IMG/VR virus record: IMGVR_UViG_3300017971_007885
Coordinates: 36,483 to 100,482 of that record
Source of the DNA: a virus
Strand: one strand, 5' to 3'
Length of the DNA: 64,000 bases
The first letter of the stretch is position 1. Every line of letters starts with the position of its first letter. The notes beneath the pieces were generated by a model. The model worked only from the letters and a program-made list of their open reading frames with translations. It had not been told where the DNA came from and ran no database searches. The position numbers and the translations under genes were made by a program. Below are positions 1 through 64,000 of the stretch, piece after piece.

Positions 1-1
1 C

Positions 2-211
2 GCTCAGACGACAACCCAACTTGGAAAGGAATTTGCCCACAAGATCCGATTGGTTCAGGGGGCCGTGAATAGGTTACAGGCCAGATTATCAAGCGGCAAG
101 GGCAAAACGGCCAATATAGAGCGGGATCTTAGGCGATATGCCAGGCTGGCTACAGCCATTCGAGAAGAGTATAACCGATTGCTTGATGAGTTTTCAGGGG
201 CCGGGGTATGA
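2..211 (+). CDS. C-terminal fragment of an unrecognised protein
   Basis: The frame is open from the window edge to TGA at 209-211 and encodes the last 69 residues of a protein. The visible part is charged and probably helical (RYARLATAIREEYNRLLDEF), with no motif I recognise. Its stop overlaps the ATG of the next gene (ATGA arrangement at 208-211), so it heads the same operon. From its place just before the portal module it could be the end of a terminase or of another head gene, but this cannot be decided from 69 residues. Confidence 0.6.
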   Translation, partial: AQTTTQLGKEFAHKIRLVQGAVNRLQARLSSGKGKTANIERDLRRYARLATAIREEYNRLLDEFSGAGV

Positions 212-1245
212 ACCAAAGAGCGGCACTTGATCCTGAATCGTGTTCCAAGCACAGGGCTTGGTTTAATGGTTGGGTGGTCACCCAGAGGGGCGGGCCAGGC
301 TCTGGTAACTGGGGCCATAAGGGGCGGAAGGGGCAACGGGGTGGATCGTTGGCCAAGACAGGCGGGGCCGCCTTTGCCCTTTACCGGTACATGCGCAAAA
401 AGAAGGCCGGATTATCAAGCCCCGCCGCCAAAGCCGTGATCGATGGGATCAAGGCCCAGAGGCCGGATGCCACGGATGCCGGGATCGAGATGTATCTAGA
501 CACGATGGGTATGGACCGTGAAAAGTTCGACTATTATGGCGAAAAGTTGGGCTTGGATGTGGATGCGCTCCGGGATCCGTTTTTTGCCGAGATAGGCGAA
601 ACAGACAAGGCCATGGAACGGCTCAAGATGCAGATCCAGGACAAGGCAACCTATCAATGGATCGGCACGAGTGGCAAAAAGTTTGTGGCCTTTTCTCAGG
701 AAACGCCAGATGATATATGGGAAAAGGTCAAAACGCCGGTAGGGACCACTTCAGCCGATGCGATCGACAAGCTGAAGAGCCAGGGGATCAAGGTCAATAT
801 ACAGGGTGACGTAAAAGAAGAGCGGTTGCATCGGGAGTTATCGCAATTATCCAACTTGCTTCAGGAAAAGCCCATTCTGCAAAAGATCTTTACTTCCCAA
901 GGGGGCCGGGTAGACTACCGGGAAAGGCCGCCCCACAAGCCAACGGCTTCAGCTTCTTATGAATTTGACAAGATCGTGGTGTGGGCTGGAGAAGACGACT
1001 TTCCCAACTTTCCCAACGTATGGGCTCACGAGATAGGCCATGCGACGGCCAAAATGGCCAGTGTCAAGGATATGGCCAAAGTGTTTGGCCGGGGTCGTCA
1101 CGTAAGCGCCTATGCCTGGACTAACTTCCAAGAGGACTTTGCGGAAACATTCACAAGCGTGATCTTTGGGGACCAGAAAGCCCAGAGTTTTGCAGGTCCG
1201 GACAAGGTTGGTTTTATCAATGACCTATTGGCGAGGGTACAATGA
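208..1245 (+). CDS. Virion-associated zincin-type metallopeptidase with GGPGSGNWGH leader
   Basis: 345 residues. Residues 17-47 hold AWFNGWVVT followed by the glycine-rich module GGPGSGNWGHKGRKGQRGGS, which I know as a recurrent module near the N-terminus of virion proteins in environmental phages. The C-terminal third carries HEIGH at residues 274-278, matching the HExxH zinc-binding motif, and EDFAETF at 309-315, a likely third zinc ligand as in zincins with a late glutamate. I infer a zinc peptidase packaged in, or acting on, the particle. It overlaps its neighbours on both sides by ATGA and lies just upstream of the portal gene. The substrate is unknown. Confidence 0.75.
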   Translation: MNQRAALDPESCSKHRAWFNGWVVTQRGGPGSGNWGHKGRKGQRGGSLAKTGGAAFALYRYMRKKKAGLSSPAAKAVIDGIKAQRPDATDAGIEMYLDTMGMDREKFDYYGEKLGLDVDALRDPFFAEIGETDKAMERLKMQIQDKATYQWIGTSGKKFVAFSQETPDDIWEKVKTPVGTTSADAIDKLKSQGIKVNIQGDVKEERLHRELSQLSNLLQEKPILQKIFTSQGGRVDYRERPPHKPTASASYEFDKIVVWAGEDDFPNFPNVWAHEIGHATAKMASVKDMAKVFGRGRHVSAYAWTNFQEDFAETFTSVIFGDQKAQSFAGPDKVGFINDLLARVQ

Positions 1246-1439
1246 CCACGGTGCGGATTATTCCATGCCAGGAACGTGGTTGCCGGTGGCTCCGAGATCC
1301 AAAAGGGCCATTGGACGATCCGGTTTTTGTGTGTTACGCATTTCCGAACGGGATACCCGAAGAGATCCTAAACGGCAAAAACGATCACACAAAGCCCTAT
1401 CCGGGCGATGATGGTTTTATGTTCCAGGCGGAAGAGTAG
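1242..1439 (+). CDS. Small conserved phage protein of the FPNGIPEEI...PYPGDDG type
   Basis: 65 residues starting at an ATG that overlaps the upstream stop (ATGA). The protein carries two N-terminal cysteines, a third in FVCYAF, then FPNGIPEEILNGKNDH and PYPGDDG. Small proteins with this pattern are common beside head genes in phages and are usually left as hypothetical. The function is not known to me. Its last 43 bases overlap the 3' end of the convergent minus-strand gene. Confidence 0.65.
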   Translation: MTTVRIIPCQERGCRWLRDPKGPLDDPVFVCYAFPNGIPEEILNGKNDHTKPYPGDDGFMFQAEE

Positions 1440-1717
1440 TGCTTGATCGATTGGCGTATTTCTTCCACCCATTCCTTGGCGTTGACCTGGACGCCGGTCA
1501 GATCGAGCGAGTTGGACACGACGAATAGACCATATAGGGTTTGGATCACAGATTCGATTTGATCGGCTGAATAGGCGGCCAATGCCGGGCCGATCTCTCG
1601 GGCAAGGCGCATGTTGCGCTCTTTGCGTGTGACTGCTACACTGGGGAAATAAAAAGAATGTGCCCCCGGCGCTTTCAGTGCTTCACGCATCTTTGACACG
1701 TATTCTTGCAGTTTCAT
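1397..1717 (-). CDS. Lone minus-strand gene within the head operon, unknown function
   Basis: 106 residues, mostly helical and charged, with no recognised family. It runs against the surrounding head genes. It is believed because the ATG at 1717 has a good ribosome binding site (AAGGGAG, 6 bases upstream) and an extended -10 promoter, TGGTATAAT on the minus strand, lies at 1740-1748. Its 3' end overlaps the convergent plus-strand gene. An isolated reverse gene with its own promoter inside late genes often serves in lysogeny or host alteration (a moron gene), but that is inference. Confidence 0.65.
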   Translation of the reverse strand: MKLQEYVSKMREALKAPGAHSFYFPSVAVTRKERNMRLAREIGPALAAYSADQIESVIQTLYGLFVVSNSLDLTGVQVNAKEWVEEIRQSIKHYSSAWNIKPSSPG

Positions 1718-1739
1718 GTGTGCTCCCTTCTATAAGGGA

Positions 1740-1748
1740 ATTATACCA
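1740..1748 (-). promoter_or_regulatory. Extended -10 promoter for the minus-strand gene
   Basis: The minus strand reads TGGTATAAT, a perfect extended -10 element (TGn plus TATAAT), 22 bases upstream of the ATG at 1717 and followed by the AAGGGAG ribosome binding site. No clear -35 or TGTCAG repeat precedes it. The same TGGTAT core recurs in the other promoters of this window. Confidence 0.55.
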
Positions 1749-1754
1749 TGAAAA

Positions 1755-4010
1755 ATGGATAAAGGTAAAACTATGGAGCCCAGATCAAACGATCAATTGG
1801 CCACGATGGCCAAAAAAGAATCATTGGCCCTTGCCCAAAAGGCCAGTGCGCCAAAATCATCGATCCAGCTTCGAGTAACCGATCCGGCAAAGTTGGCCGG
1901 CGGTTGGAGTTCGGGCTTGACCAATTTTGTGAACCTCTTGGCCGGTCAAGATCAAGGGTGCCCGCCATGGTCGTGCCCATTGCGCCGGGCTGACTATTTG
2001 GAATCGGTTTGGCGTAATGATAGCCGTCTATCAGGTGTGATCTTTACGATGGTTTCACGGATCGCTTCACTGGGGTGGGCCATTGTGGGGCCGATCAAGA
2101 AATTAAGACGTTGGTACGATATGCTTGCGTGGGCAGATGAAGAGGGATGGACTCAGTTTATCAAACTGTTTTTTGCCGACTATCTGACCACGGATGAAGG
2201 CGGGATTCTGGAAACAACCCGGAGCTTTTATCCCCGTGGTCCGCTCGTTTCTTTGTGGAATATGGACGCCAGGCACGCCATACCGGGACCGGTCACGTTG
2301 CCCGCAAAAACTGAAGTGGCCGGAAAGAGCACCAAGATGAAGTCTTGGCCGCTTATTTTCAAAGATCAAGATCATTGGAAGGGACTCAAGAAAGGGCAAT
2401 TTTTGCGCGTGGCCTCACTTCCGACCACGGACCAATTCAGACGGCGCATGGGGTTCTGTTTTATGTCTAGAATCTTGCGCTATGCCGCTCTAGCCGATGC
2501 CATGCTAAAGTTTCAAGAAGAGCGGGTGTCAAACTTGCCCCCAGAGGGGATCGCCACGATCTCAGGACTAACCAGGCCACAGGTCGAGAAGGCCATGCAG
2601 GAATACACCCTTCAGCGCAAACAAAAAAACCAGTTGACATGGCCGGGCGTGCTTTGGTTGGTATCCAATACCTATGGTCAGGAATGCAAGGTAGCTTTTA
2701 CAAGCTTTCGCCAGGTGTGGGAAAACTTTAGTGATCGGGAAGCAAACGAGGTTTTTTCTAAAGTCGTGGCACTGGATGCCGGGATCGATGTATCCGAGAT
2801 ATGGCAAGTGGAATTCCACGGGGCAACAAAGGCCGCTTCTTGGCTCCAGCACAAAAAGAGCTTGGGCAAGGGATCGGCTGAATTTATCGTGGAATTCGAG
2901 CGATGGATCGCCAGGAACACGCCTCAAGATATCGCTTTCCGCTTTGACACGCCGGACGACGAACAGGACGTGACGCATGAGCGGATCCGGCAAATGCGAA
3001 TTAAAAACATCAAGGAGCTTTGGGTACCGCCTCAAGGACAAGAAGAAGGACTGCTTACAAAAGAACAAGCTCTTGAGTTATTGGCCATGGAGCAGGTTAT
3101 ACCCAACTATATGGCCGCCCCAACTATAAGCACGGTGACTGACATTATCAAAAGCAACACAGGGGGGACCATTGGCCGGATGCACTTTCCTTCAGGGGCT
3201 ATCGAGATTGACCGGCCATATTGGCAACTTGATGCCACGATGCTGACAGCCGCCGATCTTGACCTGGAGCCGGTCAACCGGAATGATCCGGGGATCGATG
3301 CCTTGCTAGATGAAGCATCCCCAGAGTTGGCCACTCAACTAATCCCGATCGTCAAGCGGTGGGAAGACCTGAACGAGCGACTTAGGAGAGTGCTTGATCT
3401 ATGGCAAAGGGATATAATAAGCGAGTTGGAAGGCAACCCGGATATTTTGGCAGATCCAAACTACTGGAGCGGATGGGGCGATCAAATCTCAGATGCTCTT
3501 ATGCCCGCCTTTTATCAATCGGCACTCGAAGGCGGCATGAGTGTACTATCTCAACCCGGTCTAGATGTAAGCTTTGATCGGGTCAATCAAGTGGCCAGGC
3601 AGGTAGCACAAGAAGAGATGTTTGGCATGGTCAGCTTGACAGGCAATGAAAGCATAGTGCGATCACGCCGGGAACTGCTTGATCAAGTGCGCAAGGACTT
3701 GGCCACGGAAAAGATCGCTTGGACAGATGTGGAAGGGCGGCTTGCCCCCTACTTTGGAGCGGGCCGGGCACGTATGATTGCCGTGTCCGAGAACACCGAT
3801 CTATGGGCCGGGGCTCAGTTACGAACGGCCACGGGTGCAGGGCTCACGGAAAAGAGGTCTATCCGGGCTGACATTGGCCGGGTATGCCCAACCCACATAT
3901 GTGACGATGCGCAAGCGGCGGGGTGGGTGCCGATCGATGAAGAGATCGTGCCGGGTCATAAGCGCCCAAGATACCATCCTATGTGCTATTGTTTCACTCA
4001 ATACCGCTAA
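1755..4010 (+). CDS. Portal protein fused to a C-terminal MuF-type head morphogenesis domain
   Basis: 751 residues, longer than a usual 400-500 residue portal. The N-terminal two thirds look like a phage portal (WRNDSRLSGVIFTMVSRIASLGW, then the LWNMDARHAIPGPV region). The C-terminus ends with CPTHICDDAQAAGW, RPRYHPMCYCF, matching the cysteine/histidine ending of MuF (gp7, SPP1-type) proteins. The portal forms the DNA gate at one capsid vertex, and MuF proteins are minor head components. A second in-frame ATG at 1773, with AAAGG eight bases upstream, may be the true start. An HNH gene and head-joining genes follow. Confidence 0.85.
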   Translation: MDKGKTMEPRSNDQLATMAKKESLALAQKASAPKSSIQLRVTDPAKLAGGWSSGLTNFVNLLAGQDQGCPPWSCPLRRADYLESVWRNDSRLSGVIFTMVSRIASLGWAIVGPIKKLRRWYDMLAWADEEGWTQFIKLFFADYLTTDEGGILETTRSFYPRGPLVSLWNMDARHAIPGPVTLPAKTEVAGKSTKMKSWPLIFKDQDHWKGLKKGQFLRVASLPTTDQFRRRMGFCFMSRILRYAALADAMLKFQEERVSNLPPEGIATISGLTRPQVEKAMQEYTLQRKQKNQLTWPGVLWLVSNTYGQECKVAFTSFRQVWENFSDREANEVFSKVVALDAGIDVSEIWQVEFHGATKAASWLQHKKSLGKGSAEFIVEFERWIARNTPQDIAFRFDTPDDEQDVTHERIRQMRIKNIKELWVPPQGQEEGLLTKEQALELLAMEQVIPNYMAAPTISTVTDIIKSNTGGTIGRMHFPSGAIEIDRPYWQLDATMLTAADLDLEPVNRNDPGIDALLDEASPELATQLIPIVKRWEDLNERLRRVLDLWQRDIISELEGNPDILADPNYWSGWGDQISDALMPAFYQSALEGGMSVLSQPGLDVSFDRVNQVARQVAQEEMFGMVSLTGNESIVRSRRELLDQVRKDLATEKIAWTDVEGRLAPYFGAGRARMIAVSENTDLWAGAQLRTATGAGLTEKRSIRADIGRVCPTHICDDAQAAGWVPIDEEIVPGHKRPRYHPMCYCFTQYR

Positions 4011-4030
4011 GCATCATAGAAAGATTGTCA

Positions 4031-5035
4031 ATGCCTAGAAAAGCAACTAGAATACAAAAAGTCTGTAAAGTTTGCGGTGAACCATTTGAAGTGCTCCCAA
4101 GTAGAGCCAAGAAGCGGTTTTGCTCCAAGTCATGCGCCGCCAAAGTAAACCGCAAGACTAAAAATCCAGTGTTTGTAAAGTGTCAACAATGTGGCGTAGA
4201 ATTCCAGGTGCCACCAAGTAGAAGAGATGCCAAGTTTTGTTCCAAAGAGTGCTATGGAGAATCCAAGAAGGGCATAGTGCCGGATGTAAAAGGCAAGCAT
4301 TGGTGGAATTCGGAGCCGGTCACTTTGGAATGTGAGCAGTGCCACGCACCGTTTCAGGTGCCAGAATCACGGAAAGGCACGGCGCGTTTTTGCACAAAAA
4401 CATGTGCCGATCTTTGGAGAGTAGGCCGGGATAGACCAGAAATGAAGCGCCAGGTCCAGGTAACTTGTGAACAGTGCGGCAAGACATTTTCAATCAATGC
4501 CGCCCAAACAGAACGGCGCTTTTGTTCTCGGGGTTGTCGTGCTCTATGGCTTGGTGAACTGCAAGCGGGCCAGGATCATCCAGGTTACAACAGTGAAGAG
4601 CGGGCTTGTTTGCAGTGCGGGAAGCCGATCCAGGTAACCAAGGGGTACAGAGAAAAGGGATGGGGTCAGTTTTGCAACCGGCAATGCCAGGCGCTCTATC
4701 AAGTGGGAGCCAATAGCCCGGCATGGAAGGGCGGCTTGTCTTTTGAGCCGTATCCCCCCGAGTTTAACGATCGGCTGAAGCGCCCGGTGTGGGCACGGGA
4801 TCGGGGTATTTGCCGGTGTGGATGTGGCCAACCCGGTGCCGATGTGCACCATGTGGACTATGACAAGGAAAACAACAGCTTGGGCAACTTGGTGCTTTTG
4901 GCCAAGTCATGCCACGGCAAAACGAACTTCAACCGGGAGCACTGGACGGCATTTTTCCAGGCCCAACAAGAGGGATTATCAAATGCCATACCCAAACGAG
5001 CACGCCGCAAGGCTCAACAACCCGGACAAGTATAA
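4031..5035 (+). CDS. HNH endonuclease with five tandem zinc ribbons
   Basis: 334 residues from the ATG at 4031; upstream in-frame ATGs lack a good context. Five successive CxxC...FC(S/T)xxC units occupy about residues 10-215 (CKVCGEPF, CQQCGVEF, CEQCHAPF, CEQCGKTF, CLQCGKPI). A C-terminal HNH nuclease region follows, with CRCGCGQ, DVHHVDYD, NSLGNLVLL and CHGKTNF. The ribbons probably give DNA binding and the HNH part cuts. It lies between portal and joining genes, a typical site for free-standing homing endonucleases. Its 3' end overlaps the next gene by 53 bases. Confidence 0.85.
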   Translation: MPRKATRIQKVCKVCGEPFEVLPSRAKKRFCSKSCAAKVNRKTKNPVFVKCQQCGVEFQVPPSRRDAKFCSKECYGESKKGIVPDVKGKHWWNSEPVTLECEQCHAPFQVPESRKGTARFCTKTCADLWRVGRDRPEMKRQVQVTCEQCGKTFSINAAQTERRFCSRGCRALWLGELQAGQDHPGYNSEERACLQCGKPIQVTKGYREKGWGQFCNRQCQALYQVGANSPAWKGGLSFEPYPPEFNDRLKRPVWARDRGICRCGCGQPGADVHHVDYDKENNSLGNLVLLAKSCHGKTNFNREHWTAFFQAQQEGLSNAIPKRARRKAQQPGQV

Positions 5036-5285
5036 GCGAGTGCGCCGGGTCAATAACAAATTTGGTCCAGGGATCCATGCCATCTTTGGCTTTACGGGTT
5101 CAAAGCAGGACGGCGGTGGTGAACTGCAAGCAATCCGCTTTGATCGCTCCAAGTATACACCCAAACAGGCACGGAAGTGGCTCAAAGAGCACGATTACAA
5201 GGCTATGCTGGAAGAGGCCACAAAACCAAAGGCCGCTCCGGTCAAGAAGAGCGCATGGTTTATGGGTTGGCACGTAACCCGATAG
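4983..5285 (+). CDS. Small head-region protein ending in AWFMGWHVT
   Basis: 100 residues. The ATG is placed at 4983 directly after an ATTATCAA copy, inside the 3' end of the HNH gene in another frame. The middle contains a region of the type FDRSKYTPKQARKWLKEHDY, a helical segment often found in phage capsid-maturation proteins. It ends KKSAWFMGWHVTR, which closely matches AWFNGWVVTQ near the N-terminus of the metallopeptidase at 208-1245. The shared segment suggests a common partner or domain shuffling. No enzyme motif is visible. Confidence 0.7.
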   Translation: MPYPNEHAARLNNPDKYKRVRRVNNKFGPGIHAIFGFTGSKQDGGGELQAIRFDRSKYTPKQARKWLKEHDYKAMLEEATKPKAAPVKKSAWFMGWHVTR

Positions 5286-5295
5286 GGGATTATCA

Positions 5296-5796
5296 ATGGC
5301 TTGGGACGTGATCGATGAAGGGCAAGAATACGAGATTGATCTTGATGAATTCGACGTGGCGATCGGGAAGGCGCTCCAGAGAGCGGCCAACGTGGTCCGC
5401 ACCCCTTTGGCTACGCCGCCCACCAAAAAGCCAGGGGAAAAACACCTTGCCGGGCCATTGCCAGGCGGATTTTACACGAACCGCCAACGAAAGTTTGTGC
5501 TTGCCGGGATCCGGAGCGGGGCCATCAAGGTGCCTTATCTCAGGACTGGAAACTTGCCACGATCTTGGTCTATCTCAGATCCCGAGAAGGATGGCAAGGA
5601 TCTGACCGTTACCATCTTTTCGGATATTACAGAAGCGCCATATAATGAGTGGGTCCAGCAGGACAACAGAGCGGCAAAGCGCCGCCAGGTGCCCATGCAT
5701 AAGGATTGGCCGGTGCCCAACGATGTAGCAGATAGGAACGAGAAAAAAGTAAGCCAGATCCTGGAAGACGAAATGAAGCATTGGGGCGGTGCATAA
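5296..5796 (+). CDS. Probable head-tail joining protein
   Basis: 166 residues starting at the ATG after GGGGATTATCA (5286-5295), which supplies both the spacing sequence and an ATTATCAA copy. The length, the position between portal and further head genes, and the pattern LRTGNLPRSW...APYNEWVQQD...PMHKDW recall HK97 gp10-like head-tail joining or tail-completion proteins. The fit is by general resemblance, not by a strict motif. It ends TAATG, overlapping the next start. Confidence 0.55.
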   Translation: MAWDVIDEGQEYEIDLDEFDVAIGKALQRAANVVRTPLATPPTKKPGEKHLAGPLPGGFYTNRQRKFVLAGIRSGAIKVPYLRTGNLPRSWSISDPEKDGKDLTVTIFSDITEAPYNEWVQQDNRAAKRRQVPMHKDWPVPNDVADRNEKKVSQILEDEMKHWGGA

Positions 5797-5999
5797 TGGC
5801 GGACACTAGAAAAACCGTCCGGCTTGGCCCGGAAGAGATGCAGCTTATACAGAAACTTAGGGTATTGCGGCGGAGCGATATCCATGGTATAATGGTAGTT
5901 AAATGGGAGCCATCGGCTCTTTCTATAGTCACGAAGACAGGCCAGATCGTTACCTACGAGTGCGGGAAACGCCGCACATCCGGAAACGGCACTATCTGA
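5796..5999 (+). CDS. Small protein of unknown function
   Basis: 67 residues. The start ATG at 5796 overlaps the previous TAA (TAATG), pointing to translational coupling. The sequence LGPEEMQLIQKLRVL then DIHGIMVVKWEPSALSIVTKTG looks like one helix plus a small beta unit. The coding sequence contains a perfect extended -10 (5885-5893), and a terminator follows 30 bases after the stop. Confidence 0.55.
   Translation: MADTRKTVRLGPEEMQLIQKLRVLRRSDIHGIMVVKWEPSALSIVTKTGQIVTYECGKRRTSGNGTI
5885..5893 (+). promoter_or_regulatory. Candidate internal extended -10 promoter
   Basis: TGGTATAAT on the plus strand inside the 5796-5999 gene, a perfect extended -10. Transcription from here would run about 165 bases to the terminator at 6031-6064, or read through it into the 2H phosphoesterase gene. 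The -35 region is weak, so activity is uncertain. Confidence 0.35.
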
Positions 6000-6030
6000 C
6001 CACCCAACCGGATCGGTATAGCCGATGACG

Positions 6031-6064
6031 CGGGCATGCGCTTTACGGGCGCATGCCCGTTTTT
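6031..6064 (+). terminator. Strong intrinsic terminator
   Basis: An 11 bp perfect stem (6031-6041 with 6049-6059, core GGGCATGCGC), a 7-base loop and TTTTT at 6060-6064. It separates the first head operon from the 2H phosphoesterase gene. Confidence 0.9.
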
Positions 6065-6086
6065 GCGTTTTGGGAGCAGGTGCATA

Positions 6087-6665
6087 ATGCAACACGGCAG
6101 GGCCATGGTGGCATTCTTTTTGCCCCAGTACGCGAGTGAACAACTGGACTCATTCAAGGAGCACTTTCCGCCAGGCTCTGAAGTGACGCCGCTTCAGGAT
6201 TATCATATCACCTTGGCCTATATGCCGGAAGTCAAGGATAAAGAGCTTTTGCGTGAAGTAGTCCGGGGGTTTGCACAAAACGAGCACCCAATATCCGGAC
6301 AGATCGGTGGTATCGGGCGTTTTGCCCACGATGAAAAGGGTACAAACCCATTTTACACGTCTTTTGATGCTCCAGTGTTGCCAGGCTTCCGCCAAAGGCT
6401 AGTAGAAAAGCTTGGCCAATACGGCATTGCGGTTTCAGAATTGCACGGCTTTATTCCACATTGCACCATGGCCTACATTCCAGCCAACACACACAACCCG
6501 GCCCTTGTGGTGCCATATATCGGGGTCACTTTTGATTGCATTTGGTTAGCATCCGACGATGATCGGGAACGGTTTCCGTTGGTATCCACGACGATGGAGC
6601 TAAAAAAAAGACTCGGGCCAAGAGCAAAAGCCCTTGCAGGAGTGATAGAGTATGCCAAGTCCTAG
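6087..6665 (+). CDS. 2H phosphoesterase superfamily protein (2'-5' RNA ligase-like)
   Basis: 192 residues from the ATG at 6087, chosen because GGGAGCAGG lies 6 bases upstream and the terminator ends at 6064. Two HxT motifs are present, HIT at residues 40-42 and HCT at 125-127, the paired catalytic signature of 2H phosphoesterases. Family members ligate or open 2'-5' or cyclic phosphates in RNA and nucleotides; phage members include tRNA-repair-like enzymes and anti-CBASS nucleases. The substrate cannot be inferred here. The gene overlaps the next start by 14 bases and is transcribed with virion genes. Confidence 0.8.
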   Translation: MQHGRAMVAFFLPQYASEQLDSFKEHFPPGSEVTPLQDYHITLAYMPEVKDKELLREVVRGFAQNEHPISGQIGGIGRFAHDEKGTNPFYTSFDAPVLPGFRQRLVEKLGQYGIAVSELHGFIPHCTMAYIPANTHNPALVVPYIGVTFDCIWLASDDDRERFPLVSTTMELKKRLGPRAKALAGVIEYAKS

Positions 6666-7095
6666 TAAGCCATGGTTAGCAAGAGTGCTTGTAGCAATCG
6701 AGCAATTATCTGGTGCGATCGGGGGCGGAAGCGGATCCGCGATCGGGGTGAATCTGGAAGATATCATTGGTGCGGATGCCAATGCCAACTTTGTGGATGA
6801 GCCGGCGGCCAACACAGCGGCGGTTGTGACATTGGCCGCTCCAGGTGCCGGAGTACGTAACGTGATCGGTGTGATTGGTTGGTCCTATGATGGTGAACCG
6901 GCCAATGGTTCTTTAACAATTGCATCCGGGGGAGCCGACTTTTTCAAGATCGACATAACAACCAGTGGGCCGGGCTTCTATCCTTTTTTGCCCCGCCCCT
7001 TGCGTCTTCCAGCGGGCCAGGCCGTGACGATCACCCTATCGGCGGCAGGAGTTGGGATCAGCGGGATTGTCAATACCCATGCCTGGACAGAGTAG
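6652..7095 (+). CDS. Small beta-rich virion protein
   Basis: 147 residues. The sequence is rich in glycine, alanine and threonine, with alternating hydrophobic strands (VIGVIGWSYDGEPANGSLTIA, then FFKIDITTSGPGF, QAVTITLSAAG). This is typical of small head-decoration or tail-surface domains. It lies among tail-fibre-like genes. No enzymatic motif is visible, and assignment as a structural protein is by composition and context. Confidence 0.6.
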   Translation: MPSPSKPWLARVLVAIEQLSGAIGGGSGSAIGVNLEDIIGADANANFVDEPAANTAAVVTLAAPGAGVRNVIGVIGWSYDGEPANGSLTIASGGADFFKIDITTSGPGFYPFLPRPLRLPAGQAVTITLSAAGVGISGIVNTHAWTE

Positions 7096-7104
7096 GGTGG
7101 AAGA

Positions 7105-7347
7105 ATGGTTATTCGCTATTGGTGGCTTGCAAGACTCATTCAAGCACTTTCTATTTTCGGGCGTTGCGGGACTATTGGCGTATTGCTTGACCTGGATCAT
7201 GTGTTGGTTCTCTTACTCGAAGGGAAGCCCCTCACGTGGGAGAACCTTTGCACGAATTCAGGCAGACCGTTCCATATCCCGGCTGTGTTGGTCAGCGGCG
7301 GTGTTTTTTGCATTTCTTGTGCATTGCGTACAGGACGGGCTAATTAG
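7105..7347 (+). CDS. Small membrane protein with DLDH motif
   Basis: 80 residues with two hydrophobic stretches. DLDHVLVLL near residue 29 and RPFHIPAVLVSGG near residue 54 resemble the metal-ligand pattern of YdjM/LexA-regulated membrane hydrolases, although the protein is much shorter. The start has GGGTGGAAG just upstream, and the stop at 7345-7347 abuts the next ATG. An overlapping frame (7052-7351) also encodes a hydrophobic peptide; I prefer this frame because of the DLDH and RPFHIP motifs. Function unknown. Confidence 0.5.
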   Translation: MVIRYWWLARLIQALSIFGRCGTIGVLLDLDHVLVLLLEGKPLTWENLCTNSGRPFHIPAVLVSGGVFCISCALRTGRAN

Positions 7348-9021
7348 ATGAGCTTATCACTGACAGGGATGCAAGGTCTTCATGGCCTCATAGGTAGAGT
7401 GCGGTGGTTGTTGCGGGATGACTTTTGCGACACGAGAGCGGCCGGCGCTGTCGATGGCACCCCGGCCACGCCTGGACCTGGAACGAGAACGGTGGTTGAC
7501 ACGGGCAATCACATGTCTGTGAATGGAGATTTTTTGACCACAGATGGGTCCGTTGCAACAGGAGATCCACGATGCTACTACAATGTTGTGTTTACTAGAC
7601 AGGCCGGTCTAGTAGCTCTTTGTGATATTGAAACGAATTCACGGATCTATTTTGGATTTGATAGTGGCGTCGGGGCAGAGCCAGATCTAGCCGCCTTGTC
7701 GTTTAACGGAACGCCTCTTTTTGCTTGGGATGGTGGAGTGGCACGCCAGGTTGGAACCATAGTTCTTGGTGCAAAGTATAAACTGGGCATTGTGTTGCGC
7801 ACATCAGGGCTGTACTGTTTCATCAAAGGACAAGCATTCACACATTGGACACTATTGTGGTTCAGTGCCGCAAATAATACAGCAAATTTGTATCTAGGGG
7901 CTTGTGGACGAACAGGCACACTGGATAGTGATTTTATCCGTGTCCCAGACGCCCTATGGCTCCCAAACCCGCTTGCCCATGACTCTTTCACTCGTGCCAA
8001 CGGGCCGCTAGGATCAACGGAAGATACAGGGCCAGATGGACAACCGTCAACGATCAGGGTGTGGCAGTTGGGTGGGGCGACATGGGCCGTGAGTGCAAAT
8101 GAAGCCGTCAACACGCCAACGTTGGGATCGGAAGAATTGACCAACGGTAACTTTACAGCCTGGACCGGGGATGATCCGGATAATTGGTCCGTTTTACTTG
8201 AGGATGTGAACAACTATGTCACCGAAAATCCGGCCAACAACGCACAAGTTGTGTCGGACGGATCAGCAGGTGTCAATCTCCGGCAGTCTTGCATGGGCGA
8301 AGGGTGGTTTCGCATTCAAGCGGTCGTTTCTGCACATGCCGTTGGCGGGCTTAAAATCTACAACACTGATGGGGAATGGATTTTTCAAAGCGGAAAACCC
8401 AATGCGGTTGGAACGTGGGAGAGTAGCCAATACAACAGCGGTGTAGGAATGTCGCTCATCGTCCAGGCGGCGGCGGCCTGTGATATCACGCTTGATAGTG
8501 TCAGCGTGAAACGGCTGACCACAAAAGAGCTATTCTCAGCCGTGCAAGTAGCAACGGCAGATGTACTTGCCAGTGTCGAGATTGACGCAATGCCAGTTTC
8601 AGGAACTGAATATGCCCAGGCCGGCCTTATGCTCAACCTTGACGATCCGGACAACCCGCAAAACTATGTGTTAGTCCTTATGGATACAGCACCGTTGTCA
8701 CTCGGATTTGTGCGAATTCACAAGTGGGTAGCCGGGGTGAGGACGAATGTTGCAAACACAAGTGTTGCTTATGTACCCGGCGCAACGCTTGTAGCCGTTA
8801 AGGATGGCACATCCTATTCAGTGTACTATAACAACTCGCTCGTAGGAACGACACAGACCATTGCTGATGCCGGGATTATCAATAACACGTTACACGGCAT
8901 GTTCAGCACGCACGAAGACAACCAGTTAGACAACTTTCAGGTGTTCGCTCGTGGAACAGGTAACGAGTACAACCGGCTGGATGCGTGGTCATTTGACGGC
9001 AATTGTGCTGCCTGTGTTTGA
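7348..9021 (+). CDS. Large modular surface or tail-fibre protein with lectin-like modules
   Basis: 557 residues, beta-rich. At least two jelly-roll-type modules are suggested by DDFCDTR...GTRTVVDTGNHMSVNGDFLTT near the N-terminus and by AHDSFTRANGPLGSTEDTG (about residue 212), the usual start of concanavalin/LamG-like modules in phage fibres. A carbohydrate-binding-like segment (LTNGNFTAWTGDDPDNW) lies between them. I infer binding to host surface glycans. It sits between the portal and the protease, an unusual site for a fibre gene. Confidence 0.65.
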   Translation: MSLSLTGMQGLHGLIGRVRWLLRDDFCDTRAAGAVDGTPATPGPGTRTVVDTGNHMSVNGDFLTTDGSVATGDPRCYYNVVFTRQAGLVALCDIETNSRIYFGFDSGVGAEPDLAALSFNGTPLFAWDGGVARQVGTIVLGAKYKLGIVLRTSGLYCFIKGQAFTHWTLLWFSAANNTANLYLGACGRTGTLDSDFIRVPDALWLPNPLAHDSFTRANGPLGSTEDTGPDGQPSTIRVWQLGGATWAVSANEAVNTPTLGSEELTNGNFTAWTGDDPDNWSVLLEDVNNYVTENPANNAQVVSDGSAGVNLRQSCMGEGWFRIQAVVSAHAVGGLKIYNTDGEWIFQSGKPNAVGTWESSQYNSGVGMSLIVQAAAACDITLDSVSVKRLTTKELFSAVQVATADVLASVEIDAMPVSGTEYAQAGLMLNLDDPDNPQNYVLVLMDTAPLSLGFVRIHKWVAGVRTNVANTSVAYVPGATLVAVKDGTSYSVYYNNSLVGTTQTIADAGIINNTLHGMFSTHEDNQLDNFQVFARGTGNEYNRLDAWSFDGNCAACV

Positions 9022-9030
9022 CTGCTTTTA

Positions 9031-9087
9031 ATGGAATCAGGCGATTTCCTACTACTCGAAAGCGGGGACAAGATTTTATTGGAGTAA
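9031..9087 (+). CDS. Micro-ORF encoding an ESGDFLLLESGDKILLE peptide
   Basis: An 18-codon frame, ATG at 9031 to TAA at 9085-9087, fills the gap between two fibre genes. The peptide is a near-repeat, ESGDFLLLESGDKILLE, a pattern I recognise from the edges of phage fibre proteins. It lacks a strong ribosome binding site, so it may be translationally coupled, or be a leftover of a longer fibre gene. Confidence 0.4.
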   Translation: MESGDFLLLESGDKILLE

Positions 9088-9091
9088 AACG

Positions 9092-11263
9092 ATGCCCGAC
9101 ACAAAGATATCAAATTTGACACCGTTGGCTACCGCCGTTAAAGGTGACGTGCTCCCGATCGTCAACGGGGGCGCAACCAAAAAGATCACGGTTGAAGACT
9201 TGTTGCGTTACGAGAACGTGATCACGGTTGCCAAAAGCGGGCCGGCGGACTATACAACTATTGAAGCGGCTCTTGCTGTAGCGGCGGCTCGTGATGTGAT
9301 CATGGTTGCGCCGGGTATCTATTCTGAAAACAACCCTTTGACCGTGCCCGATCAGGTCACGATCATGGCACTCGGGGAGCAGAACACAACCCGGATAGAA
9401 GCAGCCAATGCCAACCAGGATCTGTTCACGAGTGCTAACTTTTTTATCGTCACGGGCTTTTCTATTGCCGATGTAGCTGGAACTGGTTGGATCATTGACG
9501 TAAACGCCGCCGATGCCGTGATTTTTGAGGACTGTGTTGTCTATGAGTGTGAGCAGGGATTCAGAACGTCTCACGTGTCCGCCACGCTGACCTTGGGCAA
9601 TATATTCTTTTTGACCTTGGGCGTTACCAAGACCGATCCGTGCGTTCGGAACAACGCCGGAAACATCACCGTTGCCGGTGGGCGTATTGGCGTAGGCTCT
9701 TTGATCGGTTGCGTTTTCAATGTGGACGGCGCAAATGCGATCACCACCGTGCTTCACTTTCTGACATTTGAAACCACCGTTGACTATGTTGTGGTAGCTG
9801 ACAACGGGGCACGCTCTGTTTTTACCGGGTGTTCGTTTGTGGGAATGAACGATGCGGCTTCTTTGGCCGGTGGAAGCGATACGCGATTTGTCGCCACGTC
9901 TGTCTTTTTGGCCGGGAATGATGCGATCCGAATTGAAAACAGCGGAGCCAACACAAACTTTGTAGGCCAAGGGATCACGGTTGAGTCAACGACTCGCTAC
10001 GATCTCAACATTTTGAGTGCAACGGGTACAGTATCGGGGTTTGGACAGTCTGCGCTTGATCAGATGAACTTTGTTACGGGAGCGCAGTTTACAGCCAGCT
10101 TTGTGGACTTGAAAGAGGACGACGAAGGGCTGAATGTCGTTGGGGAACTTCACGTTGGCATACCGGAACTTGGCGCAGAATCGGTTATGGGCCAGGGCGA
10201 TAGTTACACACGTGGTATGCTTGTCTACACTTATAATCCAGCCGGGCCGGTGTGGGCTGATGTTAGTGTCGCCGCCCGATCTGCTTCCGGGTCCACATTC
10301 ACATTTCCGGCAGTGGCGGCAAATAACGCGATCTATGTTGCTTCCAGCTTGGCGGATGCTTCGGACTATTTGCACCACGATGGAATCAAGGCCAGCATTA
10401 CAACCGCCGCCGTTTTGGGTGGTGGGTCGATCGTGGTCGAATACTGGAACGGGGCGGCCTGGGTGCCCATTGATCACATGTCCACGCTATCAAATGCCCC
10501 CTATACTCAGTATGGAAAGAATATCTTTGAGCGGACAGGCTCCGAACAAATCCGCTATCCGTTGGCCTTTGTATCGTCTTGGACCAAAAACGATCCAGTG
10601 ACGCCGGCCATTGGCACAAATTACTTTTGGATGCGTTTCCGGGTTGTAGGCGGGATTACCACGGCACCGATCTTTGAGCAATTCAAGCTACACACCGATC
10701 GCTTTGAGGTTAACGCTGATGGCGTCACGGAGTATTTTGGCCATGCCCGCTATCCGCAAGATTTGAGACTAGACTATCGGGAACTAAGCGGCTTTTCTCC
10801 AGGCAATCAGAATGTTGCTTATGGAACCGGGGTCACGTTTGTTTATATCAATAACAAGTTTGTAGATGGCAAAAAGGACGGATTTGGTGTTTACGTGACC
10901 ATTCCGACAGGTATCGACACAAGTTTGCCACTCCGCTTTGCCTGGAACTGGTATGCAGACACGGCCAATGCCGGGGATGTGGAATTTACTGTAGAAGATA
11001 TACAGCTTGAGGTAGGTGATCTGATAGATGGCACGGCCGGCACCACAACTTATACCACGGTTGAGACTGTCGGGGCTGGAACCAGATACGTTTTCCGCCA
11101 GTCTTACCTTGACCTGGATATCTCGGATTTGGTGCCTGGGGAAGCCGTGGCCATCGCTCTTTATCGTGATGCAACAGCACCCAATGATCCGCCTGATACA
11201 CTAAACGGTGATGTTGTGATCTTTGGTGATATCCGGGCGATCGGTTACTTTTGGCGGCCATGA
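9092..11263 (+). CDS. Tailspike-like right-handed beta-helix protein
   Basis: 723 residues. The N-terminus KISNLTPLATAVKGDVLPIV followed by GGATKKITVEDLL matches the short head-binding repeat common at the start of phage tailspikes. Residues about 45-330 look like a parallel beta-helix (DYTTIEAALAVAAARDVIMVAPG, then many short GCSF/GCVF turns), as in pectate-lyase-fold depolymerases. The second half is beta-rich with WNGAAWVPIDH and FWMRFRVVGG. I infer a glycan-binding or glycan-cleaving spike. The stop overlaps the ATG of the protease gene. Confidence 0.75.
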   Translation: MPDTKISNLTPLATAVKGDVLPIVNGGATKKITVEDLLRYENVITVAKSGPADYTTIEAALAVAAARDVIMVAPGIYSENNPLTVPDQVTIMALGEQNTTRIEAANANQDLFTSANFFIVTGFSIADVAGTGWIIDVNAADAVIFEDCVVYECEQGFRTSHVSATLTLGNIFFLTLGVTKTDPCVRNNAGNITVAGGRIGVGSLIGCVFNVDGANAITTVLHFLTFETTVDYVVVADNGARSVFTGCSFVGMNDAASLAGGSDTRFVATSVFLAGNDAIRIENSGANTNFVGQGITVESTTRYDLNILSATGTVSGFGQSALDQMNFVTGAQFTASFVDLKEDDEGLNVVGELHVGIPELGAESVMGQGDSYTRGMLVYTYNPAGPVWADVSVAARSASGSTFTFPAVAANNAIYVASSLADASDYLHHDGIKASITTAAVLGGGSIVVEYWNGAAWVPIDHMSTLSNAPYTQYGKNIFERTGSEQIRYPLAFVSSWTKNDPVTPAIGTNYFWMRFRVVGGITTAPIFEQFKLHTDRFEVNADGVTEYFGHARYPQDLRLDYRELSGFSPGNQNVAYGTGVTFVYINNKFVDGKKDGFGVYVTIPTGIDTSLPLRFAWNWYADTANAGDVEFTVEDIQLEVGDLIDGTAGTTTYTTVETVGAGTRYVFRQSYLDLDISDLVPGEAVAIALYRDATAPNDPPDTLNGDVVIFGDIRAIGYFWRP

Positions 11264-12480
11264 TGACTCAAAATCAACTTGTTTTTTCAAACCAACCCGA
11301 TTCATCGATCTTTGTTTGGAAGGCAATGGGAGATCGGTGGTATGTGGCCATCGTTTCAAAGGCAACCACGGACCGGGTTGGCGAACTGGTTACAATCAAG
11401 GGAATGGACTTTGCGATCGACGTTGCAAAGCGGCACAATTATCATTCCGGGCTCTACATCGAACATGCGGTGCCATGGACACGCATAGGGCGATCGGTGC
11501 GCGAAATGCGAATTGGAAAGCTGTGGATCGAGATCGGGAAGTTTTATAAGAACCCATTAGCAAAACTAGCCTATAAGGCATTGCAAAAGGCCAAAGACGG
11601 CGCGATTAGGTTGAGCGTGGGCTTCTTAACGCCAGCAAAGCAACGGAAACTTGGCGTATATACAAAGCTTTTGAAGTTTGACACGAGTTTGGTGCTTAAA
11701 CCGGCTCACCCAGAAACACACATCATAGTGGGAGGTAACAAAATGAGTGATCTAATGCAACGGGTCTTGAAACTGCTTGGCCCTGAGAATCCGGAAGAGG
11801 AAGAACAGGCCATGGCAATGCTCAAGGAGTTGTTCACCGGATCGAAGTCCATGGACGGTGATCTTGCCTTAGTGGGGAAGGCCGGAAAAGGCAAGGACGA
11901 CGACGACAAGAGCGGTTTCCCGGCTTTTCTGAAGAAAGTCAAAGCCGGGGACAAAGAATTGTTTGGCATGCTGGAAAAGATGGCTGAAGAGATGCCCGAC
12001 AATGAAGCTCTGAAAAAGGCTTGTGCGACGATGAAGAAACGCATGAGCGAATACCCGGCCATCGAAGAGAAGCAGGAACCGCCCCCGGAAGAGGAAGAGG
12101 AAGAAGAAGAGGCAGTGGCCGCCAAAACAAAGAGCGGTGAAGGGGTCGAGACTCTGCTTACCGCTGTAGCGGAGATCGTGGACGCCAGGCTTGTCCCGAT
12201 CACGGAAGCCCTTGCCGGATTATCAAGCACGCCGGGCCAGGTCGTGGAACTGACCGAACGGGTCAAGAACTTGGAAGCCGGGGACCAGGCGGCGGAAGTG
12301 ATCGCAGCTTTGGTCAAGCGGTTGCCTGACATGGCTTTTGCTCAGTCCACCCGGCCATCCGACGATGCTGAAGACGTTGGCGACACGGCGGACTTGATCG
12401 AAGAGCTTCAGAAACGGCTTGACTTTGGCGACGATGAACCACAGCACCCACTTGCGCATTTTATTGGCGCGGGCGAGTAG
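11260..12480 (+). CDS. Prohead protease fused to scaffold domain
   Basis: 406 residues from the ATG at 11260, which overlaps the previous stop; ATG 11263 is equally possible. Residues about 15-150 match HK97/Mu-type prohead serine proteases: VWKAMGDRWYVAIVSKATTD, then HNYHSGLYIEHAVPW with a candidate catalytic histidine, then AIRLSVGFLTP with a candidate serine. The C-terminal 230 residues are acidic and coiled-coil-like (runs of Glu around residue 285), as expected of a scaffold. A consensus GGAGGTAACA at 11731-11740 precedes an in-frame ATG at 11743, so the scaffold part may also be made separately. The major capsid gene follows. Confidence 0.8.
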   Translation: MMTQNQLVFSNQPDSSIFVWKAMGDRWYVAIVSKATTDRVGELVTIKGMDFAIDVAKRHNYHSGLYIEHAVPWTRIGRSVREMRIGKLWIEIGKFYKNPLAKLAYKALQKAKDGAIRLSVGFLTPAKQRKLGVYTKLLKFDTSLVLKPAHPETHIIVGGNKMSDLMQRVLKLLGPENPEEEEQAMAMLKELFTGSKSMDGDLALVGKAGKGKDDDDKSGFPAFLKKVKAGDKELFGMLEKMAEEMPDNEALKKACATMKKRMSEYPAIEEKQEPPPEEEEEEEEAVAAKTKSGEGVETLLTAVAEIVDARLVPITEALAGLSSTPGQVVELTERVKNLEAGDQAAEVIAALVKRLPDMAFAQSTRPSDDAEDVGDTADLIEELQKRLDFGDDEPQHPLAHFIGAGE

Positions 12481-12544
12481 CCAACCCATTCTAGTGCACG
12501 ATTGCACGGAATGAAACCCAGAAACACATTTTGGAGGTAACAAG

Positions 12545-13990
12545 ATGGATCAAAACACATTATCAATGCTTGTCCGGTTGGCTGAATCGGGCCAGTCAGA
12601 AACCCTACTGAACCTCTTGGGCAATGACATGGGCGGTGTGGCTGTGCGCCGGAAAGCACTCACCAACACTCTTTTGTACGGCAATGGTGGGTTGTTTACC
12701 GTTTGTGCGGATGACAACTTGATCAACGCATCGGTGAACGATGATGGCATTTGTGCCGTTATTCCCTGGAAGCCCACCACGGCGGATGTGCGCCGCCAAC
12801 CCGTGATCACGGCGATCGGACACTTGGGCGGCTACGCTCAACCAACCGATCAGTGTGGCGATCCCCCGGTCAGCGATTGGCGGGGGTGTGAACTCGAATG
12901 GTGCATTGGCCGCATCCGTGGCCGATCCCCCGAGTATGACCGGCTGGATCTTGGCACCCGATGGTGCGAGAAATACCCGATCTTTCGCACCTTTGGTAGT
13001 TTGACCGTGGGCGGGCAAACGATCGCTCCCACTGGCACCCAGATCCAGAATGATGCAGAGTGGGGAGCCGTGGCCGCCGCCATCCAGGTCCGCCAGGTGC
13101 TTGGACGCTGGATCTATACTGGCAACCGGTCCACAAACCGGAACATGTTCGATGGGTTCCAGATCCTGATCAACACCGGTTATACCGATGTTCAGAGCCG
13201 GATCCCGTGCCCCGCCGTTGACTCGAAGATCGAGGACTTTGAAAGCGACTGCATCAGCGACGAAACGAGCGGCAAGAACATCTATGCCTACCTGGAAGCC
13301 GTTGTGCAACGGATCATCCAGAGGGCACGCCAGGCCGGTCTAGGCCGTCCCAAAGCGGAAGATATGGTGCTTGTGATGCGCACCGAGATGGCAGAAGCCT
13401 TGTATGAGTATTGGGCTTGCCAGATCGGGCCGTGCTCCACCACGCTCCCAGTGGCTGGAACGGCAACCAACCAAGTGCAGTTTGTGTCTTCCGACTGGGC
13501 ACGCCAGTTTGCCGATGACCTACGCCGCCGTGAAGTGCTCTTGGTGCACGGTATGTACATCCCGGTTGTGACCGACGATTACATGCCCTTTACCAATGGA
13601 GCAGGGGTCAATAACCGGATCTCGGATATCTACATCTTGACGCTTCAGATCTCGGGGCTGCCCAACGTTTACGGTGAATTCCAGGACTTCCGGGCGGGCG
13701 TGGGTGACTCGATCACCGGCTTCAATGAAGAACTTTACGGTGGTCAGCCAACCGATGAGGGCCGCTTTTACGTATGGCAAGAGCGAACCAACACTTGCTT
13801 TGACGTGAGGCTTGCCGTGAAACCACGCTTGGTTGTGGCTATGCCCTTCCTTTGTGGCCGGGTATCCAACGTTTGCGTGACGCCGCTTAACCCGCCGTTG
13901 TCGAGCTATCCGCCAGATGGTAGCCCGTATTACCCCGATGGTGGCGCTTACGATGCCACGTATGACGCCGGGGACTGCGTGTATAGCTAG
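12545..13990 (+). CDS. Major capsid protein, HK97-fold candidate
   Basis: 481 residues with the best ribosome binding site of the region (TTGGAGGTAACAAG before the ATG). Its place directly after the protease/scaffold gene and its length fit a major capsid protein. The central part (NRNMFDGFQILINTGYTDV, RAQAGLG-type helix, MVLVMRTEMAEAL, VLLVHGMYIPVVTDDYMPF) matches the order of HK97-fold subunits, with a long helix before the P-domain and a late beta element. It has 14 cysteines, unusually many. An ATTATCAA copy lies at codons 5-8. Confidence 0.85.
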   Translation: MDQNTLSMLVRLAESGQSETLLNLLGNDMGGVAVRRKALTNTLLYGNGGLFTVCADDNLINASVNDDGICAVIPWKPTTADVRRQPVITAIGHLGGYAQPTDQCGDPPVSDWRGCELEWCIGRIRGRSPEYDRLDLGTRWCEKYPIFRTFGSLTVGGQTIAPTGTQIQNDAEWGAVAAAIQVRQVLGRWIYTGNRSTNRNMFDGFQILINTGYTDVQSRIPCPAVDSKIEDFESDCISDETSGKNIYAYLEAVVQRIIQRARQAGLGRPKAEDMVLVMRTEMAEALYEYWACQIGPCSTTLPVAGTATNQVQFVSSDWARQFADDLRRREVLLVHGMYIPVVTDDYMPFTNGAGVNNRISDIYILTLQISGLPNVYGEFQDFRAGVGDSITGFNEELYGGQPTDEGRFYVWQERTNTCFDVRLAVKPRLVVAMPFLCGRVSNVCVTPLNPPLSSYPPDGSPYYPDGGAYDATYDAGDCVYS

Positions 13991-14003
13991 AAGGGCGGCT
14001 TGA

Positions 14004-14852
14004 ATGAGCCGGAGTGATAGGGGAAGCCCTTCCGGGGCTTCCCCCACTGTACACCTTGTGGGCAAGCGAGATCCGTGGATCTTAGGCAGGTATGCCGATA
14101 TCTTGACCGGGCGGCTTGGTTGGTCAATCGGAGAACGTCCAAAAACGGACGTGGCCTTGAACCTCTTTTGGCCTTACTTGTCGATCATGGTCGGGGATCC
14201 GCTCCCACAGACCAAGAACGCCGCTTTTTTCACGCACCTTGAAGAAGCGGAAAGAGGCCGTACCCAGTCAAAAATAAACCGATGGCATAACGCGGCTCAA
14301 GTGGTGGACCTGCGGATCTGCATGACTGCCAAATACAGGGAGATCTTGGCTCCCCATGGGCCAACGGTGCACGTGCCGGTACCCATAGAAGAGCAGTTTG
14401 CGCCCTGCAAATTGCGGGTGGGTGTGGCCGGGAAGGTGTATGATTTATCTCGCAAGGGTGAAGACCTGGTGCGGCAATTGGTCAACACCAAAGAATTTGA
14501 CGTGATCGGGGCCGGAGAAGGATGGCCGTGCCCCACAAAGTTTTACAAGTGGGCGGATATGCCCAAATTTTATCAATCGCTTGATGTGTTCCTGGTTACG
14601 TCTGAAGTGGAAGGCGGGCCGGTAACGATGCTAGAGGCGCTTAGATGTGGCGTGCCGGTTGTGGCTCCGGCACACGTGGGAATGGTGGATGAATTCCAGG
14701 TGGCCACATACAAGCGGGGCAATTTTCAATCAATGCTTGCCCGGCTCCGGACCTTCCAGTTGGGAAGGATAAAGCGATATCAGAGCGTGGCCAATAGAAC
14801 GGTGGAAAACTTTGCGCAAGCCTGTCAACAAGCCATCGAACGGGTATGCTAA
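14004..14852 (+). CDS. GT-B glycosyltransferase, family 4-like
   Basis: 282 residues. The C-terminal half carries the GT4 nucleotide-sugar signature: SLDVFLVTSEVEGGPVTMLE followed by ALRCGVPVVAP, with the E-x7-E pair. The N-terminal half is shorter than in full GT4 enzymes. It probably transfers a sugar from a nucleotide donor, perhaps onto virion protein. A 10 bp hairpin lies just inside the start (14020-14044), but AGAAGGG upstream of ATG 14004 supports this start. It heads a sugar-modification cassette placed directly after the capsid gene. Confidence 0.82.
   Translation: MSRSDRGSPSGASPTVHLVGKRDPWILGRYADILTGRLGWSIGERPKTDVALNLFWPYLSIMVGDPLPQTKNAAFFTHLEEAERGRTQSKINRWHNAAQVVDLRICMTAKYREILAPHGPTVHVPVPIEEQFAPCKLRVGVAGKVYDLSRKGEDLVRQLVNTKEFDVIGAGEGWPCPTKFYKWADMPKFYQSLDVFLVTSEVEGGPVTMLEALRCGVPVVAPAHVGMVDEFQVATYKRGNFQSMLARLRTFQLGRIKRYQSVANRTVENFAQACQQAIERVC
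14020..14044 (+). promoter_or_regulatory. Perfect GC-rich hairpin after the capsid gene
   Basis: GGGGAAGCCC (14020-14029) pairs fully with GGGCTTCCCC (14035-14044) around a 5-base loop. There is no T-run, so it is probably not an intrinsic terminator. It may stabilise the 3' end of the abundant capsid mRNA or dampen translation of the glycosyltransferase, within whose first codons it lies. Confidence 0.6.
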
Positions 14853-14862
14853 CACAGGGGCC

Positions 14863-15501
14863 ATGTTTGTGGCTTATGGTCAGAAAGCGATCCAATGTTT
14901 CTATGATTGTGCGGAATCGCTCCGAGTGCATCACCCGGATATGCCTATAGTGGTGATCGGGGATCAATCAATCGTTTTCCCGAATTGCACGTGCCTACAG
15001 GAGCCAAGCACCGATATCGGAGCCAGAAGCATCAAGACTCAGATTTGGCGGTATGTACCCGATGGTTGGACATATGCGCTATACATGGATGTTGACACAC
15101 TTGTATTGAAACCGCTAGATCGTTTCTTGCAACCATTGCTTGACGGTTGGGAACTGGTTATGGTCCGGGATGAGTTGGCGGATGTAGTGGATCGGTGCCG
15201 ACTCAAGAACAATGAAGAAAAGCAACACATCAAGAACGCTTTTGGGACCGGGGAACTAGTCCAGTTTGCGGGCGGTTTGTTTTCTTGGCGTATATGCCCA
15301 ACAGTGCAACGTTTTTTCGAGATATGGCATGCAGAGTGGGGCCGTTTCAGCTTCAGGGATCAAGGGGCTTTGGTGCGGGCCTTGGCACTTACGCCGGTCA
15401 AACTTTGGCCACTCGGATGGGCGGCCAATGCTTCCAAACGAGAGCATGCGATCGAAGTATGGCATATACACGGCAAGGCCAGAATGGCAGGTGCTCAATG
15501 A
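14863..15501 (+). CDS. Glycosyltransferase with DxD motif (GT8-like fold)
   Basis: 212 residues from the ATG at 14863, preceded by CAGGGG. YALYMDVDTLVLKPLDRFL holds a DVD metal-binding motif, followed by ELVMVRDE and later FAGGLFSW and DQGALVRAL, the order seen in GT-A enzymes that use nucleotide sugars (GT8 and related). It overlaps the next gene by ATGA. Together with the GT4 and GT2 genes it suggests stepwise building of a glycan. Confidence 0.7.
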   Translation: MFVAYGQKAIQCFYDCAESLRVHHPDMPIVVIGDQSIVFPNCTCLQEPSTDIGARSIKTQIWRYVPDGWTYALYMDVDTLVLKPLDRFLQPLLDGWELVMVRDELADVVDRCRLKNNEEKQHIKNAFGTGELVQFAGGLFSWRICPTVQRFFEIWHAEWGRFSFRDQGALVRALALTPVKLWPLGWAANASKREHAIEVWHIHGKARMAGAQ

Positions 15502-16517
15502 CTTGGTTACAAGCATGGATTATCAATCAAGATCCGGTTGCCCAGTTGGCCGTAGCGGAAAAAGGTGGGCCGGGCTCCGGGAACTGGGGACACGCCGGAG
15601 TAAAGGGCACTCGTGGCGGATCTGCTCCTAAACGGGGCAAAGGTGCGGCCATGTCTTTGGCTACTGGCAAGGATTGGGAAGAGCGCCAGATGCAAACCAT
15701 AGAAGATGCTTACTTGGCAGATGCTGAAGATAGTTCCAAGCGACTTTATCAAGCCGCCGTGAAGGGTGGCAAGCTGTCTACCAAAGAACAAAGAAAGGAT
15801 GCCCTGAAGAGCTACAAAGCACTCAAAGAATTAGACCGGCATAGCATGTATGAGCCGATGGATGACTATCCGGCTATGTCGGAAGCCCTTGCCTATACTG
15901 TTAGTCATGGCAGTTTGAAACAAGCAAGGGCCAACTTCCAAGAAATTGCCGATCTGTTGGTAGATCCAAAACGTAAAGAAGAAGAAGAGTGGAAAGTGCA
16001 CCGGGTGGATGCCATAACACGGGCCAGGGGTGAACGAGTGCCGGGCCTAAAGAAACAAGCAAAGCCAAAGCCGGTTGAGGTAGTAAAGCCGTCCGGACCG
16101 GAAGCAAAAAAGATCTTGGATGCCAAACCGGTCACGGATGACTATTATATAAACCGCCCAGTAAGCCGGAGAACGATCGGGGGCGGGGTAACAAGCGAAT
16201 GGCAGAAGGTCAAGGCCAAGCCGGTTAAGGTAGCGGGCTATGAAGATCAAGATTTTTTCATTCACCGGCCATTGGGCTCCAGAAAAAGCGGTTGGACTAT
16301 CTCAGAAGGCCGCACCGGTACATCACTTGTTTTACAATACGGCGGCACTCAGGCCAAAGCCATCCGAAAGCTTACGACTATACTGGACAAAATAAAGAAA
16401 GCAGGGCGGACCACGTTTCAGAACAAAATAACCAGTGCCGTGAACGCCAGTACACAAAGAGGTCAGCCTTTGCAATCGCCCCGCTATGGCGGAACAGGGC
16501 CAATATATAGGGGCTAG
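15498..16517 (+). CDS. GGPGSGNWGH-module protein of unknown function
   Basis: 339 residues starting at an ATGA overlap. Residues 23-42 repeat the module GGPGSGNWGHAGVKGTRGGS, also present in the metallopeptidase at 208-1245. The rest is lysine-rich and mostly helical, with near-repeats DDYYINRPVSRRTIGGG and EDQDFFIHRPLGSRKSGW about 40 residues apart. No catalytic motif is evident. The gene is embedded among glycosyltransferases, so it may be the modified or scaffolding partner, but that is speculation. Confidence 0.65.
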   Translation: MTWLQAWIINQDPVAQLAVAEKGGPGSGNWGHAGVKGTRGGSAPKRGKGAAMSLATGKDWEERQMQTIEDAYLADAEDSSKRLYQAAVKGGKLSTKEQRKDALKSYKALKELDRHSMYEPMDDYPAMSEALAYTVSHGSLKQARANFQEIADLLVDPKRKEEEEWKVHRVDAITRARGERVPGLKKQAKPKPVEVVKPSGPEAKKILDAKPVTDDYYINRPVSRRTIGGGVTSEWQKVKAKPVKVAGYEDQDFFIHRPLGSRKSGWTISEGRTGTSLVLQYGGTQAKAIRKLTTILDKIKKAGRTTFQNKITSAVNASTQRGQPLQSPRYGGTGPIYRG

Positions 16518-16531
16518 AAGGGATACTTGAC

Positions 16532-16984
16532 GTGAAGCTACAACTTGGGGCCGGGGACCGGCCACGTCAAGGGTACATTAACAGCGATATTATCAAACTG
16601 CCAGGGATCCAGGTGATTCACGATCTGAATGTGCTTCCATGGCCCTGGGAAGATGGGAAATTTGAAGAGATCCTATCTTTGGCTGTGTTTGAACACTTGT
16701 GGCTCAGACTGGACACGAGTATAGAAGAGTGTTGGCGGCTCCTGAAGCCGGACGGCTTGCTTATTTTCAAAGTGCCAGATTGCAATTCCCCCACAGTGGC
16801 GGATGATCCACAACACATTCATAGGGGATGGAGCAACCGGACTTTTGACTTCTTCGATCCGACTCGGGGCGAATATGGCAAGCGGGGCCAGATGTATGGA
16901 TATCATCCATGGTCCGTTCTCTCGATCAAGCCGATAGCCAACGGGAATTCTTGGATGGTGCGCATGCGGAAGGTTGGGCAATGA
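16532..16984 (+). CDS. Class I SAM-dependent methyltransferase
   Basis: 150 residues from a GTG start with AGAAGGG upstream. KLQLGAGDRPRQGYINSDI gives the SAM-binding glycine motif I and a later acidic residue, PWPWEDGKFEEI matches motif II, and FEHLWLRLDTSIEECWRLLKPDGLLIFKVP is the classic methyltransferase-11 motif III. Short methyltransferases of this type are frequent in polysaccharide gene clusters and are consistent with methylation of a sugar. It overlaps the following GT2 gene (ATGA). Confidence 0.82.
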   Translation: MKLQLGAGDRPRQGYINSDIIKLPGIQVIHDLNVLPWPWEDGKFEEILSLAVFEHLWLRLDTSIEECWRLLKPDGLLIFKVPDCNSPTVADDPQHIHRGWSNRTFDFFDPTRGEYGKRGQMYGYHPWSVLSIKPIANGNSWMVRMRKVGQ

Positions 16985-18108
16985 GACAAACGATCTATAG
17001 ATCGGGGACAAACAAAATAGAGACGCCAAATCAAATATCCACGCCCACGCGCCAGGTGCCCTATGTTATGCCGCTTCACTATCCAGAAGTGATCTTGGAC
17101 TGCTACAATGAAGGCGATCAGGCACTTTTCATGTTTCCAGAAGCGTGGCTTGCCCCAGAGTATTGCAAGTTGGGCTTTAGGGTCTTGGCTCAAGGGTATG
17201 ACATAGTTGTGCCGCTCCGGGAACATCAAGAAGAGCCGGTCATGTATGCCGGGCTTCTATGGATGGCCTTCAGCGATCCGGTAAAGGCGTTCTTGAGAGA
17301 CTGGGCATTAAAGAGCCAGGAGCTTTATCCGTGGCGAGCCTTTCATGATGCGCTTTATGAGAGCGGGATCCGGGTATGGTATGCGCCGGCCACGTGGTGG
17401 AAGCAACCGACCTATGCCGGTATGGCCGTGATCATTCCTTGCTACAACCATGAAGAATTCTTGCTTGAAGCGGTAAACTCTGCGCTCCGGGCCAGGGCCG
17501 ATCAGATTATCATTGTAGACGATGGATCTCCGGGGGATGTGCTTGGGGCGCTTGCACCATTGATCAATCGAAGGAAAGCGCCGATCTTTGTGCTCAAGCA
17601 GGAAAACAAAGGCTTGCCCGCCGCCAGAAATGCCGGGATCCGGGCCACGACTATGCAGCATTGCATTGCTCTGGATGCTGACGATCGAATCTCGGATCAT
17701 TACATTGCCAGGGCGAAAAAGGCGATCATCAAACACACATGGCTATATAGCAATGTCGAGCTTTTTGGTGACGCTCAGAGGGTGGTCAAGCCTAAAGTCA
17801 ACAGGGCTTCGATGCGTGCAATGCAACCGACCAATGCCACTACAGTGGTTCCAAAGCACGCATGGCAGTTTGTGGGCGGGTACGATGAAACGATAGGTGG
17901 CTTTGAATCGTGGGACTTTTTATCAAGGCTCATACAGGCCAATTGGACACCACGCAAATTCACGGGCGTGGCCTACTATCGGAAACGGAACGGTGAAGGC
18001 ATGTTGGCGGAAAAGGTTTTTGCTGACAAGCCAACTTACTTCAAGGGTTTGATAGATCGCAACCCGGTCTATTTCCGGGGTGCCTTCAAAGAGCACTTGC
18101 GTGAATAA
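16981..18108 (+). CDS. Family 2-like glycosyltransferase with N-terminal extension
   Basis: 375 residues from the ATG at 16981 (ATGA overlap). The C-terminal two thirds is a GT-A enzyme: AVIIPCYNHEEFLLEAVNSA, IIIVDDGSPGD, ENKGLPAARNAGI and CIALDADDRI with the DAD metal motif, then FVGGYDETIGGFESWDF. The first 140 residues are an additional domain without a recognised motif. The enzyme likely adds sugars from nucleotide donors. It closes the sugar cassette. Confidence 0.85.
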   Translation: MRQTIYRSGTNKIETPNQISTPTRQVPYVMPLHYPEVILDCYNEGDQALFMFPEAWLAPEYCKLGFRVLAQGYDIVVPLREHQEEPVMYAGLLWMAFSDPVKAFLRDWALKSQELYPWRAFHDALYESGIRVWYAPATWWKQPTYAGMAVIIPCYNHEEFLLEAVNSALRARADQIIIVDDGSPGDVLGALAPLINRRKAPIFVLKQENKGLPAARNAGIRATTMQHCIALDADDRISDHYIARAKKAIIKHTWLYSNVELFGDAQRVVKPKVNRASMRAMQPTNATTVVPKHAWQFVGGYDETIGGFESWDFLSRLIQANWTPRKFTGVAYYRKRNGEGMLAEKVFADKPTYFKGLIDRNPVYFRGAFKEHLRE

Positions 18109-18128
18109 CGCTAGAAAGCAGGTCCAGA

Positions 18129-18674
18129 ATGGAACAAAGTACACGGATGGGGTTGGTTGAGTACATAGGAGCCAAGACGGCTTCTTTCTCAGTAGCCTAT
18201 AACCCAACTCAGGGCCGGACCGTGAACCGGATGTGGGCGGCCATTGGTAACGATCAATCGCCCATGATCAAACAAAGAAGGTGGTTGCCGGAGCCAGAGG
18301 CACGATTTTACAACGCTTTTGCGGACTTTAGGCTTTTGCGATGGGGATCGAGCGTTTCAACCGAACCGGTCAGAACGCCGGTGGTTACTGCATTCTCGGA
18401 GCCGATTCCGGAACCGCAAGCCCTTCCTTTGCACGTGCTTTTACAACAGCAAAGAGATGCAATGATGGCCGTTGCCCCGGCCGGCGCGATCGTGACCAAG
18501 GACATAGAAGAGATCGGGCCGCAATATCTCATGTCAAAATCTGGAACTGTTCACAGGCCAGAATGCTCTTCAGCCAAGAGGATCAAAACGCCGGTAGAAT
18601 TCCATACGATGGAAGACGTAACCGCCGATCCGAACTTCAAAAAGTTTCATAGTTGTTGTGAGGGATTAACGTAA
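18129..18674 (+). CDS. Unknown protein with C-terminal Cys/His cluster
   Basis: 181 residues. The first 80 are basic and aromatic (YNPTQGRTVNRMWAAIG, IKQRRWLPEPEARFYNAF). The C-terminus reads KSGTVHRPECSSAKRIKTP...KFHSCCEGL, with His and Cys spaced as in small metal-binding modules. It lies between the sugar cassette and connector-like genes and ends TAATG, overlapping an ATG that is followed two codons later by TGA. Function unknown. Confidence 0.6.
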   Translation: MEQSTRMGLVEYIGAKTASFSVAYNPTQGRTVNRMWAAIGNDQSPMIKQRRWLPEPEARFYNAFADFRLLRWGSSVSTEPVRTPVVTAFSEPIPEPQALPLHVLLQQQRDAMMAVAPAGAIVTKDIEEIGPQYLMSKSGTVHRPECSSAKRIKTPVEFHTMEDVTADPNFKKFHSCCEGLT

Positions 18675-18913
18675 TGGGTTGAGGGTGCCCAACTCGGACG
18701 GGTCCGAGCAGAACCAGGCCACGGCGGATTTTCAAACCAGATCCAACGTGGAAGCAGATCCTGTACATCGGTGGGCGTGCGGGCACGTTTACCGTGCCGG
18801 GAGGATATACCGGCCAAGATTACGCTATTTGTCCAAATACGCTTATACCAGTGCACCCACGGGACATGCCTTTTTTTGAGGGTAGGCCAAGGGAGTATAA
18901 AACAGTATGGTGA
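18674..18913 (+). pseudogene. Small frame with ATG-GGT-TGA start, possibly a recoded or non-AUG gene
   Basis: The previous gene ends TAATG, giving an ATG at 18674, but codon 3 in that frame is TGA (18680-18682). The same frame is then open to TGA at 18911-18913 and encodes a plausible protein end (YIGGRAGTFTVPGGYTGQ, then IPVHPRDMPFFEGRPREY). No ATG or TTG lies upstream of this segment; the first canonical start is a GTG near 18800. It overlaps the next ATG at 18907, as a real gene here would. It could be a broken gene, stop read-through, or a non-AUG start. UGA is a normal stop elsewhere in this window. Confidence 0.45.
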
Positions 18914-20112
18914 ATCCAAGTCCGTTTTATGCGCCGGGCTTTATCGCTCCAGGTATCGCACCGGTGCCGATCTCACTAACTGAATACATCCAAACCACAG
19001 GGATCAACGAATATCTATTCTATGGCGTGAAACGGGGCGCTTACGTGCCGGAAAGTACCCAATTTTACGACTTTTGGGATCGCCAGATGATTTATCAATA
19101 CCTGCGGGCGGCGGAGCGCCAGATCGAGAACAAGATCCGGGTCCACCTTACCCCTACTTGGGCGGATGAAGACGGCGAAGAAGTGATCGTGGCAGATATG
19201 CGCGGCTATGTCTCAACATCGGGCCGCTCTGGGTACTATGCATGGCACGATTTTGCAGGTGCGTGGCCCTGGAGTGGGAGCGGATCGTACTATTACAACC
19301 CAACAAGCTTGGACTGGAAGGCATTTATCCAGGCCGGGCAAAGAAAAACTTCTGTATACGCCGCCCATGCCACGGTTTCATATGGCGGTGACTGGGCAAA
19401 AGTGACCGTTCCAAGTGGCGGGGTGGGCTCCAAGGACGAAATACGGGTATTTTATGCCGATGGCACCCATACCTATGGGCCAGAGCCGTCCAAGATCAAA
19501 GTGGGACCGAACAACATTATCATTACATGGCCAAAGGTCCGGATGGTTAAGCCAGAACTGAGCACCAGGCACAACTTGCCGGTGGACTTTGACGATAACA
19601 ACAACTTTGTGGAAACGATCACAGTGGCCCGAGAGTACAACGATCCAAGTGTTCAAGCCGTGGTCAGAACACGCCGGAACTGCAATACAACCGCATGCCA
19701 GGAGAGCACGGAAACAGCTTGTATCTTTCCTTCAGAACGGGAACTTGGTTATGTGGCCATCTATCCGGCTTGCTATGGCGGTGGACAGTGGCGGCGGCGG
19801 ACGGCATTCCAGGGAATCCCAGATGTGGCGTTTCTGCATTATCAATCAGGGCTGAAGACCTTGCCGCCAGGGTGGGATCAAGCGATCATCCGCCTTGCTC
19901 ACACGATTATGCCAGAAGCACCATGTCCGACAGGTCACCAACCCCAAGATCGTTTCTGGAGCAGGGACCGGAACATGAGCCATTCACAAACCCGAGAGCG
20001 GATCAATTGTCCGTGGGGGCTAATGGATGGGGCGTGGTACTCCTGGATGTTTTTCGAGGAACAAGAGCAGAATTATAGCAAAGGGGGTGGTTTACTTGCC
20101 TTCAGAGGATAA
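18907..20112 (+). CDS. Head or head-tail connector structural protein, unrecognised
   Basis: 401 residues with AAGGGAG before the start. The N-terminal 90 residues (ISLTEYIQTTGINEYLFYG, FYDFWDRQMIYQYLRAAERQIENKI) are helical, as in head-completion or connector proteins. The middle is glycine- and tyrosine-rich beta structure (GYYAWHDFAGAWPWSGSGSYYY). The C-terminal part has six or more cysteines (RRNCNTTACQESTETACIFP). Its position after the capsid and before the tail tube fits a connector or decoration role. No family is claimed. Confidence 0.6.
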   Translation: MVNPSPFYAPGFIAPGIAPVPISLTEYIQTTGINEYLFYGVKRGAYVPESTQFYDFWDRQMIYQYLRAAERQIENKIRVHLTPTWADEDGEEVIVADMRGYVSTSGRSGYYAWHDFAGAWPWSGSGSYYYNPTSLDWKAFIQAGQRKTSVYAAHATVSYGGDWAKVTVPSGGVGSKDEIRVFYADGTHTYGPEPSKIKVGPNNIIITWPKVRMVKPELSTRHNLPVDFDDNNNFVETITVAREYNDPSVQAVVRTRRNCNTTACQESTETACIFPSERELGYVAIYPACYGGGQWRRRTAFQGIPDVAFLHYQSGLKTLPPGWDQAIIRLAHTIMPEAPCPTGHQPQDRFWSRDRNMSHSQTRERINCPWGLMDGAWYSWMFFEEQEQNYSKGGGLLAFRG

Positions 20113-20425
20113 ACAGATCGTATTTTTCGATCCTAGAAACTACCGGAGAGGCAATCCCAATGTGATCTTGTTTCATAGCAACCGCTTCTTGATCTTGCCC
20201 TTATCTGAGGTAGCCATAGCTGAAGATGGTATTTTGTCCGTTGATCAAGTCAACTTGGCTTGTGCATTTGATGTAACCCCAGACTTGCCGCCCCGAGTGG
20301 TGGGAAGCGCGTGGAAACATCACATTGTTTTCAATACAGAAGTAGATCCAGTGTGGGCCGTAGGTGTAGCCCGATCGTGTGACCTATCCGCAAGTGAGAT
20401 TGTGGACAAATTCATGGAGGTATAA
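20087..20425 (+). CDS. Probable tail-completion or minor head protein
   Basis: About 112 residues. The start is uncertain: GTG at 20087 or TTG at 20096, the latter with GGGGGTGG five bases upstream; both lie in the 3' end of the previous gene. The sequence (IVFFDPRNYRRGNPNVILFHSN, LILPLSEVAIAEDGILSV) is beta-rich and small. Its position immediately before the tail tube gene suggests a tail terminator or completion factor, by context only. Confidence 0.5.
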   Translation: MVYLPSEDKQIVFFDPRNYRRGNPNVILFHSNRFLILPLSEVAIAEDGILSVDQVNLACAFDVTPDLPPRVVGSAWKHHIVFNTEVDPVWAVGVARSCDLSASEIVDKFMEV

Positions 20426-20428
20426 GAA

Positions 20429-21928
20429 ATGTCAACAACCGTTGATCAAACAACTATCCAAAGGGGGTTTCAAACCCCATTCCTAAAGATCCATCCTTCC
20501 ATCGATCCATACGAGTACACGGGCGATTGTTCACGGCTTCAAGGCGTAACAAAACCCCTTGGCGATGTGGAACACACGGAATGTATGGATGCAACCCAGG
20601 CCACGGGCTTCCGGGAAGACTCGGAGATCGTCTCACGGCCAGGATCCACCACGGGCACCATGGTGATGAAGAAGAGTATTGTCAATGCGATCAAGGCTGA
20701 ACTCTGGGCAGATTGCAGATGGAACATTGACATTAGGCTTCAGCTAGAGGGTACCGGCTCCAGGTCCGATCAAATGAACTGGAACGCAATCGATCGGTAT
20801 ATCCGGTCCAAGTACACCGAGTATGCTACTGACGACGAAACGGTATACACTCGGGACGATCAAGGCGAAGTCTTGATCACGATGCCCTTTAGTGCGCCGC
20901 CTTTGTCGTTTTACAACATCCGCAAGCTGGATGCCCAATTGATCGATACTGACAAGGCCGGAAACATCACATGTATAACGTGGCTTGCCCATGAAGAGTG
21001 CCCCAGTGTCAACGGGCCGGCCGTGGGGTGCAAGATGGCTGTGGGAACGGCTGACATCGGTGGTAACCCACAGGTAGGATTATCAAGCGACGGTGGCCAA
21101 ACCTGGACTTGGTTTACCTTTGATGGCACGAACAACACGCCAACGTGGACCAACCCGATTACTGGAATCAGCGGGATCGATGACTTGATCGTGGTGGTCA
21201 GTGCGGCGGAAGGGTCACATGCGTATTCCACAGACGGCGGAACCACGTGGGCGGAAGTCACGCTTGCCGACTATGCCGCCAATGCCCCCCAGGCCGTGGT
21301 AGTGCAATCGCCTACAGCTATATGGATTGCCGGTGCCAACGGGTATATCTGGTTCTCGGATGACGGCGCTGTAACAGCAACCACGGCGGACGGTGGGAAC
21401 CCCGGTGTGGTCACGTCAAGCAACCTGCTCCGGATCAAGGCGCTATCCGATCGCTTTATCATTGCCGTGGGTGCATCCAATGCCATCGTAAAATCTGAGA
21501 ACGGCGGCGAAACCTGGAGCCTGGTTACAGGGCCGGCGGCTCAAGCGGCGGTGCAAGCCAATTCGATCGCAATGTGGGATCAAAACATTTGGCTTGTGGT
21601 CTATGAAGACGGCGAGGCTTACTGGACCGACGATGCCGGAACAACCTGGACCGAGGATACCCAGATCACAGACAAGGCTTTGACGGCGCTCAACGATGTT
21701 GCCGTGCATAAAGCGGAACGGTATGTGATGGTGGGTGAAGACGGCGATGGTAACGGGATCATTTTGGACAACATCCACGGTGCCCCCGGCAAGTGGGCAG
21801 AAATCGCAGAGCCGTCCGATGTGCAGGAGCTTTTCCAGGTGATCACGTGTGATCAAAACCTTTGGGTAGCAACCGGCGAAGTCACCTATGTGGGTGCCGA
21901 AGGCGCGATCGTTCGAGCGGTGGCCTAA
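20429..21928 (+). CDS. Probable major tail tube protein with C-terminal beta-propeller
   Basis: 499 residues with GGAGGTATAAGA before the ATG. Residues 1-185 read as a tube-type subunit. From about residue 215 on, Asp-box repeats of BNR/sialidase type recur: SSDGGQTW, STDGGTTW, SENGGETW and TDDAGTTW, each preceded by a hydrophobic strand, predicting a beta-propeller. Tail tubes with C-terminal decoration domains are known, but a full propeller is large for one. It precedes the chaperone and tape measure genes, the usual place of the major tail protein. The propeller may bind glycans on the host surface. Confidence 0.7.
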   Translation: MSTTVDQTTIQRGFQTPFLKIHPSIDPYEYTGDCSRLQGVTKPLGDVEHTECMDATQATGFREDSEIVSRPGSTTGTMVMKKSIVNAIKAELWADCRWNIDIRLQLEGTGSRSDQMNWNAIDRYIRSKYTEYATDDETVYTRDDQGEVLITMPFSAPPLSFYNIRKLDAQLIDTDKAGNITCITWLAHEECPSVNGPAVGCKMAVGTADIGGNPQVGLSSDGGQTWTWFTFDGTNNTPTWTNPITGISGIDDLIVVVSAAEGSHAYSTDGGTTWAEVTLADYAANAPQAVVVQSPTAIWIAGANGYIWFSDDGAVTATTADGGNPGVVTSSNLLRIKALSDRFIIAVGASNAIVKSENGGETWSLVTGPAAQAAVQANSIAMWDQNIWLVVYEDGEAYWTDDAGTTWTEDTQITDKALTALNDVAVHKAERYVMVGEDGDGNGIILDNIHGAPGKWAEIAEPSDVQELFQVITCDQNLWVATGEVTYVGAEGAIVRAVA

Positions 21929-21950
21929 GTCCACCTAGAAACGGGAACCA

Positions 21951-22505
21951 ATGTTAGTATCAGAAGCTGAAGCGATCTTGGATGATTTTCAATCGATCGT
22001 CAAGTTGTCGTGCGGCGCGATCGTACTATGCAAAAAAGTGCCGGGATTTTTGCTCCGGGCCTTCCAGCGTAGCCACGTGGAACCAAAACCGCCCAAGAAA
22101 CCGGTAAAAGTCTTGGGCGGCATGACAACGATGGAAGAAGATCCAGAGGATCCAGCGTATAAACAAACGATGGACGACTGGACAGCAAAAACAGGCTTTG
22201 ACTTCCTGGAGATCGCCATGGATTATATGGATCTCCTGGACGAAACAAAAGAGCAAGCGACGATCCGGGAACAAAGGCTTGATCGGTACGGCATGGAAAA
22301 TATCACGCCAAACAGGATGGACGTGTTTATATTTTCTGAACAAACAGAAGATACCAATGCCGAGTACATCAAGCTTTTGTGCGATGAAGTCATGCGGTTG
22401 AGTACAATTACGCCCCCGGAGGTGGCTGAAGCCAAGGGCAATTTTCGATCTTCGATGGATGAATCTGCCAGTAACGGATCTCCAGATGCCGAGGACGCAT
22501 CTTAG
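21951..22505 (+). CDS. Tail assembly chaperone, first frame (G-like)
   Basis: 184 residues, acidic and helical (DWTAKTGFDFLEIAMDYMDLL, FIFSEQTEDTNAEYIKLLCDEVMRL). Its location between the tail tube and tape measure genes and the overlapping second frame identify it as the N-terminal part of the tail assembly chaperone pair, which coats the tape measure protein during tail assembly. It overlaps the next frame by 47 bases. Confidence 0.65.
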   Translation: MLVSEAEAILDDFQSIVKLSCGAIVLCKKVPGFLLRAFQRSHVEPKPPKKPVKVLGGMTTMEEDPEDPAYKQTMDDWTAKTGFDFLEIAMDYMDLLDETKEQATIREQRLDRYGMENITPNRMDVFIFSEQTEDTNAEYIKLLCDEVMRLSTITPPEVAEAKGNFRSSMDESASNGSPDAEDAS

Positions 22506-22698
22506 TTATGGCCCTGAAGGGAAAAGCACTTGGCTTTTGTGTCCGGAACTCTTGAGATGGGAGATCGCCAGGTTTGAAGGTTACCGGCTAGATGAATTTG
22601 ACGATCTTCCGGGTCCAGAACAGTCCCGTTGTGCCGCCCGGTTTGAAGTCTACCAGATCAAGGAACGATTACTAGCCGGAGGGTTGCATGGCGGATAA
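22459..22698 (+). CDS. Tail assembly chaperone, second frame (T-like)
   Basis: 79 residues in the +1 frame relative to the upstream gene. LLRWEIARFEGYRLDEFDDL is the pattern usual in the T part of tail chaperones. In most phages it is joined to the G part by ribosomal frameshift. Here the required shift is +1 or -2, and I see no standard -1 slippery heptamer. An ATG at 22459 allows independent initiation. The 3' end runs into a terminator hairpin. Confidence 0.6.
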   Translation: MNLPVTDLQMPRTHLSYGPEGKSTWLLCPELLRWEIARFEGYRLDEFDDLPGPEQSRCAARFEVYQIKERLLAGGLHGG

Positions 22699-22714
22699 TG
22701 TGCAACCCTTTTTT
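22681..22714 (+). terminator. Intrinsic terminator overlapping the chaperone 3' end
   Basis: GGGTTGCA (22681-22688) pairs with TGCAACCC (22701-22708), followed by TTTTTT. It overlaps the last codons of the second chaperone frame and may reduce transcription into the tape measure gene. Confidence 0.8.
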
Positions 22715-22728
22715 CACATGAGGTAGCC

Positions 22729-23184
22729 ATGAAACGATCGCAATGGTACGGATGGCCAAAAAAGAGGGCGCTTTATAGCCAGGGCGAAGGGCCAGGCGGT
22801 GAATGTGTATGCCCAGAGTGCGGCGCAAAGAAGCCGCATGAAGCAGGGACGCCATGCACAGATGTGCCGTGCCCAAAGTGCGGTACAAAGATGGTCCGGG
22901 AAGGGGCGATTATCAACAAGGCCGCCTATAGCCGGAGCAGGTGCATGATGTGCGACAATCCCCCCCAGATAGATGCCAGGTGGGCGGATGGCCGGGGGCG
23001 GGCATGGTTTTGCATCCCCCACTTCCTAGAGTGGACGCAAAAAGAGCCACGAGAGATCGTACAAGCATGGTTTATCAAAGATGGCCAAGCACCCAAAACT
23101 TTGAAGGATCATCCAGGGGCTAGACTCGGTACAGAGCCGGCCAAGATAGCAAATCGGGCCAGGGAGTTAGCACATGGCGGATAA
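22729..23184 (+). CDS. Zinc-ribbon protein upstream of the tape measure gene
   Basis: 151 residues. Two CxxC pairs (CVCPECGAKK and VPCPKCGTKM) form a probable zinc ribbon at residues 26-55. A second Cys group (CMMCDNPP, WFCIPHF) follows near residues 72-98. The position after the tail chaperones and its 11-base overlap with the tape measure gene suggest a tail assembly factor, but no function is established. Confidence 0.65.
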   Translation: MKRSQWYGWPKKRALYSQGEGPGGECVCPECGAKKPHEAGTPCTDVPCPKCGTKMVREGAIINKAAYSRSRCMMCDNPPQIDARWADGRGRAWFCIPHFLEWTQKEPREIVQAWFIKDGQAPKTLKDHPGARLGTEPAKIANRARELAHGG

Positions 23185-26100
23185 AATGCGCAAACTTGGG
23201 CTAAAAGTGGCGCTTGCCGGGCTCCAGTCCTACCGATCCGGCATTCAGTCTATCAACAAAGACAACGCCGCAACCAGGCAATCAATGGAAGACGTGGCCC
23301 AAGGGAGCCAAAAACTAGACTTGGGCATGGCCGCCTTGACCGGCGGAATGCAAGCCCTTGCCGCAAAGGGGATCGAAGTGCTTCTTGGCGGACTGAAGAG
23401 GTTGGGCAAAGAGATCTATGGCATGGCCTCAGAAGCCGGTGTGGTGGCCGGGCTAAAAGGAGCCTTTGAAGGACTGTCCGCTTCTGTGGGCCTAACCGGT
23501 GCAGAAATGCTACAAAAGTTCAGGGTGGCCACGGGTGGCATGGTGACCATGAAAGATGCTATGATGAGTTTTAACAAGGCCGCCCAGTTGATTAGCACTG
23601 ATTTTGCCACAATGATCCCCGATGCTATGGGGCACCTATCCAAGGTGTCTCGGTCAACCGGGGCCAGTCTGGACTATTTGCTTGACTCCTTGGTGATCGG
23701 TATTGGCCGCCTATCTCCTATGATCCTGGACAACTTGAGTATCCAGGTGTCCCTTGCCGAAGCCTCACAACGAGCCGCCGACATGTTTGGCGTGAACACC
23801 AAGGCATTATCAAAACAGCAAAAGCAATTGGGCATGGCCAATATCGTTATGGAAAAGTTGGCCATCAATACGGCGCATATGCCAGGCGTAACCGGCACAA
23901 CCACGGCACAAATGGCTGCATTGGGTACAACCTTGAAAGACGTGCGAACAGAGATCGGCCTTCGCTTTTTGCCGGTGTTGAGCGAATGGATGGGCATTGC
24001 CAACGCTCTAGCCACTGAGTTTATGCCAAAACTCATTCCAGCGGCTGAAAAGGTATCTAATGCAGTCATGGGAATGATGACTTGGTTTCAAAAGTTGGTT
24101 CCTGTACAGAAAATTGTGGCCGGTTTATCTGAAGCTTTTGATGCTTTCGTGACCGGGATGCAAACGGCGCTTGCTCCGGCTCTAGAAGTCTGGGGGAACT
24201 GGACCGGGATTATCAAAGCTTACATTGAAAGCATCGTCAATATTTTGACCGGTGGTGGACTGGGGAAGGTGTTTGAAGAACTGCCAGGCAAGATCGAAGC
24301 CGCTTTTGCGGTGATCGGGCCAATAATTGAAGAGGTAACCAAGTACCTGACTTATTTCTTCAGAGTGGCCAGAGATGTTTTTGCAGGAGTTGAAGCCCTT
24401 TTGAAGGGGGACACAGAGCGGGCAACCAAATTTTTTACAAAAGCCTTCAACACAGCCATAGCCACGGTGATCGCCCTATTCAAGCGGCTTGGTGCTCAAG
24501 TGATCGAGTGGGGCAAAAGTCTGATTGCATCCTACAGTAAAGGGATCATTGAAGGGATCAAAGCCTATCTATCCGCCGCTCTTCAATCTGTAGCCAACTT
24601 TATCAAATCATTTATGGCTCCAGGGAGCCCGCCCAAGTTTTTGCCGGATATTGGCACGTGGGGTGCCGGGGCAATGAATGAGTACATCAAGGGCATGGAG
24701 CATGCCGATTTTGGTATGCTGTCTAGTTTTACATCCCAATTCAAAACCGAACTTTCAGGCTTGATCCAGGCCGGTGATTTGGATGCTTCTGCTTTTGCAG
24801 ATACGTTTTTTGAGCTACGTGGCACCGTCATGAAGGTCATGGATGACTTCAAAAAAACCGGCAAGGTTGCAGCGGGGGCATTGGATCCGTTACGCAAAAA
24901 CTTGGGCAAGACCGGGGAAGCTTTGGCTGAATTGATCGAGAAACAACTTGCCTTTTCCGCTCTGGATAAGCAGATCGAAGAGCTAGAAAAAGGCTTCAGT
25001 GAAGCAATGGATGGAATCAGCAAAAAGTTCGAGGGCTTGACGGATCAAGAAGAAGCCTTGAATGATGCCTTGATGCCTTTTATCAAAAACCTGGAAAAGC
25101 TACGCGCTCAAGAAGTCGTTGAACTTGACGAATTGAGAGAGATGTTAGACGCCGGAGAAATTGGGCTTGAAGAGTACGAAGATCGGGTCAAGGCTGTAAA
25201 AGATCAAACCAGGGAAGCCGAAAAAGCCTATAATGTGAAGCGAGCAGAGCAGGTAAAATCACGCCAAAATATTCAGGAGCAAAAAGAGGCACTTCAGGAC
25301 CAGGCCAAAACGCTTCAAGATGAACGGCGAGAGAAACTAAAAGCTCTTGCTGAAGAAAGAAAAGCTTTGGCTGAAGGGATCACGGCGCTTCAGGACCGGC
25401 TTGCGTTCCACCGTGAAACGTTGGGCGTGATGAAACAACAAGACCAATTGTTAAAAAAGATGGCTGAAAGGATGCCCAAGGTTGGCGTGGGGGCCGGCCC
25501 TAAAGTGGACGGCATGCCAGCTTTACCAAAGGTTGAAGATTTGCTTGGTGAAGACATGCCCACCGTGCTTGAATCTGTTGACGACTTTAGGAAACGGATG
25601 GAAGATCTAGGTAGTCTTGAGATCGAACCGTTTGATCTCGGGGAACTTTTGCCCGATGTGGAAACAACAAAACGTGAAGTTTCCGCTTGGTTCTCTGCAT
25701 CTTTGGCCGGCATACAAACGGCGGCACAAAATTCGCCTATTGCTCAATGGATCCTGGATGCATTTTTCGTAAAACTCCCTGAAGTAATAAAGGGAATTAG
25801 CACGTGGATGGAAAGCAATTTTCCTATGGCCTTTTATATGGTACCAAAAATCTTGGAAGAAGTTTTCTCTGGAGATTTTCAAGGTGCCTTGCAATTGGCT
25901 ATTGATTGGTTCGAGTGGTTCAAAAGCTATATTGCTATCTGGTGGGCAATGGAGATTGAGCCTAAACTGAAACCATTCAAAGAGTGGTGGGAAAAAACTT
26001 GGCCGATCTTGCAAGCGATTGCAGTCACGGCATGGAAAGTGATCAGTGATGTTGTCTCGGCGGCGGTGAAAGTGATCGTGGATGATGTTTGGCCAAAACT

Positions 26101-27235
26101 CCAAGAAGCATGGGATAATTTGAGCGAAGCCCTTGGACTTGGACAGATCACATGGGAAGATACTTGGTATGCGATCAAAACAGCCGTGATGGTGGTCGGG
26201 GCCGTTATCGGTGCGGTCATTTTGGGAGTGGTGGCCGTGATCGTGGGGCTGGCCAACGCGATCGCTTCCGCTGCACAGACGATCACTAGTGCGATGAGAA
26301 ACACTAAGGAAGGGTGGATCAAAATTTGGGCCGCCATAACAACGTCACTCGAACTTGCCAAAAAGTTCATCTTGGCGATTATCAAAGGTGATTTTGCCCT
26401 TGCTTGGGAAACTATGAAGCAGGGACTCGTAGCAACAAAAATATTCTGGGAAGGTGTTTGGTTGGCCATCAAGGGCGCTTTTGAAGCTTCAATTGGGCTT
26501 ATTTTGTCGATCATTGGCGGATTCGTCGAAGGCATAATTGACTTCTTTACTAACCTGTACAAAGACTTGATCGGTGAATCTATCATCACTGATATGCTAA
26601 CCGATATCTGGACCGCTTTCACCAAAACGTTCACGGATATTTTGGAGAAGGCGGGGGAATTTGTAACGGGTGTGATTGACTTTTTCAAAGGGCTATTGAC
26701 TGACCTTGTTGGCGATGATGGCACCGTGACCAACATGGCCAAAAAAATCTATGATACGGTTGTCGGCGCTTTTAACGATATCATCAAAACAGCCGGTGAG
26801 ATGGTGGAAAGCTTCAAGCAAGTTGGTATAGATATTTTCGCCGGAATTTGGGAAGGTCTAAAAGAAAAGTGGCAGGAAGTCAAAAAGTGGATCTTGGGCC
26901 GCTTCAGCAAATTAGGCAAAGACGTGGAAGACGAAATGGAGATCGAATCTCCAAGCAAGGTGTTCTCCAGAATTGGCGAAAAAATGGCTGAAGGTGTTGA
27001 AGTGGGCTTTGGTTTGGAAGGGCTGGAGAAGAAAGTGTCTATGAGCGTGGCTCCAGCGATCATGATGAGCAAAACCGCCCGACCAATAAGCACATCGAAT
27101 ACAAATAACAACGTTGACAGATCGATAGATAGCAGAAACCAAAGCGTAAGCATGCCGGTGACAGTTGTTGATAGCCAGGTGTCGCTTGCTCAATTTAGAG
27201 AAACATTCAGACAAATGTTGACCGAGAGAGGGTAA
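23174..27235 (+). CDS. Tape measure protein
   Basis: 1353 residues, the expected position, and a typical composition. The N-terminal region has QSINKDNAATRQSMEDVAQG and MQALAAKGIEVLLGGLKRLG. The centre (about residues 590-780) is a long charged coiled coil (EQKEALQDQAKTLQDERREK). A hydrophobic segment near residues 1003-1030 (VVGAVIGAVILGVVAVIVGL) fits a membrane-insertion helix. The C-terminus has the familiar SPSKVFSRIGEKMAEGVEVG motif. It sets tail length; at roughly 1.5 angstrom per residue it predicts a tail near 200 nm. Confidence 0.93.
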   Translation: MADKMRKLGLKVALAGLQSYRSGIQSINKDNAATRQSMEDVAQGSQKLDLGMAALTGGMQALAAKGIEVLLGGLKRLGKEIYGMASEAGVVAGLKGAFEGLSASVGLTGAEMLQKFRVATGGMVTMKDAMMSFNKAAQLISTDFATMIPDAMGHLSKVSRSTGASLDYLLDSLVIGIGRLSPMILDNLSIQVSLAEASQRAADMFGVNTKALSKQQKQLGMANIVMEKLAINTAHMPGVTGTTTAQMAALGTTLKDVRTEIGLRFLPVLSEWMGIANALATEFMPKLIPAAEKVSNAVMGMMTWFQKLVPVQKIVAGLSEAFDAFVTGMQTALAPALEVWGNWTGIIKAYIESIVNILTGGGLGKVFEELPGKIEAAFAVIGPIIEEVTKYLTYFFRVARDVFAGVEALLKGDTERATKFFTKAFNTAIATVIALFKRLGAQVIEWGKSLIASYSKGIIEGIKAYLSAALQSVANFIKSFMAPGSPPKFLPDIGTWGAGAMNEYIKGMEHADFGMLSSFTSQFKTELSGLIQAGDLDASAFADTFFELRGTVMKVMDDFKKTGKVAAGALDPLRKNLGKTGEALAELIEKQLAFSALDKQIEELEKGFSEAMDGISKKFEGLTDQEEALNDALMPFIKNLEKLRAQEVVELDELREMLDAGEIGLEEYEDRVKAVKDQTREAEKAYNVKRAEQVKSRQNIQEQKEALQDQAKTLQDERREKLKALAEERKALAEGITALQDRLAFHRETLGVMKQQDQLLKKMAERMPKVGVGAGPKVDGMPALPKVEDLLGEDMPTVLESVDDFRKRMEDLGSLEIEPFDLGELLPDVETTKREVSAWFSASLAGIQTAAQNSPIAQWILDAFFVKLPEVIKGISTWMESNFPMAFYMVPKILEEVFSGDFQGALQLAIDWFEWFKSYIAIWWAMEIEPKLKPFKEWWEKTWPILQAIAVTAWKVISDVVSAAVKVIVDDVWPKLQEAWDNLSEALGLGQITWEDTWYAIKTAVMVVGAVIGAVILGVVAVIVGLANAIASAAQTITSAMRNTKEGWIKIWAAITTSLELAKKFILAIIKGDFALAWETMKQGLVATKIFWEGVWLAIKGAFEASIGLILSIIGGFVEGIIDFFTNLYKDLIGESIITDMLTDIWTAFTKTFTDILEKAGEFVTGVIDFFKGLLTDLVGDDGTVTNMAKKIYDTVVGAFNDIIKTAGEMVESFKQVGIDIFAGIWEGLKEKWQEVKKWILGRFSKLGKDVEDEMEIESPSKVFSRIGEKMAEGVEVGFGLEGLEKKVSMSVAPAIMMSKTARPISTSNTNNNVDRSIDSRNQSVSMPVTVVDSQVSLAQFRETFRQMLTERG

Positions 27236-27239
27236 AGAT

Positions 27240-30200
27240 ATGCCGTCAAACCCATATTCCGGAATGCCAAAGATGTGCTTGCTGTGCACAACTGCCCCCA
27301 ACGGTAGGCCGATCGATCTTTTGAATGCTCGTGGCATTTGTATCACAAATCCGCCAGGCTGGACGCCGCAAATTACAACGTTGAAAGGTGGTGGGGTCCG
27401 GGTCGGATCGCAAACATTGGATGATGATTGGCTCGTGGCCGGTGCGTATGGAGCGGTAGGGGAAGCTTTTCCGGTCAGAATCAACGCGGCGGATACCGCT
27501 GCAAGGGTACAAGAACTCTTGATGCGATTGCAAGAGGCTGCACAGTATTGGATCGATGGCTGGCAACGTGATGCCGTCTATTTGAAGGTACAGCTAACCG
27601 AAGATCATGGCGTTAAGTACAGCCGGATCAAAACAGGATCATACCGGATCGGCAATTATGCTTTTGGGGACCGGACAGGATTACCAAACAATGTATTGGT
27701 GCTAGAACGTGAACCATACTGGAACGGCGCTCCGCCCAACGAGATGCTTGGACCGTTTGCAAATTGGTGCCCCAACCCTTCATTTGAGTATTGGTCAGAC
27801 GATGGTATTGTGGATGCGTTCCCAACAGGTTGGTATGGTTGGCTGGATAGCGGTTTATTGCCCCCCACTTTAGAACTTCGGAGAGAAGATCAACAGATCG
27901 CCGGACCGGACTATGCTCTAGATATAAATTTCGCCGCCGCTCTTGGTGCCGGGGACTATCGGCTAACCGGTAGAATGAATTGGCCAGGTTCTCCAGAACA
28001 AGCAACGTTGCGCTTTTGGCTGTTCCTGACCTTGACAGCCGCCACACATACATTCAGCGTGCGAGTGATCAATAACAAAACCGGTGCGGCGGTTGCAACG
28101 GCCTCTTTTACATCAGATTATCAAGGCTACTATTATTTGCCGGTAGATGCGCCATTTATTGACGATGGAACATACTCGGTAGAATTGCGGTGGCAATTCG
28201 TCAATTCTTTTGTTCCATCCAGATCGGTGATCGACCACATTTGTTTCACGCCGGGCATATACGATGAAGACAGTTGGCCAAGTGAAAGCTTTTATCTGAC
28301 CTGCTCCAATATATGGAATTGGGAAGATGACGAGATGCACTATGGGCACAAGCGGGGCGTTGGAGAAGATGTCCAGCATCCTATCAACTTCCTTGATGTA
28401 TCCGGTGTACCTGGATCGGCTCCGGCGATCATGGAACTTAACGTCTCGCATCTTGGTGCCAAATATGGCGATGACAAGAACTATCCGATTATCAATTACG
28501 TGATGGGATCTCAGGTCCACGAAGCCGGGAAACGATCTAAAGATGAGTACCACATTTCGATGAATGGCGATGGGCCAGGATACACAGGCACAACAGAAAA
28601 GAATTTTTCTTCAGAGAGTTACATCAATGCTAGGCTGACAACAACATATAGTGCGATCTATTGTTGGCGTGCCGATGCGTTGGCGGAAACGTCTTTGTAT
28701 ACGGGCCGTTTCAAGGTTTTTGGCAGAATGCGATGGGTACCCACGGCGGAAGGAGTGTCAACGACATTACAGCTAGAACACTGGATCGGTAGCCAGGTGG
28801 GCCTTTTACAACAAGATGAAGTAATACTTGAGCCATCCGATCAATACAGAATGGTCAATCTTACACCCCGCTCTGTCGTTGACTGGAGTATTCAAGCCGA
28901 TACGCCGGCCGCTCTCGGGCTACGCCTTAACGGGAAAACAGAAGAAGAGGCTGGCAATATCGTGGTTGATTTTCTTCTGTTTGTTCCAACAGATGCAGGT
29001 ATGACAACGATCACGTTTGACGAAAATACGCCATGGTTGGTCGGTCAAGCTATTTCGATAGACGGTAACCCCAACCATCAACCAATTTCTGTTACATCCC
29101 CGTTTTTCCCTTGGGTTCGAGAATCAAGCATGTTGCTTGTAGCCGAAGGGCTAGATAGTTGGCTATGCACAGATGCTGAAGCTTTCACTGGTTCACTTTA
29201 TGTATCTACATACAATGTGGACGTGACCTATGATTATCAAATTTGGATCCCGATCAAGTGGCGTAGCACATTCGCCGCAACCAAGTACCCCGTTGACATT
29301 GTAAACAACGGGTGGGACACGGCCACGCTCATCGGTGCGGCTAAGATGTTAGCCAGCGGGAATGATTTGCGTGTCTTTGACAACGGGGTAGAAATAGATC
29401 GTTGGCTCCAGGATATAAATACTGCAACAACTCAGGTTTGGGCAAATCTGGACTTTGATCCCAAGGGGGAAGCGGCTCTTGCTACAGCCATAGCGGCCGG
29501 CGGGTTCGTGTCAACGATAACGGTCAGCAACCCAACCACTGATTTTCCGAACTCGGGGATCCTGCTTATTGACTCTGAAGCATTTGAATACACATCAAAA
29601 AATGATACCACAATGACCTTTGGTGGTGTCACTAGAGCGATCCGGGGCACAACTTCAGCATTGCACAATGTTGGAGCCGCCGTCTGGTGGATACAACATG
29701 ATTTGTGGATCAAGTATGGCAATGCCGCCGCCGCTGCTCCAACTGTAGACGACGATTATAAACCGGCCTTTCGCCTTGACTCAACAAATGTATCATGGGA
29801 TTACGACGACTTCGGCGAAGATGACGAATTGCGTGCCGCTCAATGGTTCTATGAAGCTCCGCTTCCAGGATACACGTACCCGTGCACCAAGTATACGGCC
29901 AACCATGGCGGTACAGCCGATCCTTGGCAGGAAATGGGGATAACATGGGATGCCGATGCCACTGCATCCGGACGATGGTGGCTCTACAACCCATGTGGTA
30001 TCTCTTCAGTGAATTATCAAAACGGAGAACACTATAGAACGTTGGCGATCCCAACGGAACAACTCACATCTAGCATGACAGGGGTTGAGCCGTGGACTCT
30101 AGAATACACCATTCCAACCCCCGGTGCCGGTGCTTGGGTAGCATGGAGCCGAAACGAAACCATGACGGCAAACACCAAGTATGTAGGTATAGAAGTTTAT

Positions 30201-31274
30201 TCTTTGGGCGGTGGCTCTCAACATTGGCTTGAGGTTGCAGATGTAACCGTGGCCCTGCTCAGTAGTGACACACCATCTGTTACGATCGGTGATGAACAAT
30301 CCGCCGCACAGGGGAAACTACTCAGGTTTGATCATCGTGGTTGGGCGCAAGTTGCGGTACACGATGAAGCAATTAGAGCACTTGAAACGTGGGGAGCCTA
30401 TTTGTACTATATTGCAGACACGAGCGTTATCCGGTACCGTGTCATTTCCGGGACGCAAGATTTCATCACAGGAACCGCATCGTATTACGATCTTCGTGCT
30501 TATGCCGGATCTCTTTGGTTAGCATCGGATGCAGGAAAAATCTTTTATTCCGACGATGATGGAAATGTGACAGAAAGCACAGATCAAGGATCACAAGTAT
30601 GGCAAACGATGGAAGTCTATAAGCGAAATCTGTACGTTGGGGCTGATACAGGAGCGGTTGCAGTATACAACCCTATTGATGGTTGGTCAATCTCGACCAC
30701 ATTGGCGGGTGAGGTTCGCAAGCTAAAAACCTGGAACGGCAAATTGTACGCCAGTGTTGATCAAAATGGGGTGTATTCGTTTGATGGTCAATCCTGGACC
30801 AACGTATTATCATATGATGTGCTTTATGGAGAAATGGGGGGCTTGGAAGTATACGACGATCTTTTGTTTGTCGGGACCGGTAATAATGGAGGGGATGCTT
30901 ATGTTATTTACACGGAAGATGGAATAAACTGGACAGAAAATATATTCCCGGCCTCTAGTGTGACTATGGCCATGGAACCATTTGATGGGCGGCTTTTTAT
31001 CGGGTTTGGGTTTTTGTTTGGGGCTGATGAGTGGGCTTCAGAATGGCTTATTTGGCATACACGGGCCGTGCCAAAACTATACTTGGCAGAGCATACCGGG
31101 GGGCCGTTCACTTTGTACCCAGATCGGATCAACCGATATTATCAAATGATGGAAGTGCTTAACACGGACGTGGCACCAGAATATCCAGAATGCTATTTGG
31201 AACGAGACAAAGGACCGCAAACCCATATTGGCGTGTCTTTTATTCCCCGTTGGCATGTGTTGCGAGAGGACTAA
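27240..31274 (+). CDS. Large distal tail protein with C-terminal propeller-like domain
   Basis: 1344 residues. The N-terminal 170 residues resemble distal tail (Dit) proteins (GGVRVGSQTLDDDWLVAGAY, SYRIGNYAFGDR, VLEREPYWNG). The middle consists of repeated carbohydrate-binding-like beta sandwiches (NWCPNPSFEYWSDDG, GDYRLTGRMNWPGS). Around residues 1030-1280, repeats such as LRAYAGSLWLASDAGKIFYS, KLKTWNGKLYASVDQNGVYS and LEVYDDLLFVGTGNNG suggest a beta-propeller. It is the first gene after the tape measure, as expected for the tail-tip hub, and may also bind host glycans. Confidence 0.75.
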   Translation: MPSNPYSGMPKMCLLCTTAPNGRPIDLLNARGICITNPPGWTPQITTLKGGGVRVGSQTLDDDWLVAGAYGAVGEAFPVRINAADTAARVQELLMRLQEAAQYWIDGWQRDAVYLKVQLTEDHGVKYSRIKTGSYRIGNYAFGDRTGLPNNVLVLEREPYWNGAPPNEMLGPFANWCPNPSFEYWSDDGIVDAFPTGWYGWLDSGLLPPTLELRREDQQIAGPDYALDINFAAALGAGDYRLTGRMNWPGSPEQATLRFWLFLTLTAATHTFSVRVINNKTGAAVATASFTSDYQGYYYLPVDAPFIDDGTYSVELRWQFVNSFVPSRSVIDHICFTPGIYDEDSWPSESFYLTCSNIWNWEDDEMHYGHKRGVGEDVQHPINFLDVSGVPGSAPAIMELNVSHLGAKYGDDKNYPIINYVMGSQVHEAGKRSKDEYHISMNGDGPGYTGTTEKNFSSESYINARLTTTYSAIYCWRADALAETSLYTGRFKVFGRMRWVPTAEGVSTTLQLEHWIGSQVGLLQQDEVILEPSDQYRMVNLTPRSVVDWSIQADTPAALGLRLNGKTEEEAGNIVVDFLLFVPTDAGMTTITFDENTPWLVGQAISIDGNPNHQPISVTSPFFPWVRESSMLLVAEGLDSWLCTDAEAFTGSLYVSTYNVDVTYDYQIWIPIKWRSTFAATKYPVDIVNNGWDTATLIGAAKMLASGNDLRVFDNGVEIDRWLQDINTATTQVWANLDFDPKGEAALATAIAAGGFVSTITVSNPTTDFPNSGILLIDSEAFEYTSKNDTTMTFGGVTRAIRGTTSALHNVGAAVWWIQHDLWIKYGNAAAAAPTVDDDYKPAFRLDSTNVSWDYDDFGEDDELRAAQWFYEAPLPGYTYPCTKYTANHGGTADPWQEMGITWDADATASGRWWLYNPCGISSVNYQNGEHYRTLAIPTEQLTSSMTGVEPWTLEYTIPTPGAGAWVAWSRNETMTANTKYVGIEVYSLGGGSQHWLEVADVTVALLSSDTPSVTIGDEQSAAQGKLLRFDHRGWAQVAVHDEAIRALETWGAYLYYIADTSVIRYRVISGTQDFITGTASYYDLRAYAGSLWLASDAGKIFYSDDDGNVTESTDQGSQVWQTMEVYKRNLYVGADTGAVAVYNPIDGWSISTTLAGEVRKLKTWNGKLYASVDQNGVYSFDGQSWTNVLSYDVLYGEMGGLEVYDDLLFVGTGNNGGDAYVIYTEDGINWTENIFPASSVTMAMEPFDGRLFIGFGFLFGADEWASEWLIWHTRAVPKLYLAEHTGGPFTLYPDRINRYYQMMEVLNTDVAPEYPECYLERDKGPQTHIGVSFIPRWHVLRED

Positions 31275-31277
31275 TCA

Positions 31278-32372
31278 ATGCTATGGCATAAAGTCTTTAC
31301 TCCAGTGCTCACCGGTCAAACGATCTTGGAGAACGTAACACATCGGGTGGGGGATAGCTGGAGTCAAAACATAACAAACCAAGATGGGTTTCAACGAGCG
31401 TCTTGCACACTCTCTGGGGACCGGGACTATTTGCGTAATTGGTTTGAAATGGGGCTTGGTCGCCATTGGCGCTATGAATCAAACAGTGGTGATACCATCT
31501 GGGAAGGTATGGTGTGGGCGCTCCGACTGGTAGACGATGGATGGAGCCAGAGCAGATCACTTGACTCTTTTTCAAACAGAATCAGGGGCGTTTACGACTC
31601 TCGTGCAACCGGAGAACGTTTACATGTGCCATCATCGTCCACTTGGGAAGAGGACACGGACAGTCAAGCACAATTCGGAATCAAAGAGAACATCTTGACC
31701 GTTGGGGAAACAAATGCAACGACTGCGATCGGATATGTCGATCTCGAAATAGCCAAACGGGCATGGCCAGGGCGAAGTAAGGCCAAAACGGAAACAAAAG
31801 GTACAAGTTTGGCTGTAGAATTGCGCGGTTATATGGACACGCTTGGTTGGCGCATCTATAACGACACAACGAGCGGCTTAGAAGACTGTAGCGTGATGGT
31901 GGATCGAATCGTTTCCGCCGTGGGTCAGTATGTAAACTCGACCTACACAATAGACAACACCTTCCAATATCCGGCATATCACAACCGGGACAGGTACGCA
32001 TTATCAATCTTGCGGGACATCATTAGCTTGGGTGATGGTACCGATCCCTGGACTGTGGGCATGTATGAAGATCGACAACTCAGATATGAACCAGTTGAAA
32101 CCGAAATTAACATGTATTGGCACGAAGGCGAACCAACCCCGGTGCGGCTGGATGGATCTCGGGTCGATCCGTGGCAAATCAGACCAAACGATGTGATCAA
32201 GTCCGCTTGGCTACTGCCAGGCTACATCTTTGACGATGATCCGCAACGGGATCCGATGACCTTGATCGTGCAAGAAATTCGTTTCAAAGCACCCTACAGC
32301 ATTTCTATTGTGGGAACAGACGATCTACAGATCGAAATTCTATTAAATCGCATCCAGAAAACAAGGTGGTAG
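31278..32372 (+). CDS. Tail tip/baseplate hub protein (Tal-like)
   Basis: 364 residues directly after the distal tail gene. The sequence starts with beta elements (VFTPVLTGQTILENVTHRVG), then WSQNITNQDGFQRASCTLSG and WEGMVWALRL, a pattern seen in tail-associated hub proteins that form the baseplate ring. The C-terminal half (LSILRDIISLGDGTDPWTVG, VDPWQIRPNDVIK) fits the same class. No lysozyme or peptidase motif is present. Confidence 0.6.
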   Translation: MLWHKVFTPVLTGQTILENVTHRVGDSWSQNITNQDGFQRASCTLSGDRDYLRNWFEMGLGRHWRYESNSGDTIWEGMVWALRLVDDGWSQSRSLDSFSNRIRGVYDSRATGERLHVPSSSTWEEDTDSQAQFGIKENILTVGETNATTAIGYVDLEIAKRAWPGRSKAKTETKGTSLAVELRGYMDTLGWRIYNDTTSGLEDCSVMVDRIVSAVGQYVNSTYTIDNTFQYPAYHNRDRYALSILRDIISLGDGTDPWTVGMYEDRQLRYEPVETEINMYWHEGEPTPVRLDGSRVDPWQIRPNDVIKSAWLLPGYIFDDDPQRDPMTLIVQEIRFKAPYSISIVGTDDLQIEILLNRIQKTRW

Positions 32373-32384
32373 GAAGGATTATCA

Positions 32385-34181
32385 ATGCCAGAGCCCAGAG
32401 ATGATCAATTGGTCGAACGCCTTGTGCCAGATTTTGTGACTCGGGATGAGGGAGTGCCGATCTGGAAGATGCTAGAGCTAGGCGCTTTTTTCGACGCGGA
32501 CGATCTGCTTATGGTTATGCATTTTGACGATCATAGGTTGCTGGACGTGGCCGGGACGCCTGGAAACTATTTTATAGGCACGCGAGGGGAACGGGCTCTA
32601 AATGGACCGGCCAATGCATCGGCTTCTTCTCGTGGAGCAATGACATTGGTACCCTCTCAATGGAAGTATCATCCCGCCATTCAAGTCTTGGATGGTATCA
32701 CCAATGAGTATACCAACCCGAGTTTTGAACTCAACACAACCAATGCAGCCGCTGTTAGCGCCGCAATTGCGATCACGCTTGATGAGGCCCGTTATGGTGC
32801 TAAATCACTTGAGATCACAACCAATAACGCCATTGCAAACGAAGGATGGTCAACGAACCAGATCACACTTGCGGCAAATCAAACCCATACCGCCGCTTTC
32901 TGGTTCCGTGGCACGGCGGGCTATTCGTATATCGCAAATCTGACAGAATTCACGGGTGCGGCGGTTTACGTGGATACAGTCCAGGTTTCCTTTACAGGAA
33001 CAGGCCGGTGGCAACGGGTATCTGTATCAAATGCATTTGGAGCAACGGGCGGACTTGGGCAATTATTTGTTCGTACAGCGGCGCAACGATCTGAAGTATT
33101 TTACTGTGATGGCGTGGATGTGTTTCAGAACATGGCCTATGACATCCACCACGTTGACGGCGATATGGGGGACGGTTACTCTTGGACCGGTGTCCCGCAT
33201 GGCTCAACGTCTACGCGGGTTGCAAGTGAAGTTGATCTTTCGGCTTACGTCAATGCATTATCAATAGACACGTTGACGATCAGCACGCGGGTGCAGATGC
33301 CCTACGCAAGCACAGCGTCTTGGCCTCATGGGGCGGTAAACTATGTATTCGATATTCGTGGCGCGAACAATAACAACCGTATCTATATCGTTTGGGCGGA
33401 TGCTGGTAAATTCATCGTCTATATCAATGGCGTAAATCGTATCACCGATGCCCTTGCAACATTCGATGCGGGCGAAACAATACACCTTATCTTGACCTGT
33501 GATTTTGCAAGCGATGAGTACAAGCTGTATATGAACGGGGTGCTTATAGGCGAGGACGATACAGCACTGTCAACACCAAGCCTCACCACATATTGGAAGT
33601 TGGGCGCAAGATTCGGTGGAACGCGCCAATCTGGAATGATGTTTGCTGAACACGTTGTTTTGAATCGGATATTGACAGAAACGGAAATCAGGCAATGGTG
33701 GGCACTAAGACGACCAGTGATTGACGCGCAAGCCGTTGACAAGCAATTGCCTTGTGGGATCGATGTATTCAGGTCAACGGTGCAAAACATTCCTTCTGCG
33801 GCTTGGACAACATTACAACTTGACACATTGCGCTACAATGAGCACATGGTGTTCGATACGGCCAACTATCGCGTCTATGTCACACAACCAGGTTGGTACA
33901 ATCTCAGTGTGGGTGTGCGATGGGCCAACGCCGGTGGGAACTATCGGGCACTGCGGATCACGGTGAATGGGTCGATCATCGTTGAACAGTTTATTCCACC
34001 CGTTCTTACGACAGTGACCATTTTATCAGCGGCGACGACATGGTATCTCATTCCAGGTGACTATATCGAATTGCAAGCCATCCAGGATTCAGGTGCCGGG
34101 TTGAATATCGATTATGGTGCCAACTATTCGCCTTTCCTACGTGTTATCAAAATTCGCAATGTTTTCCCGGAGGTATACTAA
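32385..34181 (+). CDS. Receptor-binding tail fibre with CBM, LamG and jelly-roll modules
   Basis: 598 residues; the ATG overlaps an ATTATCAA copy with AGGAAGG before it. Residues about 105-245 look like a carbohydrate-binding module (EYTNPSFELNTTNAA, ARYGAKSLEITT, HTAAFWFRG). Residues about 255-445 look like a LamG/concanavalin module (NNRIYIVWADAGKFIVYING, YKLYMNGVLIGED). The last 140 residues resemble a C1q/TNF-type trimeric jelly roll (FDTANYRVYVTQPGWYNLSV), a common fibre tip. It probably contacts the host receptor. It overlaps the next gene at TAATG. Confidence 0.75.
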   Translation: MPEPRDDQLVERLVPDFVTRDEGVPIWKMLELGAFFDADDLLMVMHFDDHRLLDVAGTPGNYFIGTRGERALNGPANASASSRGAMTLVPSQWKYHPAIQVLDGITNEYTNPSFELNTTNAAAVSAAIAITLDEARYGAKSLEITTNNAIANEGWSTNQITLAANQTHTAAFWFRGTAGYSYIANLTEFTGAAVYVDTVQVSFTGTGRWQRVSVSNAFGATGGLGQLFVRTAAQRSEVFYCDGVDVFQNMAYDIHHVDGDMGDGYSWTGVPHGSTSTRVASEVDLSAYVNALSIDTLTISTRVQMPYASTASWPHGAVNYVFDIRGANNNNRIYIVWADAGKFIVYINGVNRITDALATFDAGETIHLILTCDFASDEYKLYMNGVLIGEDDTALSTPSLTTYWKLGARFGGTRQSGMMFAEHVVLNRILTETEIRQWWALRRPVIDAQAVDKQLPCGIDVFRSTVQNIPSAAWTTLQLDTLRYNEHMVFDTANYRVYVTQPGWYNLSVGVRWANAGGNYRALRITVNGSIIVEQFIPPVLTTVTILSAATTWYLIPGDYIELQAIQDSGAGLNIDYGANYSPFLRVIKIRNVFPEVY

Positions 34182-34708
34182 TGGCTATTAGAGAATGGTT
34201 GATCGATCAAAAGTTATATGCAGCAGGGGCACATGAATTACTGAACTCGTTTGTGGGATACGCGGAATTTGCCTTAGCTGATATTATGGCTTGGTTCCAG
34301 GGCTCATTACGCCAACCGGCTCTACAGGCCCGCAAGATAAGCGCCTGGGATCTGTCTGCATTTACTCGGCACTTGCAATTGGCGGGCTTACTCGTTTTTT
34401 CCCCCACTGATACCGAGTATGATCCATCTGTGTTGGCATATGTCCCCAACCCAGTGCCGCCCATGATTATCAATGCGTGGGCAACGACAGGAGCAACATC
34501 ATGTGAGTACATTCCCAGTGCCAACACGTATCAATTGTACTCATCGTTGGATCGTGTCACGTGGACAGATCGGGGTACCGGAATTGTACGGGTAGATGAA
34601 TCAGGTGTGGATTTTGCCTATGCAGGCGCGATCGGGGAATTCCTGTGGTTCACAACACGATACGGGGATTACAATTCATTCCCGCTAGAACTGGAGGTTC
34701 TGTCATGA
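34181..34708 (+). CDS. Small tail-tip protein of unknown function
   Basis: 175 residues, coupled at TAATG to the fibre gene and by ATGA to the hydrolase gene. The N-terminal half is helical (EWLIDQKLYAAGAHELLNSF) and the C-terminal half is beta-rich (ANTYQLYSSLDRVTWTDRGT). It could be a fibre chaperone or a fibre-attached knob. No motif supports a specific role. Confidence 0.5.
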   Translation: MAIREWLIDQKLYAAGAHELLNSFVGYAEFALADIMAWFQGSLRQPALQARKISAWDLSAFTRHLQLAGLLVFSPTDTEYDPSVLAYVPNPVPPMIINAWATTGATSCEYIPSANTYQLYSSLDRVTWTDRGTGIVRVDESGVDFAYAGAIGEFLWFTTRYGDYNSFPLELEVLS

Positions 34709-35994
34709 ATGTAAGAGCGTTACTAAGTCAATCTTATTCCAACCGCACATTGTCCAATATCCAGGAAACGATCAACAAGGCCAAGACCATGGGCGCTAGT
34801 GCTATCTGGGTGAACGTTCACGAGGGCGGGGCGCATTACAATAGCGCGTACTTTGGCAGATGCAGCAAAATAGAAGCCGGACTTGATCCGTTGGGGAAAA
34901 TGATCGAATTGGCCCATGCTGAAGAGATCGAGGTTTACCCATGGTTGACGCCAGGATATGACATTTATCAAGTCGATCCAAGCACCCGCATTTGGCTTTC
35001 CGATGTGCAACGGTCATGGACCTATTTTGCATTGCCGGCCGCAAAGACAGCACAGCAAGCATTGTTGGATGACATTGCCGGGAAATATGCGATAGATGGC
35101 TTTTTGCTTGATTACATCCGATATCCAAAGACGCAAGATTCTCGGGCAAACAAAGATGATGTGAGCGCCATTGTAGAAGCATCGTATGCAAAAGCCCAAA
35201 CGCTGGATCTGCCATTGTACGCCACGGTGGCCAGCAATGTACCCGACAACGGGCGTTACATGTATCAACATTGGGATGAGTGGCTTGATGGTGAATACAT
35301 CGATCTTGTGTTCCCGATGATCTATTATGATGTGCACGATGCGTTCAAATTGTCATGGGATACCGGCAAATGGCCGCATGATGACATTGCCAGAATTGGC
35401 ATCTGTCTTGCTCCGGTCAATGTCCAAACGGACTATTCGCCAAAACCAAAGTGGTATATGGGCGATGAGATGGAGATCGTCCGTTCGCTTGGCTCACAAC
35501 ATTTTGCAGTATTTGATAGCCGCCTCATGACCTACGATCATGCAGACAAGATTTCCCGCATGACGATGGGCCGCACAAACCAACTCCGGGCCGTGTCGTT
35601 CCACCATGGATACCGGGAAACGGCGATCGTGGTTGAGAAGGACAACGAATCCACTCTACTCAGGTATGAAACCGATCCTTGGGGCGCATGGCAGGGCATT
35701 GCTAACAAAACGGATGAGCAGGTACAGGCAATGCTTCCGATCGGGGTTTGGTGCCACAAGCACAATGATGGTGTGTGGTCGCTTCACATCAGTGACGATG
35801 AGCCAACATGGGAGGACGTTACGCACCCACAGGACGGTGAAGAGATCCAGGCCACGGCAGACACGCCAGATTTGCCCGATCCCGGACCACAACCGGACTG
35901 GGAAACACTGCGAAAGCTGGAACATGAAAGTGCCGATCTACTTGAGCAGTTGGCGCAAAATCGACGCGATATTGCTGAAGAATACAACGTGTAG
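34705..35994 (+). CDS. GHL10-like TIM-barrel glycoside hydrolase, candidate lysin
   Basis: 429 residues from the ATG at 34705 (GGAGG upstream, ATGA overlap). The barrel resembles the GHL10/DUF187 family: AKTMGASAIWVNVHEGG, ELAHAEEIEVYPWLTPG, YAIDGFLLDYIRYP with conserved acidic residues, and LVFPMIYYD. Family members act on bacterial polysaccharides or peptidoglycan-linked glycans. The C-terminal 80 residues are acidic and end in a coiled-coil stretch (LRKLEHESADLLEQLAQNRR). At the end of the tail genes and before a membrane protein, it may be the endolysin or a tail-borne depolymerase. No signal peptide is seen. Confidence 0.7.
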   Translation: MNVRALLSQSYSNRTLSNIQETINKAKTMGASAIWVNVHEGGAHYNSAYFGRCSKIEAGLDPLGKMIELAHAEEIEVYPWLTPGYDIYQVDPSTRIWLSDVQRSWTYFALPAAKTAQQALLDDIAGKYAIDGFLLDYIRYPKTQDSRANKDDVSAIVEASYAKAQTLDLPLYATVASNVPDNGRYMYQHWDEWLDGEYIDLVFPMIYYDVHDAFKLSWDTGKWPHDDIARIGICLAPVNVQTDYSPKPKWYMGDEMEIVRSLGSQHFAVFDSRLMTYDHADKISRMTMGRTNQLRAVSFHHGYRETAIVVEKDNESTLLRYETDPWGAWQGIANKTDEQVQAMLPIGVWCHKHNDGVWSLHISDDEPTWEDVTHPQDGEEIQATADTPDLPDPGPQPDWETLRKLEHESADLLEQLAQNRRDIAEEYNV

Positions 35995-36003
35995 AGTATT
36001 ATC

Positions 36004-36498
36004 ATGCCTTTTTCAGAGATCAAGATACTAATTGCAGAAGACGATCTAGCATTGGCCAATCTGTGGGAACGGATTTGTACCGAAATAGGTTTTCAGGTCA
36101 CTAAAGCCATAACCGTTCGAGAAGCACTTGAACACGTGGGTACGGCTCACATTTTATTGGCCGATCTGATGCTTGCCGATGGACGTGCGGATTTGCTGAT
36201 TTCTAATTGGGTTGAGCACAATGGCGGCCCGCTTGTTTGCGTTTCTGGTGTTTTGTCTGAATCCGAGATCTGGGATTTCATCTTGCAGGGAGCATATAAT
36301 GCTTTTGCAAAAACCGATTTTACAAATGAGATGGTACGGACCTTGGTCGTGCGATATGCAAAGTGGGTCATGCTGAAGGTGAGGCTAGATGCACTAGAAA
36401 ACCAAATTAAGCTACAACGTTATGCGATCGGCGGATTGACGGCTTTGGTCTTGGGAAAAGAGCTATGGAGTTTTATAGCCCCCCTGTTCTTTCCATAA
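36004..36498 (+). CDS. Response-regulator receiver domain fused to a membrane segment
   Basis: 164 residues. The first 110 form a REC domain: EDD at residues 12-14, phospho-acceptor candidate D54 in LLADLMLADG, S81 in CVSG (Thr/Ser switch position) and K103 in FAKTDF, so the key residues are kept. Instead of an output domain there is a short coiled coil (LENQIKLQRY) and one hydrophobic helix at about 139-159 (AIGGLTALVLGKELWSFIAP). Its place after the hydrolase and before the late terminator is that of a holin. A phosphorylation-sensitive lysis or signalling protein is possible. I know of no described case. Confidence 0.8.
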   Translation: MPFSEIKILIAEDDLALANLWERICTEIGFQVTKAITVREALEHVGTAHILLADLMLADGRADLLISNWVEHNGGPLVCVSGVLSESEIWDFILQGAYNAFAKTDFTNEMVRTLVVRYAKWVMLKVRLDALENQIKLQRYAIGGLTALVLGKELWSFIAPLFFP

Positions 36499-36513
36499 AA
36501 AGGTATCAGACAA

Positions 36514-36541
36514 GAGGCGATCTTTTAGATCGTCTTTTTTT
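36514..36541 (+). terminator. Intrinsic terminator of the structural/lysis operon
   Basis: GGCGATC (36516-36522) pairs with GATCGTC (36528-36534), including one G-U pair, around a 5-base loop, followed by seven T. It closes the late region directly before a new promoter. Confidence 0.88.
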
Positions 36542-36565
36542 GTGCGTACGTGGTGACACAAGATG

Positions 36566-36594
36566 TTGACAGGTCGTGTCATCTGTGATAGAAT
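36566..36594 (+). promoter_or_regulatory. Sigma-70-like promoter TTGACA-17-TAGAAT
   Basis: A perfect -35 (36566-36571), a 17 bp spacer and TAGAAT (36589-36594), 17 bases before the ATG of the RHH gene, with AGGAG between. It sits between a terminator and the RHH/FtsK operon, so this operon is expressed independently of the late genes, probably by host polymerase. Confidence 0.85.
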
Positions 36595-36610
36595 GGTTAC
36601 AGGAGAAAAC

Positions 36611-36949
36611 ATGCCAGGAAAACAGGTCAGAATTGACGCAAATTTGCTTGCCAAGCTTCAGTGTGAAGCGGATCGTCACAACCTAACTATCAGTAAGTAT
36701 ATCGAACAACTAATCAAAGAATCGCAAGCATACAAAAGCCTTTTGATTGACGTGGGTTTTGACTTGCGGCCAGATCAAGGCCGCTTGGTGGGCCTATCAA
36801 TGGAAGCGTGGGCACGATTGAACAGCTTTCGAGCAGATTACATCAAAGCGCAACCCACATGTACAGGAGATATTAGCAGTGTAGTGTTGCATCTACTAGA
36901 AGGGGCCGATCATGAATCAGATCGGAGCGTGGCTAAATGCCCTGTATAG
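36611..36949 (+). CDS. Ribbon-helix-helix (CopG/Arc-like) DNA-binding protein
   Basis: 112 residues, AGGAG before ATG 36611. Residues 4-38 fit a ribbon-helix-helix: strand KQVRIDANL, helix AKLQCEADRHN and helix TISKYIEQLIKES. The C-terminal 70 residues are an extra helical region (LSMEAWARLNSFRADYI). Such proteins bind short operator repeats as dimers and can act as repressors or as accessory factors for DNA transfer and partition. It is co-transcribed with, and overlaps, an FtsK-like translocase, and might bind the genomic ATTATCAA repeats; that is inference. Confidence 0.75.
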   Translation: MPGKQVRIDANLLAKLQCEADRHNLTISKYIEQLIKESQAYKSLLIDVGFDLRPDQGRLVGLSMEAWARLNSFRADYIKAQPTCTGDISSVVLHLLEGADHESDRSVAKCPV

Positions 36950-38204
36950 GGTATTGACGCTAGAGAAGGGTATCTTTTTCAATCTCGTAGGACGACAGCG
37001 GGGACTTCGGACCTACCTCATGCAGATTCACCTACCAAACACGGCAGATTTGCCCAAGGTGCTCAAGGCGCATGAATCTTTGGCCATGGCCATGGGTGTG
37101 GAGCATGTCCGGGTAGCTAGAAACAAGGCGCTTGTTGACATAGATGTGCCGCTTCCAGAGGATTCATGGCGCTCTGTGAAATTGAGCCAGATATTATCAA
37201 GCCAGGCGGAGCGGCTAACTCTTGGACACGATAGCGGCGGCCAGGTGGCCACGATAAGCCTACAGTCACCACTTTGCGCCAACGTTCTTTTTGCCGGAAT
37301 GCCAGGCAGTGGCAAGACTTTTTCAATGATTAGCCTGGTGTTCCAATGTGCCGTGATGTACGATCCACAGGATCTTCAGATCATCTTGATCGATCTGAAG
37401 AACGACAGGGCATGGAAACCGCTTCATATGTTGCCCCACTTGGCACATCCGCCCGTGAAGACTGAGCAGGAAGCCCGCCAGGTTCTGGAGTGGGTCCGGG
37501 ATCAACGGCTGGAGCGGATCCACTACAATGGCCAAAAACAGTTTCCACGGCTCCTTGTGGTGATCGATGAGATAGCTTCCTTGATCATGCGTGCCGGAAA
37601 GGAAGGTGCCCTTGCCAAGTTGATCGGTGAAAGCACCGGACAGGGCCGGGCACTGGGGATCAATCTATTTTTGGGCACTCAACAGCCCAACCAGAAAACC
37701 ATGGGAGCCTTCACTAATGCAGATATGCACGTGCGGATCGTGGGCCGGGTAACCAGTGCGGACTATGCCGCTCACGCTACAGGCCGCCCCCAAACTGGAG
37801 CGGAACACCTTTGTGGTAAAGGGGATATGTTGGCCTTCTTTGGAAACGAAATTCGGCATATCACAACACTGTACTTGGATCGGGACTCTCTGAAGCAATT
37901 GCCCAAGAAGATCGAACCCGAACCGCTTTTGCTTCCAGCTTTTACGGCAGATGCGCCGGAGCCAGGTGGCCGGGATACGGCAAAGATTTACAGCCCAGAA
38001 GTGATCAAAAAGACGGCATTGGCACTTTACTGGTTTTTTAAGTGGGGCAAACGGCCAACGGCCAATTCCCTACAATCAGAGTGCAAAGGTTCCATGACCA
38101 ATAGCCGGATCGCCAGAAATACGGCGCTTGACATTATCAAGCAATGGCCGGAGCCGGCTGAAGTCTTTGTGCGGAATCTTATGCAGGAAGGTAAAGCAAC
38201 ATGA
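36912..38204 (+). CDS. FtsK/SpoIIIE-like DNA translocase
   Basis: 430 residues. Walker A GMPGSGKT at residues 129-136 and Walker B LLVVIDEIA with D219/E220 are intact. GRALGINLFLGTQQPN and the LYLDRDSL region match FtsK/SpoIIIE/TraB-type motors. Residues about 360-425 form a helical tail (KTALALYWFFKWGKRPTANS, then NSRIARNTALDIIKQW) comparable in size and pattern to the winged-helix gamma domain that reads polar 8 bp guide motifs. No transmembrane N-terminus is present. It pumps double-stranded DNA using ATP. Overlap with the RHH gene and a following membrane gene suggest one machine. Confidence 0.85.
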   Translation: MNQIGAWLNALYRVLTLEKGIFFNLVGRQRGLRTYLMQIHLPNTADLPKVLKAHESLAMAMGVEHVRVARNKALVDIDVPLPEDSWRSVKLSQILSSQAERLTLGHDSGGQVATISLQSPLCANVLFAGMPGSGKTFSMISLVFQCAVMYDPQDLQIILIDLKNDRAWKPLHMLPHLAHPPVKTEQEARQVLEWVRDQRLERIHYNGQKQFPRLLVVIDEIASLIMRAGKEGALAKLIGESTGQGRALGINLFLGTQQPNQKTMGAFTNADMHVRIVGRVTSADYAAHATGRPQTGAEHLCGKGDMLAFFGNEIRHITTLYLDRDSLKQLPKKIEPEPLLLPAFTADAPEPGGRDTAKIYSPEVIKKTALALYWFFKWGKRPTANSLQSECKGSMTNSRIARNTALDIIKQWPEPAEVFVRNLMQEGKAT

Positions 38205-38647
38205 AGAAATTGCGCTTTTTTGGCATTGTCCTATCACTTGCCTTGATCGGTGGATGCGTGGCGCTTGGGGGAGTTGTCGGCTTCGAGATCGTGAATAATC
38301 CCGAGATGCGCATGCTCTTGAAAGTGTTCGCTTACTTGGTGGTGGCTTTGGCCTTGATCGGGGCCGTGTGTGTGTTCCTCATGGGCGTGATCTTGGTCAT
38401 CGGCAAGGGCTTGGGGTTGAGCCAGGGGGATACAAAAGCGGCGCTCCAGGCGGCGATCGCCTTGGCCAGAAGTTCAAACACGATCAACAAGCTTTATGGA
38501 CGGCTCCCCCGTGGACTCTTGCCGCCAGGTCAAGCCCCGCCCAATTATTATCAATGGCCAGTGAGCACCATGGGTGATGGCCCGATCGATGGCCATGCCA
38601 CTCATGCCAACACAGAACGGGCCAATGCTGAAGCTTGGGAGCGGTAA
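38201..38647 (+). CDS. Membrane protein with two transmembrane helices
   Basis: 148 residues starting at an ATGA overlap with the translocase gene. Two hydrophobic helices lie at about residues 6-28 (FFGIVLSLALIGGCVALGGV) and 42-70 (VFAYLVVALALIGAVCVFLM). A soluble C-terminal tail is proline-rich. It has no holin hallmark and is best read as a membrane partner or anchor for the FtsK-like motor, since the motor itself has no membrane segment. That role is inferred from gene order. Confidence 0.65.
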   Translation: MKKLRFFGIVLSLALIGGCVALGGVVGFEIVNNPEMRMLLKVFAYLVVALALIGAVCVFLMGVILVIGKGLGLSQGDTKAALQAAIALARSSNTINKLYGRLPRGLLPPGQAPPNYYQWPVSTMGDGPIDGHATHANTERANAEAWER

Positions 38648-38649
38648 CC

Positions 38650-38859
38650 ATGGATGTTTGGGTAGGCCATGCAGGAAAGAAACAATGGACCATCCAAAGC
38701 CTGGAAGATCCGCCCCAAGTACCCGAATTATGGCAAAAGGTCACGATCCGTTTTTACCTTGACCACAAAGAGAAGCCTATACCGGGTTATGTGAGCCGGA
38801 TCATTGACCATGAATGGTTTGTGGTCCGGGCCGGGAAACGACAAAGGCCCACCCTTTGA
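38650..38859 (+). CDS. Small beta-rich protein ending the translocase operon
   Basis: 69 residues, GGAGCGG eight bases before the ATG. The sequence VTIRFYLDHKEKPIPGYVSRII then EWFVVRAGKRQRP looks like a small beta barrel. No family is recognised. Its last codons form one arm of the bidirectional terminator. Confidence 0.55.
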   Translation: MDVWVGHAGKKQWTIQSLEDPPQVPELWQKVTIRFYLDHKEKPIPGYVSRIIDHEWFVVRAGKRQRPTL

Positions 38860-38873
38860 CAGGTGGGCCTTTT
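38843..38873. terminator. Bidirectional intrinsic terminator between convergent operons
   Basis: AAAGGCCCACC (38843-38853) pairs with GGTGGGCCTTT (38862-38872) around an 8-base loop. A T-run follows on the plus side and A-residues on the other, so it can stop transcription from both the translocase operon and the minus-strand LPD29 gene. Confidence 0.85.
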
Positions 38874-38894
38874 GGCTGAAATGATGAGGTATTA

Positions 38895-40283
38895 TCAATC
38901 CGCCGTCAATAGCACTTGCCCGTGCCAAACCATGTTAGGCTCTTCCTCACTCGACAGATGCCCGATCCCATCCTGGAGCAGATCCCACGCATTTTCCAAC
39001 TCTTCCATTGCATTGGTCAAAGCTTGACTTCTGTGCTTTTCCGGGATGCATTCCAGGGCCGCCAGAGCCGCCTTGATCGCCCCTTGATCGTCTTCCAGTT
39101 GAGCCAGGGCCGGACATTTGTTTGTGCTCCGGCGCAAGTGATCCACAACGTGCATCGTAATGACTTCCCGCCCCACAGGCAGATCGATACTTGTGGCTTC
39201 TGCTCTTACGTAGCAATCCACTGTAACAGATGCCCAGTCATGACCACGGGTTTTTAGATGCACCCGGTCCGACCTAAAAGAGCCATCCCGGTATCCATCA
39301 AAATCGGCTTCCAGCTTTTTCAATAGCGCCAGGCGCTTGATCCCTCTACGCTTGGTTGTTTCATACACGATCACGCATTTGGGATATTGCTCCAGGTACT
39401 GGGGCAAAAAGCGGCGCTTTATATCCTTGAGCACCTTGGCCGGTGGACGCCCGAGAGTAAAACCCATGGTAGGGATATCACGATCGTTGGGCGTGAAGGA
39501 ATAGCCGCCCCGGTGGAATTCATCAATCAGATGAGGCCAATTTCCGGACACTTTGGCCTTCGGATCATTGTTGTTGATCCAAAGGTGGATGCCATAACCG
39601 TCCGTGTGCATAATATCGCAGGATCGCCACTTGGGATTCCCTTCATAGCTCCAATCACTGCCCATCAAGTGCGCAATGTGTTGGCCGGTCCAGTGCACGG
39701 CTTGGATATTATCACTCGGGCACGGGCCAAGATCCAATTCTTTGGGCTCTGGATCGACCGGGGCGGCTTCCGCCGCCTCTTGTTTTTCTGGGTACTCTGT
39801 CATAGCTTCCAGCACTTCAGTGAACCAACGGTGTAAAGGCTCTCGGGAACTCAGATCCAGAACAAAAGAGTAATCACCATCATAGCCCTGGATGGCCGGA
39901 GCGTCCCAACCATACTTCTTTTTTCCAGCTATGGCCGCCGCCTCAATTAGGGCTTTTGAATGCTTCCGGATTAGAGAAGGCCGTGATCCAAAGCATACTT
40001 CTTCCGCACCTTCAGGCACTGGGATTTCTTTTTGCGCAAAAACCACCGAACCATCCGCCAGAATCCAAGAATGCGCATACTCGGTACGCTCATATTGGCC
40101 ATCATAGTGTTTTCCCTCAAAGGGTGCCAATAGTTTCTTGACTTGGGCCTTGCTTGGACCATCCGCCCAGACAATCCGCACCCCGCTTTTGCTTATCACT
40201 GAAAACTTGGTGCCGGGATAATTGGCCTTCAAAAGCTTCCGGACCATCTTTGCTGTCTCAACTGTCGAAATGTGCCTTGCCAT
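38895..40283 (-). CDS. LPD29-like domain protein
   Basis: 462 residues; AATGGAG lies 10 bases before the ATG at 40283. The N-terminus, AKMVRKLLKANYPGTKFSVI then SGVRIVWADGPSKAQVKKLL, matches the LPD29 (large polyvalent-protein-associated) domain known from phage and conjugative-element polyvalent proteins. The middle is negatively charged, and the rest (WRSCDIMHTDGYGIHLWINN, PHLIDEFHRGGYSFTPNDRD) is unrecognised. Transcription starts at promoter copy A (40344-40399). LPD domains are thought to act on invading DNA entry or defence, with no defined activity. Confidence 0.7.
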   Translation of the reverse strand: MARHISTVETAKMVRKLLKANYPGTKFSVISKSGVRIVWADGPSKAQVKKLLAPFEGKHYDGQYERTEYAHSWILADGSVVFAQKEIPVPEGAEEVCFGSRPSLIRKHSKALIEAAAIAGKKKYGWDAPAIQGYDGDYSFVLDLSSREPLHRWFTEVLEAMTEYPEKQEAAEAAPVDPEPKELDLGPCPSDNIQAVHWTGQHIAHLMGSDWSYEGNPKWRSCDIMHTDGYGIHLWINNNDPKAKVSGNWPHLIDEFHRGGYSFTPNDRDIPTMGFTLGRPPAKVLKDIKRRFLPQYLEQYPKCVIVYETTKRRGIKRLALLKKLEADFDGYRDGSFRSDRVHLKTRGHDWASVTVDCYVRAEATSIDLPVGREVITMHVVDHLRRSTNKCPALAQLEDDQGAIKAALAALECIPEKHRSQALTNAMEELENAWDLLQDGIGHLSSEEEPNMVWHGQVLLTAD

Positions 40284-40343
40284 CGTGCTTTACTCCATTC
40301 TATACTTGGGCCGCCCCGTTGGCCGCCCCTCAACTTCACGCTC

Positions 40344-40399
40344 ATTGTACCATGAGAAAGAAGCCAGATCCTGACGTGAATCTGACTTCTACCCTGACA
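40344..40399 (-). promoter_or_regulatory. TGTCAG-repeat promoter, copy A
   Basis: On the minus strand, extended -10 TGGTACAAT (hexamer at 40344-40349) is preceded by three repeats of the TGTCAG type; plus-strand starts are at 40371, 40382 and 40394, with 11 and 12 bp pitch. The first two are degenerate (GTCAG core). It reads into the LPD29 gene. Confidence 0.75.
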
Positions 40400-40834
40400 C
40401 TAGTCCCAGTCCAGATGTACCGGATCGGACCACTGACCATCTACCTGCTCATGCCACGTGGTATTTTCAATGGTTGGCTCTTTGCTCGTGTCCATCCAAC
40501 CCCGCTTCACCGTGGCTTCTTGATGAAACGTGGCTTCTGCCAACACCATCGGAGCCAGCACCCGGACCACGCTTATGGTCACTTCTTTGGTGCTCAAGGC
40601 TTCCGCCACATCGGCAAACACCGCTTCCAGGTCACACATTATCATTCCCTCTTTCTGACTATCTGGGAGCCGCCGCCACTGGGTGGATTGACGCCCACCG
40701 ATGCGATCGGCTACTTCTCCATCAATTTCTTCGATCTCGTACTCTTCTCGATCCTTCAGGACCGGCACGCTTGGATCATCACTCAGAGCAAAAAACACTC
40801 TTGGATCGTCCCTCAAAACTGCGATCTTTAACAC
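40400..40834 (-). CDS. Unknown acidic protein behind a structured leader
   Basis: 144 residues from a GTG at 40834. The first half is acidic (LKDREEYEIEEIDGEVADRI), and the second half contains MCDLEAVFADVAEALSTKEV. An internal AGAGGGA plus ATG at about 40642 could produce a shorter second product. It is the only gene read from promoter copy B, behind a 180-base leader with strong pairing potential. No family is recognised. Confidence 0.55.
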   Translation of the reverse strand: MLKIAVLRDDPRVFFALSDDPSVPVLKDREEYEIEEIDGEVADRIGGRQSTQWRRLPDSQKEGMIMCDLEAVFADVAEALSTKEVTISVVRVLAPMVLAEATFHQEATVKRGWMDTSKEPTIENTTWHEQVDGQWSDPVHLDWD

Positions 40835-40849
40835 TTTACTTACTTTCTA

Positions 40850-41017
40850 GCCCAGAACTGGGCAAACATTGTATTTGTGCAAACTTGGAGCCAATTTGTT
40901 CCGCTTGTCGCTTTTGGCTTGTCCCTAGCTATGACACTTTGGGCCGGACGTTATCCGTTTTGCAAGTCACGCTGTCAGTTGCGCGTGTGGCTCCAAGTTT
41001 GCGTTTCGTTTTCCTTC
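40850..41017 (-). ncRNA. Structured 5' leader or small RNA downstream of promoter copy B
   Basis: Between promoter copy B and the GTG at 40834 the transcript has a perfect 15 bp inverted repeat, 40879-40893 with 40988-41002 (core AAACTTGGAGCCA), closing a 94-base loop that includes a CCGGA-TCCGG type hairpin. A second hairpin, GCCCA-gaac-TGGGC (40850-40863), lies next to the start codon. No frame of note is found inside. A riboregulatory leader or a stable RNA both fit; no known class is recognised. Confidence 0.55.
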
Positions 41018-41023
41018 AACTCC

Positions 41024-41067
41024 AGTATACCAGATCTGAAGACTAGTTTCCTGACATGAAGCTGACA
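41024..41067 (-). promoter_or_regulatory. TGTCAG-repeat promoter, copy B
   Basis: Minus-strand TGGTATACT (-10 hexamer at 41024-41029) with two perfect TGTCAG repeats 11 bp apart (plus-strand starts 41051 and 41062). It drives the structured leader and the 40400-40834 gene. Confidence 0.85.
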
Positions 41068-41070
41068 GTT

Positions 41071-41517
41071 TCAGAATTCTTGGATAGTATTGCAGTATGG
41101 ACACCGGCCTACAACCCGGTAACTGGTAGAGCCAGGGCCGTCCGGCTCTTCTTTTTCAAAGGCGCTCATGATCATCGCGTGGCCGCAAAGGGAGCAGGTC
41201 ACCGGCACGGCATCCAGGTGGGACCGGAATTGTGCCCGAGTGTAACCGGCTTCCTGGAAGCAAAGAGCCACGATCGCCCGTTTCTCGAACCCCGGATCGG
41301 CATAGTAGATTATATGGTCGGCTACAGTGGCCGGGTCAGCGGCCAGGCGATCCACTTCGCATTCCACCATGTGCCGGGCACCAAAAAAGCCGGTCATCCA
41401 GGAGCTAAATTGATCGCTCTGGGTCCAGGGGCAATATGGCACGCCACCTTCCGCTGTCGCTGTGTTGTTGCTTTTCAGGCCGTGCTTGAATCCCTCAAAG
41501 ATTGCGCTTGGGTACAT
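41071..41517 (-). CDS. Zinc-ribbon protein of unknown function
   Basis: 148 residues; ATG at 41517 with GGAG nine bases upstream (a GTG at 41526 is too close to it). The C-terminus has CSLCGHAMI...GRCPYCNTI, a four-cysteine zinc ribbon. The earlier part (WTQSDQFSSWMTGFFGARHM) recalls small phage proteins that carry a Zn ribbon for nucleic-acid binding. Last gene of the unit that starts at promoter copy C. Confidence 0.6.
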   Translation of the reverse strand: MYPSAIFEGFKHGLKSNNTATAEGGVPYCPWTQSDQFSSWMTGFFGARHMVECEVDRLAADPATVADHIIYYADPGFEKRAIVALCFQEAGYTRAQFRSHLDAVPVTCSLCGHAMIMSAFEKEEPDGPGSTSYRVVGRCPYCNTIQEF

Positions 41518-41971
41518 AGTCTTCACGCTCCATTCCGGTCATACAGGCCACAAAGGTACCATGTTCATCCAAAGTTGTGTACAGATCGCCGTATACCTGG
41601 ACGTTGATCGTTGGCCAACCGGTCACATTATCATTGCCCCATGGCTTATGATCGGCATGGTAGTAAAACAGATCCCCATCATATTGAGACACAACCGGCA
41701 CATACCATCCCGGACCACGCCAGTGCACAAAAGCTGTACTCCCTTGGTGTTCCTGGAGCAGAGTGGCCAGGGTTTGATCTTGCTCTTTTTGGCACTCGGA
41801 GCAGTAGCCGCCCCCAGTCAAAGGCTTGTCACATCCGGCGCAATGGCTCTTCAGCCACTGGATCGCTTCTTGATCCGGCAAAATGTCTTCCCGAGTAGCA
41901 CACGATACACAAACACATTCCCCTTCTATCGTACGCTCAATTGGTCGTAAGCAGTACCGGCACCTATACAT
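41495..41971 (-). CDS. Double zinc-ribbon protein
   Basis: 158 residues; the ATG at 41971 overlaps a TTGATAAT box (minus-strand view of the genomic motif). Cysteine pairs CRYC, CVSC, CAGC and CSEC in the first 65 residues form two zinc ribbons. The C-terminal half (AFVHWRGPGWYVPVVSQYDG, TINVQVYGDLYTT) is a beta-rich domain. Unknown function, probably nucleic-acid- or protein-binding. Confidence 0.6.
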   Translation of the reverse strand: MYRCRYCLRPIERTIEGECVCVSCATREDILPDQEAIQWLKSHCAGCDKPLTGGGYCSECQKEQDQTLATLLQEHQGSTAFVHWRGPGWYVPVVSQYDGDLFYYHADHKPWGNDNVTGWPTINVQVYGDLYTTLDEHGTFVACMTGMEREDYVPKRNL

Positions 41972-41973
41972 TA

Positions 41974-42168
41974 TCAATCATCCTTCTGGTTGATCTCATC
42001 CAAGATCCTTTGAACGTCTTGTGATGTTGTCCCCGTTGCCTTCCAACCGCTTGGGGTTTGGTTTACACCGTTGCTTACAACTTCATCATTCATGCTCACT
42101 AAGCCTTTCAGCACAGCGGCAATGATCGCAATTGCAAAAAGTCCACCACCAATAATAACACCACCCAT
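41974..42168 (-). CDS. Small single-pass membrane protein
   Basis: 64 residues from the ATG at 42168, with AAAGGAAG upstream. It has a hydrophobic N-terminal helix (GGVIIGGGLFAIAIIAAVLKGL) and a polar C-terminus (TTSQDVQRILDEINQKDD). This is typical of small phage membrane proteins such as superinfection-exclusion factors, but that is only an analogy. Confidence 0.6.
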   Translation of the reverse strand: MGGVIIGGGLFAIAIIAAVLKGLVSMNDEVVSNGVNQTPSGWKATGTTSQDVQRILDEINQKDD

Positions 42169-42170
42169 GA

Positions 42171-42686
42171 TTACACTTCCTTTCTTCGTCTTTGTCTGAC
42201 CATCACGGCCAGGAACTGGTAACAACTCCCATAACAATGCAATCCCCTAAGATCCACATCCGCTTCCGGATTCTCTGAAACGATCTTGGCCAGGGCGCAA
42301 GCTTTGCAGTGCGCACCGGTTACTTGCTTTTGTTTGCCGTCTTCACGCTCTACAATGAAGCCGCTCCCGATGTCGATCGCGTACCACTTCAAGAGTGCCG
42401 GCTTCATTGCCACAGTATCATTCATGAGCCCTTCGTCAATCGCTTTATTGATTGCGGCTCGTTGGCACAATTGGCATAATTCCCCATTCGCCCAAGGATC
42501 TTCATGTGACAAATTCACATCCACTGGAAAGTGCTTCCCAAAAAGACCACAAAAAGAAGTCCCTTGCTCCCAAAGATGATACTTGGTGCCATAGTGTGGG
42601 AATCCCCATCTTTTGCCAAGAGCATGCGCCGCTTCTCTTGCTCTTTGTGGCGTGATCTGGTTTCCTGTACAATCTCTCATTGCCAT
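42171..42686 (-). CDS. Cysteine-rich protein of unknown function
   Basis: 171 residues; AAAGGCGG four bases before the ATG. Cysteines are grouped as ELCQLCQRA, HCKACALA and LHCYGSCY, suggesting two metal sites. The centre has FIVEREDGKQKQVTGAHC. The ATTATCAA copy at 42711 lies upstream of the ribosome binding site rather than on the start. No family is recognised. Confidence 0.55.
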   Translation of the reverse strand: MAMRDCTGNQITPQRAREAAHALGKRWGFPHYGTKYHLWEQGTSFCGLFGKHFPVDVNLSHEDPWANGELCQLCQRAAINKAIDEGLMNDTVAMKPALLKWYAIDIGSGFIVEREDGKQKQVTGAHCKACALAKIVSENPEADVDLRGLHCYGSCYQFLAVMVRQRRRKEV

Positions 42687-42708
42687 AGTACCGCCTTTGA
42701 ATTATCAA

Positions 42709-43044
42709 TCACTTGATCCGCCGTCCCTTCAATTGCGCCGCTAGGTCTTTAGCCGACATGCTAAAGGGTTCAACCCCCACGATGCGAGAGGCCCATGCTA
42801 TGATCTGACCACTCATAAGGTGATAGAACTGTCCCCAACCGTGGGCCAGGTGTTGGCCAAGGAACTCGTGGCCATCTTCCGCCGTTTCAACCCGGCAGAT
42901 CCATCCGCCTTCAGCACCGGCATAGCCGTGGATCTTTGCCCATCGTTTGGCAAGGTATCTTTGGGCTTGGCTTGATGATTTGTGGGGTCGGTTGCCAGTG
43001 TGCACCGTTTTGTGCCCGTATTGCTCCGGTCTAATCCGTGGCAT
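42709..43044 (-). CDS. Small basic protein of unknown function
   Basis: 111 residues; start ATG 43044 within GGATTGATAATG. The N-terminal half is basic (HTGNRPHKSSSQAQRYLAKR), consistent with nucleic-acid binding. Later GGWICRVETAEDGHEFLG and VEPFSMSAKDLAAQLKGR. No motif of an enzyme. Confidence 0.5.
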   Translation of the reverse strand: MPRIRPEQYGHKTVHTGNRPHKSSSQAQRYLAKRWAKIHGYAGAEGGWICRVETAEDGHEFLGQHLAHGWGQFYHLMSGQIIAWASRIVGVEPFSMSAKDLAAQLKGRRIK

Positions 43045-43053
43045 TATCAATCC

Positions 43054-43545
43054 TCACTTTCTTGTGGTCATCCCAAGGGTTTCTTGTGCGTCTGGGTGAG
43101 CACTCATGTTAGCCAGGCACCGCTTGCAAGTTACCCGGTACCCTTTCATCGTGTGGATCCCGCTCTTCCTTCTATGCCCGGTTGTGCACGTTTCCGCCCC
43201 ACAAAGGGTATACATGCTCGTGCGGCATTCTCTTTCAATTACACGAACAACATGGATTGCCTTGCCCCGGCCAACTTGGCCAGGAACCCAAGAATACCTT
43301 GTGATTTTCTCCAAACTCTCCATTTCGTGATCAAAATAGGATTGCCCGCCAGGCACTGACCAATGCCCCCGGAGCCCAAAAACTTGGGTTTGGAACTCTT
43401 CCAGAGCCTGGAGCCGGATCAACGCCCACCGAAGATCCCATGCGCTCACGTTTACATGTTCACTGGAACCCTTGCCGTCTATGGCCTTCTGAAGCCGGGC
43501 CAACATCTGGGGTTGGGGCTTACCATCATATGTCATGTATGCCAT
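43054..43545 (-). CDS. Unknown protein with C-terminal Cys cluster
   Basis: 163 residues from ATG 43545, with AAAGGA nine bases upstream; two further ATG codons precede it. Helical N-terminus (QMLARLQKAIDGKGSSEHVN, DLRWALIRLQALEEF), and a C-terminal CGAETCTTGH...TCKRCLANM cluster that could bind zinc. The ATTATCAT variant overlaps the start. Confidence 0.5.
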   Translation of the reverse strand: MAYMTYDGKPQPQMLARLQKAIDGKGSSEHVNVSAWDLRWALIRLQALEEFQTQVFGLRGHWSVPGGQSYFDHEMESLEKITRYSWVPGQVGRGKAIHVVRVIERECRTSMYTLCGAETCTTGHRRKSGIHTMKGYRVTCKRCLANMSAHPDAQETLGMTTRK

Positions 43546-43550
43546 TATCA

Positions 43551-43817
43551 TCATTCCTTTCTGAGTTTCAGCGAAAGTGTCATGTTGCCATAGCGGAATC
43601 CAAACCATTCCAAAATATCAACTGCTCGAACAGTTAAGCTTTTTCGCCTACCGGCTCTATTAAAAGTGAATTCGAATGTGTCAATTTGTATCCCCCCGCC
43701 ATAGACAGGTTCAATTGATGAAGAGATATAAGCATCACCATTAACGGTGATCTCACCATCGCCAACCACAATAAAGCCCTCTTCTGTCAGTTTTTCAATT
43801 TTCTTTTGTAGATCCAA
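43551..43817 (-). CDS. Small beta-rich protein
   Basis: 88 residues from a TTG start at 43817, with AAAGGA nine bases upstream. After a short helix (LQKKIEKLTEEG) the sequence alternates strands (FIVVGDGEITVNGDAYISSS, IQIDTFEFTFNRAGRRKSLT). Unknown function. Confidence 0.5.
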   Translation of the reverse strand: MDLQKKIEKLTEEGFIVVGDGEITVNGDAYISSSIEPVYGGGIQIDTFEFTFNRAGRRKSLTVRAVDILEWFGFRYGNMTLSLKLRKE

Positions 43818-43832
43818 GATTGCATTCCTTTT

Positions 43833-44114
43833 CTAGAAGGGCAATGCCCCTTCAGGGCACCCATTCAGGTGCTCAAAACCAACTAACTGCCACTTGGACC
43901 AGGCGGACCACTGGGCAACCATCCCCCTCATCGTGTAGGTGCGGGTGCGCTCAAAGTGTACTCGGACCATCTGAGGCACCATGTATTGCCCGCAAGTCAT
44001 GCAGGTGTGTCCCATGGTCGTGGTCCTGGTTTCACTCATTTGTTGCTTGCACTCTTCCGGGCGGGGTTCGTACCAGTCTCGACCATCCGCTGTGTAAAAT
44101 TCACGATCCCACAT
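43833..44114 (-). CDS. Small CxxC protein of unknown function
   Basis: 93 residues; ATG 44114 inside a TTGATAATG box. Contains CMTCGQYMVP, one CxxC pair, and a tryptophan-rich C-terminus (WSAWSKWQLVGFEHLNG). The 5' end overlaps the stop of the upstream gene by 14 bases. No family is recognised. Confidence 0.5.
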   Translation of the reverse strand: MWDREFYTADGRDWYEPRPEECKQQMSETRTTTMGHTCMTCGQYMVPQMVRVHFERTRTYTMRGMVAQWSAWSKWQLVGFEHLNGCPEGALPF

Positions 44115-44322
44115 TATCAACGTTCGTTTCTAGATCGTTTCGATCCAAAAGTATGCCTTTATATGGGCCTTCGGCTACTTCCAAATACTTTTCAGAAGCC
44201 GGGGCACCGGGCCATGCATGAAAAGTCTTCAGATTGAATGTTGTCCCTTTGGGCACAAAAACAGCACTAAGGCCCAAAATGCAAAGTTCGTATTTTGCTA
44301 TACCGGTAAACACTTTGGACAT
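44101..44322 (-). CDS. Small protein of unknown function
   Basis: 73 residues from ATG 44322, preceded by AGAAGGGG. Beta-type sequence (AKYELCILGLSAVFVPKGTT, YKGILLDRNDLETNVDN). Its start carries a degraded version of the genomic box (ATATCAAT). Nothing more can be said. Confidence 0.45.
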   Translation of the reverse strand: MSKVFTGIAKYELCILGLSAVFVPKGTTFNLKTFHAWPGAPASEKYLEVAEGPYKGILLDRNDLETNVDNVGS

Positions 44323-44335
44323 ATCAATACCCCTT

Positions 44336-44551
44336 CTAGCGCCAGTCGCCTTCATAGCTCAACACTGCCCGGCACTTTGAACATTGGTATGATCCAACGC
44401 CAGGCCGGTAGTGTGCTTCAGATCCACACTTGCCGCATGGAAGTATTCCCCTTGATTCAGCATCTTGTGCTTCCAATTCTGCAAGTGCACGCTCTCCTTT
44501 GCTTTCATCCGCGTGTACTTGTCGCCAACGATCTGCATGTATGCTTCCCAT
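44336..44551 (-). CDS. Small zinc-ribbon protein
   Basis: 71 residues; ATG 44551 within a TTGATAATG box, GGAAAGG upstream. CGKCGSEAHY...YQCSKCRAV is a classic four-cysteine ribbon at residues 39-62, preceded by an acidic helix (GERALAELEAQDAESRG). Possibly a nucleic-acid- or polymerase-binding peptide. Confidence 0.6.
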   Translation of the reverse strand: MGSIHADRWRQVHADESKGERALAELEAQDAESRGILPCGKCGSEAHYRPGVGSYQCSKCRAVLSYEGDWR

Positions 44552-44571
44552 TATCAATACCTTTCCGTTGT

Positions 44572-44594
44572 GGGGAGCCCTTGCCGGGCTCCCC
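44572..44594 (-). promoter_or_regulatory. Intergenic hairpin without T-run
   Basis: GGGGAGCCC (44572-44580) pairs with GGGCTCCCC (44586-44594). It lies between the stop of the 44604-45800 gene and the next start. Without a T-run it is more likely an mRNA stabiliser or processing site than a terminator. Confidence 0.6.
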
Positions 44595-44603
44595 TTTGCT
44601 TGA

Positions 44604-45800
44604 CTAGTCTTCTACCGCTTCAAACTTGCACCGGGTCAAAATCGTTTGCTTGGTGCCCCGGTATTCATCGTGAGCCTTGACCGTGGCCTTGCCGCTCACA
44701 ACCGTTTCCCCATCGTACCAGTCAAAAAAGTTTCCAGTCTTCCATACCAATATGTTGCCATCTTTGTCCAGAAACTTGTACAGATAGGTTGCGCCATACA
44801 TCGAATCAAAGCTTGTGGAAAAAACCAAGGTCAAGTTGTCGAATTCTTGACGTTTTTTGATGGTGCCAACCCACTCGGAAGGCTTGGTGTTGGCCTCTTC
44901 CGCCTTGCGCTCTATCTCTTTTTTGTAGGCTATGATGGCAGAAGCGACGATCCCGGATTGCTTGATAGTTATGTATTCATCACTGAAGGAAGTGGCCAGG
45001 TTCCAAAAGTAATCGTTGCGCTCTTCCCGGTTAGCCACGTCTTCACGCACCCACTCAACCACTTTTTTGGCCAACAAGCGATCCGCCCCAATAACTTCCA
45101 GTTTGGCCGGGCTATACTTGCTTGCAAAAAACGAACTTAGAGCGATATCCGCCGTGGCCGGGCCTTGCTCTTCACCCCGGTACACTGCACCCCGGCTTGT
45201 CCATCCGCACAAGCGAACGGCGGCGGCTACGTGGTAAAGGAAACCTTCCAGATTCATGTAGTCGCTTCCGCCACTGTAACCCATCGGATCCCATTCAACT
45301 TCTCGGGCCTCTTCGTAAAGATCAAGGATGTGTTGCGCCCACTTGGCCAATGCTTCCGGGTTGGCGTGACCGGTAAAATCCTTCAAGCAGGTGCTTCCAA
45401 CTTGGACAAATTCCCCTGCTTCACTCGTAACCACGTAGGTGTAATTACGTTCCCGGTTGGTTTTGCAGTGTTCACACCACGGCTCAACCGTGCGAAACTT
45501 GGCCGGAAGGTCTTCTTCCAGAAGCGAGTACATCACGTTCCCGTTAGGCGTGTGCTCCAGCTTGGCCGCCAGTTTCCAACCGTTCAATACTGGGGCTTCA
45601 CCGACCACTTCAACATCAAAGACCTTGACCGGCACTTTAGTGCTATGGCCGCTTTCATCGGTCTTGTGCCAAATTTCAAACCGTTCCGCCAAGATCGTCA
45701 TGGTGATCTCGGGTGTGTCCAACTTGGCCGCCCGCTTGTTTAGTTTGGCGATCTTGCTTGCCAGTTTTGCGTAATTGACTTCTGGGATAATTGCCTTCAC
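44604..45800 (-). CDS. Conserved phage protein with CEHC and VGSTCLKDF motifs
   Basis: 398 residues from GTG 45800, with TGGAG eight bases upstream. The protein has CEHCKTNRERNYTYVV followed by EFVQVGSTCLKDFTGH, a pair of Cys motifs that recur in a widespread but uncharacterised phage family and could bind zinc. The N-terminal region (ILAERFEIWHK, VPVKVFDVEVV) and the C-terminal beta region (TLVFSTSFDSMYGATYLYKF, DEYRGTKQTILTRC) flank a helical centre. First gene after promoter copy C. Function unknown. Confidence 0.7.
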   Translation of the reverse strand: MKAIIPEVNYAKLASKIAKLNKRAAKLDTPEITMTILAERFEIWHKTDESGHSTKVPVKVFDVEVVGEAPVLNGWKLAAKLEHTPNGNVMYSLLEEDLPAKFRTVEPWCEHCKTNRERNYTYVVTSEAGEFVQVGSTCLKDFTGHANPEALAKWAQHILDLYEEAREVEWDPMGYSGGSDYMNLEGFLYHVAAAVRLCGWTSRGAVYRGEEQGPATADIALSSFFASKYSPAKLEVIGADRLLAKKVVEWVREDVANREERNDYFWNLATSFSDEYITIKQSGIVASAIIAYKKEIERKAEEANTKPSEWVGTIKKRQEFDNLTLVFSTSFDSMYGATYLYKFLDKDGNILVWKTGNFFDWYDGETVVSGKATVKAHDEYRGTKQTILTRCKFEAVED

Positions 45801-45851
45801 TTGTTTGCTCCATTCTAAAATCTGGTTTGTTTGCTGTTCAACTTCAGCTAT

Positions 45852-45906
45852 AGTATACCAGATCCTGGAATAGTTTCCTGACATGAAGCTGACATTTTTC
45901 CCGACA
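45852..45906 (-). promoter_or_regulatory. TGTCAG-repeat promoter, copy C
   Basis: Minus-strand TGGTATACT (-10 hexamer at 45852-45857). Perfect TGTCAG repeats at plus-strand 45878 and 45889 (11 bp pitch) and a third, imperfect one at 45901 (12 bp). It starts the long unit of small genes down to 41071. Confidence 0.85.
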
Positions 45907-45910
45907 ATGC

Positions 45911-45936
45911 ACAAAAGGGAGCCGGTTGGCTCCCTT
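45911..45936 (-). terminator. Intrinsic terminator on the minus strand
   Basis: AAGGGAGCC (45915-45923) pairs with GGCTCCCTT (45928-45936) around a 4-base loop; in the minus direction the stem is followed by TTTTG. It ends the unit coming from promoter copy D just before promoter copy C. Confidence 0.75.
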
Positions 45937-45954
45937 CCATATTATCAATGCTCC

Positions 45955-46398
45955 CTAGTTTGGAAGCCTCATGGCCTCTTGGTGCAGGTCTGAAAGCATC
46001 CGCTTCAAGATGTACAACTCGGAATGTGAAAGGCACTCGTGGGCCGCTATCATAAGCGTGGACCTGAGAATACGAATTTGATCCAAGAATTCGCCCAAGT
46101 TGGCCAATTCGTAAACCCGGCACTTGCCACTTGCTTCATCTCGGAAGCCGATAAAACCACCGTGATCGCTGCATTCGCCGTCCATGTCGGCAAACTGCAA
46201 GAACGTGCGATCCGATACCTTGATCGCGTATTTGCCTGTGTAAGCAAAGCGGATCACACTGGGGCATACCACGTCACTAACTGACAACTCGGAAGACTCA
46301 AGCTTGGTCATCGGAGCCCGCCCCACGTTCGTGGGCTTGCCAAGCGAATCGGTGACATATACGCCAAGGATATCCCTGCTCATGTAGAACTCTAACAT
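45955..46398 (-). CDS. Unknown protein, last gene of the copy D unit
   Basis: 147 residues; ATG 46398 within GGATTGATAATG. A beta-rich N-terminus (DILGVYVTDSLGKPTNVGRA, FAYTGKYAIKVSDRTFLQF) and a helical C-terminus (LILRSTLMIAAHECLSHSEL-like region, LKRMLSDLHQEAMRL). No recognised family. Confidence 0.55.
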   Translation of the reverse strand: MLEFYMSRDILGVYVTDSLGKPTNVGRAPMTKLESSELSVSDVVCPSVIRFAYTGKYAIKVSDRTFLQFADMDGECSDHGGFIGFRDEASGKCRVYELANLGEFLDQIRILRSTLMIAAHECLSHSELYILKRMLSDLHQEAMRLPN

Positions 46399-46400
46399 TA

Positions 46401-46781
46401 TCAATCCTTCCCTTTTATGTGGGGTTGCGCCCCAACCGCAACCAATAAACTCATGGCCTTGATCACTTGCTCATGGGCCGTTTGAACGTTTTGTGGGCCG
46501 CCAGTCGCTTGATACAACAGATCATAGGCTTGCTGAAGAGCCACTTGGCGCAATTCCCGGATCATGTTGGCCGGATCGTTCCCTATGCCATGGGCATACT
46601 CCAATTCATGACCACAGATCCACATGGCCAGGGCGTGAAGGGCATCCAACTGCTCTTCATCCAGATCGAACAGATCGGCCAGGGCCGCCCGATTGCCCAG
46701 ATCGTGGGCCGGGTGGATCTTGATGATGCTATCAAAGATAGCACGGCACATCAAGATATCCGTTTCATTCATTTTGGCCAT
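46401..46781 (-). CDS. Helical protein of unknown function
   Basis: 126 residues; ATG 46781 within GGATTGATAATG. Almost all helical (ETDILMCRAIFDSIIKIHPA, LDALHALAMWICGHELEYAH, QAYDLLYQATGGPQN). No motif found. Its stop lies three bases before the next start. Confidence 0.5.
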   Translation of the reverse strand: MAKMNETDILMCRAIFDSIIKIHPAHDLGNRAALADLFDLDEEQLDALHALAMWICGHELEYAHGIGNDPANMIRELRQVALQQAYDLLYQATGGPQNVQTAHEQVIKAMSLLVAVGAQPHIKGKD

Positions 46782-46783
46782 TA

Positions 46784-47089
46784 TCAATCCCTCTTTTTCT
46801 CGGGCAAGTGCCCATAGGTGTGATCCCATACCAACTTTGGGACCATGATTCCGTAAACTTGGCCGTTTTCCGTTCGCCAAAGGGTGTACTCGTGCACCGG
46901 CTTGGCCAACTTGGCATAGGAGCCGCCGATCTTTTGGTGGGCGTGCGTTCTGATTTTGTGCTCTTTGTGCTCCCACGTATGGCGCTCCAAGAATTCGCCC
47001 AAGGTCATGATCCCGCAATAGTAATGTGACACTTGGGCAAGAGCTTTTTGGAGCCGTCCGGCATCTCGGGCGGATATCGCTTTGATCAT
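46784..47089 (-). CDS. Small protein of unknown function
   Basis: 101 residues from ATG 47089, GGATGGG six bases upstream, overlapping the preceding gene by ATGA. Contains LGEFLERHTWEHKEHKIRTH, His-rich, and a beta segment VHEYTLWRTENGQVYGIMVP. No family is recognised. Confidence 0.5.
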   Translation of the reverse strand: MIKAISARDAGRLQKALAQVSHYYCGIMTLGEFLERHTWEHKEHKIRTHAHQKIGGSYAKLAKPVHEYTLWRTENGQVYGIMVPKLVWDHTYGHLPEKKRD

Positions 47090-47493
47090 TTTCCCATCCT
47101 TTTCAGTTTGGCCAGGCACCGGGTGCAGGTCACCGGTTGATCTGGACTTGGCCGCCATTCTGACCAACCCGCCGATCTCGGACCTGGAGCCGAACCACAA
47201 ACGGGCTTCCACTGGGGATAATACCCTTCTCGGGTGTTATTCTTTTTCAACAGCCGGGCGTGGAACAAAGTACCACCGTCCCGTTCCGCACCGTTTGCGC
47301 ACCGTCCGGCTTTGGCGCTCACAGTGTAGCCACGATCAAGATCCACTTGGCACCGGGCACAAAGGCCGTTTTCGTTTAGATCCGCCCCGTAAGTGCGGCA
47401 CATGGAACACGGTGGGCGCTCTGGAGCCGGATCCCGCTTGGGCATATCCGGGCAATCATCTAACATCTTCTTGAACTGCTCCGCAAAAGTCAT
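47086..47493 (-). CDS. Zinc-ribbon-containing protein
   Basis: 135 residues from ATG 47493. Cysteines CSMCRTYGADLNENGLCARC form one ribbon (about residues 29-48), and CTRCLAKLKRMGK at the C-terminus gives another CxxC. Probably a small metal-stabilised binding protein. Translationally coupled to both neighbours. Confidence 0.55.
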   Translation of the reverse strand: MTFAEQFKKMLDDCPDMPKRDPAPERPPCSMCRTYGADLNENGLCARCQVDLDRGYTVSAKAGRCANGAERDGGTLFHARLLKKNNTREGYYPQWKPVCGSAPGPRSAGWSEWRPSPDQPVTCTRCLAKLKRMGK

Positions 47494-47494
47494 C

Positions 47495-47803
47495 TTATAC
47501 GCTCTGGTTTGCAATCCGCAAGCACTGTTGATAGGCCGCCGCCGGGCCGCTTACCCATCGCACATGGTACCACTTGCCGTTTACCGTGCTCTGGACCTCT
47601 TCCGCCATGCCCATTCCCTTGTGAAACCGGGTGCGCATCCGTGGGCCAACTCTCGGGTGCTCTTGACCACATTTTGCGCAAGTGTCGATTGTGGTGCTTG
47701 CCACATCGGTGGGCTGGAGCCGGACATTGTTCCGATCGTATTCTGTACATCCGCACCGGGTGCATACTTTCTTGGGTAAAGTAATCATTCGGGTGTCTTT
47801 CAC
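47495..47803 (-). CDS. Small zinc-ribbon protein, first gene after promoter copy D
   Basis: 102 residues from GTG 47803, AGGAG eight bases upstream. CTRCGCTEYD...TCAKCGQEHP is a zinc ribbon at about residues 13-47, followed by a beta segment (EEVQSTVNGKWYHVRWVSGP). Function unknown. Confidence 0.55.
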   Translation of the reverse strand: MKDTRMITLPKKVCTRCGCTEYDRNNVRLQPTDVASTTIDTCAKCGQEHPRVGPRMRTRFHKGMGMAEEVQSTVNGKWYHVRWVSGPAAAYQQCLRIANQSV

Positions 47804-47833
47804 TTGACTGCTCCTGTCTGGATTTGGTTTGGT

Positions 47834-47855
47834 GGGGCGGCCATTTGGCCGCCCC
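47834..47855 (-). promoter_or_regulatory. Hairpin at the 5' end of the copy D transcript
   Basis: GGGGCGGCC (47834-47842) pairs with GGCCGCCCC (47847-47855) around ATTT. It starts about 8 bases after the expected transcription start, so it may protect the mRNA 5' end. Confidence 0.55.
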
Positions 47856-47869
47856 TCAACTTCAATATC

Positions 47870-47925
47870 ATTGTACCATGAATAGAAACCCCGATCCTGA
47901 CATGAAGCTGACATTTTTTCTGACA
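47870..47925 (-). promoter_or_regulatory. TGTCAG-repeat promoter, copy D
   Basis: Minus-strand TGGTACAAT (-10 hexamer at 47870-47875) with three perfect TGTCAG repeats, plus-strand starts at 47897, 47908 and 47920 (11 and 12 bp pitch). It ends one base short of the stop codon of the 47927 gene. Confidence 0.85.
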
Positions 47926-47926
47926 C

Positions 47927-48745
47927 TCAGAGCCTGGAGAAGGCCCATGTCAATTCGTAGCTGTAAAGCTTGTCTTCCGGCAAGGGCTCTTCCGTGACGA
48001 TCCACGTATGGGGCACTGAATCCGATCTTTTTTGGTGCTCCAAGATGCAAGCTTGATCTAGGCTTGCCCACGTCAAAGAAAACGGACGGCTGAAGGAGCC
48101 ATACACGTGCCTAAAATCACCAGCTTGGGCTTCTGGGTGCTTATACTCGAATTCCAACGGTGAAAGCAGGTGCCGGCCGTTTTGGCGCAATTGCGCAACG
48201 TGATCCAGGCCGCAAAGCTTGAAGAGTCGCATAATCCGATCGAATTCATTGGCCGCAAAAGCACCTTTGCCCTTCCACTCGTGGGCACTGGAGCAGTCCA
48301 GGATCATGTAGCTGTAGGTGTCTTTATCAAAAGCCAATAGCAAGGCATCGTTCACTTCCCACCCACGGCGGTTTACTTCCATAACATCTTGCTCAACCTG
48401 GAGCACAAAACGCTTATCCAGATGCATGTATTGCCTTGCATCCAACACGATCATCTTGGGCCGGACCAACCAACGGCGGCCATTGGCCTCTTCCACTCGC
48501 CAATTCTTGGGGAAACTTGGCAGATCGGCCATTGCTTCCAAAAACTCGGCTTCCCGAGTGGGGCAAACAAAGTCAGCATTCATGTATGGGCGGCCATCCA
48601 AAGGTTTCCAGATCTCCCCTTGCCATTCCCACACGCCCCCGGTATGCACGCCATCCGGAAGGCCATCCACGCGCACCGATGCTTCCAGCTTGACAGCATC
48701 TTGGTGGGGTTGGATATCTCTCGTTGAAAGTGGTAACTCGGACAT
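47927..48745 (-). CDS. Unknown conserved phage protein
   Basis: 272 residues; ATG 48745 within GGATTGATAATG. Conserved-looking stretches are GVWEWQGEIWKPLDGRPYMN, RRWLVRPKMIVL, EVNRRGWEVNDALLLAFDKD and YMILDCSSAHEWKGKG. The order (glycine-poor N-lobe, then acidic/DCS motif) faintly recalls degenerate kinase-like phage proteins, but no catalytic loop can be pointed out. I leave it unassigned. Confidence 0.6.
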   Translation of the reverse strand: MSELPLSTRDIQPHQDAVKLEASVRVDGLPDGVHTGGVWEWQGEIWKPLDGRPYMNADFVCPTREAEFLEAMADLPSFPKNWRVEEANGRRWLVRPKMIVLDARQYMHLDKRFVLQVEQDVMEVNRRGWEVNDALLLAFDKDTYSYMILDCSSAHEWKGKGAFAANEFDRIMRLFKLCGLDHVAQLRQNGRHLLSPLEFEYKHPEAQAGDFRHVYGSFSRPFSLTWASLDQACILEHQKRSDSVPHTWIVTEEPLPEDKLYSYELTWAFSRL

Positions 48746-48759
48746 TATCAATCCTTCTA

Positions 48760-48781
48760 GGGGCGGCACTCGGGCCGCCCC
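48760..48781 (-). promoter_or_regulatory. Intergenic hairpin without T-run
   Basis: GGGGCGGC (48760-48767) pairs with GCCGCCCC (48774-48781), between the 48796 and 47927 genes. Same architecture as the other GC hairpins of this block, with a different sequence. Confidence 0.55.
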
Positions 48782-48795
48782 GGTTACAGTGTGGG

Positions 48796-49401
48796 TTAGC
48801 ATGCCCACATGGTTACACTAAAAATCCCGACAAATTCAGCATTCAGACCAATAAGCACCCTTGCATCATAGTCCAACTTGAAGCCCACGGCATTGGTTGC
48901 CATACTGACCACATCCGCTTCCGAGATACCCGCCGCAACCACGGTGTAGCCCTCATTGGCACCGATCCCCCTGACTTCCCAAACTTTGATCTGGGGTTTC
49001 TCTGTGCACACGAAAAGCTTGCCGGGCTTGCCAACAGCGGCGCTCAAAAAAAAGATTTCGCCGTCAAAGTCAAAGCTTGCAAGGGCGATCTCCATTGCAC
49101 GGCGCATCACTGTCCAGCAGTGCCGGGTTATCAATCGCCCATTACACGTGCCTTGATGTGGCGCTTTCCCTAACAACTGACGCTTGTTGAGACTGCTATA
49201 GTTTCCATAGGTCACCGTGTTGCCCACTTCATCCATTGCCTTGCCCAGATCCCCAAAAGCCACAAACGGGGCGGACATTAAGCTTACAACCAATTGACAA
49301 CGGTGCTCAATCCGCACGGAAAACGTGCACTTGGGGAATTCTCGCTTCAATTGTGCTCGTGTTGCTTTGCCCGCCGCCGCCAACGTGATTTGCTTGTCCA
49401 T
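48796..49401 (-). CDS. Second LPD29-like protein
   Basis: 201 residues, GGATAGAGCA before the ATG. The N-terminus (GKATRAQLKREFPKCTFSVR) resembles the LPD29 start of the 38895-40283 protein (KLLKANYPGTKFSVI). The C-terminal half (YTVVAAGISEADVVSMATNA, DARVLIGLNAEFVG) is unrecognised. The two may be diverged paralogues. It belongs to the unit of promoter copy E. Confidence 0.55.
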   Translation of the reverse strand: MDKQITLAAAGKATRAQLKREFPKCTFSVRIEHRCQLVVSLMSAPFVAFGDLGKAMDEVGNTVTYGNYSSLNKRQLLGKAPHQGTCNGRLITRHCWTVMRRAMEIALASFDFDGEIFFLSAAVGKPGKLFVCTEKPQIKVWEVRGIGANEGYTVVAAGISEADVVSMATNAVGFKLDYDARVLIGLNAEFVGIFSVTMWAC

Positions 49402-49417
49402 TGCTCTATCCCATCTA

Positions 49418-49438
49418 GGGGGCGGCTTGGCCGCCCCC
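49418..49438 (-). promoter_or_regulatory. Intergenic hairpin without T-run
   Basis: GGGGGCGG (49418-49425) pairs with CCGCCCCC (49431-49438), between the 49450 and 48796 genes. Confidence 0.55.
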
Positions 49439-49449
49439 GAGTACCCAAT

Positions 49450-49818
49450 TTACCCGGCGATCTGGTAAGGCCCAACGTGGTGGACGTTCAGAATGGGCTT
49501 GCCACAAAATAGTTCAAATTCGACTATCCAGGAGCCTTGTGGTACCTCAGCCTGCCGGCCGATCTGGTGCGATTGCTTGGGGCCGCCAGCGTGAAGGCTC
49601 ATCTGGGATTGCATTCGAAGCGTAAAGGGCTCCGCGTTTTGTCGGTACCCGTGATAGGTTGTGGCCTCACTGAGCATAAGCTTCCAGCCGGGTGATTGTA
49701 TGTACAACTCGCACATTCTTGTGCGGTACCGTTTTTGGTAGGCCAAAACTTTTTCAGCCACTGGAGCCGGAAGCGCCTTGATTTGAGCCTTTTTGAGATG
49801 CTGACCTTGTGCTAACAT
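49450..49818 (-). CDS. First gene of the minus-strand block, unknown
   Basis: 122 residues, AAAGGATAACC before the ATG at 49818. Helical basic N-terminus (HLKKAQIKALPAPVAEKVLA) followed by mixed sequence with SWIVEFELFCGKPILNVHHV. It is read from promoter copy E. No family is recognised. Confidence 0.55.
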   Translation of the reverse strand: MLAQGQHLKKAQIKALPAPVAEKVLAYQKRYRTRMCELYIQSPGWKLMLSEATTYHGYRQNAEPFTLRMQSQMSLHAGGPKQSHQIGRQAEVPQGSWIVEFELFCGKPILNVHHVGPYQIAG

Positions 49819-49892
49819 TGGTTATCCTTTCTGAGAACAAAAAAAATGGGTTTGGGTGAGCGGTGGTTTGTACCGCCCTTAACTTCATATCC

Positions 49893-49935
49893 AGTATACC
49901 AGATCCTGGAATAGTTTCCTGACATGAAGCTGACA
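49893..49935 (-). promoter_or_regulatory. TGTCAG-repeat promoter, copy E
   Basis: Minus-strand TGGTATACT (-10 hexamer at 49893-49898) with perfect TGTCAG repeats at plus-strand 49919 and 49930, 11 bp apart. It faces away from the plus-strand promoter at 50104. Confidence 0.85.
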
Positions 49936-50046
49936 TTTTGGAAGCCAATTTTTTGCTATCTAAAGCGGTATCCTAAGTACCTGGAGCCGTGTCCGGGCCG
50001 CTCTTGGGCTTTTGGGCGCGGATCTCAGTTTGTCGCCTGGTGTACC

Positions 50047-50071
50047 GCTAGTATAATCGCTAGTATACTAG
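50047..50071. promoter_or_regulatory. Operator-like repeat in the divergent control region
   Basis: CGCTAGTAT occurs twice, 12 bp apart, and the second copy continues into the palindrome CTAGTATACTAG (50060-50071). It lies between the minus-strand promoter copy E and the plus-strand promoter at 50104, as expected for a switch operator. The binder is unknown; the RHH protein is one candidate. Confidence 0.5.
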
Positions 50072-50103
50072 TTTGGCTGGAGCGTCATGGGGAAAATTGG
50101 GGC

Positions 50104-50132
50104 TTGACTTGGAGCTTGTTTCATGATAGAAT
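50104..50132 (+). promoter_or_regulatory. Sigma-70-like promoter TTGACT-17-TAGAAT
   Basis: TTGACT (50104-50109), a 17 bp spacer, TAGAAT (50127-50132): almost identical in design to the promoter of the RHH/FtsK operon. The expected start near 50139 is followed by 165 bases without a gene and then a terminator. Confidence 0.8.
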
Positions 50133-50138
50133 AGAAGA

Positions 50139-50308
50139 CGTAAGAGGAACGCAAAAAATTAGGCGCAAGCACAGACATGCGCCGGGCCTTGTGGAAGGGG
50201 TCAATCACACGGAGATAAAGCACCTTTTTGGGTGGATCTTTGGTCGTATCCTTTGCCGTGTGAGGCGACTTCCATAGACCACAGATTCACCCAAGAGGGT
50301 GTTTTTTT
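50139..50308 (+). ncRNA. Probable structured small RNA of about 165 nt
   Basis: It has its own promoter and a terminator but no credible reading frame. Pairing: GGCGCA (50162-50167) with TGCGCC (50178-50183); TTGTGGAAG (50189-50197) with CTTCCATAG (50269-50277, two G-U pairs); inside it TCACACGG (50205-50212) with CCGTGTGA (50256-50263); inside that CACC (50221-50224) with GGTG (50231-50234). The nested long arm resembles a regulatory or polymerase- or protein-binding RNA. I cannot match it to a known family. It could also serve as the leader of the 50326 gene if the terminator is regulated. Confidence 0.65.
50288..50308 (+). terminator. Intrinsic terminator after the small RNA
   Basis: CACCC (50288-50292) pairs with GGGTG (50297-50301), followed by TTTTTTA. 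A short stem, so attenuation rather than full stop is possible. Confidence 0.65.
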
Positions 50309-50325
50309 ATTAGAAGGGAAGTACA

Positions 50326-50616
50326 ATGCCAGCCTACGCCATAAACATAGCCGACCTATCCGCCCAGATCCAGAGGCGTGGCCAGATGTGTCCGCCCATG
50401 CTGATGCTCTCGGATCTCTTAACTCGGGAAACCGTCAAATGTGAAGGGAATCGGCTGGATGGTGATGCGCTCTTGCTGGATGTGGATCAAGAGCGGATGG
50501 AAGCGATTTTGGACATTTTGAGGAACGGGCTTGGCCGGTTGCCAGGTATCCCCAAGAATCTATTCCGCATCTACATGGCCAAGAACGCCACGGCCAGAAC
50601 CTGGAAGCGGGTGTGA
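50326..50616 (+). CDS. Small protein of unknown function
   Basis: 96 residues, GAAGGGAAG before the ATG. IQRRGQMCPPMLMLSDLLTR then helical VDQERMEAILDILRNGLGRL. First gene of the rightward accessory block, read past the small RNA terminator or from an unseen promoter. No family is recognised. Confidence 0.55.
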   Translation: MPAYAINIADLSAQIQRRGQMCPPMLMLSDLLTRETVKCEGNRLDGDALLLDVDQERMEAILDILRNGLGRLPGIPKNLFRIYMAKNATARTWKRV

Positions 50617-50617
50617 T

Positions 50618-50905
50618 GTGTTTGAAGTGACCATTACTATCCGGGGAATCCAGGACCATAGTGGCAAGGGTGAACACACAACCATCATAACCCCTATGCA
50701 GGTAGCAGAGTTAGAGTTTTTAACCATGTCAGCCATAGCGGCCAAGGAAGGCCGATCGCCTGATAGCTGGACACTAGAAGACATGGCACGGTTATTTTGT
50801 GGGTGTTCTTCAGCCGGGATCGATCTGTTTTTGGCTGAATATGGCAAGAAGCGAGTAGAAGAGAAGCGCAAGGAAGCCCGAAAGCTTGTAATCGAAGGGC
50901 CATAG
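50618..50905 (+). CDS. Small protein of unknown function
   Basis: 95 residues from GTG 50618, two bases after the previous stop, so likely coupled. The N-terminus is beta-type (VTITIRGIQDHSGKGEHTTI), and the rest is helical and basic at the end (KKRVEEKRKEARKLV). No motif. Confidence 0.5.
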   Translation: MFEVTITIRGIQDHSGKGEHTTIITPMQVAELEFLTMSAIAAKEGRSPDSWTLEDMARLFCGCSSAGIDLFLAEYGKKRVEEKRKEARKLVIEGP

Positions 50906-50951
50906 CCTTGCGCTTTTTGGTTTTTGCGCAAAAAGTCAGAAGGGACAGCAC

Positions 50952-51293
50952 GTGATTATCAATCAAAATCCAAAGTTTGGCCATGCGGACGTGTACCCAT
51001 GGGCCAACTCGACAGAAGAGGCGCGGCGGCAAAAACGGATCACCGTTACGATAGAAGGGCTTGTGCAATACGATAGCCGATACTGGACAGAACAAGAATT
51101 CATCGAATACATAAGTACGCTTTCTCGGGGCTTTGCAGAAGCTTTTACTCTTGCGGTTGAAGCAAAAGCCAGGTCAGAAGCACACAAGAAAAAGGTCCGG
51201 ACACTATTGGCCGCTATGGAAACGCAAAAGGGATCAATGGCGAAAAATGATCCAAAATTTTGCGGGCTAGAATCGGGTACCAATGAAACCTAA
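50952..51293 (+). CDS. Small protein of unknown function
   Basis: 113 residues from GTG 50952, AGAAGGGA upstream; an ATTATCAA copy covers codons 2-4. ITVTIEGLVQYDSRYWTEQE suggests one beta hairpin and helix, followed by a basic helix (KARSEAHKKKVRTLLAAME). Overlaps the methyltransferase gene by 11 bases. Confidence 0.5.
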   Translation: MIINQNPKFGHADVYPWANSTEEARRQKRITVTIEGLVQYDSRYWTEQEFIEYISTLSRGFAEAFTLAVEAKARSEAHKKKVRTLLAAMETQKGSMAKNDPKFCGLESGTNET

Positions 51294-51915
51294 AAAGTTC
51301 CTTTTTAAGGCGGAAAACTACGAGTATTATCAAGATGGCAAGTGGGCCAGGGCTGTAGAGATCCCTATCTTCCGGCGCATCTTGGCACGGGAATTTGCCC
51401 GAGATGACCGTTATATTCCGATCGTTCTGGAAGTCGGCAATGTTATGGCGCATCATACCAACTATAGACCTGGAGAGCATTACGATGTGTTGGACCTATA
51501 CGAGCATGAGCCGGGCGTGATCAATAAAGACGCAACGTTTTGGCGGACAGGTGCGAATAACTACAGCTTGATCATATCCGTTTCGACATTTGAACACATT
51601 GGCCAGGCCAGGTATGAAGGCACGGATCAGCTATTCAGACCGATGGCTGCCGCTCTGAACCTCTTCACTTGGTGTTTAGCCTCACATGGCAAGATGATTT
51701 TTTCAATCCCTCTCAAATATCGCCGGGCCGGTGATATCATGGTATGGAACGCTTTCCCAGAGCAATGGATCCGGGTCAACTTTTTGCGCAATTGTGGCAA
51801 TGGGGTTTGGGAGCAGGTAAGCAGAAAAGAGGCACGAAGGATCGGATACTATGGCAAGCCGTATCCTGGAGCGAATGGGTTGGCTATAGTTCAGGTCCAG
51901 AAACCGCCACTATAA
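51283..51915 (+). CDS. SAM-dependent methyltransferase-like protein
   Basis: 210 residues. VLEVGNVMAHH takes the place of the SAM glycine motif, followed by YDVLDLYEHEPGVIN with the acidic ribose ligand and YSLIISVSTFEHIGQ as motif III. These features fit class I methyltransferases seen with surface glycan genes. The first motif is unusual (EVGNV rather than ExGxG), so activity is likely but not certain. Its stop overlaps the next ATG (TAATG). Confidence 0.7.
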   Translation: MKPKKFLFKAENYEYYQDGKWARAVEIPIFRRILAREFARDDRYIPIVLEVGNVMAHHTNYRPGEHYDVLDLYEHEPGVINKDATFWRTGANNYSLIISVSTFEHIGQARYEGTDQLFRPMAAALNLFTWCLASHGKMIFSIPLKYRRAGDIMVWNAFPEQWIRVNFLRNCGNGVWEQVSRKEARRIGYYGKPYPGANGLAIVQVQKPPL

Positions 51916-52118
51916 TGGAAAATTACGAACTTGACGAAAACGCCAATATTATGATGGCCAGGGCGCTCCGGTTGGCGGTGATTCAGAGCCAGTATAATGC
52001 CGGGCGTTTAACACTCGAACAGGCACAAGAGCTATTGCGGGGGCCGTTGTCCCCGAGAAAGGGCAACGTGTATGATGATTCCGATCAATTGAGAGTGAAA
52101 AGCGGGGCAGGTGCGTGA
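51915..52118 (+). CDS. Small helical protein
   Basis: 67 residues starting at a TAATG overlap. ENANIMMARALRLAVIQSQY then GRLTLEQAQELLRGPLSPRK: one or two helices and a basic end. The 3' end overlaps the tRNA-like element at 52102. No family is recognised. Confidence 0.5.
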   Translation: MENYELDENANIMMARALRLAVIQSQYNAGRLTLEQAQELLRGPLSPRKGNVYDDSDQLRVKSGAGA

Positions 52119-52164
52119 AGGGCTCAGTACCCGGATCGGGTGGGTTCGATTCCCACTACTCGCT
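52102..52164 (+). ncRNA. tRNA-like element with intact T-arm, degenerate 5' half
   Basis: GTGGG-TTCGATT-CCCAC (52140-52156) is a textbook tRNA T-arm with the universal TTCGA loop, followed by TACTCGC (52157-52163), which fits an acceptor strand. GCGGGGC (52102-52108) can pair with only five of these seven. The 31 bases between lack a proper D-arm; GGG-CTCAGTA-CCC (52120-52132) is at best a 3 bp anticodon stem. It may be a decayed tRNA, a tRNA mimic, or a phage attachment core copied from a host tRNA 3' end. No integrase is in the window. Confidence 0.5.
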
Positions 52165-52760
52165 ATTATCAAAGTCAAAAGCAGGGCACGACCAGGCAAT
52201 GGAGTGGCGAAGTCCTAGATCCAACCACCGTGTAACCTGTACTTGACGCCAGGATATAAACAACTAGGCCAACCTAAAGCGGCACTAATCGAAAAACCTG
52301 GAGTGCCGCCATGGTCCAAGGGGAACGTAAGGCGCTATGCCGTTTACGGTGTTGTGCGATCCCTACCTGATAACGATCCTTGCGGTCGTTTCCCGTTCCG
52401 ATGTACCAGACAAGCCCACCACATGGGGCGTGGCTACCGGAAGCCAGGGGTACGGGTTTAGCATCCAAGTTGCCGAAAGGCAACCGGTTATCTAGGAACC
52501 AGGGCCGGAAGGATGTCTTTTTGAGCGTGGCTGATTGTGGATGTGCCAGGCTATCTAGTTGGGCGTCAAGATCACGGATTATCAATGCCGTGGCCGGGTT
52601 TAATAGGGAGAGATCCGTCAAGTGCCGATCAAATTTGCCACATTGTGGCAGTCATGAGAATGCTTTCAGCATTGTCCTACGGACAGTAGAATGCTAACTA
52701 ACATTCTGACTCTTGATCCATCAAAGAGCAAAAAGTGGTACACTTTGATCCACATTTGGG
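52165..52760 (+). other. Noncoding stretch with many hairpins
   Basis: About 600 bases without a convincing gene. Perfect hairpins: GCGGCACT (52279-52286) with AGTGCCGC (52302-52309); GTTGCC-gaaa-GGCAAC (52469-52484) with a GNRA tetraloop; then four in a row, TGCCAC/GTGGCA (52636-52650), AATGC/GCATT (52659-52673), GTCC/GGAC (52674-52684) and AGAATG/CATTCT (52688-52707). The GNRA loop and the density of stems suggest one or more structured RNAs. Two ATTATCAA copies (52165, 52578) also lie here. I recognise no RNA family. Confidence 0.5.
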
Positions 52761-52769
52761 AGATCGAGA

Positions 52770-52798
52770 TTGCACTAAGGTCAAATTTGGTATAAAAT
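52770..52798 (+). promoter_or_regulatory. Probable promoter for the 52887 gene
   Basis: TTGCAC (52770-52775) and an extended -10, TGGTATAAA (52788-52796), or TAAAAT at 52793-52798 with a 17 bp spacer. It marks the end of the noncoding stretch. Confidence 0.55.
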
Positions 52799-52886
52799 GA
52801 TCCAGATTGCTTACTTACTAACCAGATCGTATGGACGATGAGCAAATCTATTGTGTGTATACGATTGGTCAGCCGGTAAGATCAAC

Positions 52887-53474
52887 GTGCTACTAGAGCA
52901 GTGGCGTGAATTGCGCCTAGATCGGTTTGAAGCAGTGGGCGTTTTGGAGCTATTATCATTCAGCCGGATCAAAAAACAAACGATTGAAGCGATTGTGAGC
53001 AAAGCCAAGGCTTTGGGCTATGACCTGGAATCGGAAGAAGTGGGAAGCCGTCAATCTGAAACGGGCCATTGGCTGATTATGCCCAAAATTTTGCACAAGT
53101 GGTCGGTTGTCTATGAAGACGGTTACCCGGTGGATAAAGAGCGGGCAACGTTGGCATTTATGCACGTGCGCCAGAATCACAAGGTTGCATTCACAAACGT
53201 GCAATCTCGTGGCCTCTTTAATCCCACCATCCCGAAGCCGGAGCCCGATGGTTACGAGATCGTTATGTTGGAGTGGTCGCTTGTAGCCGTTGTTTCTCCG
53301 GAAGGTGCGGTGACCTGGGGGAAAACGGCCCTTGATGATCTTGTAACTCGGGTGCTTCATGGGAGCATAGAAGAGAACAAAATCAGCCGGGCGCTCCAGA
53401 GCCAGATCAATGATAGATTATCAATCCGTTGGTTGTCTTTGGATGGACAGGAAGCAAAGAACAGAGAGGATTAG
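52887..53474 (+). CDS. Unknown protein
   Basis: 195 residues if started at GTG 52887; TTG 52850 is an alternative. An overlapping 21-codon frame with ATG at 52831 could be a leader peptide. N-terminal helices (LLEQWRELRLDRFEAVGVLE, KQTIEAIVSKAKALGY) precede a beta domain (KWSVVYEDGYPVDKERATLA, YEIVMLEWSLVAVVSPEGAV). No family is recognised. It is separated by only three bases from the ASCH-like gene. Confidence 0.55.
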   Translation: MLLEQWRELRLDRFEAVGVLELLSFSRIKKQTIEAIVSKAKALGYDLESEEVGSRQSETGHWLIMPKILHKWSVVYEDGYPVDKERATLAFMHVRQNHKVAFTNVQSRGLFNPTIPKPEPDGYEIVMLEWSLVAVVSPEGAVTWGKTALDDLVTRVLHGSIEENKISRALQSQINDRLSIRWLSLDGQEAKNRED

Positions 53475-53477
53475 AGC

Positions 53478-54044
53478 ATGAGAGGCATTTCCTTCAGTGC
53501 ACAGATGATTCAGGCGATCCAGAATACCCAATTTGACCGTTATCCTGCTTTGCCTTTGGACGATCCGGCCGGCGCGATCAAATGTCATACCCGGAGAAAT
53601 CACCAAGATGTACAATACCACGTTGGTCGGGTGTACTATGTCAATGAGCCTTTGATCCGGGTCAAGCACGGGGCCGTGTATGAAGCGGACGGTGTTCCGG
53701 TGACCGGTGAAGATGGTCGCCAGGTGGCATGGCAGTGGCAACGGGATCGGCTTCCAGCCATTTTTATGCCCAAATACGCCAGGCGGGAATGGGTGCGGAT
53801 TATCAAGGTCGAAAGGTCCACACTTGGGGCCATGGGCGTGATGGATCTCGTGTATGAAGGGCTCTTGGTGACCAATGACCAAATGAATACGCTTTACCCC
53901 GATGGTTGGGGGGCGGTGGAAGAGGAAAAAGAATACCGCCAGGAGTGGAAGAAGCTGTGGGAAACTCTGAACGGGCGGGGTACCTGCCAACCGAGTATGA
54001 AGGTGATGGCGTATCACTTTGAACGGGTGCACGAACCTAAATAA
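53478..54044 (+). CDS. ASCH-like domain protein
   Basis: 188 residues, AGAGGATTAGAGC before the ATG. The layout GISFSAQMIQAIQN, then KCHTRRNHQD, YHVGRVYYVNEPLI, the AIFMPKYARREWVRIIKVER region and LVYEG is that of phage ASCH-fold proteins, which begin with an (S)M(I/V)xA(I/L) helix and carry a TRR motif. ASCH domains bind RNA or modified nucleosides. The precise role here is unknown. Confidence 0.7.
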   Translation: MRGISFSAQMIQAIQNTQFDRYPALPLDDPAGAIKCHTRRNHQDVQYHVGRVYYVNEPLIRVKHGAVYEADGVPVTGEDGRQVAWQWQRDRLPAIFMPKYARREWVRIIKVERSTLGAMGVMDLVYEGLLVTNDQMNTLYPDGWGAVEEEKEYRQEWKKLWETLNGRGTCQPSMKVMAYHFERVHEPK

Positions 54045-54067
54045 TTGGCAACACGAAAGGGTGCTTC

Positions 54068-54760
54068 ATGAAAGTAGAAAATGAACTCGGGGTAATCGTC
54101 CAGTTTGCCCAACAGTGCAAAGAACAGGGATGGGAGATCGTTTCAATCCGATCCCAGTTTCCAGACGCGATTATCAAGCCTTTTGATGCCGATCGAGTAT
54201 ACTTGGTTGAATTCGAGTTTCTAGCTTCCGACTTTATGCTTCACAAACATGATCTGCGGGAATGTGACATAATTGTGTGTTGGTTGAATGACTGGGCGGA
54301 TTGCCCTATAACTATTTGGGGGTTATCTGAGGATGGCAGTTGGCCCAATGTGGAGAATGTTACGGATGAACAGATAGAGCTTTATCAGTTGAAACAGGAA
54401 AACACGGGTCTAAAAAAACAGATCAAAAAATTTGCATCGGGAATATTTGAGGGTGTGGACACTGAAGATCTCGATGCTGATAGTTTAACGTTTTCCGAGC
54501 TTCTTACTTTCAATGCCCTATCTAAAGCAAACGGTGGTATTTGTACTCGCTACAAGTTGAAGCATGAGCTTTGGGAAGATGCTGAAGTGGATAATAGCCG
54601 GTTAGAGAAAGTTATATCTAGATTGCGCAAAAAGTTGGTCGGATCGAACTTTTTCATATGTACGATCCGGGGCCGGGGATATAAATTGATCGAGAAATTG
54701 CCAGAAATGTCAGCTTCATGTCAGGAAACTATTCCGGAATCTGGTATACTAGAAGCGTAG
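54068..54760 (+). CDS. OmpR-type winged-helix regulator with nuclease-like N-terminal domain
   Basis: 230 residues. Residues about 145-212 form an OmpR/PhoB-type winged helix: ELLTFNALSKANGGICTRY, VDNSRLEKVISRLRKKLVGS and FICTIRGRGYKLIEK, the signature end of this fold. The first 90 residues (FPDAIIKPFDADRVYLVEFE then LRECDIIVCWLNDW) have the spacing of a PD-(D/E)xK nuclease-like core (D...EFE...CW), not of a REC domain. The last 18 codons double as promoter copy F. OmpR/PhoB proteins bind direct repeats with an 11 bp pitch, exactly the TGTCAG pattern here, so it is the leading candidate regulator. Confidence 0.75.
   Translation: MKVENELGVIVQFAQQCKEQGWEIVSIRSQFPDAIIKPFDADRVYLVEFEFLASDFMLHKHDLRECDIIVCWLNDWADCPITIWGLSEDGSWPNVENVTDEQIELYQLKQENTGLKKQIKKFASGIFEGVDTEDLDADSLTFSELLTFNALSKANGGICTRYKLKHELWEDAEVDNSRLEKVISRLRKKLVGSNFFICTIRGRGYKLIEKLPEMSASCQETIPESGILEA
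54708..54750 (+). promoter_or_regulatory. TGTCAG-repeat promoter, copy F, on the plus strand
   Basis: Perfect TGTCAG at 54708-54713 and 54719-54724 (11 bp pitch), a 20 bp gap, then TGGTATACT (-10 hexamer at 54745-54750). It is the only copy on the plus strand and overlaps the 3' end of the winged-helix gene. It drives the genes from 54806. Confidence 0.85.
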
Positions 54761-54805
54761 GACCGAACGGACAAACGAGCAAGATACCAGATAGGAGAAC
54801 AAACG

Positions 54806-55219
54806 ATGTTGCAATTAGGCTTGAAAGTGACTTTTGAATTAGTGGAAGGCAAAACCACGGTTGGCCAGATCGTGAATTTTGCCGGTGGGATGCAGCAAGC
54901 AGTTGTGCGCACATCCAATAACCAGATTTGGAGCGTGCCGGTTGGGCAATTGACCGTGAGCAAAGAGCTAACACGGGCCGCTTACCTGGAAGCCTTCAGG
55001 AGCATGACCGTTATGGCCAATTCTATTCGGGATTGGGAAGAAAAGCGAAATGCCGGGCTTCCCGCTGTTGGGCTTCCGGCATGCAGGGATCGGTACGAGC
55101 AAGCCGATGCCTTAACCAGGCGGATCGAAGCGTGGGCCGGGTCGGTTGGTTTTGCTTTGCCGGATTACTCGGAAGTACAACGTTACTGCAACGGTGGTTT
55201 TGGCGTTTCAGGCCAATAG
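54806..55219 (+). CDS. Unknown protein under promoter copy F
   Basis: 137 residues, TAGGAGAACAAACG before the ATG. Beta-type N-terminus (LKVTFELVEGKTTVGQIVNF, IWSVPVGQLTVS), then a helical part with LPACRDRYEQADALTRRIEA. No family is recognised. First gene of a long co-directional run. Confidence 0.55.
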   Translation: MLQLGLKVTFELVEGKTTVGQIVNFAGGMQQAVVRTSNNQIWSVPVGQLTVSKELTRAAYLEAFRSMTVMANSIRDWEEKRNAGLPAVGLPACRDRYEQADALTRRIEAWAGSVGFALPDYSEVQRYCNGGFGVSGQ

Positions 55220-55231
55220 AAGGGGTTATCA

Positions 55232-55645
55232 ATGGAATTCACAGTAAAGAATTACAAACGGGATCGGCGGTTTGGTTGGGGTTGGACTACTCAACCAACG
55301 GGCCATGGTACAGAAATCGAAACGCCAGGAGCGCCGAGCTACTTGGGCACGTTGGCCCAGTTGCGGCGGGAAAGGGCAACCGATGCCGCTTTTAACAGTT
55401 TGGGCGGCGCGTTCTACAACACGGCATGGTTTTATCAAGGCAAGCGCATAACCCACACGTGGGTCTATACCATCGTGGAAACGGCGGACGATTTGCCGGG
55501 CAATCCAGATACGGTGAGAAGTTGGTGGGTACAGAATCAGGAGCATCATTACAAAAATGATCGCTATGGCTACGCTTGGGTGCCGGGCTTCCGGTTGGAT
55601 TTGATAGATCCTGATGATGTTCTGAAAATTCGAACGGCTGATTAG
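55232..55645 (+). CDS. Unknown protein
   Basis: 137 residues; AGAAGGGG then TTATCAATG as start. Tryptophan- and tyrosine-rich (RRFGWGWTTQ, AFYNTAWFYQGKRITHTWVY, RYGYAWVPGFRLDLI), beta-type. No family is recognised. Confidence 0.5.
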   Translation: MEFTVKNYKRDRRFGWGWTTQPTGHGTEIETPGAPSYLGTLAQLRRERATDAAFNSLGGAFYNTAWFYQGKRITHTWVYTIVETADDLPGNPDTVRSWWVQNQEHHYKNDRYGYAWVPGFRLDLIDPDDVLKIRTAD

Positions 55646-55678
55646 AGCGGGTACACCCGATAGAACAGGAACAGATCA

Positions 55679-56137
55679 ATGGATAGCTGTGTAGACTGCG
55701 GAACACTTTTCAAGACGAAGCGTGAACTTTACGCCCACACGGTGGAAGACCATGGCGGGGCGCTTTTGGTGGCCGATCTTGACGGTTACGAGAAGGCCGT
55801 GGTAAACCTCAACATCCCCCCGGCTAAGATCAAGGCCATGCGCACCATGGCCACGGTAGCGGCCAATTCGATGGGGCTCCAGGCCGATCACATCGCTTAC
55901 CCGATGGAAGAGAACGAGATCCAGGTTGTCTATTGCGGCGACACCATCAAGCTGAAGGCCCAAGTGTGGGAGCATCTTTCCATTTTCCCGCCTTCTCGCG
56001 TGTCCAGAACGGAAGAGGATACCAGGCCAATGGTTTACGCAAGCAAGGATGGTTTCACCGTCCACTTTCGCAACATGCCGGAAGGCGTGCGGGTGCGGAA
56101 TATCTATTACACGGATTATTTGGCGATTGTGGAATGA
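55679..56137 (+). CDS. C2H2-like zinc-finger protein
   Basis: 152 residues. The N-terminus CVDCGTLFKTKRELYAHTVEDH fits a C2H2 finger (C4, C7, H20, H25 by my count). The rest (NLNIPPAKIKAMRTMATVAA, EIQVVYCGDTIKLKAQVWEH) is unrecognised. It overlaps the TOPRIM gene by ATGA and could be its DNA-binding partner; that is inference. Confidence 0.6.
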   Translation: MDSCVDCGTLFKTKRELYAHTVEDHGGALLVADLDGYEKAVVNLNIPPAKIKAMRTMATVAANSMGLQADHIAYPMEENEIQVVYCGDTIKLKAQVWEHLSIFPPSRVSRTEEDTRPMVYASKDGFTVHFRNMPEGVRVRNIYYTDYLAIVE

Positions 56138-57027
56138 AGATCGCCTACTCCAACAAGAAGATCAAGGCCAGGAAACGGGCCTTGATCGTTTCTGCCAACC
56201 AGATCATAGAAGAGTACCAGGCCCAAAACTTTAATGTGACCTTGCGCCAGTTGTATTATCAAATGGTTGCCCGAGACTTGATCCCCAACACGGTGAATTC
56301 ATACCAACGGTTGGGCCAGGCGATCGGTGATGGCCGGATGATCGGGCTTGTGGACTGGGAAGCGATCGTGGATCTAACTCGGGAACTGCGGGGCCGGGGT
56401 CATTGGGATAGCCCGATCGCCTTCATAGAGGATGCCCACCATTGGTTTCACAAAGATCTATGGGCAGATCAATCGACTATTCCGGAAGTGTGGGTGGAAA
56501 AAGATGCGCTCCGGAACGTTGTGGACCGGGCGTGTACTAAGCTTGATGTGCCGTATTTTGTTTGCCGGGGTTATCCTTCAATAAGCGAGATGTGGATCGC
56601 CGCTCAGAGAATCCGAGAACGAGCAAACAACGATCAAGATACGATTATCATTCACCTTGGGGATCACGATCCGAGTGGGATCGACATGAGCCGGGATATT
56701 TTTGATCGGTTGAACACGTTTATAAACCATCATGGGTGTGAAGGGTGGCTTCAGGTAGACCGGGTTGCGCTCAACATGGACCAGATCCAGATCTACGATC
56801 CGCCCCCAAACCCTACCAAGCTGACCGATAGCAGGGCCGGGGCATATGTCCAACAGTATGGATATGAGTCTTGGGAACTTGACGCCCTGGAACCCAATAC
56901 CTTGATCGTCTTGATTCAGAACAAAATCGCAGAAGCGATCGATGATTTGGATCAAATGAAAGTCCGGGTTAAGGAAGAGGTTCACGGACAGCAACGGATC
57001 AAGAATACCAAGAGCCTTCTATACTAG
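56134..57027 (+). CDS. TOPRIM-domain protein related to Spo11/TopoVI-A
   Basis: 297 residues from ATG 56134 (ATGA overlap). The N-terminal half has VTLRQLYYQMVARDLIPNTV, whose LYY/Y pattern resembles the 5Y-CAP winged helix of Spo11/TopoVI-A. VWVEKDALRNVV gives the TOPRIM glutamate, and IIIHLGDHDPSGIDMSRDI carries the DxD pair at D177/D179. Such proteins cut or manipulate DNA with metal ions. This stand-alone phage family has been seen widely but has no assigned role that I know of. Confidence 0.75.
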   Translation: MKIAYSNKKIKARKRALIVSANQIIEEYQAQNFNVTLRQLYYQMVARDLIPNTVNSYQRLGQAIGDGRMIGLVDWEAIVDLTRELRGRGHWDSPIAFIEDAHHWFHKDLWADQSTIPEVWVEKDALRNVVDRACTKLDVPYFVCRGYPSISEMWIAAQRIRERANNDQDTIIIHLGDHDPSGIDMSRDIFDRLNTFINHHGCEGWLQVDRVALNMDQIQIYDPPPNPTKLTDSRAGAYVQQYGYESWELDALEPNTLIVLIQNKIAEAIDDLDQMKVRVKEEVHGQQRIKNTKSLLY

Positions 57028-57040
57028 AAATTGAGGGACC

Positions 57041-57283
57041 ATGAGCGGTTGGAACAAGTCAGGATTTGCAACCACGGGGCACCGTCTTCAGTATCTGGAG
57101 CGGTTATTATCAAGGCCGGAAGGGTGTACTCAACAAGAGTATATTATGGTGACCGGGCGGGCGATCGATCGTCAAACCTGGATATCAGATCTATACATCT
57201 ATGCTCAGTGTGCAGGTATGGCGCTCAAGCGGATGGAAGAGCCGGGCCGGTGGCAGTTGATTAGATCGGATGAGGTATCATGA
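57041..57283 (+). CDS. Small winged-helix-like protein
   Basis: 80 residues, coupled to the NADAR gene by ATGA. GHRLQYLERLLSRPEGCTQQ then RQTWISDLYIYAQCAGMALK and RWQLIRSDE form helix-helix-wing order, as in small DNA-binding proteins. A different frame in the same place lacks this pattern. Possibly a local regulator. Confidence 0.55.
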   Translation: MSGWNKSGFATTGHRLQYLERLLSRPEGCTQQEYIMVTGRAIDRQTWISDLYIYAQCAGMALKRMEEPGRWQLIRSDEVS

Positions 57284-57723
57284 GCGAACCCATTGCCAGC
57301 TTTACCGGGCAATATGCGTTCTTGTCCAACTTTAGCAGATCAATACTCTACGTGAACGGCTATGTGTATGCCACGGTGGAACATTATTTTCAAGCCCAGA
57401 AGACCGATGATGCCCGTTGGCGGGCCAAGATACGCCAGGCCCAGACGCCAGGGGCGGCCAAGTTGTTGGGCAATGCGTGTCCTTTGCGCTCAGACTGGGA
57501 GCAGGACAAGGAAAACGTCATGTATAGGGGGCTCCAAGCCAAGTTTGCCGATCCGTTTTTGCGCAAAAAGTTGCTTGCCACGGGTGACCGGGAATTGATC
57601 GAAGGCAATCAGCACGGGGATCGAGAGTGGGGGCAGGTCAACGGGGTGGGCGAAAATAAACTTGGCAAGCTTTTGATGAAGCTCCGGGAAGAGATCCGGG
57701 CCAACCGGACGGTGACGTTATGA
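57280..57723 (+). CDS. NADAR-family protein (YbiA/RibX-like)
   Basis: 147 residues, almost the full length of the family. Matching stretches: FTGQYAFLSNFSRS, YATVEHYFQAQKTDD, AKLLGNACPLRSDWEQDK, LLATGDRELIEGN, then REWGQVNGVGENKLGKLLMK. The WG and GxNxLGxLLM ending is diagnostic. Family members are N-glycosidases tied to riboflavin intermediates or to removal of ADP-ribose from nucleic acid; some counteract guanine ADP-ribosylation. In a phage, defence against DNA ADP-ribosylation or use of NAD metabolites is plausible. Confidence 0.88.
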   Translation: MSEPIASFTGQYAFLSNFSRSILYVNGYVYATVEHYFQAQKTDDARWRAKIRQAQTPGAAKLLGNACPLRSDWEQDKENVMYRGLQAKFADPFLRKKLLATGDRELIEGNQHGDREWGQVNGVGENKLGKLLMKLREEIRANRTVTL

Positions 57724-58118
57724 GCGATTTTATCAATCAGCTACCCAAAGATGATCGGGTTTGGCCGGGTCGCCAGGCTTATCAGAAGGTGGATGATCCG
57801 TTTTTTGACGATCTTTATGCCGTGGGCTATGCCATCAAGGGCGGGAAGCGGCTCCGGGTCAACAAGATCTTTTTAACCCGAGAACAGATCAGGGCGTTGG
57901 CCGTGGGTGCGGAAGTGGAATTTTATATGGTCGTTATGTGCCAGGCGGGCTACTCGTGGGAAACGCCCCACAAGTACATGTTGGGAGTATTTTCGAGCAA
58001 GGTCAAAGCGCATGAAGCTGGAAAAGCTGAATCAGATAGCCGGGGCGGTTCCTATCGTTATGCAGTCCAACCGGCTCAAATAGATCAACCGTTAAAGTAT
58101 TGGAGAGAAAAGGAATAA
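57720..58118 (+). CDS. Unknown protein
   Basis: 132 residues, overlapping the NADAR gene by ATGA. Contains DRVWPGRQAYQKVDDPFFDD and a beta part (EVEFYMVVMCQAGYSWETPH). It may act with the NADAR protein because of tight coupling, but no motif is seen. Confidence 0.5.
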   Translation: MSDFINQLPKDDRVWPGRQAYQKVDDPFFDDLYAVGYAIKGGKRLRVNKIFLTREQIRALAVGAEVEFYMVVMCQAGYSWETPHKYMLGVFSSKVKAHEAGKAESDSRGGSYRYAVQPAQIDQPLKYWREKE

Positions 58119-58120
58119 CC

Positions 58121-58576
58121 ATGAAGCTTTACAGGTCACATGGCAATAAGCGGATGTTGAAGTACCAGGGTTTCCATATTATCAATCCTGAAACGCTCAA
58201 GGCGTTTTGCGGCGATGATCCGCAAGCAGATCCGAGTGAAGATGGTAAACACTTTGAAGGCATTGCGGGGGATGACTTGCCGAAAGGGGAACGCTTTTGC
58301 CGGGAGTGTGTGCACGCCAAGAGTGGCTACAAGGTGGAAAATATCCAGTATGGCCAGGTGCGGCGTTATGGGCCGTCTGTGTACAAGTGGCACGTTACCG
58401 ATCTGACAGGTGAGCGGCCGGCGGAAGAAGTCAAAGCCTATTGCCGGACACACGTGCGCCAGGTGCCGGGCAAAAAGGATCCGGACTATCATCCGCTCAA
58501 CGAACACTATCAGGGCTTTGGTTTGGTGAGTGGCCACACCTATTATTATCAAACCGGATGCGAATGGAACGGGTAA
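58121..58576 (+). CDS. Unknown Cys/His-containing protein
   Basis: 151 residues, AAAGGAATAACC before the ATG. FHIINPETLKAFCGDD, GERFCRECVHAKSG and VKAYCRTHVRQ give several Cys and His that may bind zinc. No family is recognised. Confidence 0.5.
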   Translation: MKLYRSHGNKRMLKYQGFHIINPETLKAFCGDDPQADPSEDGKHFEGIAGDDLPKGERFCRECVHAKSGYKVENIQYGQVRRYGPSVYKWHVTDLTGERPAEEVKAYCRTHVRQVPGKKDPDYHPLNEHYQGFGLVSGHTYYYQTGCEWNG

Positions 58577-58587
58577 AGGAGCGGATC

Positions 58588-59901
58588 ATGGATGGAATAG
58601 AAAAAATGTTGCAGGATAAAGAAAAGCTTGATGCCCAGTTAGAGGCTCAACAAGGGGTTGTCAAGGCCAAAGAACTTGAAGTATTGCGAACTTGGCTTGT
58701 TGGTCGTCTGGATGTTGATTTTAAGGCTGTGGGGGGGTTTCCGTGGCAATACTTAGCAGAAGACGATCCAGGGATCGGGCCAATTATGCTTCTTTACAAG
58801 GGGGCGGTGCATTTTGAGATCCGGGGCCACGAGCCTACCAATGAAATCGTGGTCATTATCCAGGGGCGGCAGTACCGGAATAGGCATGGTCATAATGTGG
58901 GTGACTTTTGGGCCATGATATCTGGAGTGCTCAAGGTGAAACTGGAAGAGCATGAAGCGGTGGTGGAAGGGAGCAAGCGGAAGTTTTGGAAGGGCGTGGA
59001 TTATCAATCTTGGGGCATTGCAAACTTGGGAAGCGTTGGCCGGGACTATGAACGGGCAAAGGATATACTCCGGGCCTTGACCGATGACATAACAGAGCAG
59101 GAACTTGCCAAGATGCAAGAGCAATTGACCATCGCCGGGACCAAACTGGAGAACTTGGGCCGCCGTGCCCGAGAAAAACGACATGATGAAGCTGTAGACG
59201 TGGAACGGCTCCGGCGCAAGTCGGCACGGCATTCTACATGGAAAGAAGTCCGCAAAGAACGGCTCAAGTTGGCACTTTTTTATCCGTTTGCTTATTATCA
59301 AGTCTTCTATGGCACAAGTGAAGACGACTATATCACATCCAGGTATGCCGATCCGATTGAAGGCGATTGGTACGATGATTTGAATTCGAGTGGTGAGCGT
59401 ACCAAAATCCCCATGGTAGTCAAGGTGGAACGGATTGTGGTGGATGACTTGGCCGGGTGTGACTACAATTCATGGTGCCGGTACAAAACCCAAGTTGGTA
59501 CTATTTACACGGCTCCGCCCAAGGAACGGGATTTTGAACGGCTGGAAACGGCATACCCGGACGGTTACGAACAGGTTCAAGTCGTTATTCCCACGGGGTA
59601 TCTATTGCGAGGGGACGATCTTGCGGCCAGTGTGAATTTTGAGCCGTTGCCTTTGATACCTGGAGAGTGGCATGCGCCGTGGTCGTGGCTGGAGCAACAA
59701 GAGAACGAGCGGCAATTGATGAGTGATCTTGATGCTTTTGCCGAAGAGATGGGTTTCTTTGTTCCTGAATCACTCCAGGAGTGGGCCGGGATTATCAAAG
59801 GATCGCCGTGGGGCAAAGACCTGGAAGTGTTCTTGGGGTTGTGTCGATTTCCGAAATCGGAAGCCGCTTTACCGCCCACTATGGAAGGATGGCATGGCTA
59901 A
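58588..59901 (+). CDS. Unknown protein with central coiled coil
   Basis: 437 residues from ATG 58588, chosen for AAAGGAGCGG; ATG 58564 is possible. N-terminal helix (KMLQDKEKLDAQLEAQQGVV), a beta domain with IVVIIQGRQYRNRHG, a coiled coil (ITEQELAKMQEQLTIAGTKL), then a C-terminal domain (DDYITSRYADPIEGDWYDDL, WHAPWSWLEQQENERQLMSD). I do not recognise a family. Confidence 0.6.
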   Translation: MDGIEKMLQDKEKLDAQLEAQQGVVKAKELEVLRTWLVGRLDVDFKAVGGFPWQYLAEDDPGIGPIMLLYKGAVHFEIRGHEPTNEIVVIIQGRQYRNRHGHNVGDFWAMISGVLKVKLEEHEAVVEGSKRKFWKGVDYQSWGIANLGSVGRDYERAKDILRALTDDITEQELAKMQEQLTIAGTKLENLGRRAREKRHDEAVDVERLRRKSARHSTWKEVRKERLKLALFYPFAYYQVFYGTSEDDYITSRYADPIEGDWYDDLNSSGERTKIPMVVKVERIVVDDLAGCDYNSWCRYKTQVGTIYTAPPKERDFERLETAYPDGYEQVQVVIPTGYLLRGDDLAASVNFEPLPLIPGEWHAPWSWLEQQENERQLMSDLDAFAEEMGFFVPESLQEWAGIIKGSPWGKDLEVFLGLCRFPKSEAALPPTMEGWHG

Positions 59902-60025
59902 AATTTGTACACCGACAAAGGCATGGCGCATTCATCCAGGGCGTGGAGCATGGCACTTGTTGCGCCCTAACTATATCGATCGGCAGACTGGCAAACAAGT
60001 TACCGTTTGTGGCGTGCCGATTTGA
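59894..60025 (+). CDS. Small 43-residue protein
   Basis: 43 residues; GGAAGGA seven bases before ATG 59894, overlapping the previous stop. KAWRIHPGRGAWHLLRPNYI is basic and aromatic. The good ribosome binding site and coupling argue that it is real. Function unknown. Confidence 0.5.
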   Translation: MAKICTPTKAWRIHPGRGAWHLLRPNYIDRQTGKQVTVCGVPI

Positions 60026-60139
60026 CAGAAATGTGAAAGTAAGCCGGTGGCTGACTTGAATTTGAGGCGGGATCGGGTATGCACTGTATGCCTGGGTCCG
60101 TGCACTATAAAATGACCATGGATAGAGAGGATTATCAAG

Positions 60140-60559
60140 ATGGTAGATCAACCTAAAGATTTTGTAATTTTCCCCGGCGCTCAGACAGGGATCCGAGTGG
60201 ATCGACTTGTGGCGTGGCTTCCGGCTGAAGAAGTACCGATGGATGACTTGAACGGCAACCCCGTGACGCCCTTGGCGTTTCACGTACAGGGTATGCAGGA
60301 CGATTATACGATCTTGGTGCGAGATCCTGAAGACGTGAAAGCGTTCTTGTTGGGTGCCTGGAACGAGATTCAGCTTGTGCGAATTCTCCGGGATGCTTGC
60401 GCGGATGCGCTCCGGTGGCTGGATGGAACGTATAACCAGGGTGAGCCGGACGATGAGCGGCCAAAGTGGGGTGACGATCAAGAGATGGACGATCTTTACA
60501 ACCGTTTAGGGCGGCTGATTGCGCTTGTGGATGGTGAACCGTTCGTGCCCAAGTCGTGA
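60140..60559 (+). CDS. Acidic protein of unknown function
   Basis: 139 residues, AGAGAGGATTATCAAG before the ATG. IRVDRLVAWLPAEEVPMDDL, then an acidic C-terminus (EPDDERPKWGDDQEMDDLYN). TATAAAAT at about 60105 might be a -10 region. No family is recognised. Confidence 0.5.
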   Translation: MVDQPKDFVIFPGAQTGIRVDRLVAWLPAEEVPMDDLNGNPVTPLAFHVQGMQDDYTILVRDPEDVKAFLLGAWNEIQLVRILRDACADALRWLDGTYNQGEPDDERPKWGDDQEMDDLYNRLGRLIALVDGEPFVPKS

Positions 60560-60572
60560 AGGGGGATTATCA

Positions 60573-61634
60573 ATGGTTGCGCTTTTGACGGCGGGCAAAG
60601 AGCGGGAAGTATTTCGTCCGGTGGCCAAGTGGCGGCGCTCTTATCTTGTCACTGACCGGTATATACCACGCAAAGACAAAAACGAAGTTTTAACGTTCTT
60701 GCAGGACAAGGATGGCCGGGATTGCCATGCCGTGGTGGACGAAGCCTTGTATGATGAATTTGAGGTTGGGGACGTGATCCGTTTCCCACGGTCCAACCCG
60801 AGACAGCCAAATGCAGAAGGTTGGTTGGTTGTGCAACCGCCGTTTGATGTCGTCCGGGCCGTGATGCCCTTGGAGAGATTATCAATCCGAGTTGCGTATA
60901 TCTCGAAACCGGTGCGGATCTGTGAGACGGTGTACTTTGTGACTGCCATAGGACCACAAAAGTGGCTCAAGATCCCCTATGATTTGGCCCAGTCCTATTT
61001 TGAGAAGGGTCAGGTGGGCGGAAGCGGCAAAGACTTCTATCAGGTGTTGGGGGTGTCCAGGGATGCCGAATTGTCCGATATCCGGGCTGCCTATCGCCTT
61101 TTGGTCAGGCAGTATCACCACGATGCAGGTCAGAGGCCGGACGATCAAACCATGCGGCGCATCAATGAAGCGTATGATGTGCTATCCGATCCGGAAGAGC
61201 GGGCCAAATATGACCGGATGATCATGGGCAACGGGCCTTCTTTGATGGGTTGGCCAGGCTCCGGGGCCGGCGAACTGGAGATTTTGGGCGAAGATCGGGG
61301 CTCTTTGATCTGTGCACTTGAGATATTATCATTTAAGCGAGATCAACGGTTTGATCAAGTGACCTTTTTTGCCGGTGAACTATTTGATTTGAGCAAGCCT
61401 CATGCTTCCGTGGCTGCTCACCACACGAGTATCCGCTTTGGATGGCGGTACGAAGGCGAAAAATATACATTTGATGTGTCTAACACATTGCCAAATGTCA
61501 GATATGCGTTCTCTGGAACGTTTGATGTACAGATAGAGTATCGGAAACGTGCGCATTGGAACCCAGACAATGGCGATTATCGCTATACTTGGGACGTGCG
61601 CGATCTTACAATTTTGGGCCACAGTGCCCAATGA
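60573..61634 (+). CDS. J-domain protein with HHD in place of HPD
   Basis: 353 residues; the ATG overlaps an ATTATCAA copy. Residues about 154-216 are a J domain: DFYQVLGVSRDAELSDIRAA, YHHDAGQRPDDQ, MRRINEAYDVLSDPEERAKY. The HPD tripeptide that stimulates Hsp70 ATPase is HHD at residues 182-184, with the proline lost. The N-terminal 150 residues and the C-terminal 130 (beta-rich, FGWRYEGEKYTFDVSNTL) are unrecognised. It may bind host DnaK without activating it, or use the J domain as a scaffold. Confidence 0.8.
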   Translation: MVALLTAGKEREVFRPVAKWRRSYLVTDRYIPRKDKNEVLTFLQDKDGRDCHAVVDEALYDEFEVGDVIRFPRSNPRQPNAEGWLVVQPPFDVVRAVMPLERLSIRVAYISKPVRICETVYFVTAIGPQKWLKIPYDLAQSYFEKGQVGGSGKDFYQVLGVSRDAELSDIRAAYRLLVRQYHHDAGQRPDDQTMRRINEAYDVLSDPEERAKYDRMIMGNGPSLMGWPGSGAGELEILGEDRGSLICALEILSFKRDQRFDQVTFFAGELFDLSKPHASVAAHHTSIRFGWRYEGEKYTFDVSNTLPNVRYAFSGTFDVQIEYRKRAHWNPDNGDYRYTWDVRDLTILGHSAQ

Positions 61635-61648
61635 AGGGAGTATTATCA

Positions 61649-62548
61649 ATGGAGATCAAGGGTTTGACCATCGGTGATCCGGTGGAATCGGGGCGGCTCA
61701 CGGCGTGGCCTCTCTATGGCCAGGACTATCATGGATATGGCTTTGTGGATGAAGTGCAATTGGTCCACGATCATAGCTATGGCCGGATGGGGTTCAAGGG
61801 CGGTGATGATCCGGACGGCGGGATCGCTCCTGCGGGGATGATGTTTTTTATTCCCACGGGCCAGGATCGAGCGCTCCGGGAATCGGTTTTTATTCCATAC
61901 GGCGAAACGGTCTATGTGGATACGGTATGCCTGGAGCCGTCCAACGGGGGGTTGTGGCAACCGGGTGAAGGCATGACCACTCGGGCGTTGCCGATCTCGC
62001 TTCAGGCGGCGCTACCGGATGGCCGGGGGTTCTCTGACCTTTGGCCAGATATCCGCGAGCGACATGCGGCCAATGGCCAAACAGGAACCACGGTGCACGC
62101 GCTATTGAAGCCGGGCCAGTATGTATTATCAAAAGACATGATCGATCCTGATGCCAGGGGCGCTATGTTGGCGATTGATGGCCGGGTTGTGGCGATCGAG
62201 ATTGCCCCCACGAAGCGGGCCTTCCGGCAATGGTGGGTAGAATACGGCCTGTCCGAAGCCTTTGCTTTTGAGGCTCAGACACTGCCAGAACTTCCTTTGC
62301 CCATTGGCCAGGTGGCCGGCGGGACGATCGAGCCGGAAGCGCAAGGTATGCACAAGGTTACGGTCCTGGATATCTTGAAGGGGTGGGTGTATGCGATGAG
62401 CGGCCAGATCATCTATGCTTCTTTGCTGGAAAAAGAGGGTCTGACCGTCTTCAAGAAGCATGGCCAGGAGCGAGCCAGGCCAGATTATCAAGCCGAACCG
62501 GATACGCCATGCGATGGGGACGGTGAACCCCTGGAGTGGGTGGATTGA
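61649..62548 (+). CDS. ARPP-1-like domain protein
   Basis: 299 residues; GGAG then TTATCAATG as start. TGQDRALRESVFIPYGETVY then VDTVCLEPSNGGLWQPGEG resembles the G(K/Q)xNR...VPV(S/T)C(V/L)E...GRW core of ARPP-1 domains, known from proteins linked to ADP-ribosylglycohydrolases and phosphatases. With the NADAR gene nearby, an ADP-ribose theme is possible. The match is by eye and partial. Confidence 0.5.
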   Translation: MEIKGLTIGDPVESGRLTAWPLYGQDYHGYGFVDEVQLVHDHSYGRMGFKGGDDPDGGIAPAGMMFFIPTGQDRALRESVFIPYGETVYVDTVCLEPSNGGLWQPGEGMTTRALPISLQAALPDGRGFSDLWPDIRERHAANGQTGTTVHALLKPGQYVLSKDMIDPDARGAMLAIDGRVVAIEIAPTKRAFRQWWVEYGLSEAFAFEAQTLPELPLPIGQVAGGTIEPEAQGMHKVTVLDILKGWVYAMSGQIIYASLLEKEGLTVFKKHGQERARPDYQAEPDTPCDGDGEPLEWVD

Positions 62549-62549
62549 C

Positions 62550-63317
62550 ATGCCGGAGAAGCCCACAGAGTACAGCATAACGGCGGGGCCACGGGTCAAG
62601 GCGCTTGACGATTACGACTTTTTCAATCTTCCCACGGATGTGGTGGATGATTGGCGGTGGGATCGGGTACGCCATCTGGGGATCTTGTGGCTGGATAGTC
62701 AGCTTGTCGAAAAACAGGCGGCGCTTGTTTTGGCACAACGAGAACTTGATGATGCCGTGGCCCATGTCAGAGACTGCAAGAAGCGGTTGGAGTCCAGGGA
62801 AGGCCGGGTGCGCAAGGGCATAGACGAAAAGGAGATCTTTGGTACAGCCAGGACAAACAAGGATGAACGGGAAACCAAGCGGGTGAACATCGTCCGGGCG
62901 GACCAGGATTATCAAGCCCGGCTAGATGCCTACAATGAAGCCGTGGCCATCAAGGACCGGGCGGAAAGCGATCGAGACTTTGCAGAGCAAGCGGTTAAGA
63001 ACGTGCGCATGCGGCTCAATGCCCGGATGTGGTTGATCCAATTCATTACAAGCATAAAGCCGATCCCGTTGGCCAGCGTGCCCGATGAAGATGGCAAGAT
63101 CCCGGCGCTCCAGGTCAAGCCCAAGGTGCAAGAAGCGCAAGTGCCCACGAACCAACAAACACGGGATTGGTTGGCGGCTATGCAGAACCAAGATGCCCGT
63201 TATGGTTTGGTGGGCAAGTTGGCGCTCCAAGTCTTGCCGGAAGGCGTGGATCCGGAACATCCCCGAGTGCAAGAAGTCCGGGCGGATATCCGGAAGCACT
63301 TTGGGCCTACGTTATGA
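62550..63317 (+). CDS. Coiled-coil protein of unknown function
   Basis: 255 residues from ATG 62550. Residues about 48-160 are a continuous charged coiled coil (LVLAQRELDDAVAHVRDCKK, LDAYNEAVAIKDRAESDRDF). The rest is helical, with RDWLAAMQNQDARYGLVGKL. It overlaps the RecA-like gene by ATGA and may work with it. Confidence 0.6.
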   Translation: MPEKPTEYSITAGPRVKALDDYDFFNLPTDVVDDWRWDRVRHLGILWLDSQLVEKQAALVLAQRELDDAVAHVRDCKKRLESREGRVRKGIDEKEIFGTARTNKDERETKRVNIVRADQDYQARLDAYNEAVAIKDRAESDRDFAEQAVKNVRMRLNARMWLIQFITSIKPIPLASVPDEDGKIPALQVKPKVQEAQVPTNQQTRDWLAAMQNQDARYGLVGKLALQVLPEGVDPEHPRVQEVRADIRKHFGPTL

Positions 63318-64000
63318 AACCAGGATGGCACGAAGTGCGGGAATCGGGGCCATTGGCCGGCGGATCGCTCTTGGCGGCGCTTGTTGCTCAGAAATACGAG
63401 CATGTGATCTGGGTGCTTTCATCACAGGCCCACGTGAACATTTTCAACCTGCTTGACTGGGCTCCAGAATACATCTTTGCAATAGAGCGGATCGATCGAT
63501 TCTTTTTGATGTTGGCTGAAGTCCATGACGTGGCCGATCTAGTCGTGGTGGACAACTTTGCGGAATTGGCTCCGGTGCATCCCCAAAACGTGCATATCGC
63601 CGGTGACGTGAAACGGCATTGGTTTAGGCCCAAATGCCCGGTGATCGTCCTGAATCAGGAACGGGTGCCACATCCGCCAGGTGGTGAGTTTTGGCGCTCC
63701 AGGCTCCAGACCAAACAAACATTATCAAACCTGGAACACTATCCAGACCTGTATAGCCAGTTGTGCCCAGATGGCCGGTGGTTAGTTTGGGAGCGTTCCA
63801 GGTGCATCCGGTGCGGCTGTTTAGTACAAGAAGACAACCTTTTGGCGTGCCCCCAGTGCAATCTTGCGCCGTGGGTTGGCAAAGATCCGTACTTTGGGGC
63901 ATGGGATTATCAACAGAGGGAGCGGGTACCATGTAAAGGACAGATGCGAGATTGGCCATTTCTTGGCGGGAAGGATAACAAATGCCTACAAAGCAAGTAG
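63314..64000 (+). CDS. Degenerate RecA-like ATPase with C-terminal zinc ribbon
   Basis: 228 residues from ATG 63314, ending exactly at the window edge with TAG. SGPLAGGSLLAALVAQKYEH occupies the P-loop position, but the Walker lysine is absent (GGS instead of GKS/T). HVIWVLSSQAHVNIFNLLDW and VADLVVVDNFAEL match the order of RecA/RadA-fold proteins, with a Walker B aspartate. A zinc ribbon follows (CIRCGCLVQEDNLLACPQC). It may be a recombination mediator or an inactive partner of an active RecA outside the window. Confidence 0.6.
   Translation: MKPGWHEVRESGPLAGGSLLAALVAQKYEHVIWVLSSQAHVNIFNLLDWAPEYIFAIERIDRFFLMLAEVHDVADLVVVDNFAELAPVHPQNVHIAGDVKRHWFRPKCPVIVLNQERVPHPPGGEFWRSRLQTKQTLSNLEHYPDLYSQLCPDGRWLVWERSRCIRCGCLVQEDNLLACPQCNLAPWVGKDPYFGAWDYQQRERVPCKGQMRDWPFLGGKDNKCLQSK

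Follow-up and report, generated by a model that had tools for sequence, protein, structure and literature searches.

The window analysed here, 64,000 nucleotides, comprises bases 36,483-100,482 of the 100,482-bp virus record IMGVR_UViG_3300017971_007885, which is itself a fragment with both end genes cut; the remaining 36.5 kb were read as two further pieces, L002 and L003. Positions are those of the window unless otherwise stated. The window carries a four-gene operon on the + strand. It is preceded by a hairpin with a T-run at about 36516-36541, the intrinsic terminator of the upstream gene (-13.6 kcal/mol), and by a sigma-70-type extended promoter at 36566-36594 (TTGACA-N17-TAGAAT, with TG before the second hexamer; 11 of 12 matches to the consensus). 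The operon is closed by an 11-pair bidirectional hairpin at about 38843-38873, which is shared with the convergent gene 38895-40283 and folds on both strands (z -3.7 and -4.8). Both terminators fold better than shuffled sequences, with z of about -3.7.

The first gene (36611-36949) encodes a small ribbon-helix-helix (RHH)-like protein of 112 aa; an open reading frame of 128 aa is also present, but it starts inside the promoter, and the real start is the ATG at 36611. Its RHH assignment is weak (RHH/CopG/MatP_C Pfam matches with E of 0.06-0.1, the RHH matches at E of 0.06-0.08 having scores below the Pfam cut-offs) and the protein is therefore referred to as RHH-like only. The second gene (36912-38204) encodes a protein of 430 aa with Walker A (GMPGSGKT) and Walker B (LLVVIDE) motifs and without a membrane segment of its own. 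It is an FtsK/SpoIIIE-family ATPase by profile (PF01580, E=5.5e-19, above the cut-off), by sequence match to FtsK in the PDB (3e-19) and by predicted fold: the AlphaFold model (pLDDT 83.9) matched the alpha-beta motor of FtsK (6t8o) in a Foldseek search with E of 2e-24 and TM of 0.65-0.70 over 369 columns. The third gene (38201-38647) encodes a small membrane protein of 148 aa with two hydrophobic helices, a possible membrane anchor for the motor, and the fourth (38650-38859) a protein of 69 aa without an assigned function.

The C-terminal piece of the motor (residues 361-428; 37992-38195) is a possible helix-turn-helix. It was predicted to form four helices with no strands and no wing, although the model of the isolated domain is of low confidence (pLDDT 69). 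Searches with it returned no significant PDB match and no hit to FtsK gamma; weak, non-significant structural matches included helix-turn-helix proteins.

Five further contigs were found to be relatives of this phage. Four are pieces of one sister species, nearly identical to each other where they overlap and about 86% identical to the window's phage over the aligned bases, and one is a more distant piece of 5.4 kb. In the sister species the motor, membrane protein, fourth gene and convergent neighbour are conserved at 90, 86, 86 and 74% identity, respectively, and the C-terminal piece is as conserved as the motor (89%). They again lie behind a terminator (an equivalent hairpin at the same place, z -5.6) and a sigma-70-like promoter (TTGCAA-N17-TATAAT). 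In contrast, tblastn found no match to the RHH-like protein; a different protein of 72 aa sits at its place and shares only the 17-residue tail that overlaps the start of the motor gene. The RHH-like protein is therefore an exchangeable part, most simply an autoregulator.

A one-strand octamer with quasi-periodic spacing

The genome is also marked by a polar octamer. ATTATCAA occurs 61 times on the + strand and never on the - strand of the window, against 2.5 expected, and 93 times against 0 in the whole record. Counts with one mismatch allowed define the class WTTWTCAW, which occurs 172 times on + and once on -, where 22 and 15 are expected from a second-order Markov model; the reverse orientation is depleted with P=3.5e-6. 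Six of these sites, all on the + strand, lie in and just after the operon (36975-38898), at 36975, 37193, 37319, 38133, 38547 and 38891. An origin of the octamer in codon usage or gene starts was rejected, since the sites occupy all three frames of + genes and keep the + orientation in the block of minus-strand genes at 38895-49818 (record 75377-86300), where GC skew flips with the genes. In this block the sites lie mostly at gene boundaries, often squeezed between ribosome-binding site and start codon (AAGGATTGATAATG), and about a dozen sites do overlap gene starts. An IHF-type site (WATCAANNNNTTR) was likewise rejected, because its TTR half is not conserved in the flanks. In the sister species 47 of 54 aligned sites are identical, compared with 38% of all 8-mers and 22 of 53 words of the same composition (P=8e-7). 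The octamer is confined to one strand in all relatives.

The gaps between the sites are far from random. None is below 120 bp (32 expected; the closest sites are 126 bp apart), 95 fall at 280-540 bp (38 expected), 5 at 540-700 bp (16 expected) and 24 at 700-870 bp (13 expected). Pair distances give a period near 405 bp, with a score of 0.22 against a maximum of 0.147 in 300 random placements. A second mode lies near 790 bp and sums of neighbouring short gaps cluster at 740-870 bp. The near-void at 550-700 bp followed by a mode at 700-850 bp (4 against 24) is incompatible with a monotone gap density (P=9e-5), albeit with bins chosen after seeing the data, and is not explained by simple even-coverage selection. 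The pattern appears in each third of the genome and in the relatives, whose sites are, however, largely inherited and thus not independent. ATTATCAA and the variant sites share one lattice. We looked for helical phasing of the gaps and found none, a search for a second word phased with the lattice gave nothing convincing, and when a spacing-aware EM model was used to fill the ~790-bp gaps with degenerate sites the second mode remained. An octamer-poor stretch extends over positions 20826-27299 of the record (about 826-7299 of L003) and includes a segment near 22.9-24.8 kb of the record where no gene was called, a possible origin or regulatory region.

Other words are also strictly confined to one strand of the whole record in all frames, namely GGGTC (77:0), GCCAGG (163:0) and GGAGG (18, against 0 for CCTCC), whereas the palindromes CCCGGG, GGCGCC, GGGCCC and CCGCGG are absent (30-45 expected). 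This suggests evasion of several restriction systems, some of them type III-like. GCCAGG and GGGTC are, however, Poisson-spaced.

The gene content of the record provides some further context. L002 contains a ParM/Alp-like actin partition gene (4285-5292) followed by a gene for a 135-aa protein without an assigned family, possibly ParR-like (5289-5696). No primase, replicative helicase, polymerase, nickase, relaxase or secretion-system gene was identified among the proteins scanned, which did not cover every gene of this fragment. A protein of 297 aa (56134-57027) belongs to phrog_6247 'DNA topoisomerase' (1.6e-99); TOPRIM-like motifs (EKDAL, DHDPSG) and LRQLYYQ, recognized by eye, suggest a TopoVI-A/Spo11-like enzyme, although no Pfam or PDB sequence match was obtained. 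A PAPS-reductase-like gene and two radical-SAM-type genes, one weakly like 'radical SAM mobile pair protein A', are present at L003:8406-9449, L003:4773-5738 and L002:2760-3515 and might be involved in DNA or nucleotide modification. A NADAR domain protein (57280-57723), a DnaJ-domain protein (60573-61634), an ARPP-1 domain protein (61649-62548) and a response-regulator C-terminal (Trans_reg_C) protein (54068-54760) were also found. About eight genes in L002, L003 and the window (e.g., 208-1245 and 15498-16517) encode proteins sharing the N-terminal leader WFxGW...KGSxTSGNWGHKGxxGxRGGS, several of them in a tandem array with genes for ~86 aa.

FtsK-like motors in other viral loci

In order to find out whether motor and octamer occur together elsewhere, we performed a profile-guided scan that returned 79 other viral loci with FtsK-like motors, many of 430-475 aa. 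As judged by hydropathy, 10 of the 13 closest have a small 2-TM protein within 900 bp downstream, and ParM-like genes lie within the fetched ~10 kb of four of those 13. These are raw frequencies without a background rate, and the 2-TM proteins show no clear homology to the one described here. None of the 79 loci, nor the FtsK-encoding phages Moonbeam, SIOphi and WXIN, carries a word of similar polarity and spread that is also frame-independent and spaced. The strongest candidates (GGCGCTGG, AGGAGATC, AAGGGATC and others) are mostly frame-biased codon usage or extended ribosome-binding sites, and none is lattice-like. Each of those loci is only about 5-21 kb long (28-41 kb for the named phages), so that weaker signals could be missed.

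The octamer itself was found only in this phage and its close relatives, and every one of these genomes that covers the locus also has the motor; a relative with the octamer but without the motor, which had been named beforehand as refuting a link, is thus not among the genomes found. A scan of viral contigs for two GATTATCAA sites about 350-380 bp apart returned at least 119 loci, none of those retrieved being strongly polar. Distant terminase or ParM relatives (Microcystis phage Mvi-JY20, Myxococcus Mx1, Moorella MTATph1 and Alicyclobacillus KKP_3916) contain no comparable word. No relatives of the motor were found in GTDB genomes with its peptide patterns, and literature searches for an evenly spaced one-strand phage motif found nothing.

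Interpretation and comparison with known systems

The first-pass annotation described an RHH protein, an FtsK-like motor and a membrane protein in one operon with its own promoter and terminators on both sides, in a genome with a polar octamer, and these observations are confirmed, with the RHH gene start corrected and a fourth gene added. Its description of the C-terminal domain as helical and like FtsK gamma is only half right, as the piece is helical but no likeness to gamma could be shown. Its interpretation is partly supported: the data support an insulated operon for an FtsK-class dsDNA translocase with a membrane partner in a phage with a strictly polar octamer, but give no support for the proposal that the motor or the RHH protein reads the octamer, the comparative evidence being against a general link. 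Motors of this family, several in the same motor plus 2-TM layout and some with ParM nearby, occur without such a word; the RHH body is replaced in the sister species while the octamers are kept, which argues against their being read by the RHH protein; and KOPS-type steering does not predict a ~400-bp lattice.

We consider it most likely, with a probability of roughly 0.5, that there are two separate systems. In this view, the operon makes an FtsK-family ring motor, plausibly anchored by the two-helix membrane protein, under a small and interchangeable RHH-type regulator. Together with the ParM-like actin gene it would most likely represent a plasmid-style kit that moves or segregates the phage genome, for example an extrachromosomal prophage across a division site; the arrangement resembles plasmid maintenance genes and this role is the most economical one. 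The octamer would be a strand-locked lattice, with one WTTWTCAW site per ~405 bp or a multiple of it, most likely read by an enzyme that acts on one strand at spaced sites, in lagging-strand priming or site-specific nicking, with the ~400-bp spacing as the working length. Such a process would fit the polarity, the avoidance of the reverse orientation and the spacing, although there is no direct evidence for nicks or priming. The family and predicted fold of the motor, the layout of the operon and the polarity, conservation and spacing of the octamer were established by our analysis, whereas ATP-driven translocation of dsDNA by a hexamer, membrane anchoring, the segregation role, strand interruptions at the octamer, the identity of its reader and its independence from the motor are inferred.

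Whichever protein reads it, it is about as likely as not that the octamer belongs to a genome-wide, strand-specific, length-measuring system (discontinuous-strand priming, programmed nicking or unit-length DNA organisation), of which we found no description in tailed phages. While the operon is a further example of a phage-borne FtsK motor with a separate membrane partner, the same layout as in other mobile elements, the lattice is the more surprising part, as a conserved, strand-locked octamer with a measured ~400-bp spacing over 100 kb points to a process with a fixed working length acting on one strand. If it marks priming or nicking, it would bear on the long-open question of what site-specific strand interruptions in viral DNA are for, and it provides exact sites to test.

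Among the alternatives, KOPS/TRS-like steering, in which the C-terminal domain of the motor loads on the octamer and pumps DNA in one direction along the genome for segregation, transfer or packaging, is unlikely but not excluded. The presence of an FtsK-class motor and a strictly polar octamer in one genome, the selection against the reverse orientation, as expected for steering sites, the conservation of the C-terminal piece and its weak helix-turn-helix matches speak for it. However, apart from the absence of a gamma-like fold in the low-confidence model and of polar words beside other motors of the family, FtsK loads once and then ignores further KOPS, which are sparse, about one per 13 kb (PMC5357621). 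It is more doubtful that the octamer positions a DNA-organising protein that wraps or loops about 400 bp per unit in a packaging or nucleoid lattice. Missing sites do keep register and no sites are closer than 126 bp, but the gaps lack helical phasing, strict one-strand orientation is not needed for most DNA-organising proteins and no candidate protein was identified. A conjugation-type coupling protein (TcpA/TraB-like) for cell-to-cell transfer of the phage or prophage DNA also appears improbable: TcpA is the next best fold match after FtsK and also a sequence match, the membrane partner is separate and similar motors occur on plasmids, but FtsK itself is the closer match, no relaxase or secretion-system gene was identified among the proteins scanned and the motor has no membrane segment. 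Finally, a by-product of evading restriction systems that need two head-to-head sites, as for the 36 EcoP15 sites of T7 (PMC3874151), can be largely dismissed, since avoidance, which would leave the forward orientation near expectation as for GGGTC/GACCC, neither raises one orientation to about 8 times expectation (172 against 22) nor spaces it.

Of the known systems, the motors of Pseudomonas aeruginosa and E. coli FtsK (6t8o, 2iut and 2ius) share with the phage protein the alpha-beta motor fold over about 370 alignment columns and the Walker motifs, but the phage protein has no N-terminal membrane domain or linker and its C-terminal piece shows no likeness to gamma in the low-confidence model. 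TcpA of the Clostridium plasmid pCW3 (6o1x) is likewise a single small FtsK-class ATPase of a mobile element, although with a weaker fold match (rmsd about 8), and no conjugation genes were seen here. Bacillus phage Moonbeam combines an FtsK/SpoIIIE gene with a ParM-like gene, but its motor gene is longer (27.9% identity) and it has no polar octamer. Confinement of a motif to one strand is shared with site-specific strand-interruption systems (tf/T5, betapleolipoviruses). In Pseudomonas putida phage tf a short motif marks 14 nicks in 46 kb, on the top strand only and at positions similar in related phages (PMC3517423); these sites are few and not known to be periodic, and nicks were shown there but not here. 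Betapleolipoviruses (HRPV-3, HHPV4) carry interruptions at GCCCA, with 35 motifs in 15 kb (PMC5867852), i.e., one per few hundred bp. We tested HRPV-3 (NC_017088) and found its GCCCA sites to lie in strand-pure blocks (runs test, P=5e-5), which roughly follow gene orientation; these are small archaeal viruses with a different motif and with strand switches inside the genome. KOPS (GGGNAGGG) of E. coli FtsK are polar 8-mers with one orientation strongly preferred, but they are sparse and converge on dif (PMC5357621), whereas the octamer described here lies on one strand throughout, about once per ~0.6 kb, and is quasi-periodic.

Follow-up and report, generated by a model that had tools for sequence, protein, structure and literature searches.

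Regulators of the OmpR/PhoB type sit as tandem dimers on direct repeats with a 7+4 or 6+5 bp layout, and TGTCA is the core of the PhoB site (PMC4832192, PMC3264566). The isolated DNA-binding domain of PhoB is active alone, and Arg 203, Thr 217 and the wing residue Arg 219 are conserved for DNA contact (PMC3264566). Direct repeats are also used by late regulators of Gram-positive phages, among them Ltr of Phi13, Alt of TP901-1, RinA and ArpU, which are proteins of about 130 amino acids that belong to other families and drive one late operon. In Phi13, four repeats lie in the 3' end of the Ltr activator gene and are needed for the late promoter (PMC13123087).

The promoter set described here resembles both systems. 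The features shared with the PhoB/OmpR regulators are a C-terminal winged helix (PF00486), head-to-tail repeats at 11-bp pitch, a TGTCA core, and sites that abut or replace the -35 element. With the Gram-positive late regulators it shares a candidate activator gene directly before a target promoter and direct repeats upstream of the -10 element. Unlike PhoB and OmpR, the candidate protein, P0001, has no receiver domain, carries an unrelated N-terminal domain and is encoded by a phage. In contrast to the late regulators, an OmpR-type protein is associated with six dispersed promoters in both directions. Our literature search found no direct precedent for a phage-encoded OmpR-type activator that acts on direct repeats.

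The box promoters and the units they head

The stretch of DNA analyzed (the window, 64,000 bases) comprises bases 36,483-100,482 of a virus record with a total length of 100,482 bp, apparently from a tailed phage. The original prediction had placed TGTCAG-repeat promoters at six sites, five facing left and one facing right, and all six were found at those positions and on those strands:

40344-40399, minus strand: box promoter, TGTCAG-N6-AGTCAG-N5-CGTCAG, N18, TGGTACAAT; heads 38895-40283 (LPD29 protein)
41024-41067, minus strand: box promoter, two repeats, N18, TGGTATACT; heads the structured RNA and gene 40400-40798
40875-41015, minus strand: structured RNA, closed by a stem of 15 bp, immediately behind the 41024 promoter
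45852-45906, minus strand: box promoter, two repeats and a degenerate distal TGTCGG (pitch 12), N17, TGGTATACT; heads 44604-45800 and then about ten small genes down to 41071
47870-47925, minus strand: box promoter, three repeats (pitch 12, then 11), N18, TGGTACAAT; heads 47495-47803 to 45955
49893-49935, minus strand: box promoter, two repeats, N17, TGGTATACT; heads 49450-49818, 48796-49401 and 47927-48745
54708-54750, plus strand: box promoter, N17, within the 3' end of gene 54068-54760; heads 54806-55219 and later genes

According to the gene calls, every gene of the minus-strand cluster (38,895-49,818) lies downstream of one of the five leftward copies, which would divide it into five units if the genes of each are co-transcribed, as we assume. 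The proposal that the boxes define a regulon of minus-strand genes therefore extends to the whole cluster.

A motif search of the full genome had been suggested, and we scanned both strands of the whole record with the composite pattern GTCAG-N6-GTCAG-N16..19-TGGTAYANT, allowing mismatches. The perfect form, GTCAG-N6-GTCAG-N17/18-TGGTAYANT, occurs at six sites. There were no sites with one to three mismatches, three with four and 25 with five, compared to Markov resampling expectations of 0 without mismatch, 0.2 at three mismatches, 3.0 at four and 23.5 at five. The set of six is closed and sharply set apart from the chance background.

The repeats are somewhat less uniform than the original prediction had them. 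The record contains five exact copies of TGTCAG-N5-TGTCAG, all of them in the window and confined to five of the six sites, and the TGTCA-N6-TGTCA core is likewise exact at five of six. The remaining site, 40344-40399, has the series TGTCAG / AGTCAG / CGTCAG, in which the GTCAG cores are kept with other first letters. The pitch of 11 bp holds between the two promoter-proximal repeats but is 12 to the third, distal repeat, which is present at 40344, at 47870, in the degenerate form at 45852, and at both sites of the relative described below. The distance from GTCAG to TGG is 17 at 45852, 49893 and 54708, and 18 at 40344, 41024 and 47870; the last TGTCAG thus lies 20-21 bp from the -10 hexamer, as had been claimed. 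If this hexamer is placed at -12/-7, the proximal repeat falls at about -38/-33, the next at -49/-44 and the distal one at about -61/-56. None of the six sites is among the 27 matches from a sigma70-like -35/-10 scan of the region, which requires a -35 element. Both the reading of these sites as promoters with an extended -10 and without a -35 and the likeness of the repeat layout to the OmpR/PhoB pattern are upheld.

One relative with boxes was found, L006 (IMGVR_UViG_3300017963_003073, 39,974 bp), which keeps counterparts of the 40344 promoter (about 6416-6470) and of the 41024 promoter (7737-7780) with invariant repeat cores. Besides L006, searches with the LPD29, phrog_2319 and FtsK-like proteins returned only the distant L038, in which exact TGTCA-N6-TGTCA is absent. 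The eight known copies, six in this record and two in L006, have in common GTCAG-N-TTCA-N-GTCAGGA, followed by 15-16 bases and TGnTAnAnT. None of the eight departs from TTCA in the spacer, GGA behind the last repeat, the repeat cores or the -10 letters, while the bases preceding each GTCAG vary. The presumed transcript start contains TGAAG in seven of the eight. Since several copies nearly duplicate one another over about 60-70 bp, the set grew by copying of a promoter cassette, and its members do not count as independent draws. What argues most strongly for function is that the set is closed, that the distance to the -10 is fixed and that L006 conserves the sites, rather than any chance probability.

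The structured RNA behind the 41024 promoter is 139 nt long with a folding energy of -47.7 kcal/mol (z = -5.05 against shuffles). It is 95% identical to its counterpart in L006, compared to 82% for the neighboring block, and nothing similar was found in Rfam or in known phages. Rfam and tRNA scans gave no matches. A non-coding stretch of about 700 bp at 52118-52850 (plus strand) has a tRNA T-arm-like end (GGTTCGATTCCCACTAC), and ARAGORN calls no tRNA there.

The same phage encodes an FtsK-like protein (36912-38204), and the 39-64 kb region contains DnaJ and NADAR proteins. The first third of the record (1-36600; L010/L011) encodes an actin-like protein, Dam and N6/N4 methylases, and PAPS-reductase-like and RMF-like proteins. 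The heptamer TTATCAA occurs 117 times on the plus strand of the 100,482 bp and its reverse complement not at all (order-2 expectations 13.6 and 5.0). Its median spacing is 740 bp, and it is found between genes as well as within them, whichever way they run (for example at 85, 41970 and 63906 of the window); in the relative L058 the count is 18 to 0. It is an oriented motif of a KOPS-, Chi-, packaging- or primase-like kind.

The candidate regulator P0001

No regulator had been named in the original prediction. A gene for an OmpR/PhoB-type winged-helix protein lies directly before the right-facing copy, and the rightward gene group that it ends has a promoter of a different kind at its head:

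54068-54760, plus strand: candidate activator P0001, 230 amino acids, PF00486 profile match
50104-50132, plus strand: sigma70-like promoter TTGACT-17-TAGAAT with TG and without a box (10-of-12 match, promoter scan)

P0001 consists of an N-terminal nuclease-fold-like domain (residues 5-87), a coiled-coil-like linker and a C-terminal OmpR/PhoB winged helix (residues 140-207). The winged helix matches PF00486 in Pfam at 1.7e-9 (38 bits against a cut-off of 26.2), the only such match in the record, and a PhoB-family regulator in the PDB with E = 0.004. The best NCBIfam matches, TctD (1.8e-6) and PhoB (5e-4), are both far below their cut-offs. In the alignment, the segment RLRKKL...TIRGRGY provides counterparts of PhoB Arg 203, Thr 217 and wing Arg 219. 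Profile scans found no receiver domain with a phospho-acceptor Asp in P0001.

In two Chloroflexota genomes, HNH-repeat proteins carry at their C-terminus a domain that matches residues 5-87 at 43 and 39%. The domain also occurs in two further Chloroflexota genomes and three viral contigs, two of which are identical there. Its invariants (PD ... EFEF ... S-F-H-H ... CD-IVCW-DW-CP) suggest a nuclease-like fold; a single-sequence structure prediction for P0001 was unusable (pLDDT 40). Searches of 2.9 million viral contigs, 50,697 phage records, 72,556 plasmids and up to 400 Chloroflexota genomes returned only single-domain matches to P0001 and no homologue that combines the two domains. Because the L006 record ends before the regulator region, its lack of PF00486 is uninformative as to whether regulator and boxes are inherited together.

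Among the 90 proteins encoded outside the structural region, scans with Pfam, NCBIfam and PHROG found one HTH_17 protein as the only other possible DNA-binding regulator, and no ArpU/RinA-type match. P0001 is the best regulator candidate found. With box 54708-54750 inside its 3' end, gene 54068-54760 stands before the promoter that it putatively controls, as in the Ltr-type systems. Given this layout, the binding of OmpR/PhoB proteins to direct repeats and the counterparts of the DNA-contact residues, we take P0001 as the likely activator of the six promoters, to whose boxes it would bind.

About 155 bp after the 50104 promoter there is a terminator-like hairpin with a T run (50288-50301), so that the P0001 gene may have a nearer promoter. 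The segment 50104-50301 (plus strand) possibly represents a short RNA or an attenuator.

Which protein acts at the boxes

We consider it probable that a phage-encoded activator, likely P0001, uses the six boxes as its operators, and that they serve an early-to-next-stage switch. The original prediction had instead looked to the pho box and to phosphate limitation. The boxes might accordingly be bound by host PhoB or another OmpR-type protein, the phage thereby tapping a host stress response while P0001 has some other role. The E. coli pho box does have TGTCA-N6-TGTCA as its core (PMC4832192). Exact matches turned up twice in 84,980 genomes, both times in Chloroflexota and once on a contig with a pstS-like gene, but two is about what chance would give (2.8 by our own estimate), and the pstS gene of that same genome has TTAAC-N6-TTAAC upstream and no TGTCA repeat. 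Across 30 Chloroflexota pstS upstream regions, with the host phylum tentative, TGTCA-N6-TGTCA was present in none and TTAAC-N6-TTAAC in four. A relaxed pattern gave 13 matches in 301 Chloroflexota genomes, compared to a chance estimate of our own of about 8, and the genes downstream were not pho genes; a control count of zero for this pattern was discounted, because the reversed gapped pattern used is possibly invalid. The spacing also differs. In E. coli phoA, the last TGTCA is about 11 bp from the -10 hexamer. Here it is 20-21 bp away, about one helical turn (some 10 bp) further, and the distal pitch is 12. With the missing receiver domain of P0001, these results leave the phosphate link unsupported. 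Since the phage encodes an OmpR-type protein of its own, with the gene beside one of the boxes, a switch for its own gene expression is a better reading than a phosphate-starvation response, and host control of the boxes appears improbable. The TTAAC direct repeats, at 11-bp pitch upstream of four Chloroflexota pstS genes (L085, L086, L095, L096), are a candidate Pho box of that phylum. Chloroflexota is the only host phylum hinted at for this phage, and the hint is tentative.

The binding protein could also be a phage activator of another kind, ArpU/RinA/Ltr-like or of the sigma-region-4 type, that the profile libraries miss. Several Clostridia-type phages (L012, L013, L032, L015, L016, L019-L021, L026, L029, L030) have an extended -10 preceded by two to four TGTCAG/TGTCAC repeats with a pitch of 10-11 bp; where the context was read (L012, L016, L026, L032), an ArpU/DUF1492-like gene, assigned to its family by reading the sequence, lies just upstream. 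Alt of TP901-1 and Ltr of Phi13 act via four direct repeats (PMC13123087). None of the 19 records tested among viral contigs that share the promoter pattern has PF00486. TGTCAG repeats beside ArpU/DUF1492-like genes mean that TGTCAG alone does not indicate an OmpR-type protein; the word is evidently used by unrelated activators. The Clostridia-type late promoters (L012, L016, L026, L032) nevertheless differ from the present set in having the ArpU/DUF1492-like gene at the site and a single promoter before HNH/terminase genes; in the L015/L016/L026 group, the distance between the -10 and its nearest repeat is shorter than here by about 10 bp. In the present record, no protein matched such families in Pfam or NCBIfam among the 40 of the 39-64 kb region, or in Pfam among the 50 of the first 36 kb, and the right-facing box is directly preceded by a gene of the OmpR type. 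We regard this explanation as unlikely, to about the same degree as control by the host. In two further phages (L024, L027), an extended -10 likewise follows two to four repeats (TGTCAG/TGTCAA/TGTCAC) with a pitch of 10-11 bp.

Least likely of all, in our judgment, is that the promoters run on the extended -10 alone and the repeats are operators for repression, with P0001 as a repressor or autoregulator. The element TGGTATACT is a strong extended -10 that is able to work without a -35, and the repeats end beside the -35 zone, where a bound protein could block. However, an absent -35 combined with repeats upstream of or over the -35 zone fits class II activation better, and five of the six promoters are far from the regulator gene.

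A proposed phage-encoded stage switch

For activation by P0001 we propose the following sequence of events. Expression of P0001 would come first and start from a promoter without a box. The protein would then bind the GTCAG repeats as a head-to-tail dimer, or as a trimer where a distal repeat exists, and recruit RNA polymerase to extended -10 promoters that have no -35. This would turn on the five leftward units, which together comprise the whole minus-strand cluster and the structured RNA, as well as the one rightward unit that directly follows the P0001 gene. That P0001 binds the boxes and activates rather than represses, and the timing of the switch, we infer. P0001 would work independently of phosphorylation; since the isolated DNA-binding domain of PhoB is active, the absence of a receiver is no obstacle. 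A more speculative version, to which we give little credence, is that the receiver has been replaced by a nuclease-fold domain that could sense DNA or a nucleic-acid ligand, yielding a stand-alone stage switch, and that duplication carried its operator-promoter cassette to six places, one of them the structured RNA's promoter.

If the proposal is correct, the operator, the promoter class and the probable activator of a phage regulon could all be read from sequence here, in a virus that has hardly any known relatives and whose host possibly belongs to the Chloroflexota. P0001 and the boxes form a directly testable regulator-operator pair. It would also mean that OmpR-type winged helices work as phage stage switches without phosphorylation.
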